Under the pieces are notes generated by a model. That model searched no databases. It had not been told where the DNA came from and saw only the letters and a list, made by a program, of their open reading frames with translations. This document shows, in pieces, positions 1 to 55,300 of a stretch of DNA of 55,300 bases (positions within the stretch are counted from its first letter, which is position 1; the number at the start of each line of letters is the position of its first letter). The stretch covers positions 1-55,300 of the forward strand of contig CALIKS010000043.1 of assembly GCA_938017985.1 (NCBI GenBank). The letters are read 5' to 3'. The position numbers and the translations under genes were made by a program. Origin of the DNA: an uncultured archaeon (GTDB taxonomy: Archaea; Thermoproteota; Nitrososphaeria_A; Caldarchaeales; Calditenuaceae).

Positions 1-23
1 TGTCCATGCTGAGCTACGGGCCC
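1..23 (-). tRNA. tRNA gene, 5' end only (cut by window edge)
   Basis: Read on the minus strand from 23 to 1 the sequence is GGGCCCG (acceptor 5' strand), TA (positions 8-9), GCTC (D-stem 5' strand) and the start of a D-loop (AGCATGGACA). This is the first third of an archaeal tRNA; the anticodon is outside the window, so the isotype cannot be given. A TATA-like element lies at the expected distance upstream, which supports a functional gene. Confidence 0.7.
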
Positions 24-40
24 ATCCACAACGCTATACA

Positions 41-55
41 AAATATATTAAAAAT
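41..55 (-). promoter_or_regulatory. TATA box for the truncated tRNA gene
   Basis: On the minus strand this reads ATTTTTAATATATTT, an archaeal box A, 18-32 bases before the first tRNA base. Confidence 0.5.
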
Positions 56-283
56 GAATAATTAATATTATTTCATCTGATGATGTGCTTTTATATCTTG
101 GAATAGGTATTTTGATACCGCAACATTGGAGGTTGTTTTAAGGATTATTTTTAGTTTATAATCCTTTTTAGAAGAATTTTTCAGGGTTCAATGATTATGA
201 ATTTATAGTTTTTCACTTGCCTTAAGGAGGACTCTTTAAGCTTTTGCTTGCTGCTTATGGGTAATATTCAATAACGTGTTACT

Positions 284-743
284 CTAAAAGCTTTTCACTA
301 GTTCGAGGTTGCTTATTATCTTGTTAAGCTCTGCTAAAAGGTCTGAGGCTCTCTTTACATTCTTAGCCTCCATAAATCAGAGACTTCTGAATTCTTCGGT
401 CAGCGACTCCACCTCTTCCTCTCTCCTTTAAGAACTCCTTAGCCTCATTGCTTTCCAGAAATGGCTGGAAAGCCAATAGAAAATTATTAATCTTTACCTT
501 AACATCATCAGTCAGTATAAACATGCTCCTTTATAACAGAGTTCAAGTAAGATATTAATCTTGTATTCTGTCTCCGCCTAAAGAATAATCCTCCACTAAG
601 AGAAGATAGTTTCTGCTACAGACTGGCTGATTAATATGAGACCTTCAAACAGCTACTTCGCATAGCTCTAATCTATATTTTCCCAAACACTCAGCCACAA
701 ACGATACTATACTTGCTCTTACAGGCATAGCAAACTCAACATT
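284..743 (-). pseudogene. decayed protein gene, unknown family
   Basis: Minus-strand translation gives coherent protein-like segments that sit in different frames and are broken by stops. One segment begins VEFAMPVRASIVSFVAECLG, a second near 480-525 begins MFILTDDVKVKINNFLLAF, and a third (about 284-400) contains ESLTEEFRSL, a stop, then AKNVKRASDLLAELNK. The helical, charged, in-order segments look like one gene with at least two frameshifts and several stops. No family is recognised. The rest of 56-836 is A+T-rich, and I see nothing else in it. Confidence 0.4.
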
Positions 744-836
744 AAAAAAGATCTACACTTTGCAACTTTCTCGAGGTTTTCTGTAACGTATGCTAAAAAT
801 ATTATTCGAAATAATGGTTATTGATGTTGTTTGGGT

Positions 837-1670
837 TTAGATTATTCGCCGTTGTCCTCTGGTTAGTATGTATGCTACCACGAATAGTAGTGTTAGTGAT
901 ATAGCCATGCTTAGTGTTCCAAGCGCGAACCATTTTGGAGTCGGAGCAGTGACGGACATCTGGTTATATACATACGTAGGTATTGTCCCTACTCCTGCAA
1001 TTACGAATGAGGATCTCAAGAATTCTGATAATGACAACGTGAAGGCGAAGAAGAAGGTCGAGATCACCTGTGTCCTAATTAGTGGGAAGGTTATTTTTCT
1101 GAAGACTTTCCAGCCGCTTGCTCCAAGCACCCTTGCGACATTCTCGTACTCAACCATTAATGGATCAAATCTAGCCATTGTAAGGATGAGGCCGAATGGC
1201 ATCGTATATACTACGGTTAGTGGAAGGACTGTCCAAATGGAGTATTCAGTTATTCCTACTGTTTTATAGAATATGTTTGCACCCAAACCAATGATTATGG
1301 CAGGCATTATAAACCCAGCTAGCAGTAGATAGAAGATTAAATCCCTTCCCTTAAATGCATATCTTAGTGTTAATGATGAAATTATAACTAGGGGGACAAC
1401 TATTACCGCAGTTGCTATTCCTAGTGTAATCGAGTTAGTTATTGCTTGCGCAATTTGCGGATCATAGAATATACCACTTGTAAATCCGCTCGTTCCTATG
1501 AGTCCTGGTGGACCTATGTACCAGTAGAGACTAAATCCTAAAATCGGAAATGTTATGCTTGCATCAGACTTGAATGAAAGAATAGCGATGAGAATCAGTG
1601 GTAGATAGAATATGAATATTACAAACACCGTATAGATCCCTAAAATTATTTTCGTCCAGTCTCTATTCAT
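837..1670 (-). CDS. ABC transporter permease, PotC type
   Basis: Second membrane subunit of a spermidine/putrescine-type importer (PotC family), about 277 residues with six predicted membrane helices. The cytoplasmic EAA loop that docks on the ATPase is visible as ENVARVLGASGWKVFRKITF. The ATG at 1670 is preferred because AGGTGGG, a Shine-Dalgarno-like sequence, lies 4 bases before it; a GTG nine bases upstream (1679) abuts the previous stop codon. It is the last gene of an operon ATPase-PotB-PotC. The substrate cannot be deduced: the same subfamily also carries thiamine, iron, phosphonates or other cations. Confidence 0.85.
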   Translation of the reverse strand: MNRDWTKIILGIYTVFVIFIFYLPLILIAILSFKSDASITFPILGFSLYWYIGPPGLIGTSGFTSGIFYDPQIAQAITNSITLGIATAVIVVPLVIISSLTLRYAFKGRDLIFYLLLAGFIMPAIIIGLGANIFYKTVGITEYSIWTVLPLTVVYTMPFGLILTMARFDPLMVEYENVARVLGASGWKVFRKITFPLIRTQVISTFFFAFTLSLSEFLRSSFVIAGVGTIPTYVYNQMSVTAPTPKWFALGTLSMAISLTLLFVVAYILTRGQRRII

Positions 1671-1679
1671 ACGACCCAC

Positions 1680-2588
1680 CTATCTGTAGAACACCTGCTT
1701 GATATTTGCAAATCGCAGGACTATCCAAATCACTCCTAGCGTCACTATGAGTAGCAGTACTGAGTAGGCTGCAGCCATCGGCCAGTTAAAGTGCCATGCG
1801 TAGTTTTGCACGGTCAGTCCTAACATTTGCAGTCCACCGGCCCATAGTGCCGGAGTAACGTAGTCACCAAGTGTTGAGATGAAGACAAAGATTATTCCAA
1901 TGACTACTCCGGGTAGTGATAGTCTAAAAGTAACTTTTGTAAATGCCTTAAATGGGGATGCGCCAAGCGTCCTTGCTACATTAACTAAGTCTGGGTCAAT
2001 TAATGTTAATGAGAGATATATTGGGAAGATCATGAAGAGCAAGTTTGTTTGGACCCAGATTATTAGTAGTGTCCATCGCGTGAATAATAGTTCTGATAAC
2101 GGCTGATTGACTAGGCCAAGACTCATCAGTGTATAATTCACTAGTCCTTTTTCTCCTAGTATCGAGAGCCATGAAATGCTTCGGATGCTCCAGTCGACCC
2201 AGTAGGGAGCGACAAGCATAAAAGTAATGATTCCTTGCAGTTGGAAATTCTGTATCTTAAAGGATATGAAGTATGCAACTGGATATGCAACTAGCAGTGT
2301 AACTAGCGCGGCTAGTATAGACATTCCCAGCGTGTCTCTTAGAATTACATATGTTGAGGGTCTTGAGAACACTGCAATAAAATTGTCCAGTGAGATATTT
2401 GTAGGATCAAACCTTGTCACGGATCCTTTGTTAAATGATAGGAGGAGTATCATTAACGATGGAGTCACTAGAAATAAGATCACCACTATTAGGGGTGGTA
2501 GTATCAATAAATATCTTATATTCCTCTGTATAAATGATATTAAGGGATATTCTTGCGCCTTACTCTCTGAACGATTGCCTGCTGACAT
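1680..2588 (-). CDS. ABC transporter permease, PotB type
   Basis: First membrane subunit of the same importer, about 302 residues. It has an N-terminal hydrophobic anchor (RYLLILPPLIVVILFLV), further helices, and an EAA loop (DLVNVARTLGASPFKAFTKV). The ATG at 2588 is chosen because GGTGAG lies 9 bases ahead, the same arrangement as at the 28540 start. An ATG at 2609 would overlap the ATPase stop by 11 bases. It abuts the PotC-type gene directly. Stop-start overlaps along all three genes imply one mRNA. Confidence 0.83.
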   Translation of the reverse strand: MSAGNRSESKAQEYPLISFIQRNIRYLLILPPLIVVILFLVTPSLMILLLSFNKGSVTRFDPTNISLDNFIAVFSRPSTYVILRDTLGMSILAALVTLLVAYPVAYFISFKIQNFQLQGIITFMLVAPYWVDWSIRSISWLSILGEKGLVNYTLMSLGLVNQPLSELLFTRWTLLIIWVQTNLLFMIFPIYLSLTLIDPDLVNVARTLGASPFKAFTKVTFRLSLPGVVIGIIFVFISTLGDYVTPALWAGGLQMLGLTVQNYAWHFNWPMAAAYSVLLLIVTLGVIWIVLRFANIKQVFYR

Positions 2589-2598
2589 GTTATTTGAC

Positions 2599-3714
2599 TC
2601 ACCTACCATAGATGACGTCTTCTATGTTTAATCCTTCAATCACCGACGGCTTGTCAAGGATTATTCCCCTAATCGTATCCCATGAAACTGCATATTCTTC
2701 TCCAAGCTTTACCGGCATTGGATCGGCATGAACCTTAACTTGGACACCATCGGGACGCTCGAATATGTATTCTATGAATTCTCCAAAATAGTAGGCGCTT
2801 ACGAGACGAGCCCTAAAGCTATTTTCACGACGCTCTTCAACTGATGATATCAGTATATGATTTGGCCTGATGCCATATGCAACCGTCTTACCTATTATCT
2901 CGCCCGTTCCCTTGTATATTCCTTTAAATTCACCCATGTTTGTCTTCACTGTACAGAGCTCGCCTTTTTGTTCAACTACTTGTCCGCTGTAAAGATTAAT
3001 ATCGCCCACGAACCTAGCCGCAAATACTGTGCGTGGAGACTCATATATTTCATTTGGTTTTCCCTTTTGTTCGATTACTCCAACATTCATGACCATTAAC
3101 GTATCTGCGAGGCTTAGACCTTGCTCCTGAATATGCGTAGTCAGTACCCATGTGTTGCCCAAGTTTTTATGAATATTTTTAAAGTCTTCCATCAATTTTC
3201 TCTGAAGCCTGTAGTCTACATGGCTTAGCGGCTCGTCTAGGAGCAGTAGGCTTGGGTTTGCAACGACGGCCCTCGCCAATGCTACCCTCTGTCTCTGCCC
3301 ACCAGAAAGTTCACTAGGCCATCTTTCTTCAAATCCTGCGAGTCCTACCAATTCAAGCGCACGTTTTACTTCTTTTTTTATTTCGGACTCATCAAAGTTC
3401 TGCATTCTAAGTCTAAAAGCGACGTTGTCATATATCCTCATGTGTGGGAATAACGCATAGGTCTCAGGCATGTATGAGATATTTCTCTTATGTGCAGGAA
3501 CGTTGCTTACGTTTCTTCCATCAATATATATCTCCCCACCATCATAGTTTAGTATGCCTGCAACGCATCTCAGTAAAGTGCTTTTGCCGCATCCGCTTGG
3601 GCCTATAATTACGAAGAAGTCTCCCTTATCGACCTCGAACGAGACGCCGTTAAGTGCTAGAACATTTCTTCCATATCGCTTTACAAGACTTTTAACAGCT
3701 AATGCTGCTGGCAT
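2599..3714 (-). CDS. ABC transporter ATPase, PotA type
   Basis: ATP-hydrolysing subunit, 371 residues. Walker A is GPSGCGKST (about residue 38), the signature is LSGGQRQRVALARA, Walker B is LLLLDEPLSHVD, and the switch histidine is in TTHIQEQ. The C-terminal ~130 residues form a regulatory OB/TOBE region (GIRPNHILIS is a typical start), as in PotA/FbpC/UgpC ATPases. First gene of the operon with the two permeases. The 183 bases upstream are very A+T-rich and probably hold the promoter. The partner binding protein is likely the one at 6259-7869. Confidence 0.88.
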   Translation of the reverse strand: MPAALAVKSLVKRYGRNVLALNGVSFEVDKGDFFVIIGPSGCGKSTLLRCVAGILNYDGGEIYIDGRNVSNVPAHKRNISYMPETYALFPHMRIYDNVAFRLRMQNFDESEIKKEVKRALELVGLAGFEERWPSELSGGQRQRVALARAVVANPSLLLLDEPLSHVDYRLQRKLMEDFKNIHKNLGNTWVLTTHIQEQGLSLADTLMVMNVGVIEQKGKPNEIYESPRTVFAARFVGDINLYSGQVVEQKGELCTVKTNMGEFKGIYKGTGEIIGKTVAYGIRPNHILISSVEERRENSFRARLVSAYYFGEFIEYIFERPDGVQVKVHADPMPVKLGEEYAVSWDTIRGIILDKPSVIEGLNIEDVIYGR

Positions 3715-3897
3715 GATTTTTCAGAAAAGACAATATTTTATCAGTATTTAACTTTTACCAAGAATTAGCGGCGACATTTAAAGATCGTGAATAAAAAATT
3801 AATAAGATAATTTATTTTTATTTTAATTCAATATTTATTTTTGCCTATGTGACCATTTTAACGCTATATTTCTGTTTTTTTGTAATAAATTAATCTA

Positions 3898-4227
3898 TTA
3901 TTTGACACTTTTGCCTGATTTTTTACGGTTTTTCAGTTCTCTCGCACAATTAGAGACAAGTTGGTCCAATGTTTTAATAAATTCCTCCTCAGATGCCATA
4001 ACTGTATATTTTTTCTCCTCGATTGTTTGTCTTATCTGTTGTAAGAATTTATCAGCTTTGTCTTTCTCAACTGATTCTTGTAACTTAATAAGTTTACTTG
4101 CTAAATCGATAAGCCTAAGGGATCCATATAATGGCGGTTCGTCAGCAGATATACGTGCTGCTGATAATGCAAAGACAACTATATCAAATATTTGCTTGTT
4201 AAAATCGTTACTAAATGATTGATTCAT
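3898..4227 (-). CDS. small conserved protein, resembles DUF6092
   Basis: Helical 109-residue protein with a lysine-rich C-terminus. The segment ADEPPLYGSLRLIDLASKLI resembles the core of the uncharacterised family DUF6092 (recalled from memory, not searched). No catalytic motif or membrane segment is seen. It is a single gene between the transporter operon and a nitroreductase, each side separated by A+T-rich spacers, so probably monocistronic. Function unknown. Confidence 0.6.
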   Translation of the reverse strand: MNQSFSNDFNKQIFDIVVFALSAARISADEPPLYGSLRLIDLASKLIKLQESVEKDKADKFLQQIRQTIEEKKYTVMASEEEFIKTLDQLVSNCARELKNRKKSGKSVK

Positions 4228-4361
4228 TCCACTCTCATCTCGTATAATTCTTCCTTAAAATCAATATATAACATTATATTTGCTCTAGCTGCCAAGTAAC
4301 GGCTAAAACAGATTTTTGTCATTAGATATTAAAATAGTTAAAAAATATTTTTACAGAATTT

Positions 4362-4895
4362 TTACATCCATAGTTGTCCATGCTTATTCAGATATGTTAT
4401 ACGAGCATTTGGCTTTGCCTTAAGTGGTGGAGGCATATCTTTCCGTGGATAGCCTATTTGTAGCATTACTTCTGTTCTATAATTTTCAGGGATATCAAGG
4501 ATCTCCTTGACCCCTGCCTCGCTGTATGATTTTGTAAAGCATGTTCCAAGACCAAAGTTGAGTGCGGCTAATGCTACGTTCTCTGCTGCTGCACCAGCAT
4601 CAATTATGGAGCAGATATCCCTTCCAAGTCTTCCCAGCCCTTTATACGCTATGTCTAAATCAGTGTAGATCAGCATTAGTGTCTTTGCATTACTTAAAAA
4701 TCCCGGAGAAACTTTCTTAACCATTTCTACTGTTTCTTCATCATTTATTACCATTACTCTTCTATATGGAGTATTTCCACCTGTTGGTGCTTTATGCGCA
4801 GCCCAAGCAAGTGTCTTTAACACTTCTTCAGGAACTGGCTTCTCCTCAAAGTATCTAACTGCTACTCTCTTTTTAATTGCATCCAATACATCCAT
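4362..4895 (-). CDS. nitroreductase family flavoprotein
   Basis: FMN-dependent oxidoreductase of the nitroreductase fold, about 177 residues. Typical features are the N-terminal DAIKKRVAVRYFEEKPVP (FMN phosphate-binding arginines), the AAHKAPTGGNTPYRR loop, and GAAAENVALAALNFGLGTCF followed by a GYPRKDMPP tail. The ATG at 4895 is preferred over an in-frame TTG at 4949: family members begin at this point, and a TATA-like TTTTTATTTA lies about 28 bases upstream, predicting a leaderless mRNA. Electron acceptor unknown. Confidence 0.8.
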   Translation of the reverse strand: MDVLDAIKKRVAVRYFEEKPVPEEVLKTLAWAAHKAPTGGNTPYRRVMVINDEETVEMVKKVSPGFLSNAKTLMLIYTDLDIAYKGLGRLGRDICSIIDAGAAAENVALAALNFGLGTCFTKSYSEAGVKEILDIPENYRTEVMLQIGYPRKDMPPPLKAKPNARITYLNKHGQLWM

Positions 4896-5015
4896 ACAAT
4901 TTTTTAGATTCTGACAATTAAATAAAAAGCTTTCTTCAGAAATATTCAAAGATCAATAATAATCAAGTGTCTTCATTTTATTTTTAAAGAGTAAAAAAAT
5001 TAATAAGGTAGATTC

Positions 5016-6077
5016 TTATCCCTTGCCTAGCTTTACTGCTAGTTCTCTTAGCTTTGGATGGATTGGTGTTCCTGTGTCGATTATTTTTTCATCATCTAGC
5101 CATACGGTTGAGTTTAGACAGATGCCGTCAAAATGCGAGACTGCCTTCTTTCCCTTGCCTCTGAACATTGGTCCTTGATAGCCGAATCCCCACTCTGTGC
5201 ATCCCCATACTCTCTCATCTTCAGTGCAGAGACCAGATAGCTTGGCGCCTGGATTGAAGCCATAACAAATGTGTGCTACATAGTACATGTTTGGATCCCC
5301 TAATTTTTCAAGCCATTTCTTGACCTTTAAGGCCTCTGCTCCTCCTTGAATGTCTTTGATCTCTCCATTCTTAACTATTAGTCTGATCGGTTCTCTCAAG
5401 ATTCCTAAGTCTGCTTCACCACCACCTGAGAATGATCCATCAAAAACTATTACTCCGTTTACTGTTTCTTCAATTGGAGCCCAGCCCATCTGTCCCAATA
5501 GGAAGTGTGGTCCGGGAACATCAGCGAAAAGCTCATTGGTGACTGGCCGGTCAGGGTCATTCTCGAACGATACGTCATTTCCAGCAGGAGTAACTACACG
5601 CATCTTTCTTGCTTTTCTAGTCATCTCAACCAATGTGTTCTGGAACTCGGCCTGAACATCTATGTCTACTTTTCCTATGCAGCGCACAATTTGGTCGGTG
5701 TTGAGACCACCTAAGAATAGGTATCTTACTCGTCCTTTGCCTAGCGCGGCAGGAGTCATTGCTTCCTCCCATGGAGTAGAGTAAAGAAGCCATTGATTGT
5801 TCAGCTCGATCCAAACATCAGTGTTTGGTATGGCTGCCTTTAATGGGTCGGGTAAATAGGGGTCACCGACCTTTCCATAGCCAGGCGGAGTGGAGTGCCA
5901 AGCGACTAATACTTTGGCCCCAGCACATTCGGCGGCTTTGGCTATTTCTTCAGCAACTCTCCACTCTTGCGGACCGTCAAGAGTAATTAATACGCTTTCG
6001 CCCTTCTTTACTTTGCAGAGCTTATTGATAATAACGTGTGCTGTTTTTGCTAATTCCATATCTAATATTTGTGGCAT
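5016..6077 (-). CDS. M29-like aminopeptidase family protein (AmpS/NicX fold)
   Basis: 353 residues. The C-terminal half follows the M29 layout: VFDGSFSGGGEADLG, then FNPGAKLSG, EDERVWGCTEWGFG, and SHFDGICLNSTV. Where classical members have a metal-binding histidine (motif T-H-I-A-L-G) this protein has TEWGFG, so the metal site may be altered. M29-like folds also include the dihydroxypyridine dioxygenase NicX, so peptidase activity is not assured. A paralogue with the classical motif lies at 10597-11562. A TATA box at 6102-6114 supports the ATG at 6077. Confidence 0.75.
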   Translation of the reverse strand: MPQILDMELAKTAHVIINKLCKVKKGESVLITLDGPQEWRVAEEIAKAAECAGAKVLVAWHSTPPGYGKVGDPYLPDPLKAAIPNTDVWIELNNQWLLYSTPWEEAMTPAALGKGRVRYLFLGGLNTDQIVRCIGKVDIDVQAEFQNTLVEMTRKARKMRVVTPAGNDVSFENDPDRPVTNELFADVPGPHFLLGQMGWAPIEETVNGVIVFDGSFSGGGEADLGILREPIRLIVKNGEIKDIQGGAEALKVKKWLEKLGDPNMYYVAHICYGFNPGAKLSGLCTEDERVWGCTEWGFGYQGPMFRGKGKKAVSHFDGICLNSTVWLDDEKIIDTGTPIHPKLRELAVKLGKG

Positions 6078-6101
6078 ATCGTTAAAACAAAAACGTAAGT
6101 G

Positions 6102-6235
6102 ATATTTATATATATCGCATCATAATAAAAGAGCTTAATTAACTTTATAATTAAAACTAAAAGAAAATGTTGAATTTATTTTATAAAAAAGGGTTGTTGA
6201 TGTTCCTATTTACCTTATACAAATACTTAAATAAA
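6102..6235. promoter_or_regulatory. divergent promoter region
   Basis: Two archaeal TATA boxes point outward. On the minus strand ATATATAAATATC (6102-6114) lies 25-37 bases before the M29-like start at 6077. On the plus strand TTAAATAAA (6227-6235) lies 24-32 bases before the binding-protein ATG at 6259. The A+T-rich DNA between them shows no clear operator. Confidence 0.55.
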
Positions 6236-6258
6236 GGCCATTCTATAAAAACAGTGAG

Positions 6259-7869
6259 ATGTCAGGAAAAAGTAATTCGGTAAATAGAAGAACTGCTGCA
6301 AAAGTTATTGGCGGTACAGTCGCTGGACTTGTCGTTGGCGGCGTGATTGGCTACCTCTCAAGGGGAGCAGAAGTAGTTGAGAGAACAGTTACTTCGACAC
6401 TCACGCAAGTTAGAACAGAGACAGTGACTGTTACCGGAACAGAGCCAGTAACAACTGTGACTCAGCCTCCGGCTACGACTATAACAACCCCGGCCACAAC
6501 TATAACAGAGCTACCTGCTCCGCCAGAGTATCTTGCGAAGTTCCCGAACTGGGAATACTATTACTCGCCTAAGCCTAGTCCTCACACGCTTCGATATCTA
6601 GGCGGAGCCTGGATGATGTATCCTGAAGTCGCGGAGTTCTGGGAAAAGGTCCATAAACAAAAGATAGAGGCAAGCTACCTAGACCTCTTTATCATGGCTC
6701 AGAGGATTGTAGCAACTGAGGGCTATGGTTGGGACGTCGCAGGAACTGCGAGATTCCCACCAATTAAGAAAGCTGGAATCATACTGCCAATACCTGCTGA
6801 GAAGCTGCCGAGGTTTGATCCAAAAAAGGTGCCTCAAATATTCGTTCATCCAGAAAGATACCTAAGGCCAGCACAAGTTCCTAGGTTTAGGTACAACTTG
6901 TGGTTCTCTGAAGAAGATTATGAGACATACAAGAACTTCGCACTAGTACCCAATAACTGGAACTTTGACTCAATCACATATCTACCGGAAAAACTGCCCT
7001 ATGAAGAACATGGTGGTGAAAAGACCTCCTTCTCATATTCTGAACTTTGGAACCCCGAGTGGAAAGGAAGAACAATGATGCAGGATGAGGCCTTCACAGT
7101 CTTTAGTGAGACTGCGAACGAGCTTGAAGCAACTGGTCAGATAACTTTGTCCGGCGCAAACACAAACCTAACAAAAGAAGAAGTTGATAGAGTCTATAAC
7201 TTCTTGCTACCCATAATTAAGACAGGCCAGATAAGGACATTCTGGTTCAAGTATGGAGACGCAGTTAACCTTCTTTCTACGAGAGAAATATGGTTAGGTA
7301 GCACTTGGCAACCTGTTTGTTATGACGTAAGAAGGACTGGGACACCTGCGTACTACGCACGTCTAGTAAACGGCCCGTTCTTCTGGTTTAACGGTGACAT
7401 CGTGTCTAAGCATACACCAATCTTGGAGGATGTATATAGATTCATAGCGTTTAGAACTGATGTTTGGTGGAGTGCATTCATTACGAGAAACGGTTATGGC
7501 ACCTTGACGAGCAACTATGACGATGTGAGGAACTACATGGGTGCGGAGTTCTTCGACTGGGTCAATAATGGACAGAGAACTTACCTACCAATAGATGAAA
7601 TAATAAAGAACTGGTGCTTCCCCGAAAGAACTGAGTTATGGAACTTAGATGACAGACTGCTAAATGCGTTATTCCTACCCGATAAGTATTTCCCGCCTGG
7701 AGAAAAGCCAAGAGAGGGGAAGCCACATCCGAGAGGAAATCTTAGAGACCTTGGATCGATTGAAGATAAGCAAAAGATTACTAGATACTTCTTGTCACCA
7801 GACCTTCCTGATGAACTAGACTACTATACTGAGAAATACAACGACTTAAAGGCCCAACTACCAGTATAA
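6259..7869 (+). CDS. ABC transporter extracellular solute-binding protein
   Basis: 536-residue surface binding protein. Residues 1-35 form an export signal with a twin arginine (NRRTAAKVIGG) and a glycine/valine-rich hydrophobic core. Residues about 36-90 form a Thr/Pro linker (TTTVTQPPATTITTPATT type), typical of glycosylated archaeal binding proteins. The rest is a Trp/Tyr-rich periplasmic-binding domain. It is longer than a usual PotD, but is the only binding protein near the orphan PotABC-type operon at 837-3714, so the two probably work together. It is read from its own promoter; the intervening genes face the other way. Ligand unknown. Confidence 0.78.
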   Translation: MSGKSNSVNRRTAAKVIGGTVAGLVVGGVIGYLSRGAEVVERTVTSTLTQVRTETVTVTGTEPVTTVTQPPATTITTPATTITELPAPPEYLAKFPNWEYYYSPKPSPHTLRYLGGAWMMYPEVAEFWEKVHKQKIEASYLDLFIMAQRIVATEGYGWDVAGTARFPPIKKAGIILPIPAEKLPRFDPKKVPQIFVHPERYLRPAQVPRFRYNLWFSEEDYETYKNFALVPNNWNFDSITYLPEKLPYEEHGGEKTSFSYSELWNPEWKGRTMMQDEAFTVFSETANELEATGQITLSGANTNLTKEEVDRVYNFLLPIIKTGQIRTFWFKYGDAVNLLSTREIWLGSTWQPVCYDVRRTGTPAYYARLVNGPFFWFNGDIVSKHTPILEDVYRFIAFRTDVWWSAFITRNGYGTLTSNYDDVRNYMGAEFFDWVNNGQRTYLPIDEIIKNWCFPERTELWNLDDRLLNALFLPDKYFPPGEKPREGKPHPRGNLRDLGSIEDKQKITRYFLSPDLPDELDYYTEKYNDLKAQLPV

Positions 7870-7886
7870 AAAATTAATATTTTTAC

Positions 7887-9638
7887 TTATTTAATAATAT
7901 CTTCTTTCTTTTTCTTTAATTCATCTACTGATGTTTTTCTAACTCTCTCCACGTAATACTTCTCTGGCTCAGACAATTCCTTACACTTTACTAAATGGTC
8001 TATCCTCATTATTGTATATGCTGCTTCAAATGCAGAATTGATGATTTGTTTCTTAACGGGTAATGGATCAAAGATGTCATGCTTGCTAACATCTACTATT
8101 GAGGCGGTAGTAACATCAATTCCGTAGGATTTTTTCCCAGAGATATGCTCGGAACGCAGCTTTGCTAAACCATCTATAGCATCTATGCCGACGCTCTCCA
8201 TCAATACCGTCGGAATAATCTCAAAAGCTCTAGCCACCGCTTCAACTACTAATTGTTTTTTATCAGGTATCTTTTTTGCGTACTCTAATAGCTGTAAAGA
8301 AATTTCTTCCTCAAATGCCCCTCCTCCCCAGACCAATCTATCGTCATGAATAATTGTTCTTGCAAGTCTTACAGTATTATTTATTATTTTCTCAACGTTA
8401 TCGACAACATATTTGTTAGCTCCCCTCAGGACTATATCTACAATTTGTGGATTTTTACATCCCTTGAAAAATACCCAATTTTCATTATCAATTTTTTCGT
8501 ATTCTACAACATCAGCGTATCCAAGATACTCCGGTACTAAGTGGTCTGTATTAACTACTGGTACTGCGCCAATGGCCCTTACGAGTCTATCAAACTCAGG
8601 TGGAGGAAACCTCATGACTAGCATCAAGTTATTATTAGCAAATTTCTCAATCAATAATTCATCCACGCCTTTCTCAACTACTATCACATTTGCCCCAACT
8701 TCGAATATCTTCCTAGAAATAAGCGATAAGAATTCTCTTCTTTTTTCCTCGAAATTAGAAAAATAGTTAGGCTCATTAAACTCAAATGTGTAATCTTCGT
8801 AGCGTGATATCTTCTTATTCGGTATGCGGAGCTCTCCTTTAATCACTGCTATTTTTGCATTGATGACTTTTCTCGGCATTCTGGGATGAAAAGGCTCTCG
8901 AAATAGGGCGATCCCATTGAGTACAAATGAGTCTCTTATTGCTCCACCGATAATCTTCTTTACATCTATGTGAACTTCATAATCAGGACTTCTAAGTAGC
9001 TCCAGCCCAATTGATCTAATTACTTTTTGCACTAAGTCAGCAATGTGTTCCTCATGGTACGGTACCTTTCCTTTGACCTCACAGTTAATACACTTGCTAA
9101 TCGTCTCTAAAGTATCATTACTGATCTTGAAGCTAAGCTCTTCCAATTTATTTTGCACGAATTTATAGGCTAAGACTAAACCATCAGCAACATCATTCTG
9201 ATGTATTCCCTTATCTACTAATGCCTCACATTCTGTAAGAATTTGAGAAGCTAATAGCAATGTTGAGACTGCTCCGCTTCCTGTTTCAGCTGAAGCTGCT
9301 AGGGCTGCGCCAGCCAAAAACTGGGCTGCTGGATGCTCTATCTTTATTTTTTTAAGTATAGTCCGCATATCTGATGTCTGAAATAATAATTCTGACCTAC
9401 CTTCCTGTGTGATTAATAGTTTTTGCATCCTGTTTGGTCCAAGCAATGTTCTAAACATACCTGCGAGCGCCTTAGCTGCCGCAATGTTTTCCTTTATTGC
9501 TTGTTTACCTATATTCTCGAGGGAGCCTTTCCTAAGGATGTAGACTGGCTGTCCATGAATATGTTCAGATGGTAGTGGAATCGCTTCATGCAATAATGGT
9601 GGATGCCTTTCAATACTCTTTTTGTCAATTGGGGGCAT
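7887..9638 (-). CDS. divergent group II chaperonin (thermosome-like) with altered ATP motifs
   Basis: 583 residues, slightly longer than thermosome subunits, with recognisable equatorial-intermediate-apical order: GPNRMQK (67-73), KIEHPAAQFLAGAA, and C-terminal DDRLVWGGGAFEEEISLQL. Two hallmark nucleotide-binding motifs are changed: the GDGTT motif is GSGAV (120-124), and the NDGAT motif is TSDMRTI (88-94). Loss of the GDGTT aspartate suggests weak or no ATP turnover. It may be a regulatory subunit or a specialised paralogue beside a canonical thermosome elsewhere. Single gene, converging on the binding-protein gene with 17 bases between stops. Confidence 0.8.
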   Translation of the reverse strand: MPPIDKKSIERHPPLLHEAIPLPSEHIHGQPVYILRKGSLENIGKQAIKENIAAAKALAGMFRTLLGPNRMQKLLITQEGRSELLFQTSDMRTILKKIKIEHPAAQFLAGAALAASAETGSGAVSTLLLASQILTECEALVDKGIHQNDVADGLVLAYKFVQNKLEELSFKISNDTLETISKCINCEVKGKVPYHEEHIADLVQKVIRSIGLELLRSPDYEVHIDVKKIIGGAIRDSFVLNGIALFREPFHPRMPRKVINAKIAVIKGELRIPNKKISRYEDYTFEFNEPNYFSNFEEKRREFLSLISRKIFEVGANVIVVEKGVDELLIEKFANNNLMLVMRFPPPEFDRLVRAIGAVPVVNTDHLVPEYLGYADVVEYEKIDNENWVFFKGCKNPQIVDIVLRGANKYVVDNVEKIINNTVRLARTIIHDDRLVWGGGAFEEEISLQLLEYAKKIPDKKQLVVEAVARAFEIIPTVLMESVGIDAIDGLAKLRSEHISGKKSYGIDVTTASIVDVSKHDIFDPLPVKKQIINSAFEAAYTIMRIDHLVKCKELSEPEKYYVERVRKTSVDELKKKKEDIIK

Positions 9639-9814
9639 GGCTAATAGTATATTCTCGACTTCAAGATATTAATAGCCTTTTAAACCTAATGAATTTGGCA
9701 CGGCCGATCAATAATAAGAATTTCACATAGATATTAAATCATCAGCAATAATGTAAAAATTATTTATTTGTGCGTCATTAAAACTTAAATATTAAAAATA
9801 GAAAATTAAGTTGC

Positions 9815-10549
9815 ATGAAAAAATCTGAGCCGAAAATAGCAGTCATTATTCCGAATACGTCTAAAGAATTTCTCGCCCATCACAAAAAAGAGCTCAGCGA
9901 GGAGTTTCCAGACGTCGATGTTACGTGCCTAGATAAGGGTCCTGACTCTGTTGAGAGTTTTATAGACGAAGTTGATGCGGGACTTCAGCTTGCAAAGCTC
10001 GTAAAAGACGCAGAGAAAAAAGGATTCGACGCAGTAGTAGTGAGCTGTTTTACTAATCCAGCATTACCGGCATTAAGGGAGATTGTTTCCATCCCGGTCG
10101 TAGGTGCCGGAGAAGCCTCCCTCTATGTAGCTGCATCGCTTGGAGACAAAATTGGAATTCTATCCGTATTGAAGAATACTAACCCAGTAGTGAGACACAT
10201 GGTGAAAGGACTAGGACTTGAAGAAAGAGTAGTAACTATCAGGGACGTTGGAATACCAGTCCTTGGACTCTCCCACGGAGGCACCGTCGAGGACCAAATA
10301 TTTGACGCATGTTTAAAAGCTATTACTGAAGATGGAGCAGAAGTCCTAGTCTTGGGATGCACTGGAATGGTAGGACTATCAGACAGACTACAAGAAAGAT
10401 TAAAAGATAAGGGATATGAAGTGCCTGTCGTTGACCCCATTAGATCAGCAATTTACTATGCCAAAATGCTTGTCAGACTGGGTGTTCGTCATAGCAGAAT
10501 ATCTTATCCACAACCCCCGACAAAGAAAAGAAGACTTGACTCTGAATAA
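9815..10549 (+). CDS. Asp/Glu/hydantoin racemase family protein
   Basis: 244 residues with the two-cysteine racemase layout: VVVSCFTNPALPALRE (about residues 75-90) carries the first catalytic cysteine and VLVLGCTGM (about residues 178-186) the second. Closest in style to hydantoin racemase and maleate isomerase-like proteins. The ATG follows a TATA-like TTAAATATT by about 30 bases, so the mRNA is probably leaderless. It lies between chaperonin and M29-like genes; with the M24 peptidase it hints at turnover of modified or cyclic amino-acid derivatives, but substrate is inference. Confidence 0.78.
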   Translation: MKKSEPKIAVIIPNTSKEFLAHHKKELSEEFPDVDVTCLDKGPDSVESFIDEVDAGLQLAKLVKDAEKKGFDAVVVSCFTNPALPALREIVSIPVVGAGEASLYVAASLGDKIGILSVLKNTNPVVRHMVKGLGLEERVVTIRDVGIPVLGLSHGGTVEDQIFDACLKAITEDGAEVLVLGCTGMVGLSDRLQERLKDKGYEVPVVDPIRSAIYYAKMLVRLGVRHSRISYPQPPTKKRRLDSE

Positions 10550-10596
10550 TTATTCATTTTTTAAGATATTATAAATATTTTTTAGAATTTTTGTGA

Positions 10597-11562
10597 TTAT
10601 ATTAACCAGGCACCATCTTTAATTATTGTTTTCTCATCATTTACTACGACTGTTGGTTTAAGCACGACCCCATCTATATGTATTCCAGCGATTGTTCTTC
10701 CTCCAAATGTGCTGTTGTCTCCAAGCGCAATATGGACCGTATTGTATACTTTTTCATCAATCAATAAGTTTCCCATCAATTTAGCATGTGGATTACAACC
10801 AATGCCCAATTCAGCAATGTTAAATGCCTCGGGTCTCCCTACGCCTCTTAGCATTTGCTCTAACTTATTCGCCTCCGAGCCGCCTTCAAATGATACTGCG
10901 TTGCCGTTCTTCACGTTTATCTTTACTGGTTTCGTTACCTGTCCTATACTTGCAATTGTTCCGTCGAATACTATGATTCCCTCCGCCGTACCCTCTATTG
11001 GTGCTACGTATACTTCTCCAGCAGGTAGATTTCCGAAGTCTCCTTTATTGTGTATAATGCCAGTATCGAGATGCAAGGGCCGTCCATCAATATAGAGCGT
11101 TAAATTGCATCCCTCAGGAGACGTTATGACAATTTTCTTCACGTTTTGAAGTGCCTTACCCATTCTTTCTACTCGATTCTTCACATCACTATAATCCGCT
11201 ATCATCGCATCTGAGAGAAAAATCTCGTCGGTTATTCCTGGCATCGTTGCTCCCCTAACACCCGCCTGTGTCGCCATTTTTCTTGCCTGTGTATGCGTGA
11301 GACTATACTTTGTCGGCGCTACAAATACATCGACGTTACGCATCGCTACTGCTACTTGTTCAGGCGGCTCCTCTCCATGTCTGCTCCTAGGCTTCATAAT
11401 TAGTAACGTGGCCTCAGCATTCATGTTTAATGCCTCAGCGAATAATGGTCGACCAAAACGCTCAGTCTCCGTGTCGCATATAATCAATACTTTTTCATTT
11501 GGCTTAACTCCTAAACAATCACGAATTACTACTCTTGCACTCTTATTATAATCTGACGTCAT
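10597..11562 (-). CDS. M29 family aminopeptidase
   Basis: 321-residue metallopeptidase homologue with the full C-terminal M29 motif series: VFDGTIASIG, ELGIGCNPHAKLMGN, DEKVYNTVHIALGDN and GIHIDGVVLKPTVVVND. These supply the Glu, His and Asp residues known to bind the metals in AmpS-type leucyl aminopeptidases. It is a paralogue of the 5016-6077 protein and keeps the HIALG histidine that the other lacks. It converges with the racemase gene (47-base gap). Likely removes N-terminal residues from peptides. Confidence 0.8.
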   Translation of the reverse strand: MTSDYNKSARVVIRDCLGVKPNEKVLIICDTETERFGRPLFAEALNMNAEATLLIMKPRSRHGEEPPEQVAVAMRNVDVFVAPTKYSLTHTQARKMATQAGVRGATMPGITDEIFLSDAMIADYSDVKNRVERMGKALQNVKKIVITSPEGCNLTLYIDGRPLHLDTGIIHNKGDFGNLPAGEVYVAPIEGTAEGIIVFDGTIASIGQVTKPVKINVKNGNAVSFEGGSEANKLEQMLRGVGRPEAFNIAELGIGCNPHAKLMGNLLIDEKVYNTVHIALGDNSTFGGRTIAGIHIDGVVLKPTVVVNDEKTIIKDGAWLI

Positions 11563-11719
11563 ATCTGTGAGATGACCTTCGCGTTATATATATTTTTTAA
11601 ACAATTAATTAGCATTAGATAAAAAAGAATACACAAGTTTATTTCACAATGTAGCTACGAATTGGTCACCTTCTTTCTTAAAAAAATTCAAATACATCTT
11701 TATCGTGATTTGATTCGAA

Positions 11720-12856
11720 ATGCTGATGGATAGGCGAGATAAGATTTGTAAATTTATTGCTAGCATGAATATGAAAGGGGCAGTATTTTGTGGTCCCGGA
11801 AGTATTCGTTATCTATCGGGCTATACTGTTCCTATCGAGACTGGTCCTAATCCCTTCGAGGCTGGCCCGCCAATTCTTTTACTCAATATAGATGGAGAAA
11901 GCGAGTTGGTTGTTTCAGAGTTTGAAGAACCAGCTGCTAGAAGTGATGCCAAAGTAGATAACGTTTCTGTATATAGTTGCTACAATATTTATGACTTAGA
12001 CACGAAGCCCTTGAATGTTCTATCAAATATATTAATAAACTCCATGAAAAAGCTTAGAATTGATAAAGGCATTATAGGCCTTGAGGCGGAATATTTTCCA
12101 ACCTCTATTTTCTGGCATATCAAAGAAAACTTACGCGAAGCCAATTGGAAAGACATTAGTAGAAACTTAGAGAGTATACGGGCCGTAAAGGACAGTGAGG
12201 AGATTGAACTGATGAGACGTGTATGTGATGTAGCTAGCTGGGGACAGATAGCCGCTCGTCAAATTGTAAATGAAGGTGCATCAGAGATTGAGGTTTACTC
12301 TCTTGTTAAGGCTAAGATTGAGGAAAAGACAGGCGCTCGAACACCTCTTTTGGCTGACGTAATTTCTGGAGAAAGGACATGGGAGATTAGTGGTCATCCA
12401 ACTATCCGTAGGATACGAAGGGACGAACTAGTTATCTGCGACCTAGTGCCTCGTGTAGATGGTTACTGGGGTGACAGTTGTTCTACATTTATTGTCGGAA
12501 AACCAACCAGTGAACATGTCAAACTTCATAAGATAGTAATGACTGCACTTCAAAAGGGAATTGAAAACATAAAGCCAGGGATAACTGCAATGGAGATCGA
12601 TAAGATTGTAAGAAGCGAAATAAAAAAGCATGGATATGATTATCCACACCACACTGGACATGGATTAGGAGTGACTTATCACGAAGAACCCAGAATATAC
12701 CCATCAAGCAACACTATACTCAAACCAGGCATGGTATTAGCAATTGAGCCGGGAATATACGTTAAAGGCGTAGGAGGCATAAGACTTGAAGACGTCTTAT
12801 TGGTTACAGAAGATGGGGCAGACATCCTTACAAAATACTCAAAAGATCTTTTTTAA
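11720..12856 (+). CDS. M24 family Xaa-Pro peptidase / creatinase-fold hydrolase
   Basis: 378 residues with an N-terminal creatinase-like domain (about 1-150) and a C-terminal pita-bread domain. Metal ligands are visible in order: aspartates in DLVPRVDGYWGDS, histidine in HHTGHGLG, and glutamates in EEPRIYP and IRLEDVLLV. This fits prolidase or aminopeptidase P; substrate class cannot be separated by sequence alone. Start ATG at 11720, with a second in-frame ATG at 11726 also possible. Own promoter in the A+T-rich 157-base gap shared with the M29 gene. Confidence 0.88.
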   Translation: MLMDRRDKICKFIASMNMKGAVFCGPGSIRYLSGYTVPIETGPNPFEAGPPILLLNIDGESELVVSEFEEPAARSDAKVDNVSVYSCYNIYDLDTKPLNVLSNILINSMKKLRIDKGIIGLEAEYFPTSIFWHIKENLREANWKDISRNLESIRAVKDSEEIELMRRVCDVASWGQIAARQIVNEGASEIEVYSLVKAKIEEKTGARTPLLADVISGERTWEISGHPTIRRIRRDELVICDLVPRVDGYWGDSCSTFIVGKPTSEHVKLHKIVMTALQKGIENIKPGITAMEIDKIVRSEIKKHGYDYPHHTGHGLGVTYHEEPRIYPSSNTILKPGMVLAIEPGIYVKGVGGIRLEDVLLVTEDGADILTKYSKDLF

Positions 12857-12985
12857 TTAAGTCAAAGCGATATTCATGTTTTACAATGATAATTTCTATG
12901 TTATACCGTAAATATAAAATGCGTCTTAAAATAATGCTAGTCTTATATACCATGTTACGCTGATTTAAAAACCAAGGTGGTACCT

Positions 12986-13180
12986 GTGGCCAAGTTCCAT
13001 GTCTATAAAGATGAGAAGGGAACCTATAGATGGAGATTACAATTAGATAGCAATAAATTCGTTGCAGACTCATCACTAGGATATAAGACAAAATATGATT
13101 GTATGAGAGCGATTAAGACGATCCAAAAATCAATTATTAAAGCCGAGATATGCAAAGCCACAAATAAAATAGTAATATAG
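12986..13180 (+). CDS. small DUF1508 (YegP-like) protein
   Basis: 64 residues. The sequence AKFHVYKDEKGTYRWRLQ followed by VADSSLGYKTKYDCMRAI matches the YegP/DUF1508 fold, a small beta-sheet protein of unknown function. A GTG at 12986 is chosen because AAGGTGG lies just upstream and family members start at this AKF; an earlier in-frame GTG (12977) has no such signal. Stands alone, converging on the cDPG synthetase-like gene. Confidence 0.75.
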   Translation: MAKFHVYKDEKGTYRWRLQLDSNKFVADSSLGYKTKYDCMRAIKTIQKSIIKAEICKATNKIVI

Positions 13181-13195
13181 AAAAAAGTTTTTTAT

Positions 13196-14509
13196 TTATA
13201 TTATTCCTTTTTCTTTTAAAATTTCGTAGAGTGAGGAATCTCCTAGATCGTCCAGTTCGTATCTTACTCTGATTATTTCTTTATTAATCTTTATGAGCCT
13301 CGACAAATCGGCTGGTGTTGCACTAATTATGTAGTCGCATTTAGCATGATTCAGTATCGTTTCGAGATCCCTAATTTGTTCAGCATTATATCCAATAGCA
13401 GGAACTACTCTTTCTATATGCTTATATTGTTCATAGAGTTTTTTTAACGTCCCTACGGCATAGGGTCTTGGATCAATTATTATGGCTCCGTATTCCTTTG
13501 CGGCTATATAGCCTGCACCATACTTGAAGCCCCCATGCGTCACTGTTGGGCCATCCTCTACGACAACTACACGTCTACCTCTTACTCTTTCTAATCCATC
13601 ACCAGTAATTTTCGACCCAGCAACCATGAATCTAGCCCTTGGATTAATTTTAGCTATATTTTGCTTAATGACCTCTATGTTTTCTCTAGGTGCGTTTTGA
13701 GACTTATTTATCACTACTATATCAGCAGTCCGAATATTTACTTCTCCTGGATATGACATTATTTCTTGGCCGGGCCTCTGCGCATCTGTCACAACAATGT
13801 TTACAGAGGGTTTTATGAATGGAAAGTCGTTGTTTCCTCCATCCCAGATAAGAACGTCACCCTCCGTCTCAGCGAGTTTAAGTATTTCGCTATAATCGAC
13901 CCCGGAATAGACTATAACTCCTGAAGCTATATGAGGCTCGTATTCCTCTCGCTCCTCAATTGTACAATCGTATTTATCAAGGTCTTCAAGTCTTTTAAAT
14001 CGTTGTACGGCTTGTTTCTCAAGGTTGCCATAAGGCATAGGATGACGAATCACAACTACGCGTTTACCAGCACTCCTGACAATATTCACTACATATCTTG
14101 ATACTGTGCTCTTGCCAGCGCCTGTTCTCGTTGCTGTTATTGCTATGACTGGCTTATCTGATTCAAGCATGGTAGACTTTGGTCCAAGAAGCATAAAATT
14201 TGATCCACAGGCAATTATTCGAGATACCTTATGCATAGTTTCTTCATGCGTTAAATCACTGTAAGCCAGCACGACTAGGTCCACGTCATTCTTTTCTATT
14301 ATTTCTTCTAATGATGACTCTGGTAGAATTGGAATTCCTTCGGGATAGAGAGGCCCGGCAAGAGAGGGTGGATAAATTCTACCCTCTATTCCAGGTATCT
14401 GCGTCGCAGTAAACGCTACGACCCTATATTCAGGCCTATTTTTGAAATATACATTAAAGTTATGAAAGTCTCTACCGGCTGCTCCCATTATTACTACTTT
14501 TGTAACCAT
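13196..14509 (-). CDS. cyclic 2,3-diphosphoglycerate synthetase-like protein (COG2403)
   Basis: 437-residue P-loop protein. The N-terminus (VVIMGAAGRDFHNFNVYF) has a Rossmann-like start, and the P-loop ATRTGAGKST lies near residue 127. Late motifs (GPTVTHGGFKYGAGYIAA) are typical of COG2403, the family of the Methanothermus enzyme that makes cyclic 2,3-diphosphoglycerate, a thermoprotectant. COG2403 members are often annotated only as predicted GTPases, so the reaction here is inferred from family membership. Own promoter likely; 59 bases separate its ATG from the stop of the upstream ABC ATPase gene. Confidence 0.78.
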   Translation of the reverse strand: MVTKVVIMGAAGRDFHNFNVYFKNRPEYRVVAFTATQIPGIEGRIYPPSLAGPLYPEGIPILPESSLEEIIEKNDVDLVVLAYSDLTHEETMHKVSRIIACGSNFMLLGPKSTMLESDKPVIAITATRTGAGKSTVSRYVVNIVRSAGKRVVVIRHPMPYGNLEKQAVQRFKRLEDLDKYDCTIEEREEYEPHIASGVIVYSGVDYSEILKLAETEGDVLIWDGGNNDFPFIKPSVNIVVTDAQRPGQEIMSYPGEVNIRTADIVVINKSQNAPRENIEVIKQNIAKINPRARFMVAGSKITGDGLERVRGRRVVVVEDGPTVTHGGFKYGAGYIAAKEYGAIIIDPRPYAVGTLKKLYEQYKHIERVVPAIGYNAEQIRDLETILNHAKCDYIISATPADLSRLIKINKEIIRVRYELDDLGDSSLYEILKEKGII

Positions 14510-14568
14510 ATGCTAATTATATTGAATAAAAGGAGTTATTAGTGATTATTTTAGGCTATCTTATACTA

Positions 14569-15318
14569 TTACTTTCTCATTCCAGCTCTTAATCGTCTAA
14601 GAAATCTCTCCGTCCTATCTTTTTTAGGATGCTCTAGAACTTGTCTCGCATCACCTTCCTCAACTATTATTCCATCGTCGATAAATACAACTCTATCAGC
14701 AGCGGCCTCAGCAAAATCTATTTCGTGAGTAACAATCATCATGGATCTTCCTTCCTTTGCTATCTCATACAATGTTTCTACTACTTCGTATCTCAGTTCT
14801 GGATCAAGAGCAGATGTTGGTTCGTCTAATAATAGCAGAACCGGGTCTATTGCTAATGCTCTTGCTATTGCTCCACGTTGTTGCTGTCCACCAGATAATT
14901 CGAGGGGATACTTCGAGGCCAAGCCGCCTAGTCCTAAACGTGTGAGTACTGAGAGTGCTTTTTGTTCAGCTTCCCGTCGTTGAATACCTTTACTTATCTC
15001 TAGTGGAAGAGCTACATTTCTAAGTAGCGTCATGTGTGGGAAAAGAGTATACTGCTGAAAAACAAAGCCTATCTTTGACCTGATCTTTCTTAGATTATCA
15101 GGTTCATGCGTAACGATTGTTCCTTCGAGGATTATTTCTCCCGCCCATGGCTTTATTAAAAGAGGAATGCATTTTAGAAGCGTACTTTTCCCAGAACCAC
15201 TAGGCCCAACTATGACAATCTTCTCGCCTCTATTTGCAGTTAGGCTTACACCTTTTAAAACCTCAGTATCATTATAGCCCGCCCTTAAGTCTCTGACAGT
15301 AAGCAGCACATCACTCAA
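14569..15318 (-). CDS. polar amino-acid ABC transporter ATPase (GlnQ type)
   Basis: 249 residues with Walker A GPSGSGKST, signature LSGGQQQRGAIARALA, Walker B LLLLDEPTSALDPEL and switch histidine VTHEIDF. The DPEL after Walker B and the short C-terminus place it with GlnQ/HisP ATPases. The start is TTG at 15318 or GTG at 15309; neither has a strong ribosome site. Third gene of a binding protein-permease-ATPase set, with 83 bases after the permease. Confidence 0.87.
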   Translation of the reverse strand: MSDVLLTVRDLRAGYNDTEVLKGVSLTANRGEKIVIVGPSGSGKSTLLKCIPLLIKPWAGEIILEGTIVTHEPDNLRKIRSKIGFVFQQYTLFPHMTLLRNVALPLEISKGIQRREAEQKALSVLTRLGLGGLASKYPLELSGGQQQRGAIARALAIDPVLLLLDEPTSALDPELRYEVVETLYEIAKEGRSMMIVTHEIDFAEAAADRVVFIDDGIIVEEGDARQVLEHPKKDRTERFLRRLRAGMRK

Positions 15319-15401
15319 ACCTTACTCTTATTAGCAAGACTCGTTAAGATACTAATTAACATTTAGCGATTATCAACATCATTATTTTTAAGCTGTATAG
15401 A

Positions 15402-16070
15402 CTAAACTAGAGCCCTCCTGTAGCCAGGTATTGCGTATTTAGCCTCGAGAATCTTAGATAATTGGGAAGTAGGTATGCAGATAGCAAGATATATCGCAGC
15501 TGCGAAGAGATAGATCTCAGGCCTAAAAGTGAAGGCAACCATATACTCTGCTTTTCTGAAGAGTTCTGCGACTCCAATTATAGATGCAAGTGAAGTATAC
15601 TTAACGAGCGCGACGAATTCGTTTACTAGTGCAGGCGTAGCTATCCTTATTGCCTGTGGGAATACAATGAATCTATACATCTGGCCAGTAGTCATTCCAA
15701 GAGACTCGGCTGAGAGGAACTGTTCTTCAGGTATGCCCTTTATCGCGGCCCGTATTATTTCTGCTTGATAGGCAGCGCTGTTAAATCCGATTGCAAGCAC
15801 AGACGCTGTGAAGGCGTCAAGCTTGATCCCGATTGCCGGTAACCCGAAATATACGAAGAAGATCTGAACTAGGAGTGGGGTTCCCCTGAAAAATTCTATG
15901 TATACTCTCGAAATCACTGATAATGGTCCTCTGGCTAAAACTCTTGCTGCAGCAAGTAGGGCGCCTAGTATCAATCCTAGGGCAAAGGAATATATCGTTA
16001 ATTGAAGAGTTACTGGTATTCCTTCTAATATGTAAGGAATAATCTCAAATAAAAAGCGTTCAATTTCCAA
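15402..16070 (-). CDS. polar amino-acid ABC transporter permease (GlnP/HisM type)
   Basis: 222 residues, five to six membrane helices. Family marks are GIPVTLQLTIYSFALG near the N-terminus and the EAA loop EQFLSAESLGMTTGQMYRFIVFPQA. A TTG start at 16070 is supported by AGGTG about 7 bases upstream. It lies 20 bases after the binding-protein gene and is almost surely co-transcribed with it. A single permease gene implies a homodimeric channel. Confidence 0.87.
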   Translation of the reverse strand: MEIERFLFEIIPYILEGIPVTLQLTIYSFALGLILGALLAAARVLARGPLSVISRVYIEFFRGTPLLVQIFFVYFGLPAIGIKLDAFTASVLAIGFNSAAYQAEIIRAAIKGIPEEQFLSAESLGMTTGQMYRFIVFPQAIRIATPALVNEFVALVKYTSLASIIGVAELFRKAEYMVAFTFRPEIYLFAAAIYLAICIPTSQLSKILEAKYAIPGYRRALV

Positions 16071-16090
16071 TGCTTACACCTATTATTTTT

Positions 16091-16921
16091 TTACGTCCCT
16101 AACCACTTATTTATTTCCTCTTCGAAGATTTTATCCATCTCTCCTGAACTTATGAGATCTTCTATTACCTTGTTGACAACGTATTTGAGGTCTTCGGCTC
16201 CTTGTGGTATTCCGATTGCAGCTCCGCTTAGGCTTCCTAGCCGCATGACTACGACGAGGTCTGGGTCTCTGCTCGCTAAGACTTGACCTATTATGTCTCC
16301 GACGATTAGCGCGTCGAGGTCGCCTCTCTTAAGTGTCATTACCATTTCTGGATATACTCTGTCGTATGAGACTATGTTGGACTTTCCTTTCAGGTGCTCA
16401 TTTGCCCATTCCTCCTGTATGGTTCCAAGCTGGACGCCAATGTTCTTTCCATATAGTGATTCTTTATCTTTGAAGATGTCTGCTTTTGATTTAAGCACGA
16501 CGACTGAGGCGTCATATGCAACGTAGTATCCCTTTGAAAAATCGATTTCTCTCTCTCGCTCAGCCGTGTGGTGTAGGTCTGCAAGTACTAGGTCGACATG
16601 TCCACCCTTGAGCGCCTCTATTAATGCTCCGAACTTCATGTCTTTAATCTCGAGTTTTACTCCAAGTTCTTTGGCGATCCTCTCAGCTATTACTATGTCT
16701 ATTCCAGCAAAGTTGCCCTTGGCATCGATGTACTCGAAGGGTGGCCAGTCAGCGCTTGTGCCGACGATGAGTTTTCCCCTGCTCTTAATCGTGTCTACTA
16801 GGGATGGCTTCTCTGGAGGCGAAGTAAGCGTTGAAGCAAGGTAGTATCCAGAGGCTCCTATCGCGATCCCGACAACAAGCATTACGACGAGCCAGACAAC
16901 ACCAATCTTGGAGGACTTCAC
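16091..16921 (-). CDS. polar amino-acid ABC transporter binding protein (GlnH type)
   Basis: About 276 residues: an N-terminal hydrophobic segment (VVWLVVMLVVGIAIGASGYYLA) acts as signal or anchor, followed by a bacterial-type family 3 binding domain (KLIVGTSADWPPFEYID, GIDIVIAERIAKELG, DLVLADLHHTAERERE). The GTG at 16921 is preferred to an upstream TTG (16990). A TATA box (ATATTTAAATAT) lies about 30 bases before the GTG, predicting a short or absent leader. First gene of the importer operon. Ligand is a polar amino acid, exact one unknown. Confidence 0.86.
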   Translation of the reverse strand: MKSSKIGVVWLVVMLVVGIAIGASGYYLASTLTSPPEKPSLVDTIKSRGKLIVGTSADWPPFEYIDAKGNFAGIDIVIAERIAKELGVKLEIKDMKFGALIEALKGGHVDLVLADLHHTAEREREIDFSKGYYVAYDASVVVLKSKADIFKDKESLYGKNIGVQLGTIQEEWANEHLKGKSNIVSYDRVYPEMVMTLKRGDLDALIVGDIIGQVLASRDPDLVVVMRLGSLSGAAIGIPQGAEDLKYVVNKVIEDLISSGEMDKIFEEEINKWLGT

Positions 16922-17099
16922 GAGTCTTAATTGATTCTCTGCGATATTTAAATATAATAATACGATTAAAAATCTTAAACAAGTCCACAAAACTAAGACA
17001 AGCCTCCTTAACGTGAACTATAATAAATATATTTACGTGACAAAAAAATAGTTTTATATAACACCGTTATAATCATTATTATGTTGAGGGGGATAAATA

Positions 17100-17639
17100 A
17101 TGCCGAGTAAATGGGCCTCAAGATTCATAGCCTCTGCGATTATTCATGGAGCGATTGCCGCCGCCATAACGCTCTACATTGTGCTGGGTCAGCTGACGTT
17201 TCTTAAGCCTGAGCCGAGCAGAGTGATTGCTTTCGGAAGCGCTGGGACATGGTTCATGATGGGGTATCTGTCATACATCTTAGTCGGCGTCGTCGGAGTC
17301 GCGGTAACCGCCCTATTCTATTACCACATCGAGGAAGAGCTAAAAAGACCAATAATTGGAGCAGCTTCAGGGCTTGCATGGCTACATCTCTTATTGATGA
17401 ATATTGGAGTAGTAGGGGCGACTTGGCTAATGATGTACAGTGGCTATCTGGGTGGTGCTGCGATGCTGCCAGCAGAAGTAGGAGGTCGAGGATGGAATCC
17501 AGGACAAGTCCATGCTAATGTCTTCTACGCAATACCTCTTGGATATCCGTTCTGGATAACGGTTTTCATCGTTTTGCTCGCTGCCGGTGTCCTTTTAGGA
17601 GGTCTCGGATACTTAATTAGTTGGCGTCGAAGAACATAG
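17100..17639 (+). CDS. polytopic membrane protein, paralogue of 18543-19106
   Basis: 179 residues with about four to five membrane helices. The pattern GTWFMMGYLSYILVGVVG, YYHIEEELKRPI, MNIGVVGATWLMMYSGYLGG recurs in the protein at 18543-19106, so the two are paralogues. The helix around LHLLLMNIGVVGATWLMMYSG recalls a helix of heme-copper oxidase subunit I, but most of that family is missing, so I do not name it. The upstream sequence is GAGGGGGATAAATA then ATG, a fair ribosome site. Function unknown; it sits next to a surface protein. Confidence 0.65.
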   Translation: MPSKWASRFIASAIIHGAIAAAITLYIVLGQLTFLKPEPSRVIAFGSAGTWFMMGYLSYILVGVVGVAVTALFYYHIEEELKRPIIGAASGLAWLHLLLMNIGVVGATWLMMYSGYLGGAAMLPAEVGGRGWNPGQVHANVFYAIPLGYPFWITVFIVLLAAGVLLGGLGYLISWRRRT

Positions 17640-17699
17640 GTTAGTTGAGTTATTTTTATTTTTATGCATTTATTGAGGTAGTTACTCATAGTTTGTGCG

Positions 17700-18593
17700 G
17701 TGAAGAGGCATTTACCATTATTGATGGTTTTTCTGATCTTGATTTTTCCTGCTACTATCATGGTTAGTGATGGAGACTTATGGAAGTCGTATTTGGCGAG
17801 CAGGCCGTGGGCTTTGGGGATAGTTGTTCCTGAGGATGCTCCTCTCGATGAAGGCAGGACGCTTAAGTGGGAGTCGTCCAGCAATTTGACAGTAGTCTTC
17901 ACCTTACCCATGATAAACAGGACTGATGCGACGATTTACGCGATAGCAAGTGTGATGACGAGCAGCTCTGTTGTACTCCAAGCAGCTGCTGGCATTGAGG
18001 CGGGCAGTGATTATTGGTGTAGTTATGCAATGTATGTACGTAGCGTGTATAATGAGGATAGGGAATATGTTCCGGTTCTTTTAGGCAGTCCTCCATGCTT
18101 TTCACCAGGCGACGTATCTGTCATCTCGATATATTCTAATTTTTCCGGCTCGTCTCCTGTCTGGTTTGTTAGGATTACTAATCTATCTTCTGGTGAAGAA
18201 GTTAGGGTCCCTCTTCTTATGGATGGGAGTAGTAGTTTCATGAAGGGAGACCATGAAGTTTTTGCTCTTGAGTCGTATACCAAGAACGAGCAGGCTTTTA
18301 GAAATATGGAAAATTTAGTGCTGCATGATGTGTATATTGATGGTGAGAGGGTAATAGGTAATTGGTACGTCTCTGACGGTCTACTCTTTATGAAAGAACT
18401 TCTGTTTGAAGTAGGCGCAGGGGAGCCCGTGCCAAGTTTTTTGTATATTGATGCCTCTGAGGCCTCTGGTGTTGTGTGGGGATATTCGAGTGAGTATTGG
18501 GAGGCTTCCACAGATAGTTTCTTTTTCTTGTTGTTAATCATGCTAGTGTTGGTCATAATGCTCATTATACTTGTTGTTCTTAAGATTAGATAG
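17700..18593 (+). CDS. secreted or surface-anchored protein, unknown family
   Basis: 297 residues. An N-terminal signal (HLPLLMVFLILIFPATIMV), a ~235-residue extracytoplasmic region with several N-glycosylation sequons (NLT, NRT, NFS, NLS), and a C-terminal hydrophobic anchor (FFFLLLIMLVLVIMLIILVVL) ending in KIR. Starts with GTG. The 3' end overlaps the convergent membrane-protein gene by about 50 bases. It lies between two paralogous membrane proteins, suggesting one membrane complex, but no domain is recognised. Confidence 0.65.
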   Translation: MKRHLPLLMVFLILIFPATIMVSDGDLWKSYLASRPWALGIVVPEDAPLDEGRTLKWESSSNLTVVFTLPMINRTDATIYAIASVMTSSSVVLQAAAGIEAGSDYWCSYAMYVRSVYNEDREYVPVLLGSPPCFSPGDVSVISIYSNFSGSSPVWFVRITNLSSGEEVRVPLLMDGSSSFMKGDHEVFALESYTKNEQAFRNMENLVLHDVYIDGERVIGNWYVSDGLLFMKELLFEVGAGEPVPSFLYIDASEASGVVWGYSSEYWEASTDSFFFLLLIMLVLVIMLIILVVLKIR

Positions 18594-19106
18594 TTCTTGT
18601 CTTGGCTTTAGTTTATTCTTTGTGGTCGTTACTGCCAATACTTGAAGAATGATTCCCATGATCGTAATGATTGTTAGTAACCTGATTGGATTTACTAATG
18701 GTTCGAGAAGACGTCGAATCTTCTCGGTGGATGAGTGGACTATGGAGTATTCATATCCACCTATGGTTCCTGCGATTGCCAACATAACCGTAGCACCGAT
18801 AGTTCCTACGTAGGCCATGATGAAACCCATGAGTGCTAATTTTCCGTTGATTCTTCGCCCTTCATTCTCATTTGTATAATAAATGTATGATAGTCCTGAG
18901 AATCCGCAGAAACCGACGATTATGAATAGGATGTATCCTAAAACGAACCATACGCCCGGTCCTCCGGACACTATGATTCTCAGGAGGATGGGGAATGGCT
19001 CTATGGGCAGCACTATTATCAATGTCCATATAGATGCTATAATGGCGTTAAGTAGCGCGGCTTTTTTTAGTCTAATGTGCCACGACTCTTCTATCTTATT
19101 ACTCAA
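18543..19106 (-). CDS. polytopic membrane protein, paralogue of 17100-17639
   Basis: 187 residues, four to five helices. GPGVWFVLGYILFIIVGFCG, YYTNENEGRRINGKLA and YVGTIGATVMLAIAGTIGG align with the 17100-17639 protein, while a histidine in the third helix of that protein (WLHLLL) is replaced here. The frame stays open far upstream (to 21794), but only this part has real membrane-protein composition. A TTG at 19106, with a TATA-like TAATTAAT about 30 bases upstream, is the likely start. Lysine/asparagine-rich C-terminal tail. Confidence 0.6.
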   Translation of the reverse strand: MSNKIEESWHIRLKKAALLNAIIASIWTLIIVLPIEPFPILLRIIVSGGPGVWFVLGYILFIIVGFCGFSGLSYIYYTNENEGRRINGKLALMGFIMAYVGTIGATVMLAIAGTIGGYEYSIVHSSTEKIRRLLEPLVNPIRLLTIITIMGIILQVLAVTTTKNKLKPRQELSNLKNNKYNEHYDQH

Positions 19107-19208
19107 CGCTAAGATATGTTTTGATTCATGGCTATTAATTATGCTTTGTATGATACCTGTCTCTGCGGTATTCGAAAAAAATAATACCTCGAGGTACATT
19201 GATGATGC

Positions 19209-20210
19209 ATGAGACTCGAGGAAGTTCCTAAAATTCCTCTTGGGTTTTATCCAACACCCCTGCACGAGTTGCCACGTCTTTCTAAGACGCTTGATGGCCC
19301 ACGCATATTCATTAAGAGGGATGATTTGACTGGTCTCGCATTCGGCGGAAATAAGACTAGGATAATTGAGTATATTTTTGCTGACGCTAAGGCTGCTGGC
19401 GCCGACGTTGTAGTTGCTTCCTGTGGAATTCAATCCAATTGGGCTAGACAGATAACTGCCGCTGCCAAGATTCTCGGCATGAAGCCTGTGCTTATCTTGA
19501 GGACTGCCCAGTTCGGCGAGGAGCCGCGAGAATATGACGGCAATCTTCTCCTCGACGTATTGATGGGTGCGGATGTTAGGGTTGTGAAAGCTCCAATTAC
19601 TGCTGATGTGAGTAGAGAGATGAGTGAAGTTGCTAATGAGTACGCCGCGAAGGGTCATAAGCCTTACGTTCTTTATGGCGAGCCTCCTATAGGTGTCTTC
19701 GGATACGCTAATTGTGCGTATGAGTTGACTCAGCAGGCAAAAACTCTTGGAATCAAAATTGATTATATTGTTCATGCATCTAGTGGTGGCGCAACACAGG
19801 CCGGACTTCTGCTGGGAGTAAAGATGCAGAGGCTCGAGACGAGAGTCGTGGGGATTAGTGCCGCGTCCAGGCCGAAGAACATCCTCGTCCAAGATATTAA
19901 ACGACTGATTGATGGGGCGTTCAAAATCATTGGTTTCGACCTCGATATCAGTAGTGAAGACATAGTAGTGTTTGATGAGTATGAGCTCGGCGGCTATGGT
20001 ATTCCCTCTATGGAAGTCCTCAGCACTATTCGGCTGCTCGCTGAGACGGAGGGCATCATATTGGACCCTGTCTATACTGGTAAGGCAATGTGGGGGCTGA
20101 TTGACCTCGTTAAAAAAGGCTATTTCGACAGGGATGAGGTAGTTGTCTTTATTCATACGGGTGGTTTGCCTGCGCTTTTCGCCTACAGGAAATATTTCGG
20201 TTCTCCTTAG
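19209..20210 (+). CDS. PLP-dependent D-cysteine desulfhydrase / ACC deaminase family
   Basis: 333 residues of fold-type II PLP enzyme. FIKRDDLTGLAFGGNKTR carries the lysine that binds PLP, followed by VVASCGIQSNWARQ (phosphate and substrate loop) and SSGGATQAGLLLG (PLP phosphate loop). The C-terminal VFIHTGGLPALFAY is typical for D-cysteine desulfhydrase and 1-aminocyclopropane-1-carboxylate deaminase; the two activities cannot be separated here. First of three rightward amino-acid catabolic genes. Confidence 0.85.
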   Translation: MRLEEVPKIPLGFYPTPLHELPRLSKTLDGPRIFIKRDDLTGLAFGGNKTRIIEYIFADAKAAGADVVVASCGIQSNWARQITAAAKILGMKPVLILRTAQFGEEPREYDGNLLLDVLMGADVRVVKAPITADVSREMSEVANEYAAKGHKPYVLYGEPPIGVFGYANCAYELTQQAKTLGIKIDYIVHASSGGATQAGLLLGVKMQRLETRVVGISAASRPKNILVQDIKRLIDGAFKIIGFDLDISSEDIVVFDEYELGGYGIPSMEVLSTIRLLAETEGIILDPVYTGKAMWGLIDLVKKGYFDRDEVVVFIHTGGLPALFAYRKYFGSP

Positions 20211-20267
20211 ACATTCATGCTTACTGAATAGTAATTCCTTTATTCTGCTTCTAATCATATATGACTC

Positions 20268-21845
20268 ATGGCTAGGGAGAAGATTACTTATGTCTCTCTC
20301 TTCGCTGATGAGAGTATTCATCCAATGTATGAGAAGGCCCTCGAGACCGTGAGGGAGAAGTATCTTGGAAGGCATTATCCAATATTCATCGGTCAGGAAG
20401 AAGTTGTTTCTGAGGATGGAGAGTTCGAGGAGAGGAGCCCCATCGACACATCGATAGTCGTTGGATACTTTCAGAGAGCCAATGTGAAACACGTCAGGAA
20501 AGCAATAGACGTGGCTGAGGAGGCATTTCAGAAATGGTCGAGGACGAGCTGGAAGAGTAGAGTCGAGATTATGAGGCGAGCAGCCGAGATTATTGATCAG
20601 AGAAAGTTCGAGATTGCTGCCATCATTACTTTTGAGGTGGGCAAGAATAGGCTTGAGGCGCTTGCTGAGTGTTGGGAGGCTATAGATGCCTTGAAGTACT
20701 ATGCTGACTTGATGGAGGCGAATAATGGATATGAGAGAGAGCTCGGGCCGGGTGGTCCGGGAGAAAGATGCAGGATGGCTGCTAGGCCTTATGGTGTCTG
20801 GTTTGTTATCTCTCCGTTCAATTTTCCATTCATGCTTCCCAACGGGATGATTCAGGGCGCACTCATTACTGGGAACACTGTTGTCTTTAAGCCGACGAGC
20901 GAGGCGCCTCTCGCCGGTCTTCTGCTCTATCAGGCGTTTAGGGATGCTGGTGTTCCTCCTGGAGTCATTAATTATCTGACTGGGCCCGGCGAGGTCTTTG
21001 AAGATGAAGTAACTTCTAATCCGAAGGTTGCCGGCATAGCTTTTACCGGTTCTAGGGATGTCGGCATGACTCTCTTCAGGAAGTTCATGACGAGGCAGCC
21101 TTATCCAAAGCCAATCATTCTCGAGATGGGCAGTAAGAATCCAGCACTCGTGACCGCGAAGGCCGATATTAAGAAGGCCGTCATGGGCGTAGTTAGGGCG
21201 GCTTTCGGGTTCTGTGGACAGAAGTGCTCTGCAACGTCTAGGCTCTACGTTCATAGAAGCATCATGGATAAGTTTCTCGAGGAGCTCGTCAAAGAGACCA
21301 GTAGCCTCAAGGTTGGAGACCCGAGGAATAGAGATGTCTTCATGGGGCCCGTCGTGAATAGGCGGGCGCTGGAGAACTATATGCTCTACGTCGAGCAGGC
21401 CAAGAAGAGCGGTGGACGTGTGCTTTATGGAGGCGAAGTTCTTAGAGGCGACAACTACGGCCGCGGCTTCTATGTCCAGCCGACAATTATTACTGGGCTC
21501 CCGAGAAGCCATGAGATCTGGAAGAAGGAACTCTTCCTCCCGATACTGCTCGTGGATGCTTTTGATACTTTGGAGGAAGCAGTCAGGGAGGCGAATGACA
21601 CTGAGTATGGGCTTACGGCGGGCATATTCAGCGAGGATGAGGATGAGGTTAGATACTTCTTCGAGAATATTGAGTTCGGCGTGACGTATGCTAATAGGAG
21701 GGGTGGAGCGACGACGGGTGCTTGGCCTGGCGCGCAGACCTTTGTTGGCTGGAAGGCGAGCGGGGCGACTGGGAAGGGCATTGGTGGTCCTCATTATCTC
21801 CTCACGTTTCTGAGGGAGCAGAGTAGGACCGTCGTGGTCGAGTAG
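20268..21845 (+). CDS. aldehyde dehydrogenase, 1-pyrroline-5-carboxylate dehydrogenase type
   Basis: 525 residues. Motifs: SPFNFPFMLPNGM, FTGSRDVG (NAD binding), EMGSKNPALV with the general-base glutamate, and GFCGQKCSATSR with the nucleophilic cysteine. The C-terminal WPGAQTFVGWKASGATGKG and GGPHYLLTFLREQ follow the layout of pyrroline-5-carboxylate dehydrogenases, which oxidise proline- or ornithine-derived glutamate semialdehyde to glutamate. Strong purine bias in the coding strand produces long spurious antisense frames. Placed with a desulfhydrase and an aminotransferase. Confidence 0.83.
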   Translation: MAREKITYVSLFADESIHPMYEKALETVREKYLGRHYPIFIGQEEVVSEDGEFEERSPIDTSIVVGYFQRANVKHVRKAIDVAEEAFQKWSRTSWKSRVEIMRRAAEIIDQRKFEIAAIITFEVGKNRLEALAECWEAIDALKYYADLMEANNGYERELGPGGPGERCRMAARPYGVWFVISPFNFPFMLPNGMIQGALITGNTVVFKPTSEAPLAGLLLYQAFRDAGVPPGVINYLTGPGEVFEDEVTSNPKVAGIAFTGSRDVGMTLFRKFMTRQPYPKPIILEMGSKNPALVTAKADIKKAVMGVVRAAFGFCGQKCSATSRLYVHRSIMDKFLEELVKETSSLKVGDPRNRDVFMGPVVNRRALENYMLYVEQAKKSGGRVLYGGEVLRGDNYGRGFYVQPTIITGLPRSHEIWKKELFLPILLVDAFDTLEEAVREANDTEYGLTAGIFSEDEDEVRYFFENIEFGVTYANRRGGATTGAWPGAQTFVGWKASGATGKGIGGPHYLLTFLREQSRTVVVE

Positions 21846-21910
21846 GCGTCTTTTTTTCTCGCGTTGAAAAAGTTTAAATGTCTCAAAGTGATTTTTCGTA
21901 GTGATTGTGT

Positions 21911-23098
21911 ATGAAGATTTCTAGGAAGGTTTCTGAGGGGATTCTTGGCGAGGGGGCTTTTGATGTTTTGGCTAAGGCCAAGATGCTTGAGGCGAGCGGT
22001 GTGAAGGTTATTCATCTCGAGATTGGCGAGCCTGATTTTGATACTCCTGAGCATATCAGGAAGGCTGCCTGTGATGCGATTATGCGTGGCGAGACTCATT
22101 ATACGCCTTCTGCCGGTATTCAGCCGCTTAGGGAGGCTATTGCTGAGTATGTGGGTGAGTATTATGGAGTTAAGGTTGATTGGTCTAAGCAGGTTGCCGT
22201 GGGTACTGGTGCGAAGCAGACGATTTTTGCCGCGCTCTGCTCGATTGTCGAGGAGGGTGACGAGGTTATCTGTCCTGACCCGGGATATCCGCCCTATGCT
22301 GATGGTGTTAGGTTTAGTGGCGGTAGGCCTGTCTTTGTGAGGCTTAGGCCTGAGGATGAGTTTAGGATGACGCCTGAGGCGGTTAATGAGGCAGTGACGA
22401 GTAGGACTAGGGCGGTAATTATTAACTCGCCTCATAATCCATGTGGCTCGATGCTTACGAGGGAGCAGGTCAGGGGTATCTGTGAGGTTGCTCAGGACCA
22501 TGATCTCTGGATTATCTCTGATGAGATTTATCGTGGTATTCAGTTTGATGATTTTGAGCATGTGTCTCCGATGGAGTTTGCTCCAGAGAGGGTCATATTG
22601 ATTGATGGGTTCTCGAAAAGATATGCAATGACTGGCTGGAGGCTTGGTTATTCTGTTGCTCCTGCTGAGATTACGAAGAATATCATCAAGGTCTTGAACG
22701 TGACTACGTCTTGTCCAGTCGCCTTTACGCAGTGGGCTGCGATTACTGCTCTGCGGGGTCCGCAGGACTTCGTTAAGTGGGTTGCTAAGAGGTTTAAGGA
22801 GAGGAGGGACATTGCGTTGGCTGAGCTTGACAAGAGTGAGGTGTTGAGGTATGTGAAGCCGACTGGTGCGTTCTACGTCTTCGTCGATGTCTCGCCTGCT
22901 TTGAGGAAGCTCGGGCTTGACTCTAAGGGATTCATGGAGTGGTTCATGGAGAAGAGGAATGTGGCTGTTCTTCATGGCTCATCGATGGGGCCGAGTGGTG
23001 AGGGCTGGATAAGGATCAGCTTCGGCAACAGTGACGAGAACGTTAGGGAGGGGTGCAGGAGGCTGGTAGAGGAAGTTGACAGAGTGGTTAAGTCTTAG
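21911..23098 (+). CDS. class I/II aminotransferase (AspC/AAT-I)
   Basis: 395 residues of fold-type I PLP enzyme: HLEIGEPDFDTPEHI, NSPHNPCGSML (conserved Asn), SDEIYRGIQFDD (Asp and Tyr), DGFSKRYAMTGWRLGY (PLP lysine in SKR), and WIRISFGNSDENV with the substrate arginine. An ATG at 21911 is preferred over the upstream TTG at 21905. A TATA-like GTTTAAATG lies about 35 bases upstream. Ends exactly where the convergent ABC/GNAT gene ends, with no base between the two stop codons. Confidence 0.88.
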   Translation: MKISRKVSEGILGEGAFDVLAKAKMLEASGVKVIHLEIGEPDFDTPEHIRKAACDAIMRGETHYTPSAGIQPLREAIAEYVGEYYGVKVDWSKQVAVGTGAKQTIFAALCSIVEEGDEVICPDPGYPPYADGVRFSGGRPVFVRLRPEDEFRMTPEAVNEAVTSRTRAVIINSPHNPCGSMLTREQVRGICEVAQDHDLWIISDEIYRGIQFDDFEHVSPMEFAPERVILIDGFSKRYAMTGWRLGYSVAPAEITKNIIKVLNVTTSCPVAFTQWAAITALRGPQDFVKWVAKRFKERRDIALAELDKSEVLRYVKPTGAFYVFVDVSPALRKLGLDSKGFMEWFMEKRNVAVLHGSSMGPSGEGWIRISFGNSDENVREGCRRLVEEVDRVVKS

Positions 23099-24550
23099 CT
23101 AATTGTCCCAGTCAGGCTTCAGTTCTGGGTTGCACCAAACGTAGTAGATTGGAGACATCCTCGTTGAGAGTATTGTTTTTATGATTTCTCTCCTTGTCCT
23201 GATTTTTCTCTTTCTTTTTCTGAGCATTGTTGGTGCATGCTTGATTATTGAGTTGATTGTTGAGGCGAGCTTGCGGAGCTTCTTGCCTCTGAGATTATTG
23301 ATGTAGCGGTATAGGTATGCTGGTTCATGTATAAGTGTTACTTCTATGTCTGGGAAGACTTCCTGTATCTTTGAGATTAGCTTCCTGTTCTGCTCGTCTA
23401 GGCTTGTCTCATAGTTTATCCTCGTGAGGCCGGCATGCTCAAAGAATGGGTTGAATCTCGCCATGACTGCCAGCGCCTCGATTACTGGATAACCCGTGAG
23501 AGGCATTGTTTCTCTTACGAGCCTAGCTCCGAGCCCGATTCCTCTATATTTCGGATAGACTATGACTCTGGCTATTCTCAACACGTTCCTTTTAAGGACC
23601 TGCAGCAATGCCTTCAGACCCCTCGAGCGGTAAATCTCTAGCAGTCTCGGAAGGGCTATGTGTCTCCCCCTAAGTAATGGATGCGTGATTGCTGAGACAT
23701 AGACAATTACGCCGCATAGCTCGTCTCTCCTCACTGCCCTGTATATTGCCTTAATTGCTGGAGGCCTACCGGCCCTGTAGTGAAACTGCGCTAATGCCTC
23801 ATAGTCAGAGACGTATCCGGGCTCAATCACTATTTCTCTCATGATGCTGCATTCCTCACTATTAATGCTGGGTCGAGTAATGTTTACTTCTGCTCCGAGC
23901 TTCTTATCCACGAGAACTGTTGGCTTCAAATCTTCCAATAGGTCTCTGTGCGTCGTCGCCACTATCAGGGTCATGCCGTTCCTCCTAGCATACTTCTGGA
24001 AGAGATACGCAACTATCCTCGCAGCCTCTCTGTCAAGTGTTGAGCAGAACTCATCCATCACTATTGTTTTTTTACTAGACCAGAGAGCCTTTGCGAGCTT
24101 ATACCTATACTTCTGTCCATCACTGAGCTCTCGGTAGCGCTTTAAGAATAAGAATGCTTCTCCAAGGCCCACTGAGTTGAGTATCTCGATGGCTTCGGAA
24201 GTGTCCCGCCCAACTCCCTCCACCACTACCTCGTCATCATCGACCTCGAGCTCATCACTAGTAATTACTCCCCCGAACTCTCTTCGTCTCTGAAGTATTC
24301 TAGCAATCTCTCTCAGCAATACACTTTTCCCAGAGCCGCTCTCACCAGTTATGTATACTACGTCTCCCGGATTGATGTCTAATCTTAGACCTCTATAGAC
24401 TACTTGTTGCTTCTCGTCTAGGTCTATGCCGAATGCCTGGGACACCTCGGCTACTCGCCTCGTTATCGGCACCGAGGACTTAAAGCTCCTATCAATCCTG
24501 ACGAGAATCTTAGGATGCCCACGGAGCGGGAGCAGTATTAGCCTAACCAT
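23099..24550 (-). CDS. ABC-type ATPase fused to a GNAT acetyltransferase domain (COG2401-like)
   Basis: 483 residues. The N-terminal ~240 form a soluble ABC ATPase (GESGSGKSVL, LSDGQKYRYKLAKAL, TIVMDEFCSTLDRE). The region about 270-380 is GNAT-like, with the acetyl-CoA loop in VIVYPKYRGIGLGARLV. The C-terminus is Arg/Lys-rich (MLRKRKRKIRTRR), suited to nucleic acid binding. No membrane segments, so not a transporter. The order matches COG2401, an uncharacterised archaeal and phage family. Its ATG overlaps the terminase stop by eight bases (AATGGTTAG), so it is translationally coupled to DNA packaging. Confidence 0.8.
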   Translation of the reverse strand: MVRLILLPLRGHPKILVRIDRSFKSSVPITRRVAEVSQAFGIDLDEKQQVVYRGLRLDINPGDVVYITGESGSGKSVLLREIARILQRRREFGGVITSDELEVDDDEVVVEGVGRDTSEAIEILNSVGLGEAFLFLKRYRELSDGQKYRYKLAKALWSSKKTIVMDEFCSTLDREAARIVAYLFQKYARRNGMTLIVATTHRDLLEDLKPTVLVDKKLGAEVNITRPSINSEECSIMREIVIEPGYVSDYEALAQFHYRAGRPPAIKAIYRAVRRDELCGVIVYVSAITHPLLRGRHIALPRLLEIYRSRGLKALLQVLKRNVLRIARVIVYPKYRGIGLGARLVRETMPLTGYPVIEALAVMARFNPFFEHAGLTRINYETSLDEQNRKLISKIQEVFPDIEVTLIHEPAYLYRYINNLRGKKLRKLASTINSIIKHAPTMLRKRKRKIRTRREIIKTILSTRMSPIYYVWCNPELKPDWDN

Positions 24551-26135
24551 TCAGGACAGTCGCTCCTCCAGTCTGCCTAGACTTGATTGCATAGAGCGCC
24601 ATCGCCATGCTCCAGAAAATGTCGACACGGGTGTTTGGACTATGATAGAACCTCACACTGCCATCCATAGCCACTTCATACTTTAGAGCATTCAGCTGGG
24701 CGACCACTTCTCTAGTCAATCCTGAGTCCTCCCTACTAGGTATGTGTAGTGACGAAGCGCCGACCCACCTCTTGGACTCATCCATCCTGCATCCACGCAT
24801 CATTACCTGCTTCAGATACGTCGCCATCTCCTCCTTCGTCTTTGCAGTGAATACTACGCCTAGGAATCCATTGATTCCTGAGTCTCTGATAAGTTCTGAG
24901 ACCGCTTCGCCTACTCCAGTGACGTCAACCGCGATTCTAAAAATTGTCTTCCATTTCTTAGAGAATCGTTTGAGTTGACCAACGATGCTGCCATAACTGG
25001 TCTCGAGCGGCCAAGCCTTGACCAGTCTCACATAGATGTCTTCTCCGAGCTTCTCGACTATTGTTAGGACGCTGTTATCGACTCTCTTTCCAAGGTCCAG
25101 CCCGGCGTAGAGTTCTCTACCCTCAATATCGATCTCCTCGGGCCACCAGTACTGGTCTGGGTCTAGGCAACAGTTGATTAGGCCTAGGCTTAGCCAGCTA
25201 TCCTCGTCCTCAACCCACTCTGCCTCGTACTCCCTTCTAAAGAAGCTTGGGTCTTTACTAATCAATTCACGCTGAATGAATTCTTGAGAAATTATTCCCG
25301 CTCTGACTGCCTCCCTCCATGTCCATCTATGTAGACTCCATCTCTTCTTCTCCTCTGGATCATTGAATATTCTATAGAATACTCCATCTCTCCTCCAGGG
25401 CGTGCTGCTGACTATGATTCTTGCACCCCTGTCCCACCTCGCAGCCATACTTGGCAACAATACACTCTCAAGAAGCTCAGCGTCGTCAGCGAAGTAGCTG
25501 AACTCATCTAAGTAGCAGTAGTCATAGGTCTCTCCGCGTAATCTCTCGATCGCGTTGGGAAGCGCCTCGATCACGCTTCCATTAATAAACTTCACCACTG
25601 TCTTCAGCTCCTCCTGAACGAATGCACGTCTAGGAGTCGAGAAAAGCAGGTCGAGCTGCTCCTTAAGCTTCCTGAGACATTTCTTGGCCTGTCTATAGCT
25701 CGGCGCAACTATGCATGTCCGTGTCTCTGGATTCGTCGCTGCGAGATGTATGAGTTTAAGCGCTATCGCGGTCGTCTTCCCACTCTGTCTGCACGCAGCC
25801 ACAGCAATCATCCTTGAGTCATCCTCAAGCAGCCTCAACTGATAATCCGTCGGCCTAAACCGGGTGAATAGTTCTACAAAGTTCTTGGTAGTCCTAGCCT
25901 CTGAGACACTGTATCTACGCGTCTTCTCATAAAGCATCGATAACTCATAAGTAGCTGCCTGAGTCTTTGGATATATTCGCCTAAATATCCTCGAGGATAG
26001 TGAGGAGCTGCCAGTCAACTCGGCCAGATAGCTCGCAAGAGCGCTGAGCTGTTCTACTTGACACTTTTCAAGCTCTACGCCCCGACTACTAATTACCCTC
26101 CATAACTGACTCTTAGTCAGTCTTTGAGCGCCCAT
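24543..26135 (-). CDS. terminase large subunit (DNA-packaging ATPase/nuclease)
   Basis: About 530 residues. ATPase domain: Walker A-like AACRQSGKTT, then TCIVAPSYRQAKKCL, Walker B YDYCYLDEFSYF, and coupling motif IIVSSTPWRR. RNase H-like nuclease domain: LYAGLDLGKRVDNSVLTIV with first metal-binding aspartate and RIAVDVTGVGEAVSELI. All key residues look intact. ATG at 26135 is chosen over TTG at 26162. Overlaps the small-subunit gene upstream and the ABC/GNAT gene downstream. Packages DNA into the procapsid formed by the products of the portal operon 20 kb away. Confidence 0.92.
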   Translation of the reverse strand: MGAQRLTKSQLWRVISSRGVELEKCQVEQLSALASYLAELTGSSSLSSRIFRRIYPKTQAATYELSMLYEKTRRYSVSEARTTKNFVELFTRFRPTDYQLRLLEDDSRMIAVAACRQSGKTTAIALKLIHLAATNPETRTCIVAPSYRQAKKCLRKLKEQLDLLFSTPRRAFVQEELKTVVKFINGSVIEALPNAIERLRGETYDYCYLDEFSYFADDAELLESVLLPSMAARWDRGARIIVSSTPWRRDGVFYRIFNDPEEKKRWSLHRWTWREAVRAGIISQEFIQRELISKDPSFFRREYEAEWVEDEDSWLSLGLINCCLDPDQYWWPEEIDIEGRELYAGLDLGKRVDNSVLTIVEKLGEDIYVRLVKAWPLETSYGSIVGQLKRFSKKWKTIFRIAVDVTGVGEAVSELIRDSGINGFLGVVFTAKTKEEMATYLKQVMMRGCRMDESKRWVGASSLHIPSREDSGLTREVVAQLNALKYEVAMDGSVRFYHSPNTRVDIFWSMAMALYAIKSRQTGGATVLNG

Positions 26136-26622
26136 CGCTGAGCTCGCTCTTAACGCCCTCAACTATTCTGCTCAGCGTCTCTAGGTCTAGCTCCCTCCTC
26201 TCATGCCTAATCTCAGACATGCATTTCAACACGAGCTCGAGGTACTGCCTCGCGAGCTTCAGGTTTCCCTGCCTGATTACTTCCTGCGCGAGTTCATATG
26301 CCTCTGAAGCTATCTCCCTCACCTCGATGACCATCTCGCTCCAAGTTGGAACGCCTGTAAACCTGTCCTTATCACCCTTCAGGGGCAGCTTATCACTGAT
26401 GAGAAGCGTCTTTACCCTTCTCCTGAGCGTATCTAGACGACTGTTAAGCAGCTGCTCCTTTGATTGATTTTTGCTTAACAATCCGCGCTTCATGAGCCTG
26501 TTGAGTATGACCCAGACCCTGTTGAGGCTTCTCCTCGAAGTATCTCCGTATATCTCCCTCGCTATCTCGTATGCTCCCTTGCCCTCCCTCGCAAGGCTCA
26601 ATATCATTTGAGTCTTATTCAT
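26113..26622 (-). CDS. probable terminase small subunit (HTH + helical)
   Basis: 169 residues. Residues 1-55 form a winged-helix-like DNA-binding unit (ILSLAREGKGAYEIAREIYG, RRSLNRVWVILNRLMKRGLL). The C-terminal part is mostly helical and charged, suited to oligomerisation. Position directly before the large terminase, with a 23-base overlap, is the usual place of the small subunit that recognises DNA for packaging. Its ATG overlaps the upstream stop (ATGA). Family assignment rests on position and architecture. Confidence 0.7.
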   Translation of the reverse strand: MNKTQMILSLAREGKGAYEIAREIYGDTSRRSLNRVWVILNRLMKRGLLSKNQSKEQLLNSRLDTLRRRVKTLLISDKLPLKGDKDRFTGVPTWSEMVIEVREIASEAYELAQEVIRQGNLKLARQYLELVLKCMSEIRHERRELDLETLSRIVEGVKSELSDGRSKTD

Positions 26623-26843
26623 GGCGCAAGCCTCCTCAACAGCTCAGAGAGACCGACACCGCTCAGAAGCGAAGTCAAGACCAACGCGTCCTCAAGCCTG
26701 CCAAGAACAGTCAAGTAAATCACGGCCCCCGCAAACGCAGACACAATTACTGCATAGTAGTCGTAACGAGTCACGCTGAACCTGAAGACGCCTGCCTTAA
26801 CCATGAATCTACCATGCTTCTCAAGCCTACTCGACGCCCTCAA
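26619..26843 (-). CDS. small two-helix membrane protein in the terminase operon
   Basis: 74 residues with two hydrophobic helices (YAVIVSAFAGAVIYLTVLG and ALVLTSLLSGVGLSELL) after a basic N-terminus. Start is a TTG fused to the upstream stop (TTGA); an internal ATG at 26804 is possible. Size and topology resemble holin-like proteins, yet no holin family is recognised. Sandwiched between a 135-residue protein and the small terminase in a stop-start-overlapping operon. Confidence 0.55.
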   Translation of the reverse strand: MRASSRLEKHGRFMVKAGVFRFSVTRYDYYAVIVSAFAGAVIYLTVLGRLEDALVLTSLLSGVGLSELLRRLAP

Positions 26844-27247
26844 CCATCCATCGCCTCCGAAGCATTAATCCTGACAAATGATGCACGCGCCTTCCTCGCC
26901 TCAACCTCAGTCAGCTTAATTATGCTCCTCACAATTGGCAGTGGAATGCTCGTCCAGTGCTCCAAGTCTCCAGACCTCTCAGTAACGATGACCAAGTGTG
27001 GAAGACCATACTCCTTATCCAGATAGACACCTAGGAAGCGCCCAGGCGTCTCAGTCCTCGTAGCTATCGGAGCATCAAGCGGATCAGTCCCATGAGGAAC
27101 CTTAGGAATACTACAAGCATCCAGCCATATAACCTTCACATACTCGTCAAACTTCAACCCTCTTATCACTGATAGATTCTTCTCAAAGACTTCAAGCCAC
27201 TCGCGAACCACTCTTGGATGCCTACTAATTATTAGTCTGCGACTCAT
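26840..27247 (-). CDS. uncharacterised protein, first gene of terminase operon
   Basis: 135-residue soluble protein with no recognised domain. Middle segment VIWLDACSIPKVPHGTDPLD and PGRFLGVYLDKEYGLPHLVIV look like a compact alpha/beta fold. Leftward operon leader: a TATA-like AAATATATTC at 27271-27280 lies about 25-33 bases before the ATG. The operon continues 135-aa, membrane protein, TerS, TerL, ABC/GNAT, each overlapping the next by a few bases. Confidence 0.55.
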   Translation of the reverse strand: MSRRLIISRHPRVVREWLEVFEKNLSVIRGLKFDEYVKVIWLDACSIPKVPHGTDPLDAPIATRTETPGRFLGVYLDKEYGLPHLVIVTERSGDLEHWTSIPLPIVRSIIKLTEVEARKARASFVRINASEAMDG

Positions 27248-27270
27248 CCATCACTAATTACATCATTGAT

Positions 27271-27325
27271 GAATATATTTTCTGCTGATTCATTAAATAA
27301 TTAATTATGTCTCAAATTATAATAA
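27271..27325. promoter_or_regulatory. divergent promoter between packaging and tail operons
   Basis: Minus-strand TATA at 27271-27280 serves the terminase operon (ATG at 27247). Plus-strand TATA TTATAATAA at 27317-27325 serves the connector-tail operon (ATG at 27351). Both place transcription starts at or very near the ATG. A short palindrome CATCA-T-TGATG lies at about 27261-27271. The shared 103-base region can co-regulate packaging and tail genes. Confidence 0.55.
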
Positions 27326-27350
27326 CATCATTTTAACAAATTAATGATAG

Positions 27351-27695
27351 ATGACATACTCATCGATTGAGGATGTAAAGGTTACGAGGCTTGGACTGAG
27401 ATCCGAAGACGCTTCAAGCGACCAAGAGATACTTCAATTCATAATGCAGGCCGACTCCATGATAGATGAATTACACATCAGCCTCGGAGTACCGGTCTCT
27501 TCAAGCAACCCAGAAATGCTTAGGAGAATAAGTGCAGATATCGCGGCCAACCTCTACTTAATCTGGAACACGAGGGATAACAGTGTCAGAGAAACGCTGT
27601 GGCGAGAGATTAGGGAGATAATTGGAGAGCTTCGGCAGAGCCTCACGAGCAGGTCGCCGGGAGGAGCTACACTAACGGGTGGAGAGACGGATTGA
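27351..27695 (+). CDS. head-tail connector protein (gp6-like)
   Basis: 114 residues, mostly helical: YSSIEDVKVTRLGL start, QEILQFIMQADSMIDELH, then IAANLYLIWNTRDN. Small helical proteins of this kind sit on the portal as the gp6/gp15-type adaptor ring. Assigned from size, helical pattern and position as the first gene of a connector-tail series. Its TGA stop overlaps the next TTG start. Confidence 0.65.
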   Translation: MTYSSIEDVKVTRLGLRSEDASSDQEILQFIMQADSMIDELHISLGVPVSSSNPEMLRRISADIAANLYLIWNTRDNSVRETLWREIREIIGELRQSLTSRSPGGATLTGGETD

Positions 27696-28063
27696 AGAAT
27701 AAACTCCTAGGAATCATCATCCTGGCCACGTCTGGAATACTGATACTCACAGTCTCCCCCAACATCTATTCAGCACTGCTACCATTACTTACTGCCGCTT
27801 CTATCTTCTTCACTATTCTGCTCGCTTATTCCGCCTGGAGACTAAGCCTGATTAGTCATGGATTCAAGAGAGCCGCGGCGGCCGCTTCCGGTGGATTCGG
27901 AGCGTTCCTCTCATACTTGGCTGTAACTGATGAGCACTTCAAGAGGGCTAGAGTATTATTAATGCCTCTCGCGGCTGCGCTCTTCGTTGCGGCGACACTC
28001 GCAGCACTTCTCATGAGGATGAATAGGCGTGGAAGGGTAGTGAGGAGGCGTGGGCGTAGCTGA
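27692..28063 (+). CDS. four-helix membrane protein inside the connector cluster
   Basis: 123 residues, three or four membrane helices (LLGIIILATSGILILTV, LLPLLTAASIFFTILLAYSA, GGFGAFLSYLAV, LLMPLAAALFVAATLAALL) and a strongly basic tail (MNRRGRVVRRRGRS). Starts at TTG fused to the connector stop and overlaps the tail terminator gene by 14 bases. A membrane protein between connector genes is unusual for tailed viruses; it might serve particle release or membrane docking. No family recognised. Confidence 0.6.
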   Translation: MKNKLLGIIILATSGILILTVSPNIYSALLPLLTAASIFFTILLAYSAWRLSLISHGFKRAAAAASGGFGAFLSYLAVTDEHFKRARVLLMPLAAALFVAATLAALLMRMNRRGRVVRRRGRS

Positions 28064-28481
28064 AGAGAGGTTCAGACAGGTAGAGGAAGCCCTTAAGAAT
28101 ATTATTACTCGCACTGGAGTCGCTCGGCTAGTCGAGGGAGGAGCCGAGCCGGCCAGGGCCTCTTATCCACGCGTGAGGATCTATGCTAGGCGTGGGAGAT
28201 CGCAGAGATATCTCGTTGGCTCAAGTGCAAGAATGCATATCTGGGATTTCGAGATAGTTATAGAGACTCTCAGCGCGGACTACTCTGAGAGCTATGAAGA
28301 GGCGCTTAGGATTCACTGGGCGATCTATGAGGCGATACTGGCTGAGCCTAACCTTGGAATAGAGTCGTTCTTTGTTGACGCTGAGCCTGCAGTCGAGTAT
28401 GAGTTGACTCAGGTAGGGAGTGATAGGGGAATGTATGGACACATGCTTGTCCAGACAATATCTGTGAGGGCTGAGGCATAG
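28050..28481 (+). CDS. tail terminator / tail-completion protein
   Basis: 143 residues. The layout YPRVRIYARRGRS, WDFEIVIETLSADYSE, EALRIHWAIYEAIL, then GHMLVQTISVRAEA matches tail terminator (gpU/HK97 gp10-neighbour) proteins, which cap the tail tube and join it to the head. GTG start overlapping the membrane-protein gene. Assignment relies on size, alpha/beta pattern and its place just before the tail-tube gene. Confidence 0.6.
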   Translation: MGVAEERFRQVEEALKNIITRTGVARLVEGGAEPARASYPRVRIYARRGRSQRYLVGSSARMHIWDFEIVIETLSADYSESYEEALRIHWAIYEAILAEPNLGIESFFVDAEPAVEYELTQVGSDRGMYGHMLVQTISVRAEA

Positions 28482-28485
28482 TTGG

Positions 28486-28533
28486 CCTCCTCCGTCCAGC
28501 TGGACACAGCGTGTCTGGGGACATAGGAGGTGA
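28486..28533 (+). promoter_or_regulatory. hairpin that can mask the tail-tube ribosome site
   Basis: The 58-base gap before the tail-tube ATG holds a strong Shine-Dalgarno, AGGAGGTGA (28525-28533), and 34 bases upstream its complement CCTCCT (28486-28491). Between them GACAC-AGC-GTGTC (28503-28515) forms a perfect small hairpin. The whole can fold as one long stem that would hide the ribosome site. Confidence 0.45.
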
Positions 28534-28539
28534 GTCAAC

Positions 28540-29475
28540 ATGAGTAGTTGGGCAAGATACATAGCACTGGCTAGGCAGTCCAGCATAGAGACACCTGCGA
28601 CGAGCGGCTTCAAGTACCTACATGCAGACTCCTGCGATCTTCACCTCGAGAAGGAATATGTCTATGACGATGAATGCATCAGCTACATCGAGTATTCAAG
28701 CGCATTTGAGGGGCTAAGAATAGTGAAGGGAGGAATCGAGCTGAGACTCAATCCATCTATGATTGGAGAGCTCCTCAACAGTTTCTTCGGAGGCTCGACG
28801 ACAACGCAGATAGATCCAGCACCCGTCTATGAGCATCTCTACACTCCGAGCAGCAATGTTGTTCCATATACAGTCATCGTTGCGGCTGGAGACGTGGCTG
28901 AGAGGTTTATTGGATGCGGAGTAAGCAGGCTTGAGTTCACGTTTGAGGCAGGCGAGCCGCCGATGATGAGGGCTGAAATATTGGGACGAGACATGGACCT
29001 CACGGAGCCGAGCACTCCCAGTTATCCATCAGTCAGAGACTGGCTGCCGATAGAAGTGTCATTAACGCTGGGCGGCGAGCAAGCATTCATCAAGAGGCTA
29101 GAACTAACTCTGGAGAACGGTCTGAGTGATGATGAATATGTATTGGGAAGCAACGTTCTGCAGAGATTATCGCCTAAGAAGTACAGCGTCGACATTAAGC
29201 TCTCAGCGAGACTGCTCGACACTTCTAGGCTTGAAGAATTCCTAGCTGGTTCAGAGACATCCATGACGATTAGTCTAACCGGCCCAGAGATAGATGGTTC
29301 AAATGAGAAGAGGTACCAGCTCATGATGCAGTTGCCGAGAGTCGTCTATGACTCACATGTCGCAGAGATAGATGCGAGGGAACTACTTGTCGAGGAATTA
29401 GAGATGAAGGCGCTTAGAAGTGAGAATGAACCATCGATAACCGTGTCCCTTAAGAACACCGAGATGGGATACTGA
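28540..29475 (+). CDS. major tail tube protein
   Basis: 311 residues, beta-rich. The N-terminal SSWARYIALARQSSIETPAT is a typical opening of siphovirus tail-tube proteins, followed by repeated strand pairs (IELRLNPSMIGELLNSFFGG, VSRLEFTFEAGEPPMMRAEI, IEVSLTLGGEQAFIKRLEL). The C-terminal SITVSLKNTEMGY completes the barrel. The strongest ribosome site in the cluster (AGGAGGTGA) suits a protein needed in many copies. No sheath gene follows, so the tail is non-contractile. Confidence 0.75.
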   Translation: MSSWARYIALARQSSIETPATSGFKYLHADSCDLHLEKEYVYDDECISYIEYSSAFEGLRIVKGGIELRLNPSMIGELLNSFFGGSTTTQIDPAPVYEHLYTPSSNVVPYTVIVAAGDVAERFIGCGVSRLEFTFEAGEPPMMRAEILGRDMDLTEPSTPSYPSVRDWLPIEVSLTLGGEQAFIKRLELTLENGLSDDEYVLGSNVLQRLSPKKYSVDIKLSARLLDTSRLEEFLAGSETSMTISLTGPEIDGSNEKRYQLMMQLPRVVYDSHVAEIDARELLVEELEMKALRSENEPSITVSLKNTEMGY

Positions 29476-29486
29476 GGCGATGAATA

Positions 29487-29768
29487 TTGAAGATCACTAT
29501 TGACAATGTGGAGTACGAGATAGAGACTAGGGCCAGCGCATGGCCACTGCTATCCCTTATCCAGAGATTCACATCTCCAAGTAGCCTAGAAGAGGCATTG
29601 AAGTCAGGCGAAGAGTTGGAGAAGCTCGTAGACAAGGTGTTAGAGCTCTGTGTAAAGCCATTTCCAGAGAGGCCGGAGCATAAGCCAATCCTAATAATCG
29701 CACTCATGAAGGCCGAAGACATAGCAGTAAAGGAAGCCATCAAGCTGGTCGAAAATTTCCGGGAATAG
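29487..29768 (+). CDS. tail assembly chaperone, short form (G-like)
   Basis: 93 residues, mainly helical and acidic, in the invariant position of tail chaperones between tail tube and tape measure. TTG start with weak GAGG upstream. The frame ends with TAG at 29766, seven bases after the slippery heptamer at 29753. Phage G/gpG homologues bind the tape measure during tail assembly; most ribosomes should make this form. Confidence 0.7.
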   Translation: MKITIDNVEYEIETRASAWPLLSLIQRFTSPSSLEEALKSGEELEKLVDKVLELCVKPFPERPEHKPILIIALMKAEDIAVKEAIKLVENFRE

Positions 29769-29920
29769 CTGAGGCGCTCGTCGTGCTGGGAGAAGCATTC
29801 GGAGTAAGGCCGAGCCAAATACTCAGTGGAAGCCTAGAAGACCTGATGCTGGACCTTGTACTCTACTCGAAAGTAGCTAAGAAGCGGCTGAAAAACCTGA
29901 AGAGACAGAAATGGTCATAG
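29487..29920 (+). CDS. tail assembly chaperone, -1 frameshift product (GT-like)
   Basis: Shifting -1 at A AAT TTC (29753-29759) joins the first 91 residues to an open 53-residue frame that has no ATG of its own near its beginning. This extension reads PGIAEALVVLGEAFG near the joint and ends KRLKNLKRQKWS before TAG (29918-29920). The product is 144 residues with a basic C-terminus. The next gene's ATG (29911) overlaps its end, as expected if the extension is translated. This is the classic G/GT arrangement of long-tailed phages. Confidence 0.75.
29753..29759 (+). other. programmed -1 frameshift slippery site
   Basis: Heptamer A AAT TTC in the zero frame fits the X XXY YYZ rule exactly; after slippage the tRNAs re-pair on AAA and TTT. 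A zero-frame stop follows after two further codons. The following bases (CCGGGAATAGCTGAGGC) are G+C-rich, and could contribute to pausing, but no strong pseudoknot is evident by eye. Confidence 0.72.
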
Positions 29921-30327
29921 AAATTTCGATGAAGGGAGTCGAAGAGGCGCTAAGAAAACTATCGCCAGAGCTGTATAGAAAAGTATTAATTGATTATCTC
30001 AACGCGAGCGCGGAGCTAGTCGCCTCACTATCCTCAGAACATGCGCCGAGAAGGACGGGAAAACTATCATCCTCAATCAGAGCGTCTAGGAAGGGTGAAC
30101 TACTCTTCGAGGTCGCATCAGAGGCGCCATACTCAATATACCTCGAGAAGGGAGTATCCCCTTTCACGCTTAATAGACCAGTCATGATAGATAATATTGG
30201 CTGGCGATTCATAAAGACGCATCTAGGAATTAAGCCAATAGGATTTATCTCGAGAGCATTAGCCATATGGAGACAAGCATCAAATAAATTATTTCAACAA
30301 ATACTAGAAGAAGCCAATCCTGACTGA
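29911..30327 (+). CDS. HK97 gp10-like head-tail / minor tail protein
   Basis: 138 residues. EHAPRRTGKLSSSIRASRKG followed by VASEAPYSIYLEKGVSPF is the HK97 gp10-like signature. The family usually lies before the tail-tube gene; here it follows the chaperones. It overlaps the GT extension by ten bases. Converges on no other gene and is followed by a T-rich stretch that may end some transcripts. Confidence 0.72.
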   Translation: MVIEISMKGVEEALRKLSPELYRKVLIDYLNASAELVASLSSEHAPRRTGKLSSSIRASRKGELLFEVASEAPYSIYLEKGVSPFTLNRPVMIDNIGWRFIKTHLGIKPIGFISRALAIWRQASNKLFQQILEEANPD

Positions 30328-30339
30328 TAAGTCAATTCT

Positions 30340-30382
30340 GTTTTTATTTTTAATTAATTATTTATTTGGGAATTTATAATAA
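30340..30382 (+). promoter_or_regulatory. T-tract terminator and internal promoter before the tape measure
   Basis: The 81-base gap holds a T-rich run (TTTTTATTTTTAATTAATTA, about 30340-30360), typical of archaeal termination. A TATA box AATTTATAATAA (30371-30382) follows, 27-38 bases before the tape-measure ATG. The distal tail genes can therefore be transcribed separately. Confidence 0.45.
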
Positions 30383-30408
30383 CTTGTCGAATTAATATCT
30401 ATTTTTGG

Positions 30409-31809
30409 ATGTCTGAAGGCGAGATTAGAATCAGCTTTGTTGCGGAGGATAGGGCTACGCCCAGCATTAAGACCGTCTCTGACGCCGTTAAGGAGTTCGG
30501 TGAGAGTAGCGAAGAAGTGAAGAGGATAGCTGCAGATGTTGTCAGGGAGTCGAGGGAGGAGCGTCAGGTACTAAGGGCAATCGCTGAGGAGTCCCAGCTA
30601 TTCAGTGAAAAGATGCAGTTTATGGCTGGTCAGCTCAATAATGTTGCATCCCTTGGTTCTAGGCTATTATCACTCTTCAATTCCTGGAACACTGCGATGA
30701 CTCGTGTCAATACGGCTCAGATTGCTCTTAATGATGCTCAGGAGAGGTATGAGCAGGCACTGAACCGTCTTGCATCCGCCGGGACAGTCGAGGAAGTAAT
30801 TAAGGCTCAGAGAGAGCTTGAGAAGGCGGAGAGAGATCTTGAGAAGGCTACTAGGAGCTTCGAGGAGGCTCAGCGCGATGCGCAGATGCAAGTAGTCGCC
30901 ATGGGGCTCAGCCTCGTCGGAATCGTCCCGCAGGGAATGCAGGCCGTGAATTCCCTTGCTACGCTTGCAAGAATGATGCCTACTCTTGTTGGAGGTATTA
31001 ACTCGTTGAAGGTGAGCTTCATGGGGCTTAACGTTGCGCTCGGCCCTGTCGGAATAGCGCTGACAGCCATAGGATTGCTGGTCGCTGCATATGAGACAAA
31101 CTTTCTTGGGTTCAGGGACGCGGTGAATTATGTCGCCTCCTCGATAGGGAGCATGCTAGGTCCAGCCTTGACCTGGCTCATGGATAACGTGTTGAAGCCG
31201 CTTGCCGACTTCTTATCATCAGTCTTCCAGTCAAGCATCCAGACAGTCATCAGAATAATGGACCTATTCTCGGCTGCCGGAAAATCGCTGGGCGAGGCGT
31301 TGGGCTGGGTATGGCAGAACATCCTCAGACCATTAGGCGAGTTCATTGCTGGACTATTCCTCAATTATCTAAGGGGATGGATAGAGGGATTTGAATGGGC
31401 CCAGAATATGGTAAAGAAGATCTGGGACACGATAACCAAGGTGATAAAATCAGCAATAGACGCCATTGCTGGATGGATAGAGGGGCTGACAAAGTCCGTC
31501 AAAGATGCATTCAAGTGGCTACACGAAACGCTTGTTGGACACTCAGTGGTTCCAGAAATGTGGAGGGGAATAATCAGCTGGTACGAGTGGGGGACGAGAA
31601 AGACAGCGAGCATACTTGAGCAGGCCAGAACGAGCCTTACTCCAAGGCTAGAGGCAGAGCTCTCATGGATAACACCTGAAGAAAGAACAAGCAACATCAA
31701 CCTAAAAGTATCAGTCAACATCTCCACAAATGCCGTCAACAATGACTGGGAGACATTAGCGGATAGGCTGGGAGCAGTAATCATGCGTCGCCTAAGAGGC
31801 GTGATTTAG
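30409..31809 (+). CDS. tape measure protein
   Basis: 466 residues. An N-terminal RISFVAEDRATPSIKTVSDA segment, typical of tape measures, then heptad-rich coiled coil (about 100-165, AQERYEQALNRLASAG), central hydrophobic helices (GINSLKVSFMGLNVALGPVG, ALTAIGLLVAAYE) and amphipathic Trp-rich helices to the end. The region around 31395-31540 has repeated W-x-x-I patterns. At about 0.15 nm per residue the tail would be near 70 nm. Longest hydrophobic protein in the tail cluster and placed after the chaperones, as usual. Confidence 0.82.
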   Translation: MSEGEIRISFVAEDRATPSIKTVSDAVKEFGESSEEVKRIAADVVRESREERQVLRAIAEESQLFSEKMQFMAGQLNNVASLGSRLLSLFNSWNTAMTRVNTAQIALNDAQERYEQALNRLASAGTVEEVIKAQRELEKAERDLEKATRSFEEAQRDAQMQVVAMGLSLVGIVPQGMQAVNSLATLARMMPTLVGGINSLKVSFMGLNVALGPVGIALTAIGLLVAAYETNFLGFRDAVNYVASSIGSMLGPALTWLMDNVLKPLADFLSSVFQSSIQTVIRIMDLFSAAGKSLGEALGWVWQNILRPLGEFIAGLFLNYLRGWIEGFEWAQNMVKKIWDTITKVIKSAIDAIAGWIEGLTKSVKDAFKWLHETLVGHSVVPEMWRGIISWYEWGTRKTASILEQARTSLTPRLEAELSWITPEERTSNINLKVSVNISTNAVNNDWETLADRLGAVIMRRLRGVI

Positions 31810-33672
31810 ATGACGATTGAATTACTTATCAGCCAGGAGGACTACGCCGACCGTGCAGTAAATCTCGTGAGGAGAATCTCTCACAGCATGCTTGAGAGCC
31901 TAGAGTTTGAGCTTATGAATCCAGAGCTCGACGAGACTTCTCCAGGAAGAGAAGTAGTGCTCATCGAGGATGGAGAACCAGTATTCGAGGGAGTAATCTA
32001 TCAGCGAGAAATGCGGAGAGAGAAGGAGCTCAGTAGGGCGAGATTCCTAGCATATAGCCGCCTGATAAACTATGAGAGGCATGTAGTATTCAGACTATAC
32101 AGGGCAGGCACCCATGCGGGAGAAATCATCAGGGACCTCGCCATGCTTGAGGAGGGCGTAGACCTGAGTGAAGTACTCGACGGAGAACAACTCGTCTCTG
32201 ACTGGCCAGTCGAGAATGCCTCTGCATTAGAAGTAATGAGAGACACGGCGCGTGGCATAAACTATCTACTAATGATGAGGCCTGGTGGGAGGCTCGTATT
32301 CAGGCCAAAAACGATGAGTACGCCTCTCGGAACGATAAGCGAGGACCAAGTAGTTGCGGCAGAACTAGTAGAAGACAAATGGCGGATGAGGAACAGAGTG
32401 ATATACATCGGAAGCGGAGGAGAAGTCCTAGCAGAAGTGTCTGAAGAGCCCGGCGACATGCCCCTCATAATTCATGACCCATTCCTCACGAGTAGTGCAG
32501 AGGCTGAGAGACGCGCCAGGACGAGGCTAATGATGGAGAAGGAGAGAGGAGTCAGTCTTAGACTTGAGATATTATCCGAGACCTGCAGAGAAATGGGGAT
32601 AGATATAGGCGAGACACTCCTCATAGACCTGCCATCACTCGGAACACGCAGCAAAGAAATGATAGTGCTCGGATTGGAGTATCAACCATCAGTAATGGAG
32701 AAGAAAAGAACGATTATTCTCGGAGGTGCGAGGGAATACTTCGAAGAATTTCTCGACGAGCTGACCAGGGGAGAAGCAGCTTCTAGGTTTGGACATAGAT
32801 TATCTGTCGCCGAGACTCTCAGCAATGTCTCGCTACTAGTATCCAGCATCGTGATGACGCAGAAGATGCAGGCAGATGCTAGGACGCTTAGAATTATCAA
32901 TAAGCCTCCCCTACTCTTAGAAAACCCGATAAATGTCGTGCTTGATGAGAACGGTGAGGCATGTCTGGCCGCGGGCTTCACTTCGGGAAGATTTGATTTT
33001 ATCTTTAGGCCAGAGTCTCCCCTCTTCACTAGGTGGCTCAGAACGCATTACAATTGCAGAGAAATGGATGGATACGTTAGTGTCGACCTGCTTAGAGGAG
33101 ATGGAACAATAATTGAGCGAGACATACCGCCAGACTATGAGTTCAAGTATCTGCCACCTACTCCTGGAGAATTGACCCACGATGCGGAGAAGTGGCGTGC
33201 CGAGAATGCAGTAATCACTAGCTCCGAGTTATCAATAGTGTCGGACCGTAGCATTAAGACTACTAGGCTAGAGACTGGAACCATGAGGCTCGTCTATCCA
33301 TCGATTGGTTATTTGGGATGGAGCCTTAGGGGGATGAGGTTTCTTCGTCTATACCTATACTCGGCAATCGATGGAAACGTTATGGTTAGGCTCCAACAAT
33401 CTGCAAATGAGTATTGTTCAGCAAATCTAAGCGTCTATGCCGGGCTATGGACGAGAAACGAGGTAGATCTATCATCAGTCATAGGCGACCTCCAAGTGCT
33501 TAACTGGCTAGAGCTTGAGACGAGTCTCCCCGTGCTCAGCATTGATTCTGATTATCTCCTCATACCTGCCATGAATGAGAGAATCATCATGCGTTTCATG
33601 CTTTCTAGGCAGAGACCCACTGATGAGTCGCCTAGAGTTGCCTTAGCCAAGATTGTCTGGAGGGAGGGATAG
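31810..33672 (+). CDS. tail hub / distal tail protein (gpD/gp27-like)
   Basis: 620 residues. The first ~380 follow the tail-hub fold: a beta-rich start (LEFELMNPELDETSPGREVV then VFEGVIYQREMRRE), repeated barrels, and SSAEAERRARTRLMMEKERG with a LRLEILSETCREMGIDIGET strand. The C-terminal ~240 residues are beta-rich and may serve as adaptor for the fibre. Starts directly after the tape measure stop. Forms the tail tip ring, but no peptidoglycan hydrolase domain is seen, as suits an archaeal target. Confidence 0.68.
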   Translation: MTIELLISQEDYADRAVNLVRRISHSMLESLEFELMNPELDETSPGREVVLIEDGEPVFEGVIYQREMRREKELSRARFLAYSRLINYERHVVFRLYRAGTHAGEIIRDLAMLEEGVDLSEVLDGEQLVSDWPVENASALEVMRDTARGINYLLMMRPGGRLVFRPKTMSTPLGTISEDQVVAAELVEDKWRMRNRVIYIGSGGEVLAEVSEEPGDMPLIIHDPFLTSSAEAERRARTRLMMEKERGVSLRLEILSETCREMGIDIGETLLIDLPSLGTRSKEMIVLGLEYQPSVMEKKRTIILGGAREYFEEFLDELTRGEAASRFGHRLSVAETLSNVSLLVSSIVMTQKMQADARTLRIINKPPLLLENPINVVLDENGEACLAAGFTSGRFDFIFRPESPLFTRWLRTHYNCREMDGYVSVDLLRGDGTIIERDIPPDYEFKYLPPTPGELTHDAEKWRAENAVITSSELSIVSDRSIKTTRLETGTMRLVYPSIGYLGWSLRGMRFLRLYLYSAIDGNVMVRLQQSANEYCSANLSVYAGLWTRNEVDLSSVIGDLQVLNWLELETSLPVLSIDSDYLLIPAMNERIIMRFMLSRQRPTDESPRVALAKIVWREG

Positions 33673-35652
33673 ATGAGTCAGATAACTTATACTGAGCTTG
33701 AGGGGCAGCCCCTGAGGTGGCCGTATAGACAGGCAGTCCCCATAGAGGCTGAGCAGGTATCTGATAATTCTCCGAAGACTTGGAGCGTATCGACTACTCC
33801 TGCCACGTTGATACAGAACGCTAACACTGGGACGAGTAATGATGTCTATGGCGCCAACATGTTGGCTCAGGTCTTTATCACGCCTAATAGTGCCGTGAAA
33901 ATAACGTCCATTCAGTTGTATGGACTTAAGTCTGGCTCGCCTCCTAACCCTACAGTCGTAGAGATTCGGGACATAAAAGAAAGTAATGAATCGGTAATTG
34001 ATAATGTATATCCGGCCTCCGCAAATATTTTTAGCTATTTGAGGACTAGTCATTATACAATAAATAATGCAATACTTGCGCAGAGAATAAATTATCCGAA
34101 AAATTATGTCCCCACTTCTATAACTGTATACTGTAATGGCGCGGCCACTTATACATTTACTATTAGGAAGGGAAGCATTACTGGAGAAATAGTTTATGGG
34201 CCTCATGAATTCACGTCGGGGGGATACGGCTTCGTTACTATTAATATTCCAGCTCAAAATGCTCCATTTCTATCAGCAAACACGGATTATTTCTATAGAT
34301 TTGACAATAATGCGGGAAGAGGATTAGGAAATCATGAATCTAATGTTAGTCCCTATGGCGAGGCATGGATAGGGACTTCTCCAGACCCAAATAAAGATTT
34401 TGAGCATAAGATTGATGGAATAATTAGTGCGCCATTTCAATTATATGGCTCTCGCAGAATAGCCATGCCTTTCACGACTGTATATGACGTTGGAAAAATA
34501 GAGTTCGTAATTAAAAAAATAGGTAATCCATCAGACTTAGTAATTGAATTAAGATATGGTGATAAAGACGGCCCTATAATAAGCCAGACAACTATTTCGG
34601 CAAATGATATTTCCACTGTTTTATCATGGGTATCCGCATCGTTTAGCTATGATACAATATATCACGGGGAAAAGACTTTCTATTTTATATTCAAGACAAG
34701 CGGAGGCGACTCTGAGAATTATTACGAAATACATTATGCCGAGGCGAGTGGGACAATTTACATAGACACGGGTGAAGGATGGCAATCACAAAACAATTCA
34801 TCACTATTAAAAATACATGTCAAGAAAATTTATCCGGGGGAAAATGTTTTAACAAGAGGAGAAATATCACCAGCGACATGGGGAACCTCGGCTGCATGGA
34901 GAAGCGCATCCATGACATCAATAGCGCTTAGACCTAATACGGTTTATTCATTGGTTGTTTACACGATTGGGGGAGACGCATCAAATAAATATGTAATCCA
35001 TTGTGGAGCCTCAAGCTTGGCAGGATTATTAGAATATTCCTTAACATCAAGCAATTCAGGCGGCTCGTGGACAATTGACACGACTAAAGACCTGAGCTTT
35101 AAGCTCGATGGCGTAGCATACGCAAAAATATATGATGGTTTTAGAGAAATAATTCAAGTAAATGCGCCTGCAATACCTATATTGCAAACGTATGTAGTGG
35201 CGCAGACCTCTAGCAGCATGGAGTTTGCGGGATTTGATGATTATACTCTCACATCGCAAATAACGACTAGTACTTCAACGTCCCAGACAAAGATAACTAC
35301 ATTATCAGCGACGTGGAGCAGGCTTAGAAACTCGCTAACTATGAAAAAAATAAGATGGGAGATATGGGGTGCAGGCGCGGGACTATCGACAAAAGCATTA
35401 ACACAAATTCATGCATACTACAACGTTAATCCTGTTAGGCCTCGTGACTTTGGGTTTACTGAGCTATACATCCTTAGAATAACTGCAGCTGAAGATGGAA
35501 CCCTCGTAATGATAAATGAGCATCAGGCCGCCATGATTTATCTACCCAACAATGGCGACTCATACATAGCTCCTGGAAACTTCAACTTTCCAGCATATAT
35601 AATAACAGTCCTATCAGGCAAACCAATAATAGACATGATTGGAATATTGTAG
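33673..35652 (+). CDS. tail fibre / receptor-binding protein with repeated beta modules
   Basis: 659 residues, almost all beta. Three related modules recur: MLAQVFITPNSAVKITSIQL near 60, APFQLYGSRRIAMPFTT near 250, and a third ending PNTVYSLVVYTIGGD near 430. Each carries a T-x-Y-x-F/V core strand and a NYYEIHY/NKYVIH strand, a layout seen in carbohydrate- or surface-binding jelly-roll repeats. The end (FGFTELYILRITAAEDGTL, INEHQAAMIYL) differs. The middle part (33960-35200) is much richer in A+T than both ends. Likely the adhesin of the particle. Confidence 0.65.
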   Translation: MSQITYTELEGQPLRWPYRQAVPIEAEQVSDNSPKTWSVSTTPATLIQNANTGTSNDVYGANMLAQVFITPNSAVKITSIQLYGLKSGSPPNPTVVEIRDIKESNESVIDNVYPASANIFSYLRTSHYTINNAILAQRINYPKNYVPTSITVYCNGAATYTFTIRKGSITGEIVYGPHEFTSGGYGFVTINIPAQNAPFLSANTDYFYRFDNNAGRGLGNHESNVSPYGEAWIGTSPDPNKDFEHKIDGIISAPFQLYGSRRIAMPFTTVYDVGKIEFVIKKIGNPSDLVIELRYGDKDGPIISQTTISANDISTVLSWVSASFSYDTIYHGEKTFYFIFKTSGGDSENYYEIHYAEASGTIYIDTGEGWQSQNNSSLLKIHVKKIYPGENVLTRGEISPATWGTSAAWRSASMTSIALRPNTVYSLVVYTIGGDASNKYVIHCGASSLAGLLEYSLTSSNSGGSWTIDTTKDLSFKLDGVAYAKIYDGFREIIQVNAPAIPILQTYVVAQTSSSMEFAGFDDYTLTSQITTSTSTSQTKITTLSATWSRLRNSLTMKKIRWEIWGAGAGLSTKALTQIHAYYNVNPVRPRDFGFTELYILRITAAEDGTLVMINEHQAAMIYLPNNGDSYIAPGNFNFPAYIITVLSGKPIIDMIGIL

Positions 35653-35654
35653 AG

Positions 35655-35894
35655 GTGAAAAATGTGAGCTGGATAGACGGTGAGACAGGACTACCATTAG
35701 AGACGGCTGAGAAAATTAAGAAAAAGCTACAAGCAATAATGCTTGAAACGCTGAGGATTAAGGAGAAAGAGGAGCAAATCATAAATGAGGTCAATACTCT
35801 TAGAAACAGGATAGACGAGCTAGCAGCAGAGAACATTCAGCTCAAGGAAATTATTGATAAGCTCACTAAGATTAATTATTCATCCGAAGTGTAG
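35655..35894 (+). CDS. small coiled-coil protein, last gene of tail operon
   Basis: 79 residues; from about residue 20 to 70 a continuous heptad pattern (IKKKLQAIMLETLRIKEKEE, LRNRIDELAAENIQLKEII) predicts a coiled coil. GTG start just after the fibre stop. It may be a fibre chaperone or trimeriser. Ends five bases before the convergent stop of the CBS gene, which marks the edge of the particle locus. Confidence 0.6.
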   Translation: MKNVSWIDGETGLPLETAEKIKKKLQAIMLETLRIKEKEEQIINEVNTLRNRIDELAAENIQLKEIIDKLTKINYSSEV

Positions 35895-35899
35895 AATTT

Positions 35900-36454
35900 T
35901 TATCGCTTTAGCCGCTCATCACTGAGCAGCCCATAACCTATGTGTGTCTTGTCTATGTGTCTCGAGAGCTCGCCCACCGTTCCGAAAACTGAGCCGCAGT
36001 ATGGACACTTAACGTTTTCCTCAACCTCGATCTCAGGCATGATTATGGGCCTGCCCGTAGTGTCGCCTATAAATGCCATCAGGCTAATGATGCCTAATAT
36101 CTTGTCTCCGCTCATAACGACGAGTCTCCTGATGCCCTTCTTAGACATTGTAGCTATTGCGTCGCTGACCTTCGTGTCTGGAGGAACAGTGACCAGCGGG
36201 GTTGTCATGACCTCGCCTATCCGCGTGCATTTTGGGTCTCTGCCCTCAGCCACAACTCTGTAAAGCACGTCTCTTTCAGTAAGTATACCGATTGGCCTGC
36301 CCTCCTTAGTCACTATGACGCTTCCATAGCCGTTCTCACGCATAGCCCTTACGGCCTCCTGAACTATTGCTGATTCTTCAAGCACAATGTAGCCGCGTCT
36401 AACGTATTTTGAGACTGGCTCAAATAGAAAATCTCCACTCATGAGTATAGACAT
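35900..36454 (-). CDS. CBS-pair protein with C-terminal C2H2 zinc finger
   Basis: About 184 residues. Two CBS motifs (residues ~10-130): SAIVQEAVRAMRENGYGSVIV with GILTERDVLYRV, and TKVSDAIATMSKKGIRRLVV with ILGIISLMAF. The C-terminus CPYCGSVFGTVGELSRHIDKTH is a C2H2 finger. CBS pairs bind adenine nucleotides; the finger suggests DNA binding, so a nucleotide-sensing regulator is plausible. ATG at 36454 is preferred to the TTG at 36511. Divergent from the dolichol-kinase-like gene. Confidence 0.82.
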   Translation of the reverse strand: MSILMSGDFLFEPVSKYVRRGYIVLEESAIVQEAVRAMRENGYGSVIVTKEGRPIGILTERDVLYRVVAEGRDPKCTRIGEVMTTPLVTVPPDTKVSDAIATMSKKGIRRLVVMSGDKILGIISLMAFIGDTTGRPIIMPEIEVEENVKCPYCGSVFGTVGELSRHIDKTHIGYGLLSDERLKR

Positions 36455-36518
36455 GAAGAATTCTATTAATATCTTACGAATAGCCCATCTATCTGTAATG
36501 CTTAAATTCAAATCCTAA

Positions 36519-37208
36519 ATGTGTATCTGTATGATTTTTACGTTTAGCTTACAGGAAAGCGTCATTACAACTGTACTGTTCGCCTGGGTTTTATTCGTCT
36601 CGCATTTCCTGACGAGACGTGTGTATGACTACCTCGTCGGCAGGGGCGTCCCTGCACGTGTAGCCATCTATTATAATCGAAAAATCCTACACATGTTGAC
36701 TGGCGGCTTGGTGGCCATACTGGTTCCATACGTCTTTCAGGGACCACTACTCTTGATGCTGATGGTAGCTATACTGGCCGTGGGGAACTACTTGCCACAC
36801 AGGATGAAAAAACTATTCTACTGGTACCAAGTCGAGGACAACATGTATGAGGTCCACTTCATAGTCATGTGGGGAGTCATAATGACGCTTGGCTTCCTAA
36901 TAGGCAACATATGGCTAGCCGTCCTGCCAACAATCTTCATGAGCTTCGGCGACGGCATAACCGGAATCGTCAGAAACTCAATCTATAAGAAAAGAACAAA
37001 GTCATGGTGGGGAAACATAGCGATGATGACCATATGCGTACCAGTAGGATACCTCCTCCTAGGCATCGTCGGACTAATATCAGGAGTGGCCGCATCAATC
37101 ATCGAAAAATTCGAGTATAAGTGGCTCGACGACAACATCACCGTTCCACTAATCAGCTTCCTAATACTCATAATCTTCAATTATACTGGTGCGGCCGCCG
37201 GGATTTGA
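36519..37208 (+). CDS. dolichol kinase-like / CTP-dependent prenol kinase-type membrane protein
   Basis: 229 residues, about six helices. The RKILHMLTGGLVA motif and MSFGDGITGIVRNSIYKKRTKSWWGN are typical of the SEC59/DGK1/VTE5 and phosphatidate cytidylyltransferase group that phosphorylates prenols or lipids with CTP. Archaeal members probably serve polyprenol or phytol metabolism. The last residues and TGA stop (37206-37208) lie inside the tRNA-Gly gene on the other strand, overlapping it by 22 bases including the CCA end. Confidence 0.78.
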   Translation: MCICMIFTFSLQESVITTVLFAWVLFVSHFLTRRVYDYLVGRGVPARVAIYYNRKILHMLTGGLVAILVPYVFQGPLLLMLMVAILAVGNYLPHRMKKLFYWYQVEDNMYEVHFIVMWGVIMTLGFLIGNIWLAVLPTIFMSFGDGITGIVRNSIYKKRTKSWWGNIAMMTICVPVGYLLLGIVGLISGVAASIIEKFEYKWLDDNITVPLISFLILIIFNYTGAAAGI

Positions 37209-37263
37209 ACCCGGGACATCGGGGCCGGGGCCCCCGCGTCATACCTGGCTAGACCACGGCCGC
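37187..37263 (-). tRNA. tRNA-Gly(CCC), CCA encoded
   Basis: Minus-strand sequence folds as acceptor GCGGCCG/CGGCCGC, D-stem GTC/GAC, anticodon stem CGGGG/CCCCG, T-stem CCGGG/CCCGG with loop TTCAAAT, then A and CCA. Acceptor and T-arm are those of archaeal tRNA-Gly. The seven-base anticodon loop is GCCCCGG, anticodon CCC, so position 33 is C, not the near-universal U. A TATA box (ATTATAAAT) lies about 30 bases upstream (37288-37298). Overlaps the dolichol-kinase-like gene's 3' end. Confidence 0.85.
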
Positions 37264-37323
37264 CACATGCAAGAAATGTCTTGGGGAAATTTATAATTAG
37301 TCCGGTCCACGCTTTTCTTCGTG

Positions 37324-37947
37324 CTATATCTGGGACTTTGCTCTCTGATATATTACTAGGGCTGACCTCTCGTCTCTTGGTAGGTTCATGCCGACCTCGG
37401 CGGTCTTTGAGCCTTCCTCAGGAATCATGAGGAGGTTTATATCCCTGATGCTCTTCTTCAGCCTCTCGATTAATATGTGTGAGAGCTCTCCTCCAGATTC
37501 TCCCACATAGACAGTCATCTTTCTATCCTTGCCGAAGCATCTTAGAAACTCCTCCAGCCCAACGAGTAGAGAGTCAATAGAAGTATATGTCGCGGTTCCT
37601 ATGACGACCTCGTCGACCGCTAGTGCTACTCCGATGGTTTTTCCAGGGTCTATCGCGACCTCAATCATCCTTGAGACCTGTCCTCCCCGCTCCATTGCTA
37701 GTAAGCTGAGAAGCATACAGCTAATTGATGGGTAGTCCTCGACATAGATGGGCTTCACGTACCCGACCTCTAGCGGCCCATCAGCCCTGCTCGTTACCAC
37801 GTACCTAGCCCTAAGTGGAAGCTCCTCAACGCGCAGTGTCCAATGCGTCTCAAAGCCATACTCTCGGGCCCTCTCTATCACTCTTATCGCCAATGCATGG
37901 TCCCGCATGACTATGCCTATGACCGGCGGCTTCGCTATTATCCTCAA
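37324..37947 (-). CDS. conserved archaeal protein with RNase H-like motif
   Basis: 207 residues. The segment IEVAIDPGKTIGVALAVDEV resembles the first strand pair of RuvC/YqgF-type RNase H folds, where the aspartate binds metal; a later MTVYVGESGGELSHILIERL carries an acidic residue in the expected second-strand region. Likely a nuclease or nuclease-like protein, but the family is not recognised with certainty. Start TTG at 37947 or ATG at 37908. Sits between tRNA-Gly and Elf1. Confidence 0.6.
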   Translation of the reverse strand: MRIIAKPPVIGIVMRDHALAIRVIERAREYGFETHWTLRVEELPLRARYVVTSRADGPLEVGYVKPIYVEDYPSISCMLLSLLAMERGGQVSRMIEVAIDPGKTIGVALAVDEVVIGTATYTSIDSLLVGLEEFLRCFGKDRKMTVYVGESGGELSHILIERLKKSIRDINLLMIPEEGSKTAEVGMNLPRDERSALVIYQRAKSQI

Positions 37948-38068
37948 CCAATCATTAGGACTGATAAGGGACTGATTTCAACTTTTCCAGCCAAAAACCA
38001 CTAGACAGCACTCCGTTAAATGCATGTTTTTTATATACCACCATCACTATTACCGAGAGTTGGGATAG

Positions 38069-38473
38069 ATGGGTAGGAAGCGTAGAAAGATAATAAGGAA
38101 GCAGGCCAAGCCCTATCCAAAAGTATTCATATGCCCACTCTGCAACGTCCAAGCAGTCACGGTCACCGTTGAGAGCAGTAAAATCGCAGTCGTGAAGTGC
38201 GGCAACTGCGGCGTAAGCCACGAGGTGCCTTGGTATCGTAGCTATATGCCGGTAGATGCCTACTCGGTTTGGTACGACGTCGTGACGGGGCGTAGAAGCG
38301 TAGAGGACCTCAGAAGAGAAATAGAGAGGATGACAGTGACTATCGAGGAGGCGGCCGAGCCGGTTGCCGATGAGACCGAGTACCAGGCGCAAGAATCAAC
38401 AGAAGCCACTGATGAAAGTACAGAGGAGTCATCGCTACAGACATCAGGCGAAGAGCCGTCCGGGGGAGAGTAA
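38069..38473 (+). CDS. Elf1-like zinc-ribbon transcription elongation factor
   Basis: 134 residues. A basic N-terminus (GRKRRKIIRKQAKPYPKVF) then a zinc ribbon CPLC...CGNC and PVDAYSVWYD, the core of Elf1, which binds elongating RNA polymerase. The C-terminal ~45 residues are highly acidic and Ser/Thr-rich (ESTEATDESTEESS), as in other Elf1 proteins. A TATA box (TTTTTATATACC, about 38028-38039) lies 30 bases upstream. Stop is one base before the GGGP synthase ATG, so the two form an operon. Confidence 0.82.
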   Translation: MGRKRRKIIRKQAKPYPKVFICPLCNVQAVTVTVESSKIAVVKCGNCGVSHEVPWYRSYMPVDAYSVWYDVVTGRRSVEDLRREIERMTVTIEEAAEPVADETEYQAQESTEATDESTEESSLQTSGEEPSGGE

Positions 38474-38474
38474 C

Positions 38475-39278
38475 ATGCAGGAAAGCCGCAGAGAACCATT
38501 CAACTCCATCAAGCATATCCGTCTAGGAAGGACCGAGAAATATCTGCTTGACCGTCTAGAATCTGATGGCTGTGTCCATATGACGCTTTTCGACCCGGAG
38601 AACCATACTTTAGACGAGGCGGCGAGACTCATCAGCAACGCTGAGAAGCAGGGAACAGACGCATTCATGGTCGGCGGCTCAACGGTCTATTCCCACGAAC
38701 GCTTTGATGAGTTCATCAAGAGGATTAAGGAGAATACATCGCTACCAGTCATAATCTTTCCAAACAACGTCAACGCGATAAGTAAGTATGCAGACGCAAT
38801 CTTCTTCATGTCTCTGCTAAACTCTATCGAGTGGTGGTTTATTCTCGGCGCACAGATACATGGCTCATTCCTCGTAAAGGAGTATGGACTCGAGGCCATA
38901 CCCATGGGCTACATCGTCTTCGGCTCAGACACATCCGTAGCAGCAGTAGGCAGGGCCTTCTCACTGCCAGTAAACAAGCCACAGATAGCAGCCTCATACG
39001 CACTCGCTGCGCAGTACTTAGGGATGAGGTTCATTTATCTCGAGGCGGGCTCCGGAGCCACGATGCCGATTCCTCCTGAAGGAGTATCAGCAGTCAAGAA
39101 TACCATCAATGTACCACTCATAGTGGGTGGAGGCATCAGGACGCCGGAGCAGGCAAAGACAACAGTCGAGGCAGGCGCAGACATGATAGTGACTGGCACA
39201 TTAGCAGAGAGAAACATTGAGGAGCTTGGAAAAGTCATAAGAGCGGCAAAAGAAGCAGCCTCTAGAAAAAGCGTCTAA
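38475..39278 (+). CDS. geranylgeranylglyceryl phosphate synthase
   Basis: 267-residue TIM-barrel enzyme that joins glycerol-1-phosphate to geranylgeranyl diphosphate, the first ether bond of archaeal lipids. Motifs: HMTLFDPENHT, FMVGGSTVYSHERFDEFI, PNNVNAISKYADAIFFMSLLN, FIYLEAGSGA and VGGGIRTPEQA phosphate loop. ATG at 38475 is chosen, just after the Elf1 stop; a longer frame from 38364 lies within Elf1 and is spurious. Its 3' end overlaps the DP2 gene's 3' end by 17 bases. Confidence 0.9.
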   Translation: MQESRREPFNSIKHIRLGRTEKYLLDRLESDGCVHMTLFDPENHTLDEAARLISNAEKQGTDAFMVGGSTVYSHERFDEFIKRIKENTSLPVIIFPNNVNAISKYADAIFFMSLLNSIEWWFILGAQIHGSFLVKEYGLEAIPMGYIVFGSDTSVAAVGRAFSLPVNKPQIAASYALAAQYLGMRFIYLEAGSGATMPIPPEGVSAVKNTINVPLIVGGGIRTPEQAKTTVEAGADMIVTGTLAERNIEELGKVIRAAKEAASRKSV

Positions 39279-42200
39279 GCGTTGCTTGTCTTTTACCTTG
39301 CAGGTCAGTTATCTTAGGCTTGAATATTCCATAGATGTTCTCTATCGCTATTAGTGTTCCTTCTCTTATGTATGGGTCCTCGATGTATCTCTCGAGAAGG
39401 CCTGAGGCCAGCTCCACGTATTTCTCTATTGCGCCTCGATAGAGTGTCTGAATAATATCGCCCCCACATAAGTTGCACTTACCGCTTAGTGGAATTCTTC
39501 TCATACGGATACCACATCTCTTACATCTAAAGGACTGTGAGAAGAATGCCCTCATGTTTCCCATGATGTCTGGAAGAATGTGGCTGGCCATTACTCTTTC
39601 AGCTACTTTTTTCTCATCGACTGCTGCTAATCTCTCTGCGAGCCTCAGCTGTGCCTCGACTTTTTCTAGCATTGTTTTTAGCCTCTTATAGACCGATGAT
39701 TGCGCCCCTGTTGATAGTTGCTTCGTGGGTGTAGTGTATGCGAGTCCGTAGTAGCATCCTGAGGTGTTTAGATAATTCTTGAGCAGTGGAATGATTCCTA
39801 TGAGCTTTGAGGCGGCTTCTCTTCTCGATGCGGCTTCATAAAACTCTAATGGGTAGAGCCGGGCAGTATCTACATTATGGGCTTGTTCATCAACTTCCTC
39901 TGGATAAACTTTGACCGTCAAGAGGAGTGGAGAGTCCATCGCCCCACCTATTCTGTCTGGCAGGTAATGCATGCTAAAATTGATGAAGACGTCGAGCAGG
40001 AGCATGGCGCTGTCTTCGTCGCCGTCGCAATCCCTCCTTTTCGCGGCGTGGAGTAGTGGATGCGCATAGATGACGTTAGCATCAGTTATGCCTATGATTC
40101 TGCATGCTACGGCTCCATACGTGTGTGGTGAGAGAACTGCAGCCATTACTCCTATAAGGTCCTCCGGACTCTGGAGCTTGTAGTATTCTTCGAAGCCATT
40201 TATCTTGAGGTACTTATCAATGAATTTTGAAACGTTGAATAGGTGTTCCGCCATTCTTCTCTGAATCACTATATCCTGTATTCTGAGCTCGCATAACTGG
40301 TCTGGTGATACGAGTGGCTGTCCATTAATGTCTGTCTCATAGCCGAGAGACCTCAGCTTCTCTGGACTAACACCTATCTGTGCAGGTGTAAAGTGGGTCA
40401 GAGGCGCGTTTACAGCATCAAACCTTATCGTTCCATCCTTATAGACATAGAGTCCTAGGTTTGCTCTCAGGATTCCCTTGAGGAGCTCTTCCGGCTGCTT
40501 GGATTTATTGGTTAGGACCCTGACTCCCTTGAGGACGCGGGGCGGAGGCTCATATGCCCTCATGAGCTCATCCTCATAAAGCTTCTTTAGGTTCAGGAGC
40601 TGCTTCCATGTCCTCTTTAATTCTTCTCCGCATCTTGGACACTTGTCGTTCACCGGCTCGATGTATTCTGACCCGCATCTGATACATTCTGCCATCATGG
40701 TCGTGGGCCTGCCGCAATGTACGCATCTATCCATCCATGTCTTTTCTCCGCATGTTAGGCAGACCCTCCTTACTAGCTCAACCGCAATCGTCCGAGTGTT
40801 AGTCGCAGTGATTATGTCTCTCTTAGGTCCGCCGGCCATTCCGACTGGAAAGAGCACATGTACAGGAGGCTTCATTCTCCGCTGCCCAGCCTTCTCTGGT
40901 CTACCAACCCTCGCCGAGATTGTGCTGCCCATCCTTGGCCTGTATGGCGTTCCGGAGAGAGTCTCGACTATCTCTGAAATTGTTAGGCCAGAGACATCTC
41001 TCTTGATGAATGGCCTGAATAAAAAGTTCAGTGCCTTTATCCAGCGTATATCGAGCGCTATCTTGCGGTCATGCAGAAAGTGTTCTATCAGCATCTTCTC
41101 AAGGATGGATTTAGCCTCTACGTCGTAATCAAGCATCAGCATTCCTATGCCCTTCTCCGCCCTCGGTATAGACGAGGCTATCCACTTCCTAAGCTTCTCG
41201 ACCTCGGCTCCGGATAAATGGTCCCAGAAAGGCATGAATCGCGGATGAATTGGCACGCGTAGCCTATGACTAATCCTGCATGCGACCTCGACTGGTGGCA
41301 CTACGTTGTAGGGGTCCTTCTGAATCTTTACGAGCCATGAATGGTCTTCTCTGCCTAATGATTTTTCCTTAGATTCCTCTAGCATGACCTCCTGTATCCA
41401 CCATTCCTCGCAGTATCCAGGTGGCTGTAGCTTTACGTTATTCTCGACGCAATCGCCGAAGCTCACCAATATGTCTCCGTTGAAGAGAACCTTGTAGTCT
41501 GTCCTCTCACATTCTGCTAGTTTTTCTTCGCTGTCCACTCTCAAAACTGAGCCGTTCCTGAGAATCACAACTGGAGGCTCTATGCTGCTCACTGGGACGG
41601 CTATTCCTCCCTTTCCTGGATAATCAACCCTCAGCTGTGTGCCAGTGACTATAAAGTTATCCATGAGCCTCATCGTGAATGGATGTATTCCGAGCGCCGC
41701 CATCGATGTTGAGGGCGCCCTACCATACCTAATCCTGAAGCCGCCGAACATTCCTGAAGTTGAGAGAACGGGCCTTCCTCCCACCACGTCGTCTAGACCA
41801 GTATTCTTTCCAGTAGATTTTATCTCGCTTAGCCTAGCAGCGACCTCTGTCATCCACTCCCATCCATCGAGCCCGCTGACCTCCACGATCTTCAAGACCT
41901 TCTTTGCCCTTCCGATTACTCCGTCGTTCAGCACTCTCAACGCTCCACCCCTAAGGTATGGTGTCTCGATTCTAGGCAAGTCCTTATAGGCTGGGACAGG
42001 TATCGGGTCCGTTGCAACTCCAGTAATCTCTATTGGAAGCCTCCTCAGCGTGAACTCGACTATCTCGTCTGGAACATTGTACTGGAAGCGCCCGACCTTT
42101 CTCTTATAGACTCTCAGCTCCTCTATGTATCTACGTATCTCTTGGTCTGTTGGCCGATATACGCCGATGCCTGCTAAGCGTCTAATATAGTCTGCCAATA

Positions 42201-42672
42201 CGACAGAGCCTGCGAGCTCTGTCCCGCCTGCAGACCTTATCGGGCCGGCATAATAGACCGCTAGATAGCTTGAGCCGTCATGATTCTTCTTTATCTTTAC
42301 GCCAGTGATTCCCTCAGTCGGCGCCGCGGTTATGCATGGAGGAGTCATGACTGCAAGCGAGACCTTTAAGACCTGGCTCAGAACATCATCATTGATGCTT
42401 TGATACTTCTTCAGCAATGTCTCTGCAAGCCTGAATGGTAGACGTTCTACTCCGTCGTTCTTGAGCAGCTCCCTGATAAGCGAGGCCACGCCTCGAAGCC
42501 CTATCAATACCTCAACTCGTTCAGCCATGTCGGATGGCAATGAGACCTCGACTACTGGGACAGGCGAGCCGGTCTTCGCCCTCACCCTCGATGCTAATTC
42601 ATACTCCTCCATAACCTTAGACGAGATGTATTCATAATACTCTGATAGCTCTGGAGGAGTTGATGCCCGCAT
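39262..42672 (-). CDS. polC: DNA polymerase II (family D) large subunit DP2
   Basis: 1136-residue catalytic subunit of PolD. The two-barrel active site is marked by RRDCDGDEDSAMLLLD near residues 880-890, the metal-binding loop. Zinc knuckles lie at about 637-680 (CLTCG, CVHCG, CIRCG, CPRCG) and 1050-1067 (CKRCG, CNLCG). The C-terminus ends QATLRRFF, a perfect PIP box for PCNA binding. No intein is present. A TATA-like AATTAATTTTTAGG lies 30 bases before the ATG. In other archaea DP1 and DP2 are often neighbours; here an 8-kb segment lies between. Confidence 0.96.
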   Translation of the reverse strand: MRASTPPELSEYYEYISSKVMEEYELASRVRAKTGSPVPVVEVSLPSDMAERVEVLIGLRGVASLIRELLKNDGVERLPFRLAETLLKKYQSINDDVLSQVLKVSLAVMTPPCITAAPTEGITGVKIKKNHDGSSYLAVYYAGPIRSAGGTELAGSVVLADYIRRLAGIGVYRPTDQEIRRYIEELRVYKRKVGRFQYNVPDEIVEFTLRRLPIEITGVATDPIPVPAYKDLPRIETPYLRGGALRVLNDGVIGRAKKVLKIVEVSGLDGWEWMTEVAARLSEIKSTGKNTGLDDVVGGRPVLSTSGMFGGFRIRYGRAPSTSMAALGIHPFTMRLMDNFIVTGTQLRVDYPGKGGIAVPVSSIEPPVVILRNGSVLRVDSEEKLAECERTDYKVLFNGDILVSFGDCVENNVKLQPPGYCEEWWIQEVMLEESKEKSLGREDHSWLVKIQKDPYNVVPPVEVACRISHRLRVPIHPRFMPFWDHLSGAEVEKLRKWIASSIPRAEKGIGMLMLDYDVEAKSILEKMLIEHFLHDRKIALDIRWIKALNFLFRPFIKRDVSGLTISEIVETLSGTPYRPRMGSTISARVGRPEKAGQRRMKPPVHVLFPVGMAGGPKRDIITATNTRTIAVELVRRVCLTCGEKTWMDRCVHCGRPTTMMAECIRCGSEYIEPVNDKCPRCGEELKRTWKQLLNLKKLYEDELMRAYEPPPRVLKGVRVLTNKSKQPEELLKGILRANLGLYVYKDGTIRFDAVNAPLTHFTPAQIGVSPEKLRSLGYETDINGQPLVSPDQLCELRIQDIVIQRRMAEHLFNVSKFIDKYLKINGFEEYYKLQSPEDLIGVMAAVLSPHTYGAVACRIIGITDANVIYAHPLLHAAKRRDCDGDEDSAMLLLDVFINFSMHYLPDRIGGAMDSPLLLTVKVYPEEVDEQAHNVDTARLYPLEFYEAASRREAASKLIGIIPLLKNYLNTSGCYYGLAYTTPTKQLSTGAQSSVYKRLKTMLEKVEAQLRLAERLAAVDEKKVAERVMASHILPDIMGNMRAFFSQSFRCKRCGIRMRRIPLSGKCNLCGGDIIQTLYRGAIEKYVELASGLLERYIEDPYIREGTLIAIENIYGIFKPKITDLQGKRQATLRRFF

Positions 42673-42708
42673 TACTACTAATGTTTACTCGGACCTAAAA
42701 ATTAATTC

Positions 42709-43680
42709 TTATCTTGCTGGATTATGCGAGAGACTTAGGGTATGACGCCGAGTTGGCCGCCTATGTCTTGGGATGCCGGGCCCAGCAACGAGTAGAATAA
42801 TCAGGGCTATTATCAGTGCCAGCATCGTGGCTATAGCTATGTTCATGTCTATCCAGGCCCATTGGACTTCTTTTTCCTCGTCCCTAACAATCCTCGATAT
42901 CTTCAGCGTCAGGTTGTAGTTAATTAGTGCTGGAGACGGCCTATTGGTCTCTATTGATAGCAAGAATTCATTAGTGCTTCTCAGCGATGCATAAATGACG
43001 TCGTTACGCGGTTCGCTGACGGTGTATCCATCCCTAAGCCTAACGTAGACATCGATAAGTGGCCTGTCTCTAAACGTCTCGACGATGTAGTCAGCCTCTA
43101 CTGGTAGAAGAACCAAGTAGTGGTCTTCATGGTCATTACCCTGACCGCCCGATGAGAGGTAACCAGCAATACTAGTGACAAAGACACTGCTCAGAGACGC
43201 GTTCCAATTCTCTCTAAGATCTATGATGAGTGGCTTCTCAATCGTGTCGCCTGCCTCTGATAGCCCCATGTCCAGCAATTCTATTCGCTGAGCCTTAATG
43301 CTGTACTCGACTACTGCGGGCGCATACCTATCTGCAACTGAGCCGACGACTAATCCGACCTTCTCATTCATCATAGATGAGCCGAAGTAATAGCTCAGGG
43401 ACATGTTTCTGATAGAGGACGCGGGCAGCACGTCGTCAAGGTATGCATAGCTTCCACCAATAGGCGAGACGATTGCTGCATAGATCCTAGCACCGACGCC
43501 CTCAAGCGACTTGAACGATACATTCATGACTAAAAACGTGCCGGGCTTGACGTCAACCAAGTACTGATGCTGCTCCCCACTCTTCTCTGGTCCTGACAAG
43601 ATGCCGGTAAAACTCTCAGCCTGCATACTAATCGGCGCATCTAGCAGAGCAAAAATTAGCAAGAAGATTAGGAGGGTCAT
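42709..43680 (-). CDS. exported, membrane-anchored protein downstream of capsid operon
   Basis: 323 residues. Signal peptide (LLIFLLIFALLDAPISMQA), an extracytoplasmic beta-rich region with pre-peptidase-like features (QHQYLVDVKPGTFLVMNVSF, DHYLVLLPVEADY), a C-terminal membrane helix (IAIATMLALIIALIILLVAG) and a basic tail. ATG overlaps the preceding small-membrane-protein stop (ATGA), so it is co-transcribed with the capsid genes. It may be a host surface protein or part of particle docking or release. Confidence 0.6.
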   Translation of the reverse strand: MTLLIFLLIFALLDAPISMQAESFTGILSGPEKSGEQHQYLVDVKPGTFLVMNVSFKSLEGVGARIYAAIVSPIGGSYAYLDDVLPASSIRNMSLSYYFGSSMMNEKVGLVVGSVADRYAPAVVEYSIKAQRIELLDMGLSEAGDTIEKPLIIDLRENWNASLSSVFVTSIAGYLSSGGQGNDHEDHYLVLLPVEADYIVETFRDRPLIDVYVRLRDGYTVSEPRNDVIYASLRSTNEFLLSIETNRPSPALINYNLTLKISRIVRDEEKEVQWAWIDMNIAIATMLALIIALIILLVAGPGIPRHRRPTRRHTLSLSHNPAR

Positions 43681-43871
43681 TCCCTGACTCTAAGCCTATA
43701 TTTTAGATAGATTATTGATAGTCCAAGTCCGGCCAGCGCTAAGCCGACTGCGACGTCTCCGTTGATGAATGTGTTTAACGCGAGTGTCAGCGATAGAATG
43801 GCTATGCCTTCAAGCGTCGTCTCTCTTCCAGGCTTTAAGCTACTCTTCTTCTTGCTCAATCCATTTTCCAC
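43677..43871 (-). CDS. small two-helix membrane protein after capsid genes
   Basis: 64 residues: basic N-terminus (KKKSSLKPGRE), two helices (GIAILSLTLALNTFI and VGLALAGLGLSIIYL) separated by NGDV, and a short basic tail. Size and topology are holin-like, but no family is recognised. Overlaps the upstream RHH gene and the downstream exported-protein gene. Confidence 0.55.
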   Translation of the reverse strand: MENGLSKKKSSLKPGRETTLEGIAILSLTLALNTFINGDVAVGLALAGLGLSIIYLKYRLRVRE

Positions 43872-44043
43872 CCATGTCTTCGATAAGCCTCTTCGTAAGC
43901 TCCTTGTTTCTCAGTATGTATCTGATGAAGCCGTCTGAGAGCGTGCTCATCGTTAGTCCACTGCTCGCCGAAAGCATCTTTAATTTTTTATGAGTCTCCT
44001 CGGACACGTAGATAATCACCCTCGGCTCACGTTCAAGACTCAT
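43840..44043 (-). CDS. ribbon-helix-helix-like protein after major capsid gene
   Basis: 67 residues. RVIIYVSEETHKKLKMLSAS gives the strand and first helix of a CopG/RHH fold, and TMSTLSDGFIRYILRNKEL the second helix. ATG at 44043 follows the capsid stop by ten bases; longer open frame upstream is inside the capsid gene. A DNA-binding regulator in the capsid operon is likely. Confidence 0.6.
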   Translation of the reverse strand: MSLEREPRVIIYVSEETHKKLKMLSASSGLTMSTLSDGFIRYILRNKELTKRLIEDMGGKWIEQEEE

Positions 44044-44053
44044 CCTACTACTA

Positions 44054-45061
44054 TTATGGTATCGTGCCTTTCGCGACTGCCTTTCCATCAAGCACTCTCG
44101 CAGCAATGTATTCGTATCCCTCGACGCCACTCGTAGTGCTGCTGGTCTCTATGGGCTCGACGGTCAGGTCAATGTGTATCAGCATCGCGACTGCTCTCTC
44201 GGGGTTTAGGAGCCAGACCTCGTCTTCAGGTATCATGCCGCTCTGGTAGAACCTTATGCCGGCTGCGACTCCGAGCTCGCCTCTCTCCTTATTGACTGTC
44301 TGTCCCCAGATCATCGAGTTGATGAACTTCTGGTCCTTAAGCAGGTCTATCGCCCTCTTTGGATGGAGGAAGCATTTATAGTCTCGTCCAGTGGGCATTC
44401 TCTCCTCACCGTCCACCGCGCCCTTAAGGTCAAGTATGTCGTCAAACGTTATCGGCGCATCTCCTAGACTGATTGGCCCTCCTCCCGCCAGTTCATCGTC
44501 ACTAATCATCCTGAGCCGTGAGAGTATGAATTTGCTCTCCTCGACAGCTATGGCTGAGCCTATGCTTGCAGTGATTTCTCTCACGGCTTCCCAGTTCGCA
44601 GCAGTAACGAAGCTAATGTCCCACTCGCTCCTAGCCTTAAAGACCGCTCCCTGCGATGAGTCGTTGACGTCTAGGTCAATGTATGTGATCGTCGGCGTGA
44701 CGAGTGGTACAGAAGCTCCTGGCCCAGCCCTATACGCAGTCAGCCTTGGAAGCGAAGGTATCCTGATCTTCGGCTCCCTGCTCTCGTATATCCTGACCAT
44801 TTCTCTTCCTACCTGTTCTGGGTAGGCTGCCCTAAGCACGTCGCTGACTACTTGTCCAAGCGCGCCGGCCTCGCTTCCAGTGTATAGGAACTGCCTAGCC
44901 CTTTGCAGGAACTTATTCGTCGTGACTCTCTCTAGGATTCCCTCATGCCTTGAGTCGTTTGTCTCGTATGTGTCTGTCATCGTGAGGCATCTCCTATTCT
45001 TGAAGTACCATGGATACTGCTCTCCGAGCCTTGAGATTATCTCGGCTATTGACTCATTCAT
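44054..45061 (-). CDS. HK97-fold major capsid protein
   Basis: 335 residues. Typical order: helical N-terminal arm (EIISRLGEQYP, ERVTTNKFLQRARQFLYTGS), an IRIPSLPRLTAYRAGPGASVPLVT stretch split at the E-loop, WEAVREITASIGSAIAVEESKFILSRL (P-domain spine helix), DILDLKGAVDGEERMPTGRDYKCFLHPKR, and GEL-GVAAGIRFYQSGMIPEDEVWLLNPERA of the A-domain. The ATG overlaps the cement-protein stop (TAATG). Assignment rests on this pattern and on position after portal, protease and cement. Confidence 0.82.
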   Translation of the reverse strand: MNESIAEIISRLGEQYPWYFKNRRCLTMTDTYETNDSRHEGILERVTTNKFLQRARQFLYTGSEAGALGQVVSDVLRAAYPEQVGREMVRIYESREPKIRIPSLPRLTAYRAGPGASVPLVTPTITYIDLDVNDSSQGAVFKARSEWDISFVTAANWEAVREITASIGSAIAVEESKFILSRLRMISDDELAGGGPISLGDAPITFDDILDLKGAVDGEERMPTGRDYKCFLHPKRAIDLLKDQKFINSMIWGQTVNKERGELGVAAGIRFYQSGMIPEDEVWLLNPERAVAMLIHIDLTVEPIETSSTTSGVEGYEYIAARVLDGKAVAKGTIP

Positions 45062-45534
45062 TACCTCATCACCACTCTTATCATGTCTCCTGAAGACTCG
45101 GCCTCGTCCAGCGCGACTCCTATTCCTATGAATCCCTCAACAGTCATGGATGGTTGCTCAGAAGTACTGCTAACCTGAACTGTGCCCTGTGGAATGCTTA
45201 CCGCAGTGGTGGCCGAGACTACTCTGCCATTTGCTCCCGCCTTGACCCAGCTACCCCTAGGTATCTGTCCAGCGGCACGCAGCTTGACTACGTTTCCCAA
45301 AAAGTATACGGCTGCATATGTCACAGTGTTTGGCTGTATTGCTTGTCCATCTCCCAGCACTGCTACTACTGTGTCTCCGCTTCCGGCGACAGTCAGCTCT
45401 CCATCGCTGTCTCCGACTTTTAATAGTTCTCCTCCAGTCAATGCGTTTATCCCGGCTCTCACAATCGCTGTGGCTCGTTCTCCTGACCTATAGATTAGTT
45501 GGCCTAGCCTCTGGTCTGGGGATTTATCCACCAT
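45061..45534 (-). CDS. capsid cement / decoration protein (DUF2190-like)
   Basis: 157 residues, all beta and Gly/Val/Ala-rich. GSWVKAGANGRVVSATTAV and FIGIGVALDEAESSGDMIRVVM are the typical DUF2190 capsid-cement pattern. GGGGTGAT lies 6 bases before the ATG, a strong ribosome site suited to a many-copy protein. Overlaps the protease end by 11 bases and couples into the capsid gene. Confidence 0.75.
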   Translation of the reverse strand: MVDKSPDQRLGQLIYRSGERATAIVRAGINALTGGELLKVGDSDGELTVAGSGDTVVAVLGDGQAIQPNTVTYAAVYFLGNVVKLRAAGQIPRGSWVKAGANGRVVSATTAVSIPQGTVQVSSTSEQPSMTVEGFIGIGVALDEAESSGDMIRVVMR

Positions 45535-46567
45535 TTACATCACCCCTTTCCAGCCGCCCATGACTGCACGGCGGTCTGGGGGAGCTCAGAGCCTCTCTGA
45601 GCCAAGACACGAACATGTAGAACCTGCTAGAAGGCAGGCGCGACATGGTTACCGGCAGCTCCCAGGCACTGACTAGTTCATGGTGTAGGCAGTTAGAAGT
45701 CTCGGCGAGGGCGGAATTGAGTAGGTTGAGATAAATCTGGGCGGGAATCATTGATGATGTGTATGTTTCAAGACTTCTAAGCGACTCGATGAAACGTGAA
45801 TGGTCGCATTTGTTATGTCTCTCACTGACAGGCGATGCCTCAATTATTCCAGTCGGCCCAGCATTCTGACAAGCATCAATCCTATAATACTCGTGCAATA
45901 GTTTCCTGCTGACTCCTGAGCATGACGAGTATGAGTATTGGACGGAGAGACCCGTGATTCTCGTCGGCACAGTTATCTCGTTCCTCTTACCATTGCTTAG
46001 TCTATCCCTGCCGAGGGGCCTGACGATTGTCTTTGGAAATGCAGGTTCACCCTCGAGGATGAGGGAGACCATTGGATAACTCACGCCTACCGCGTCGCAG
46101 ACATATGATGAGTCCTTAACACATCTGTCTAGCCTGTAGTTCTGGACGACGCTGCATCCCTTAAAGACGCCTTCCTGGACGAGTTTATAGACAGTAGCGT
46201 CCCAGATACTTGCGATTGCCTCTACTGCTAGTCCGGCTACTTCCGGGTTCTCCTCTGCCTCTGCGTCTATTACTTGCCCAACAGGCCCGAGGGTCCTTAA
46301 GCCATACTTCTCATAGTAGTAGTCAGCTCTGAGCTGAGTTCTGGGGTCTACTAGGGCGTGGTCAATGTCTATCAATGCGCCTCTAAGCGTTCTGGCCGAC
46401 CTAGTGATTTCTTCACGCGTCATTCTTATCTTTGGTTCTGACGGAGTACCGCTGTGCCTCGACTCTCCCTCATATATTGCGACGAGCTCGGCGAGCATCA
46501 TGCCTTCGGCCAACTCGCTAGAGATTTCATTGAGCCAGCTAAACGAGAGTGCCCTGCTCTCAAGCAT
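45524..46567 (-). CDS. prohead serine protease with long Cys-containing C-terminal extension
   Basis: 347 residues. The protease part (about 1-150) has a histidine in ALIDIDHALVD (His70), then GPVGQVIDAE and AVEAIASIWD, and a serine in GVFKGCSVV (Ser139), the His/Ser pattern of herpes-type prohead proteases. Residues about 190-347 contain scattered cysteines and histidines (CSGVSRK, DACQNAG, HNKCDHS, SNCLHHE) and may form a scaffold or unknown domain. ATG at 46567 is supported by GGAGGAG seven bases upstream. Overlaps the portal end. Confidence 0.7.
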   Translation of the reverse strand: MLESRALSFSWLNEISSELAEGMMLAELVAIYEGESRHSGTPSEPKIRMTREEITRSARTLRGALIDIDHALVDPRTQLRADYYYEKYGLRTLGPVGQVIDAEAEENPEVAGLAVEAIASIWDATVYKLVQEGVFKGCSVVQNYRLDRCVKDSSYVCDAVGVSYPMVSLILEGEPAFPKTIVRPLGRDRLSNGKRNEITVPTRITGLSVQYSYSSCSGVSRKLLHEYYRIDACQNAGPTGIIEASPVSERHNKCDHSRFIESLRSLETYTSSMIPAQIYLNLLNSALAETSNCLHHELVSAWELPVTMSRLPSSRFYMFVSWLREALSSPRPPCSHGRLERGDVNGG

Positions 46568-47861
46568 TTTTAGTTCTCCTCCCATCAATTATCATTGCGG
46601 TCTCAGGCGAGACTGCGGAGACCCTGCCATTCCATAGGACGTAGAGCCTCTCCTCCCTACTCATTAGTCGCAGAGAATTCTCCCTATCAGTACCGACGAA
46701 TAGTCCAGTCAGTTCCCTAATGATTGTTCTGGCCTCCTCTCTTTCTATGAGTCCAGACTCATAGAGGTCTATGACGTCTCTTATGCTCCATTCTGGAAAC
46801 TGCGAGCTGGCCCAGTTCCACCTAACGTCTGCGAGCTCGGGGTCAAATCCATTGCTCTCAAGAACCCTATTCAGCAAGGCCTCATGCTCAGAGCCAATAA
46901 ATTCTTGAAGCGAGGCTATCTCGGGCTCAAGTGTATCTAGGGCGGCCTCAGCGGACGCCCTGCTGAAGCCAGTATACGTGATTAGTCTCACTAATGGATT
47001 CTTCAGACCAGTCAGGACCTGTCTGTCAAGATATTCCCAGAGCTCCCAGAACCTCGTCCTAGACTCTACTTGAGAAGACTTGACGTCAAAAACGTCATAG
47101 TCAATTACTACGTGCTGGCCCGGGAGGAGCTGATTATACGTCTCTGAGAACTCCTGCCTCTTGCCCAGCGGCACTTTGAAGACAAAGAATGGCGGCATCT
47201 CTTCGAGGAGGAGCCTGGCAGCATTGTCAATCCTCTCCTTGACTTCTAGGAATGATGGCCTCCTGACTTGTCTGTTCTTCTTTGCGTAGCCCCTCCCGGG
47301 CCTCGTCAAGTGATTTATCAGTCCCTCCCCGAAGGCGGCGTTATCTATGGGGTTAAACCTGTAGTGGTGAACTTCGTCTGGCGGTAGTCTTCTGATAGTG
47401 CCTCCCCAGCTCTGGACATATTCAATAACCCTTCCAGACTCGTCCCTCACTATGCTTGTGACGCTGCTAAGCGGTAAGAGATAGACATTGGAGATCCTCG
47501 GGGCAGGAACAATGTTTAGAAAAGCATTGCCTGAAAGAACAACATCCCTAGTGATTAATCGATTAATATGCTCAAACTTATTCTTCTTTAGGAAGGCCAT
47601 GAGGAATGTAAGCGCTTCTGGGTCTCTCGCAGTAATGTAAAACCTAGACGCAATCCTACTAGCATAGGCATCAACTGCATACCTGACGTATGGCTCCCTC
47701 CTATACCAATCAACAAGCACTGATAGCCCAGGCTCAGGAGAGGCGCCTACGTATCCCTCGCCGAGAAGCGCCAAGGACCCGCTCGGCACAGCCACTTCAT
47801 TACTATTCTTCTTCAATAGACTTGAAAGCCTCGTAAACGCTGACTGCAGTGCACCAAGCAT
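46560..47861 (-). CDS. portal protein
   Basis: About 433 residues. The segment VDWYRREPYVRYAVDAYASR, FLMAFLKKN, RDVVLSGNAFLNIVPAPR, LPPDEVHHYRF, and DNAAFGEGLINHL followed by RVLESNGFDPEL matches dodecameric portal proteins through which DNA enters the head. First gene of the leftward capsid operon. A TATA box (TTATATTT, 47884-47891) lies 23-30 bases before the ATG at 47861, predicting a leaderless mRNA; an in-frame ATG at 47894 lies upstream of that box and is less likely. Confidence 0.85.
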   Translation of the reverse strand: MLGALQSAFTRLSSLLKKNSNEVAVPSGSLALLGEGYVGASPEPGLSVLVDWYRREPYVRYAVDAYASRIASRFYITARDPEALTFLMAFLKKNKFEHINRLITRDVVLSGNAFLNIVPAPRISNVYLLPLSSVTSIVRDESGRVIEYVQSWGGTIRRLPPDEVHHYRFNPIDNAAFGEGLINHLTRPGRGYAKKNRQVRRPSFLEVKERIDNAARLLLEEMPPFFVFKVPLGKRQEFSETYNQLLPGQHVVIDYDVFDVKSSQVESRTRFWELWEYLDRQVLTGLKNPLVRLITYTGFSRASAEAALDTLEPEIASLQEFIGSEHEALLNRVLESNGFDPELADVRWNWASSQFPEWSIRDVIDLYESGLIEREEARTIIRELTGLFVGTDRENSLRLMSREERLYVLWNGRVSAVSPETAMIIDGRRTKNA

Positions 47862-47925
47862 CACTATTCTATTAATTCGTCCTAAATATAACATGCTTAA
47901 TATCTTGTTAATATTGAGGAGGGAG

Positions 47926-47945
47926 TGGTCCCTGAAATTGGACCA
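47926..47945. promoter_or_regulatory. inverted repeat between portal operon and RHH gene (operator candidate)
   Basis: TGGTCC-N8-GGACCA is a perfect 6+6 inverted repeat in the 139-base divergent region. It lies upstream of the portal TATA box (47884-47891) and upstream of a TATA-like ACTAAAATT (47968-47976) for the RHH gene. A T-run follows at 47946. RHH proteins bind such repeats, so the neighbouring RHH protein may act here. Confidence 0.4.
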
Positions 47946-48000
47946 TTTTTAATCAGCACCCTCATCACTAAAATTCCTGAACTACTGATTGTTTAGAGTG

Positions 48001-48171
48001 ATGCCGAAGACCGTGCTGTCAATATCGATAGACATTGAAATTTTATACATGCTGTACGAGAAGAGGGAGAAGGAGGGCATAATCATCAGCGAGTACATCG
48101 AGGACCTCGTTAGAAGAGACCTCGGCCTGCCCATAAAGAGAGATTACAGACGTCTCAAAGACCAAGAATAA
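48001..48171 (+). CDS. ribbon-helix-helix regulator divergent from portal operon
   Basis: 56 residues. KTVLSISIDIEILYMLYEKR gives a strand plus helix and IIISEYIEDLVRRDLGL the second helix of a CopG/Arc-type fold. ATG at 48001; upstream TTG (47989) is less likely. Divergent from the portal gene with a shared regulatory region, so a likely repressor of the capsid operon or of itself. Confidence 0.65.
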   Translation: MPKTVLSISIDIEILYMLYEKREKEGIIISEYIEDLVRRDLGLPIKRDYRRLKDQE

Positions 48172-48216
48172 GAAAATATCCCCAAATACTACTACGTGCA
48201 GTAATATAGCTGTAAA

Positions 48217-50952
48217 TTGGTTTTAAGCATAAGGAAAACCCCGGAAGCCGAGTGGCATGCAATAGAAGTCTCTGAGTGTCTAAAGCTGCTTGACTCCAAT
48301 GCTGAGTATGGACTATCCAGCAGCGAGGCAGAGCTTAGAAAGAAGATTTATGGACCAAACATTATAGAGCGTAAAAAAACCATATCTCCGCTTCGGATTC
48401 TGGCCAGACAGTTCCTAAACCTCATGATAATCATACTCTTAGTAGCAACCGGGATATCAGCACTTCTCGGCGAATACGTAGATGCATTAGCCATACTTGC
48501 AATAGTCCTCGTCTCCTCGGTTCTGGGGTTCTGGCAGGAATTCAGGGCGGAAAGAATCGTCGAGTCACTAAGAAAAATGCTGAGCCCAACATGCAACGTA
48601 TTGAGGGATGGAGAAAAGAAAAGAATAGCCGCTGAAGACGTCGTGCCAGGAGACATACTATTACTCGAGGCCGGTGATAAAGTAGTTGCTGACGCAAGAG
48701 TCATCGAGTCATTCAATCTTCAGGCATATGAAGCCGCCCTTACAGGAGAGTCTGAGGCGGTGCTAAAGACATCGGCCAAAATACCAAGAGAGACCTTCCT
48801 CCACGACAGGATAAACATGGTCTACGCAGGCACGTCAATCACGAGCGGAAAAGGAAGAGCAGTAGTAACAGCTACTGGAATGTGGACGGAGTTTGGAAAA
48901 ATCGCAGAGCAAGTATCCGAGATAAGAGAAGAGAAAACGCCACTAGAGATGAGAATGAATGAGGTTGCAAAGACGCTTGGTAAAATCGTCATAATACTCG
49001 TAGCAGCAATAGCAATCATAGATATCGCTGAGCTCTTTATTCGCGGAGAAGTTATTGGACAATCAACGCTTCTAAATGTCTTTATGTTCTCCGTCTCACT
49101 GGCAGTCGCAGCTGTTCCAGAAGCCCTTCCAGCGATAGTCACTAGTACACTCGCAGTCGGTACTTGGCTCCTCGCTAAAAGAAAATCACTTGCGAGAAAT
49201 CTGACAGCAGTCGAGACGCTTGGCTCAACCGAGATAATCTGTTCAGACAAGACCGGCACGATAACTAAGGGAGAAATGACTGTGAGGCAAGTATTCATCG
49301 ACAGAAGGCTCTTCAACATTCCAGAAAAAAGCAACAATCAGCTCATCCAAGAAGAACCGAGCAGTGATGGGCTGCGACAAGGACTGCTGAGACTGTCTAA
49401 GGCTGCTGTATTATCATCAGACGCAGTACTAAAGAGGATGGGTGATAAGAAAGTCATCCTTGGCGACCCAACCGAGGGAGCCTTACTAATACTCGCCGAG
49501 AAGCTAGGCCTGAATTATGAAGAGACAGTTACAAATCACAAGAGGATAGGAGAAGTACCATTCAGCTCTGAGAGAAAGAGAATGACAACGATAACTTTAG
49601 GCCAAGACGGCTACATGGCATACATGAAAGGAGCTCCAGAAGTCGTACTGGCAAGATGCACAAAAATAATGCATGGCGAGTCTGATGAGGAGCTGGTCGG
49701 GGAGGAAAAAGAGGAATTGCTGAGAATCAATGAGGAGATGGCTTCGAGGGGCCTAAGAGTACTGGCAGTCGCGGATAAGAGGCTTGAGACTCCGCCTGAA
49801 AACATCGACGAATCATTCGAGCAGGGATTCACTTTTCTCGGGCTTGTAGGCATGATGGACCCACCCAGGCCAGAGGCGATAGAGGCCGTGAAGCTCTGCA
49901 GGAATGCGGGAATAAAGCCAGTAATGATTACTGGAGACCATGCATTAACGGCCATAGCAATCGCGAAGGAGGCAGAAATCTATAAGGAGGGCGACAAGGT
50001 CCTGAGGGGCGAGGACCTCGAAAAGAAAAGCGACGAAGAACTAGTAAAAGAGGTTGAGAAGGTCACGGTTTATGCCCGCGTATCTCCCATACATAAGCTC
50101 CGAATAGTCGAGGCTTGGAAAAAGCTCGGAAAGACTGTCGCCATGACTGGGGACGGCGTCAATGATGCACCGGCCCTGAAGAGGGCAGATATAGGAATAG
50201 CTATGGGCATAACTGGCACAGAGGTGGCGAAAGAATCATCAGACCTAATACTGCTTGACGATAACTTCGCAACCATAGTAAAGGCCGTAGAGCTGGGAAG
50301 ATGGATATATGACAACATAAAGAAATACTTGACGTATCTCCTGCAGGCAAACCTAGTCGAGATCGCAGTTCTAGGCGCAGCAGCACTCTTCATCCTGCCA
50401 TTTCTCGGAGTTCATGGTGAGGAATTACTGCCATTACTTCCAGTCCAGATACTGTACATTAATTTAGCTACTGATGGTTTGCCGGCCATCGCGCTTGGCT
50501 TCAGCCCGCCTGACCATGACTTAATGAGGAGACCTCCGAGGCCTAGGAGGGAGCCTGTGTTTACGCGTGAGGTGGTGGAGTTCCTGATAAGAGCCCTCAT
50601 CGTTGAGACTCCTATACTACTGCTAGGATTCATACATGCATTGCCCCTAGGCATGGAGGCGGCCAGGAGCAGACTATTCCTAATGTTCATAGCGCTGGAA
50701 TTGACAATAGCGATTAATTGCCGCTCGCTGAAACACTCAATCTTCGTCTCTAGGCCCCATAAATTATTAATCATCACGATAATCTGGGAATTATTTTTAA
50801 TAATGCTGCTCACCAGCATACCCGTCACTAGAATGGCCCTACACATACTTATTCCAAGCATTATAGATCTCGCATGGATAATAGGCGGCGCGGCCTTAAC
50901 TTTCATCAGTATCGAGCTACTAAAAAGATTAGAGATCCGCAAAATCGTATAG
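48217..50952 (+). CDS. P-type cation-transporting ATPase (P2, Ca2+-type)
   Basis: 911 residues, ten helices. N-terminal [15 protein letters not shown] and [10 protein letters not shown] are typical for P2 pumps; TGES is in [10 protein letters not shown], the phosphorylated aspartate in CSDKTGTIT, and the hinge in [11 protein letters not shown]. Helix 4 carries PEALP, the ion-binding motif of Ca2+/Na+ pumps. TTG start at 48217 with no nearby ATG in frame. Ends four bases before the convergent DP1 stop. An ordinary host gene between the capsid operon and replication genes. Confidence 0.92.
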
Positions 50953-50956
50953 AAAA

Positions 50957-52420
50957 CTATCCAAAATGCTTAATGTCGATTCTCATGCTTCTTAAGTTGA
51001 TTAGAGCCGCGGTTCCAACAGTCGGCTCCAGTCCAAGACTTGCCTGAAACCTTGTCTGCTCCTGCCAAGTGCCAGTATTGATTAGCTGCATACCTCTATA
51101 CACACTATGAGTAGCGATATGTATGTGACCAGTAGCAAACACGTCTGGTACTTCAGATATCATTAATGGATCGTCCTTAAGTGGTAGAAGCGGAGTGACG
51201 CCACCATAAGTCGGAGCCAAGTGCCGAGACTTAATCATGAATTCTAATAGACTGGCCGCATCCGTATGGATAGTACTGTAAGAAAAGCGGCTGCCGGCCT
51301 GAATGACGTCGTCAAGCGTCTGGCCGTGAAATATCAAGAAATCCACGTCGTCAAAAGAGAGTAGTGCGGGGTTGCCAAGGTATACAATCTCTCTCTTTGA
51401 GTCAAGTATTTCTCTATATCTGGGCTGTATTGGTGGCTGTGGGAGAGCCTTCCTGACAGGCTCATGATTGCCAGGCACATAAATCACAGTGACTCTCTCC
51501 GGGATTTTGCCCAGCAGTTCAGCGGCCTTTTCAAACTGCTTGTTAAGGGATGGAAGAGATAGTTCACTTTCTTGGCCGGGATAAATGTAGACACCATCTA
51601 TTAGGTCGCCATTAATCACTACGAATGCCGTCTTGGATGCGTCCTCCTCGTCAGATGAGAGCCAATCTAAAAAATCATTAAATAATTCTTCATTAAACCT
51701 CGAGCTGCCAACATGTATGTCTGAGACAATGCATATGTTGACGTCGGGCCCGCTTGGCTTTCTATGCAAGATGGGAGGTATGTCTGGAAGCAGTATATCT
51801 TGAGCAACAAGCAAAGAGGCACGTAATCTCACCCTCACTGCCACGACCATGTCGGGCAGCAAACTCTCGACACGCTCCTCAAGAGCCCTGTTTCCCTTCG
51901 GGACAATTATTCTCCAAATCCCTTTAGGGTCCTCGATTAGTAATTGATAATTATTCCTAATTGCTCTTACCTCAGATACAACGCCTACTACATAGGCCTC
52001 TTTAAGTCTCTGATTTATGAGTTCTGAGGGAGAGTAAACACTTATTCCACGTTTCTCAAAAACTTCTCTTAATCGTTGATACCTCACATTGAAGTAGAGT
52101 CTGAACTCTTCAGTGGAGCCCTCTATCCAGACATCGCTGTAAGACATTGATTTGACTTTGAAAGTAGCAGTCCTCGGTACTGGTTCTTCTTTAACCTCTA
52201 CCTCATCGAGACTTTTTAGGAACTCTTCAACAACGCTAGACTCGACTAGGACTACTCCTGGCCGAGAATTCTTGAGCCAAGCTAGAAGCTTTTCGAGAAG
52301 CTCATCTGGATTTTCTCGCCTAAGTAATATTTTGATTGATGACTCGGCTAATTGATATCCCTTACTCAGAGCTTTTGATGCGAGCCGCCTTACCTCCTCG
52401 CCTATTCTGCTACTTGTCAC
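50957..52420 (-). CDS. polB: DNA polymerase II (family D) small subunit DP1
   Basis: 487-residue proofreading subunit of PolD. After an N-terminal helical part and an OB fold (~115-215), the MRE11-like phosphoesterase domain has all metal motifs: CIVSDIHVGSS, NGDLIDG, VPGNHEPVR, FLIFHGQ and ATGHIHIATH, so the 3'-5' exonuclease should be active. GTG start overlaps the orc1 stop (GTGA), so it is co-translated with Orc1. Confidence 0.94.
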   Translation of the reverse strand: MTSSRIGEEVRRLASKALSKGYQLAESSIKILLRRENPDELLEKLLAWLKNSRPGVVLVESSVVEEFLKSLDEVEVKEEPVPRTATFKVKSMSYSDVWIEGSTEEFRLYFNVRYQRLREVFEKRGISVYSPSELINQRLKEAYVVGVVSEVRAIRNNYQLLIEDPKGIWRIIVPKGNRALEERVESLLPDMVVAVRVRLRASLLVAQDILLPDIPPILHRKPSGPDVNICIVSDIHVGSSRFNEELFNDFLDWLSSDEEDASKTAFVVINGDLIDGVYIYPGQESELSLPSLNKQFEKAAELLGKIPERVTVIYVPGNHEPVRKALPQPPIQPRYREILDSKREIVYLGNPALLSFDDVDFLIFHGQTLDDVIQAGSRFSYSTIHTDAASLLEFMIKSRHLAPTYGGVTPLLPLKDDPLMISEVPDVFATGHIHIATHSVYRGMQLINTGTWQEQTRFQASLGLEPTVGTAALINLRSMRIDIKHFG

Positions 52421-53685
52421 TGCTCATTCTCTTTCAGCGATTGCTTATACATGTATTCGAGTAGTCCTGACAAGATTTCGTCTCTCTCAAGGACGCTCTT
52501 TATCTCCTCCATCGACACCTTAAGGAGAATTCTCCTCGTCCTGCCATATCTCCCAAAACTCACGATGTCGCAAGAAATGACACCAAGCATGTCGAGCTCT
52601 GATAATAGTGAGCTTACTCTCCTATCTGTGAGAGGGTCTAATCCGAGACTCCTGCATAGATCTCTGTAAATATTGTATACTATTCCTGACGTTACTCTCT
52701 GGACGCCGGACCTAACGGCATGGTAAGTAGCCATCAAAACTATCCTGCCATGAAGCGGCAGAGTCGATAATGCCTCATAGACGCGTCCCTGCTCTATGAC
52801 TCCGAGCGCAGCCTTGACATGAGTCTCATTAACCACTGATGAGCCGTTCCGCTCAGCTATCTCACCAGCGACCCTGAGCAAGTCTAGGGCCCGCCTAGCG
52901 TCTCCATGTTCTGCGGCAGCCAGTGCTGCGCATAAATTAATCACTGATTGGGGGACGGCGCCCTCCCTGAACGCTATGGCCGCCCTATCGCTCAGAATAT
53001 CTATAAGCTCTATAGCCGTGTATGGATGAAAGACAATTTCTTCCTCGCTTAGACTGCTGAGAACGCGGGGGTCAAGCATGTCCTTAAACATCAAGTCATT
53101 TGATACGCCGACAATTGATAGCTGGCCACCCTCGGAAGCCTCGTTAATCCTGGTAAGCTCATAGAGAAGTGCGTCGCCTGAACTCTTAACCAGCACGTCT
53201 ATCTCGTCAAGGCAAGCAACTAGCATTGTTGATGATTGGTGTAGAGCATTCCTGAACCTGTTGAAGACCTCGGCCCTCGACAATCCAGTAAATGGTATCC
53301 TCACGCCCAACGCAGAGCAGAGCTCTGACAATACTCTATACTCAGTTCCCGTCAACCTACAATTAATGTAAATAAACCTCAATGGAAGATTCATGTTTGC
53401 TGACTCTTCTGCGAACCTCTTAAAGACATGCTTCACGACGGCGGTCTTTCCCGTGCCTGTCTTTCCATAGATAAAGACGTTGCTAGGCCTCGAGGACCTT
53501 AGTCCAGGCGATAAAATCTCGCCGAGCCTCCTTATATGCTCCCATCGATGCGGCAGATTTCCCGGAATATAGTCGGCCCGAAGAACCTCTCTGTTTAGAA
53601 ATAGGCTCGGTGCAATTTTGACTTGGGTTATGAGTTCTCTTAGAGGGTCATCCGCACCCCTAACTTTCAACTGAAAGTGTTCCAC
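52417..53685 (-). CDS. Orc1/Cdc6 replication initiator
   Basis: 422-residue AAA+ initiator. Walker A is YGKTGTGKTAV, Walker B is VACLDEIDVL, sensor 1 is VGVSNDLMF, and sensor 2 lies in GDARRALDLLRVAGEIAE. The C-terminal winged helix (about 320-410) binds origin DNA. GTG start. A TATA-like CTAAATATA and an inverted repeat precede it, and the region beyond contains ORB elements, which mark the origin it binds. It leads an operon with DP1. Confidence 0.95.
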   Translation of the reverse strand: MEHFQLKVRGADDPLRELITQVKIAPSLFLNREVLRADYIPGNLPHRWEHIRRLGEILSPGLRSSRPSNVFIYGKTGTGKTAVVKHVFKRFAEESANMNLPLRFIYINCRLTGTEYRVLSELCSALGVRIPFTGLSRAEVFNRFRNALHQSSTMLVACLDEIDVLVKSSGDALLYELTRINEASEGGQLSIVGVSNDLMFKDMLDPRVLSSLSEEEIVFHPYTAIELIDILSDRAAIAFREGAVPQSVINLCAALAAAEHGDARRALDLLRVAGEIAERNGSSVVNETHVKAALGVIEQGRVYEALSTLPLHGRIVLMATYHAVRSGVQRVTSGIVYNIYRDLCRSLGLDPLTDRRVSSLLSELDMLGVISCDIVSFGRYGRTRRILLKVSMEEIKSVLERDEILSGLLEYMYKQSLKENEQ

Positions 53686-53694
53686 ATCGATTAG

Positions 53695-53714
53695 AGTAAT
53701 GAATAATCATTACT
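53695..53714. promoter_or_regulatory. inverted repeat in the orc1 promoter
   Basis: AGTAATGA-N4-TCATTACT is a perfect 8+8 inverted repeat. It lies just between the orc1 TATA box (about 53714-53722) and the GTG at 53685, that is over the expected transcription start, the usual place for a repressor operator. Confidence 0.4.
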
Positions 53715-53797
53715 ATATTTAGAAAAAAATTTTTGATTTTTCGCTATAATTTATTTTTTATTTTTTGTTTTTGCCTAGAAAATAGGTGAATAGTATA

Positions 53798-53820
53798 TTC
53801 CAATGGAATCATAGGGGTGG
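53798..53820 (+). repeat. ORB element 1
   Basis: TTCCAATGGAATCATAGGGG followed by TGG fits the archaeal origin recognition box: the TTCCA-TGGAA dyad with a downstream G-run. It deviates from TTCCAGTGGAAAC at two to three positions. Confidence 0.7.
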
Positions 53821-53973
53821 AGGAGTAAAATATTGAATGAATGAATTCAAAATTTATTTACGAATAGTAATCACTATCTTAGACTGTAATCTTGAATGCC
53901 CTTAATTCTTCCTTTTTTATTCAAGAGAGCCCTAATCTACAGGTCTTCACTTGTTAATTAGCCATTTAATTTA

Positions 53974-53996
53974 GAACCCCTCGATTTCCACTGGAG
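53974..53996 (-). repeat. ORB element 2 (inverted)
   Basis: On the minus strand CTCCAGTGGAAATCGAGGGG followed by TTC matches the ORB consensus (CTCCAGTGGAAAC, then a G-run) at nearly every conserved position. Opposite orientation to ORB1. Confidence 0.75.
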
Positions 53997-54308
53997 CAGG
54001 TGGAGAATCAGTGAACACACCGATTCACAAATGGTTAATAATAGTGAAACATTAGGTCTGCAAGCAATAAATATCAATTGCTATATTGATAAAAACCTCG
54101 ATATTAATATGAGATAATTGATGAATAATGAATAATTCAACCAGAAATAGCTAATATTTACAGAATTCCTAGAGATACAACAAAAAAATACTCTTAGCCT
54201 CTCACCATGCATACAAGAAGACGACTGGAAAAATATCTATAAAAGTTCACTATTCACAAAGATCAGACCTCTAATGTTCACACCAACAATCTTTATTGTG
54301 AAGAGAGT

Positions 54309-54411
54309 GGGGCCGGCCGGATTTGAACCGGCGACCTCCTGGGCCCAAGCCAGGTTTTAGTCCTGAACCATGCAGGTTCAGGTGTCCTAGACCAGACTAG
54401 ACTACGGCCCC
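54309..54411 (-). tRNA. tRNA-Pro(UGG) with an intron in the anticodon stem
   Basis: Minus strand: acceptor GGGGCCG/CGGCCCC, T-stem GCCGG/CCGGC with loop TTCAAAT. Removing about 27 bases restores an anticodon arm CCTGG-CTTGGGC-CCAGG with anticodon TGG. The insert begins after ACCTG and ends with another ACCTG, so its exact edges are ambiguous; it contains a perfect 8-bp hairpin (54362-54382, CCTGAACC/GGTTCAGG). The position, in the 5' half of the anticodon stem, is not the usual 37/38. No CCA is encoded. Confidence 0.85.
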
Positions 54412-54477
54412 CCAGTATTTTATTTTCTAGAATCGACTTTTTAACTTTGTTTATTGGGACTGGCAAAATTCCTTATT

Positions 54478-55300
54478 TTATTGACTGTTTATCACGTATG
54501 TCTCTGGTCTTCTCTCCTTTAGGCAGGGATGAATTGCTCTGCTTTTTTTAATTAGGTCAATGTCGATGACCGACGAGATACAGCCTTCTCCTTTCTTCTT
54601 TTCTGAGAGTATCTCTCCCCAGGGCGAGACTATGCAGGAGTGGCCTACAAACTTGAATCTGCCCTCCATCCCAGTCCTGTTGGAGGAAACGATGAACACG
54701 GTATTCTCCATGGCCCTTGCGATTACCAGTAATTCATATTCCCTTGCTCCCCAGTCCATCTCTCGAGGAATACTGTACCAAGCGCTGCATTGCAGGATGA
54801 TTTTGGCGTTCATGAGTGCGAGGCTCCTAGCAAGCTCTGGAAAGACTACGTCGTAGCATATCATTAATCCTACGCGTCCAAGCTCTGTAGGAACAATGAC
54901 GGCTTCATCTCCGGGCCTGAATATTTCTTTCTCGAACTCGCCTGCAAGATGAATCTTCCTATACTTCGCGACTACTTTTCCACTCGGAGATATAAGTAGG
55001 CTTGAATTATAGATAGAGTTTGAATCAAAGTCTCTTTCAGGAATACCGCAGTAAATATATGCGCCCAGCTCTTGGGCCAGCATAGATAGCCTATCACACG
55101 TCGGCCCGGGAATCGGCTCTGAAAGTTTCATAAATTCTTCACGGCTAAGATTGTAGCCCGTAGTGAAGAGCTCAGGCAGACAGATTATTGTCCTACCATC
55201 AATCAAATGTCTTCTACATTGATTAATCAGTCTCTCTGCCCTCGAAATGTTTAAACCTATCTTTCCAGATTCACACATCATCTGAACAGACAGGAGACAA
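54478..55300 (-). CDS. carbon-nitrogen hydrolase (nitrilase superfamily), 5' end outside window
   Basis: At least 273 residues. Catalytic triad: Glu in IICLPELFTTGY, Lys in KYRKIHLAGEF, Cys in GLMICYDVVFPE. Amidase or nitrilase acting on C-N bonds. The first ATG (55281) is probably not the start: the frame remains open to the window edge and reads LLSVQMMCESG, and family members begin with such a strand. The likely start lies a few codons beyond. Follows tRNA-Pro by about 70 bases. Confidence 0.85.
   Translation of the reverse strand, partial: CLLSVQMMCESGKIGLNISRAERLINQCRRHLIDGRTIICLPELFTTGYNLSREEFMKLSEPIPGPTCDRLSMLAQELGAYIYCGIPERDFDSNSIYNSSLLISPSGKVVAKYRKIHLAGEFEKEIFRPGDEAVIVPTELGRVGLMICYDVVFPELARSLALMNAKIILQCSAWYSIPREMDWGAREYELLVIARAMENTVFIVSSNRTGMEGRFKFVGHSCIVSPWGEILSEKKKGEGCISSVIDIDLIKKSRAIHPCLKERRPETYVINSQ

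Follow-up and report, generated by a model that had tools for sequence, protein, structure and literature searches.

To our knowledge, gene transfer agents (GTAs) are well established in only a handful of bacteria and, among archaea, in essentially one methanogen. The VTA of Methanococcus voltae is an archaeal tailed particle proposed as a GTA. PBSX of Bacillus subtilis is a fixed defective prophage whose tailed particles contain host DNA and kill instead of transferring it. The agent of Rhodobacter capsulatus (RcGTA) is encoded by 24 genes in five loci and has mostly been inherited vertically (PMC10883770). For CalSub-Pro of Caldarchaeum subterraneum, a GTA-like role was raised by Krupovic et al. 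2019 (PMC6563490). Head-tail proviruses of Nitrosocaldus and Nitrososphaera carry virion genes without replication genes and were suggested to be GTA-like (PMC5797428, PMC6563490), the idea for Nitrosocaldus being that of Abby et al. 2018 (PMC5797428). In the Calditenuis fumarioli genome, one region has been described as a possible Mu-like prophage (PMC10547907). Within the literature on Caldarchaeales (subscription literature incompletely covered), we found no description of a split arrangement, of fixed positions or of selection.

The window (the whole stretch of DNA analysed, 55.3 kb) is the complete contig C43 of a metagenome-assembled genome of Calditenuaceae (1.63 Mb, 83% complete). This genome, the sole member of genus g1, shares its family with Calditenuis and belongs to the order Caldarchaeales (formerly Aigarchaeota); a scan of named genomes gave this placement, its named relatives including Calditenuaceae, Calditenuis fumarioli, Terraquivivens, Caldarchaeum subterraneum and Benthortus. 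Block A (23099-35894) combines a leftward operon (ABC-GNAT, large terminase TerL, small terminase TerS and two small genes) with a divergent rightward operon that encodes the connector, terminator, tube, frameshifted chaperone, neck, tape measure, hub, fibre and a coiled-coil protein. Block B (44054-47894) is leftward and encodes the portal, protease, cement and major capsid protein (MCP). Together, the two blocks amount to a full siphovirus-type particle set (Table 1). The first-pass annotation had described such a set with cellular genes between its blocks, and profile searches bear out TerL, portal, cement, tube, neck and tape measure and confirm the cellular genes. It had delimited the set at 23099-47861; the start stands, and the end moves to 47894 if the portal gene is read from its first ATG. 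All frames in the window are open, as had been noted, and 19/19 particle-set genes are intact; with iterated profiles, the window genome has 18/18 profile families plus ABC-GNAT. Genes were called by simple ORF rules, and all compared sequences are metagenome-assembled genomes; the junctions of the blocks with the cellular genes between them (35894/35900 and 42672/44054) are those of the assembly. The left part of the window (1-17000) has a GC content of ~39-41%, versus 48-51% across the particle genes and DP2, and may have a different origin.

Table 1. Features of the particle set and its surroundings in the window.
Position (strand)	Feature	Evidence or remark
23099..24550 (-)	ABC-ATPase fused to GNAT-like domain	Pfam ABC_tran 8.8e-14; PHROG 293 6e-38
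24543..26162 (-)	Large terminase TerL	phrog_2 3.3e-47; Pfam Terminase_6N 8.7e-16
26113..26622 (-)	Probable small terminase TerS	Placed by position beside TerL
26619..26843 (-)	Small membrane protein kept in packaging module	Holin-like by weak match only
26840..27247 (-)	Conserved packaging-module protein	Homologues in Caldarchaeales
27351..27695 (+)	Probable head-tail connector	Position; homologues in relatives
27692..28063 (+)	Conserved small membrane protein	Homologues in relatives
28050..28481 (+)	Probable tail terminator	Precedes tube gene; 42-44% identity to Terraquivivens
28540..29475 (+)	Major tail tube protein	Phage_tube_2 3e-22; phrog_290 3e-30
29487..29920 (+)	Tail assembly chaperone pair via -1 frameshift	Frame 0 stop at 29768
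29911..30327 (+)	Tail completion / neck protein	phrog_5 5.7e-11
30409..31809 (+)	Tape measure protein, 466 aa	phrog_58 1e-13 and many other profiles
31810..33672 (+)	Tail hub / baseplate protein	Weak phrog_400 and YQBQ matches
33673..35652 (+)	Tail fibre-like protein, fast evolving	Position; homologues beside hub gene in relatives
35655..35894 (+)	Small coiled-coil protein closing fibre operon	Homologues at equivalent place in relatives
35900..42672	Cellular genes between blocks: CBS protein, membrane kinase-like protein, tRNA-Gly (37187-37263), Elf1, GGGP synthase, PolD DP2	
43840..44130 (-)	Ribbon-helix-helix-like small protein after MCP gene	Weak phrog_5118 1.6e-4
44054..45061 (-)	Major capsid protein MCP, HK97 fold	Weak phrog_267 2e-4
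45061..45534 (-)	Cement / head decoration-like protein	phrog_673 8.3e-8
45524..46588 (-)	Probable prohead protease	Position between portal and cement/MCP
46560..47894 (-)	Portal protein	phrog_9232 2e-11; 45-46% identity to Calditenuis portal

Homologues of the MCP give clear profile matches, and its AlphaFold model (pLDDT 78) matched HK97-fold capsids best in Foldseek (E 1.7e-14) and also the RcGTA capsid 6tb9 (E 2.4e-11), which bears out the fold first proposed. The catalytic motifs had likewise been read as intact. This holds for TerL, whose ATPase and nuclease motifs are complete with R125, Q126, G128, K129, D219, E220, D356 and D514 invariant. For the protease, His77 is invariant and Ser146 near-invariant across homologues occupying the equivalent place, but profile and fold searches gave no match and the model is of low confidence. 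The frameshifted tail chaperone proved real. Its slippery heptamer AAATTTC lies at 29753-29759, and the -1 extension of ~53 residues, which runs to 29920, has homologues likewise in the -1 frame in relatives of other genera; the canonical heptamer is missing from some relatives. The length of the tape measure protein implies a short tail.

TerS gave no match in profile searches; its homologues adjoin TerL in Terraquivivens (~25-31% identity) and Calditenuis. Homologues of the protein at 26840..27247 also precede TerL in Bathyarchaeia and in viral contigs, and the connector homologue of a Hecatella element sits between the MCP and neck genes. The assignments of TerS and of several small connectors, made by position with homology within the order, are probable. 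Most relatives, and related viral contigs as well, carry ABC-GNAT beside virion genes, as an accessory that travels with them. The ribbon-helix-helix-like protein downstream of the MCP gene is a possible regulator. Terraquivivens head loci contain an HTH_45 winged-helix regulator gene between cement and portal (L073:11038-11322 in G018), a candidate regulator of the particle genes; the only motif common to the Terraquivivens head and tail loci was a TATA-like word. Assemblies of Calditenuis break within the MCP gene (contigs C15 and C18 of G006, C5 of G004), and the C5 and C18 pieces begin at the identical MCP position, which suggests a repeat or strain variation there.

Profile searches confirmed the early observation that no integrase, replication gene or clear lysis gene accompanies the set. 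Neither tyrosine (PF00589) nor serine (PF00239) recombinases matched on the window contig, and the five integrase matches of the window genome are all on other contigs. Across the order, no integrase lies inside any element. The nearest cases are an integrase 18 kb from TerL in G019 and, in G003, an integrase fragment beside a second TerL scrap on a different contig. Serine recombinases were limited to four genomes and never lay on element-bearing contigs. Replication genes were absent from blocks A and B in profile searches, no lysis gene was recognised in the window set, nor was a regulator identified there, and no att-like repeat beyond chance-level pairs flanks the blocks. We considered integration at the tRNA-Gly gene and rejected it: no repeat of the tRNA end lies near the blocks, and elsewhere the genome holds only other, diverged tRNA-like matches. 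PolD DP1/DP2 and Cdc6 were also rejected as viral replication genes, DP1 and DP2 each being present in 39/44 genomes of the order and single-copy here.

Relatives carry the loci at fixed places, as a synteny search had been expected to reveal for a domesticated particle. Conserved flanks on one or both sides were found in g2, g4, g6, g7 (also versus g9), g10 and g12/g13. The clearest case is Terraquivivens (g6). G016 and G018 carry the head and tail/packaging loci ~92 kb apart on a single contig; in G020 and G028 the two loci fall on different contigs. All four species share the genes that flank the head locus, and the three whose contigs reach past TerL also share the flanks of the packaging locus. 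Packaging loci of Calditenuis (g2) share two-sided flanks in G004, G006 and G008, with head-tail genes and hub-fibre genes at two further loci; next to the hub-fibre genes lies a CBS gene orthologous (53-55% identity) to the one downstream of the window fibre operon. Single-cluster elements of g4, g7 and g10 also occupy fixed places with conserved flanks, and the two genera g7 and g9 have common flanking genes on both sides.

The window blocks bracket DP2 and adjoin DP1-Cdc6. Another genus of the family (G002) has the entire set between Cdc6-DP1 and DP2, the hub locus of G001 is ~17 kb from Cdc6-DP1-DP2, and the element of G007 is ~26 kb from Cdc6-DP1. DP1 and DP2 are adjacent in Calditenuis (G001, G004) and separated by particle genes in the window and G002. 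A PolD/Cdc6 neighbourhood common to four Calditenuaceae genera is hard to explain by independent integrations. Vertical inheritance at fixed positions was thus found in relatives of at least six genera, and for the window genus through the PolD/Cdc6 neighbourhood alone; since that genus is known from one genome, its positional case is weaker than that of Terraquivivens. A P-type ATPase beside the window and Calditenuis head blocks was dismissed as shared synteny, as the 25-35% identity marks different genes.

Selection was estimated as dN/dS (Nei-Gojobori). Some pairs approach saturation at synonymous sites; comparing the synonymous divergence (pS) of virion and host genes within the same pairs is the safer statement. 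Virion-gene pS in Terraquivivens (~0.5-0.65) equals that of neighbouring host genes. The dN/dS values there were 0.034-0.074 for MCP, 0.044-0.071 for TerL and 0.054-0.077 for portal, which shows strong purifying selection on the three genes for which the first-pass annotation had proposed this measure. Values were far below 1 at both loci in the four Terraquivivens species and also low for core virion genes of Calditenuis and Caldarchaeum. For the window set, we infer selection and synteny from these neighbouring genera.

Some relatives have lost the system in place. Both loci are decayed in the Terraquivivens species G013 (contigs C6 and C7; L039, L076), with six stops in TerL and others in portal and MCP; its head locus keeps the place and flanks of the sister species, and the flanking genes are intact. 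In G022 the head-locus flanks are intact and only 17 residues of the protease C-terminus (94% identical) are left, a scar near 14943-14993 of L251 (G022:C36). These remnants at a shared site imply that the Terraquivivens ancestor had a head block there. Calditenuis fumarioli (G001) kept the packaging and hub loci and lost the head genes and most tail genes. It retains part of the tape measure gene (L231-L232, G001:C2:216607-217596). We also observed that G016 lacks the chaperone, neck, tape measure, hub and fibre between tube and ABC-GNAT (L033, ~161.5-161.9 kb), its head and packaging genes being intact; the gap is a true deletion or an assembly collapse. Decay or deletion in these four genomes is what a dying provirus remnant without function would leave, but we find this reading barely credible for a set that is wholly intact in the window and whose counterparts in Terraquivivens and Calditenuis are under such constraint.

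A TerL search matched 45/121 relatives, including ~31/44 genomes of the order, nearly always once per genome. Homologues of portal, MCP and hub track TerL (hub in 25/44 genomes of the order), and iterated profiles fill out the sets. About 13/44 genomes of the order lack TerL, several of them >90% complete. Within the order, TerL forms three lineages: (i) the window and Terraquivivens; (ii) Calditenuis, G002 and part of the Terraquivivens family; (iii) Caldarchaeum, g4 and g10. The window portal groups with Calditenuis, all hubs of the order form a single clade apart from outside relatives, and pairwise identities also show mosaic gene relationships. Three TerL lineages with such a mosaic imply that modules were exchanged, or that domestication happened more than once, within the order; we do not claim a single unbroken descent of the set.

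Outside the order, collinear TerL-portal-protease-cement-MCP-tail clusters occur in Bathyarchaeia (Hecatella and others; L099, L053, L101) and in viral contigs. The Bathyarchaeia clusters, possibly proviruses or further GTA candidates, keep the canonical viral order, which the split Caldarchaeales sets have lost. TerL and portal, each scanned against IMG/VR as a single protein, had no close relative there, and the best hits of an alignment-based scan included only ~30-41% relatives. Collinear clusters, mosaic relationships and patchy absence would all fit one or more ordinary proviruses whose integrase and replication genes were missed and which host rearrangement split. We nevertheless judge this very unlikely, given positions fixed over species and genera, host-like synonymous divergence, the retention of split loci by four Terraquivivens species and the lack of recombinases close to the elements. 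A recent provirus is ruled out by synteny, selection and the absence of recombinases.

We conclude that a tailed archaeal virus was probably domesticated into a particle system fixed in the chromosome, most likely a Caldarchaeales GTA. Domestication, which the first-pass annotation had proposed, is well supported by the comparison across the order, through fixed positions and, in Terraquivivens, host-like synonymous divergence and low dN/dS, with neither recombinase nor att repeat found accompanying the elements. As our best inference from gene content, the particle would transfer genes by packaging host DNA. A host signal would induce expression of both loci, and MCP, cement, protease and portal would form a prohead, which TerS/TerL would fill with host chromosome, headful by headful; the packaged DNA should be chromosomal because there is no viral genome to replicate or cut. 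The tail block would supply a short flexible tail, with the hub and variable fibre attaching to kin. Particle production would end in release by lysis or leakage and in injection of host DNA into relatives.

The main rival to the GTA reading is a domesticated killer particle of the PBSX type, which would package host DNA and kill competing strains, with hub and fibre setting the target range. Its anatomy is expected to be identical to that of a GTA, and hub (53% identity in Terraquivivens) and fibre (33%) evolve much faster than MCP (~90%), TerL and portal. Yet rapid fibre change is equally expected from receptor matching among kin, and constraint is strongest on the head, portal and terminase genes, although killing needs only a tail. 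We consider a killer unlikely.

Somewhat more tentatively than for the GTA reading itself, we favour an ancient, order-wide Caldarchaeales GTA lineage, kept by selection and mostly vertically inherited. Its modules (head, packaging/tail, hub-fibre) would in several genera sit scattered at two or three chromosomal sites and require co-expression in trans. If true, this would give the TACK archaea their first well-supported GTA family. If a split particle system has been passed down vertically throughout an archaeal order, domestication as known from alphaproteobacteria would have had a separate archaeal origin. Such a system would also account for the "prophages" reported in Caldarchaeales genomes and provide a gene-exchange route among hot-spring archaea. 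At least one representative of the order has been cultured, Wolframiiraptor gerlachensis (PMC9246946), and the prediction may thereby become testable.

Among known systems, CalSub-Pro belongs to the same order as the window set and likewise combines virion genes with an absence of replication genes and att sites. However, CalSub-Pro-type elements (g7) form one cluster with a different TerL lineage, whereas cellular genes split the window set; the split loci, vertical inheritance, evidence of selection and order-wide spread are new relative to that report. The prophage region of Calditenuis fumarioli is probably the same packaging locus that we found in G001, where the split element is partly degraded and its head genes are missing. 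Nitrosocaldus and Nitrososphaera proviruses differ from the split window set in that they were described as single loci, highly divergent from one another. The VTA of M. voltae belongs to a different archaeal lineage. PBSX shares fixed tailed particles that package host DNA, but it is bacterial and kills. RcGTA resembles the window set in its HK97-fold capsid, its lack of replication genes, its several loci and its mostly vertical inheritance. It keeps 17 genes in one head-tail cluster and transfers host DNA, whereas the window set, known from its genes alone, separates head from tail and packaging and has an independent archaeal origin.

Follow-up and report, generated by a model that had tools for sequence, protein, structure and literature searches.

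Gene content and layout of the locus

The 55,300-nt stretch of DNA analysed here (the window) belongs to a 1.63-Mb MAG that is 83% complete; named relatives of the source, a hot-spring archaeon, are Candidatus Wolframiiraptor and Candidatus Benthortus (Aigarchaeota/Caldarchaeales). The particle genes lie in a tail/terminase module (24543–35894) and a head module (44054–47894, minus strand) separated by about 8 kb of apparently host genes (Table 1). Within the tail part, the order is tube, chaperone, HK97-gp10-like and tape measure genes, with the chaperone ORF placed between those of the major tail protein and the tape measure protein. A large protein of 1136 aa encoded between the modules (39262–42672) is read as a putative large subunit of DNA polymerase D, and the DP1 and Cdc6 genes, replication genes of host type, are found past the head module at 50957–53685. 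The split head and tail/terminase loci near the Cdc6 and DNA polymerase D genes look like a domesticated GTA-like locus.

Table 1. Positions of the particle-related genes and of the predicted frameshift elements in the window
Feature	Position	Strand	Basis or remarks
ABC-ATPase/GNAT protein	23099..24550	-	found with particle genes in most relatives
Terminase large subunit	24543..26162	-	phrog_2, 3e-47
Major tail (tube) protein, Phage_tube_2	28540..29475	+	PF18906, 3e-22; phrog_290, 3e-30
Putative G-type tail assembly chaperone, zero frame	29487..29768	+	93 aa; TTG start; stop TAG ending at 29768
-1 slippery heptamer AAATTTC, zero-frame reading A AAT TTC	29753..29759	+	sequence
Putative T-type extension, -1 frame	29759..29920	+	53 codons and TAG (29918–29920); motif G.RPS..L...L.DL
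HK97-gp10-like tail completion protein	29911..30327	+	PF04883, 3e-8; phrog_5
Tape measure protein, 466 aa	30409..31809	+	phrog_58 and many tape measure families, 1e-13
Tail/baseplate protein, kept in relatives	31810..33672	+	profile matches, comparison with relatives
Head module: major head protein-like	44054–45061	-	
Head module: scaffold	45061–45534	-	
Head module: unassigned gene	45524–46588	-	
Head module: portal	46560–47894	-	

The ABC-ATPase/GNAT fusion protein, about 490 aa long, also occurs in L017, L022, L024, L026, L046 and L049–L051; in three comparisons, relatives were 45–47% identical to the window copy. A P-type ATPase gene beside the portal gene (48217–50952) was considered as an orthologue of the tail-side one in G006 and G004 and was dropped at an identity of 25–32%.

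The probable chaperone gene and its predicted slip site

The slippery heptamer is located close to the end of the zero frame; two sense codons lie between it and the stop, and its last base is 9 nt upstream of the last base of the stop codon. The predicted shift codon is Phe TTC (29757–29759); Phe occupies this position in every one of 11 aligned zero-frame products of close relatives. With a -1 slip, the C at 29759 would be read twice (CCG...) and 53 codons would be added, giving a predicted fused product of 144 aa with the joint peptide ...LVENFPGIAEALVVLGEAFGVRPSQ.... The last preceding stop in the -1 frame is TAA at 29681, and this frame is open from 29684, so that the slip is confined to 29684–29768. 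The extension has a basic C-terminus, KVAKKRLKNLKRQKWS, and its TAG extends 10 nt into the next gene (ATG at 29911). The original prediction, which placed A AAT TTC at the end of a 93-residue frame and described a basic extension open for 53 codons in the -1 frame, is borne out in these points; it also had the extension end in an exact overlap with the next ATG, of which the overlap stands and the exactness does not.

A perfect X XXY YYZ heptamer occurs in about 8% of random in-frame stretches of overlap length taken from ORFs of the window, and its presence in a single sequence is therefore only suggestive. RNA folding and Shine-Dalgarno scans found neither a stimulatory RNA fold nor a well placed Shine-Dalgarno-like sequence at the slip site; a stimulator is reportedly not required at phage G/GT sites (PMC5009743).

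Conservation across related loci

Homologues of the tube protein, sought in genomes of the order, class and phylum and in IMG/VR contigs, were the starting point of the comparison. The resulting set comprises the window and 26 loci from Aigarchaeota/Caldarchaeales, other genomes of the phylum and IMG/VR contigs; a locus was counted only where the chaperone region was present and complete. All 27 possess an overlapping pair of short and extended ORFs after the tail tube gene. A -1 shift is required in 18 of them and a +1 shift in the other nine.

Perfect X XXY YYZ heptamers are present in 15 of the 18 -1 loci, window included (1.14 expected; none of 20,000 simulations as high), and an in-frame TTT followed by C or T is present in all nine +1 loci (1.09 expected); the expectations were drawn from in-frame stretches of the same loci, and since the loci are partly non-independent, several being from sister species, these numbers are strong but not exact. 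Slippery sites at the -1 loci are beyond chance. The heptamer A AAT TTC is found in the window and in Benthortus L056, and the other perfect sites are A AAT TTT, G GGT TTT, C CCT TTT, C CCT TTA, A AAA AAC, A AAA AAA and T TTT TTA. Three sites are imperfect: GGG TTT TCC (L055), G GTT TTT (L059) and G GAT TTT (L048). No -1 heptamer was found in the nine +1 loci; the in-frame TTT precedes CGG, CGT or CGC in eight of them and TGT in L060. TTT is rare in G006 and G004 (1.3–3.4 per thousand codons versus 31–38 for TTC), and the slip site is nevertheless TTT; CGN codons are rare compared with AGA/AGG in the +1 genomes examined. Conservation of the heptamer among homologues, named as a check in the original prediction, extends to the 15 loci mentioned, but not to the nine homologues that shift +1.

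The exact sequence of the window is carried by only one MAG, of 83% completeness, in which a one-base length error in the short AAAATTTCCGGG run would merge both frames. It is nevertheless exceedingly improbable that the apparent frameshift stems from misassembly, or from an indel that recently inactivated the gene, and that the true gene has one frame: in each of the 26 independently assembled relatives the split falls at the corresponding position, almost always with a slippery site, and the zero-frame codons past the slip (F-R-E) fit the F-R-(G/E)E of the relatives, which would not be expected were the frame wrong.

No homologue lacking both the slippery site and the extension was found among the loci compared, a case that the original prediction had named as contrary. 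L026 (G016) is without the entire chaperone-to-baseplate stretch: on the reverse strand at 7203–9934, the downstream gene and the ABC-ATPase gene come immediately after the tube protein gene, and the chaperone, gp10-like, tape measure and baseplate genes, present in three sister species, are absent, owing to deletion or misassembly.

Selection on the extension

In six close pairs, the extension beyond the overlap has dN/dS values of 0.304, 0.261, 0.244, 0.120, 0.154 and 0.181 (0.12–0.30, versus 0.06–0.22 for the tube protein). The extension is under purifying selection and is conserved as a protein, with a conserved G.RPS..L core, and the neutral decay envisaged as a counter-indication in the original prediction is not seen.

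Re-initiation or translational coupling close to the stop of G might yield the extension as a separate T protein, using the GTG at 29783, 15 nt past that stop; several relatives also have an ATG or GTG early in the extension. In L058, L059, L046, L047, L020, L078 and L074, however, there is no ATG or GTG in the first 28 extension codons or none at all (TTG was not counted), and re-initiation gives no reason to keep slippery sites, which makes this origin of the T part very unlikely. To judge from the sequences, a second, longer protein is almost certainly made by a one-base backward slip.

Identity of the cassette and proposed mechanism

An AF2 model of G, obtained with 11 G proteins (pLDDT 88.6), contains a beta hairpin and three helices. 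The top viral match of the predicted G structure in Foldseek is a tail assembly chaperone (probability 0.99 but a weak E of 0.03), and many chaperones are present in the top 20. PDB profile and fold searches gave no match, and neither the chaperone nor the fusion matched any Pfam or PHROG family by sequence, chaperone families included. The ORFs that undergo frameshifting reportedly share little sequence similarity from phage to phage (PMC5009743), and a Pfam/PHROG chaperone match was, for this reason, not treated as defining. No relative emerged from a viral scan with the tube protein of the window, and neither the tape measure protein nor the slip-site DNA of the window gave a match when scanned; phage records held only distant tube proteins, from actinophages and Thermoanaerobacterium phages.

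Gene order, the overlap and slippery site conserved in 27 loci, the selection on the extension and the predicted fold with its viral matches of weak E all support the tail chaperone with -1 frameshifting named in the original prediction. The window very probably contains a G/GT frameshift of the kind found in phages and haloarchaeal viruses, with a 93-aa G protein and a 144-aa GT protein arising from a -1 slip.

The overlap, the site, the retention of both in relatives, the purifying selection on the extension and the homology of the locus are shown by the sequences; the slippage itself, how often it happens and what G and GT do are inferred. The majority of ribosomes would make the 93-aa G protein. 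In a minority, the Asn-tRNA on AAT and the Phe-tRNA on TTC would re-pair one base upstream, with AAA TTT, and these ribosomes would read into the 53-aa extension to give the 144-aa GT protein. If the lambda system is a guide, the tape measure protein would be coated with many G and few GT molecules, and the T part would recruit tube subunits, both G and GT being absent from the finished particle. In the +1 relatives, the Phe-tRNA would shift from UUU to UUC or UUU, with a rare Arg CGN codon next in most.

Direction of the predicted frameshift

Unexpectedly, the fused-protein tree places the window together with the +1 loci L020–L025 (98/96); the tree of the tube protein alone gave no firm placement of the window. 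Joining the window and the other -1 rows as one group is rejected (AU p = 0.005), as is a single clade of all +1 rows (AU p = 0.0045; p = 0.024 with the tube protein), where both hypotheses were set up after inspection of the alignments and some branches are long. Gene order agrees with this: the gp10-like gene is located 3′ of the chaperone gene in the window and in L020–L025, and 5′ of the tube gene in L052–L058 (-1) and L070 (+1). Both directions are present within both gene arrangements, and at least two changes of direction must therefore have taken place.

The slip codon, Phe, is common to the -1 window and its +1 relatives. The same heptanucleotide AAATTTC is read as A AAT TTC (-1) in the window and L056 and as AAA TTT C (+1) in L021, L022 and L074. 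Evolution is probably free to change the direction of the programmed frameshift within this single family of homologous archaeal chaperones: one and the same Phe codon, and even the string AAATTTC, would serve both directions, and at least two switches would have left the G and T parts unchanged. As an alternative for the nine +1 loci, slippage by -2 was discarded on inspection; it offers no cognate re-pairing at the TTT codon, whereas +1 re-pairs in all of them.

Chromosomal setting and possible domestication

No integrase was found on the window's contig, and no viral replication genes accompany the particle genes; the nearby DP1 and Cdc6 genes are host-type ones. The particle genes of genus g6 lie between the same host genes (HSP20, permease and acyl-CoA dehydrogenase), and the terminase of this genus has 83% amino acid identity versus 80–86% for the host flanks, with dS of the same order. 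Its tape measure, gp10-like and tail-tip genes diverge faster than the terminase gene. In G002, from the window's family, the terminase and tail genes lie beside Cdc6 (75%) and DP1 (48%), as in the window. The particle genes look domesticated, given the lack of an integrase on the contig, the separation of head from tail genes and the shared chromosomal addresses, and the g6 and G002 addresses support vertical descent of a putative GTA-like or tail-only device. Prophage regions have been reported in Caldarchaeales (PMC10547907), and GTA-like elements have been suggested for Thaumarchaeota (PMC5797428, PMC6563490).

The lack of a recognisable integrase on this contig, the split element and the loss of the chaperone-to-baseplate stretch in G016 could also be taken to mean that a decaying provirus left the two frames behind, with products no longer used. 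Against this, G, the extension and the tube protein are under purifying selection in the six close pairs, and the terminase and connector genes of genus g6 diverge like the flanking host genes, so that decay of this kind has very little probability. Retention of the frameshift cassette argues that the elements still build tails.

Comparison with known systems

As in lambda G/GT and its counterparts in long-tailed phages, the window has a short ORF between the tube and tape measure genes; it shares with lambda an overlapping -1 ORF and, late in the first frame, an X XXY YYZ site with no obvious stimulator. The slippery site of lambda is G GGA AAG. The window differs from lambda-type cassettes in its site, A AAT TTC, in its archaeal host and in the lack of detectable similarity to Pfam/PHROG chaperones.

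In tailed phages, the shift is -1, -2 or +1, differing by phage, and among haloarchaeal tailed viruses, HVTV-1 and HCTV-1, -2 and -5 use -1 and HSTV-2 likely +1 (PMC5009743). The scarcity of archaeal examples assumed in the original prediction needs correction in the light of these viruses. Like the present loci, they represent archaeal G/GT frameshifting in both directions (PMC5009743). They are, however, free viruses of halophilic Euryarchaeota, whereas the present case is a chromosomal element of Aigarchaeota/Thermoproteota, in which both directions occur inside one homologous chaperone family.

The immobilised, GTA-like tailed proviruses of Thaumarchaeota (Nitrosocaldus, Nitrososphaera) resemble the window in keeping morphogenesis genes, in having no replication or integrase genes found and in the suggestion of domestication (PMC5797428, PMC6563490). 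Unlike them, the window has two modules with other genes in between, and the parts of the reports consulted do not discuss frameshifting.

No description of G/GT frameshifting in Aigarchaeota was found in the open-access literature. New here are the thermophilic Thermoproteota host, the retention in 27 of 27 loci and the switches of direction at one homologous codon. G/GT frameshifting, known from bacterial phages and haloarchaeal viruses, is extended in this way to a tail locus of thermophilic Thermoproteota that is chromosomal and apparently domesticated. As evidence, the 27-locus set speaks for selection on the synthesis of both products and for an exchangeable shift mechanism; its matched -1 and +1 sites could be used to measure how archaeal ribosomes frameshift.

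Other genes of the related loci

A subtilase-family protease gene is located inside the structural cluster, just before the tube protein gene, in L046 (8272–9483; PF00082, 7e-28) and, as a member of the same sequence cluster, in L047 and L048–L051. In L017 (3582–5567), L018 and L019, the prohead protease and the major capsid protein are apparently fused in one 660-aa ORF. The post-terminase genes of L051 (18163–18999) and L050 (18662–19999) are 99% identical, against only 38–84% for the particle genes, pointing to a recent transfer or a mobile gene at the element's edge.
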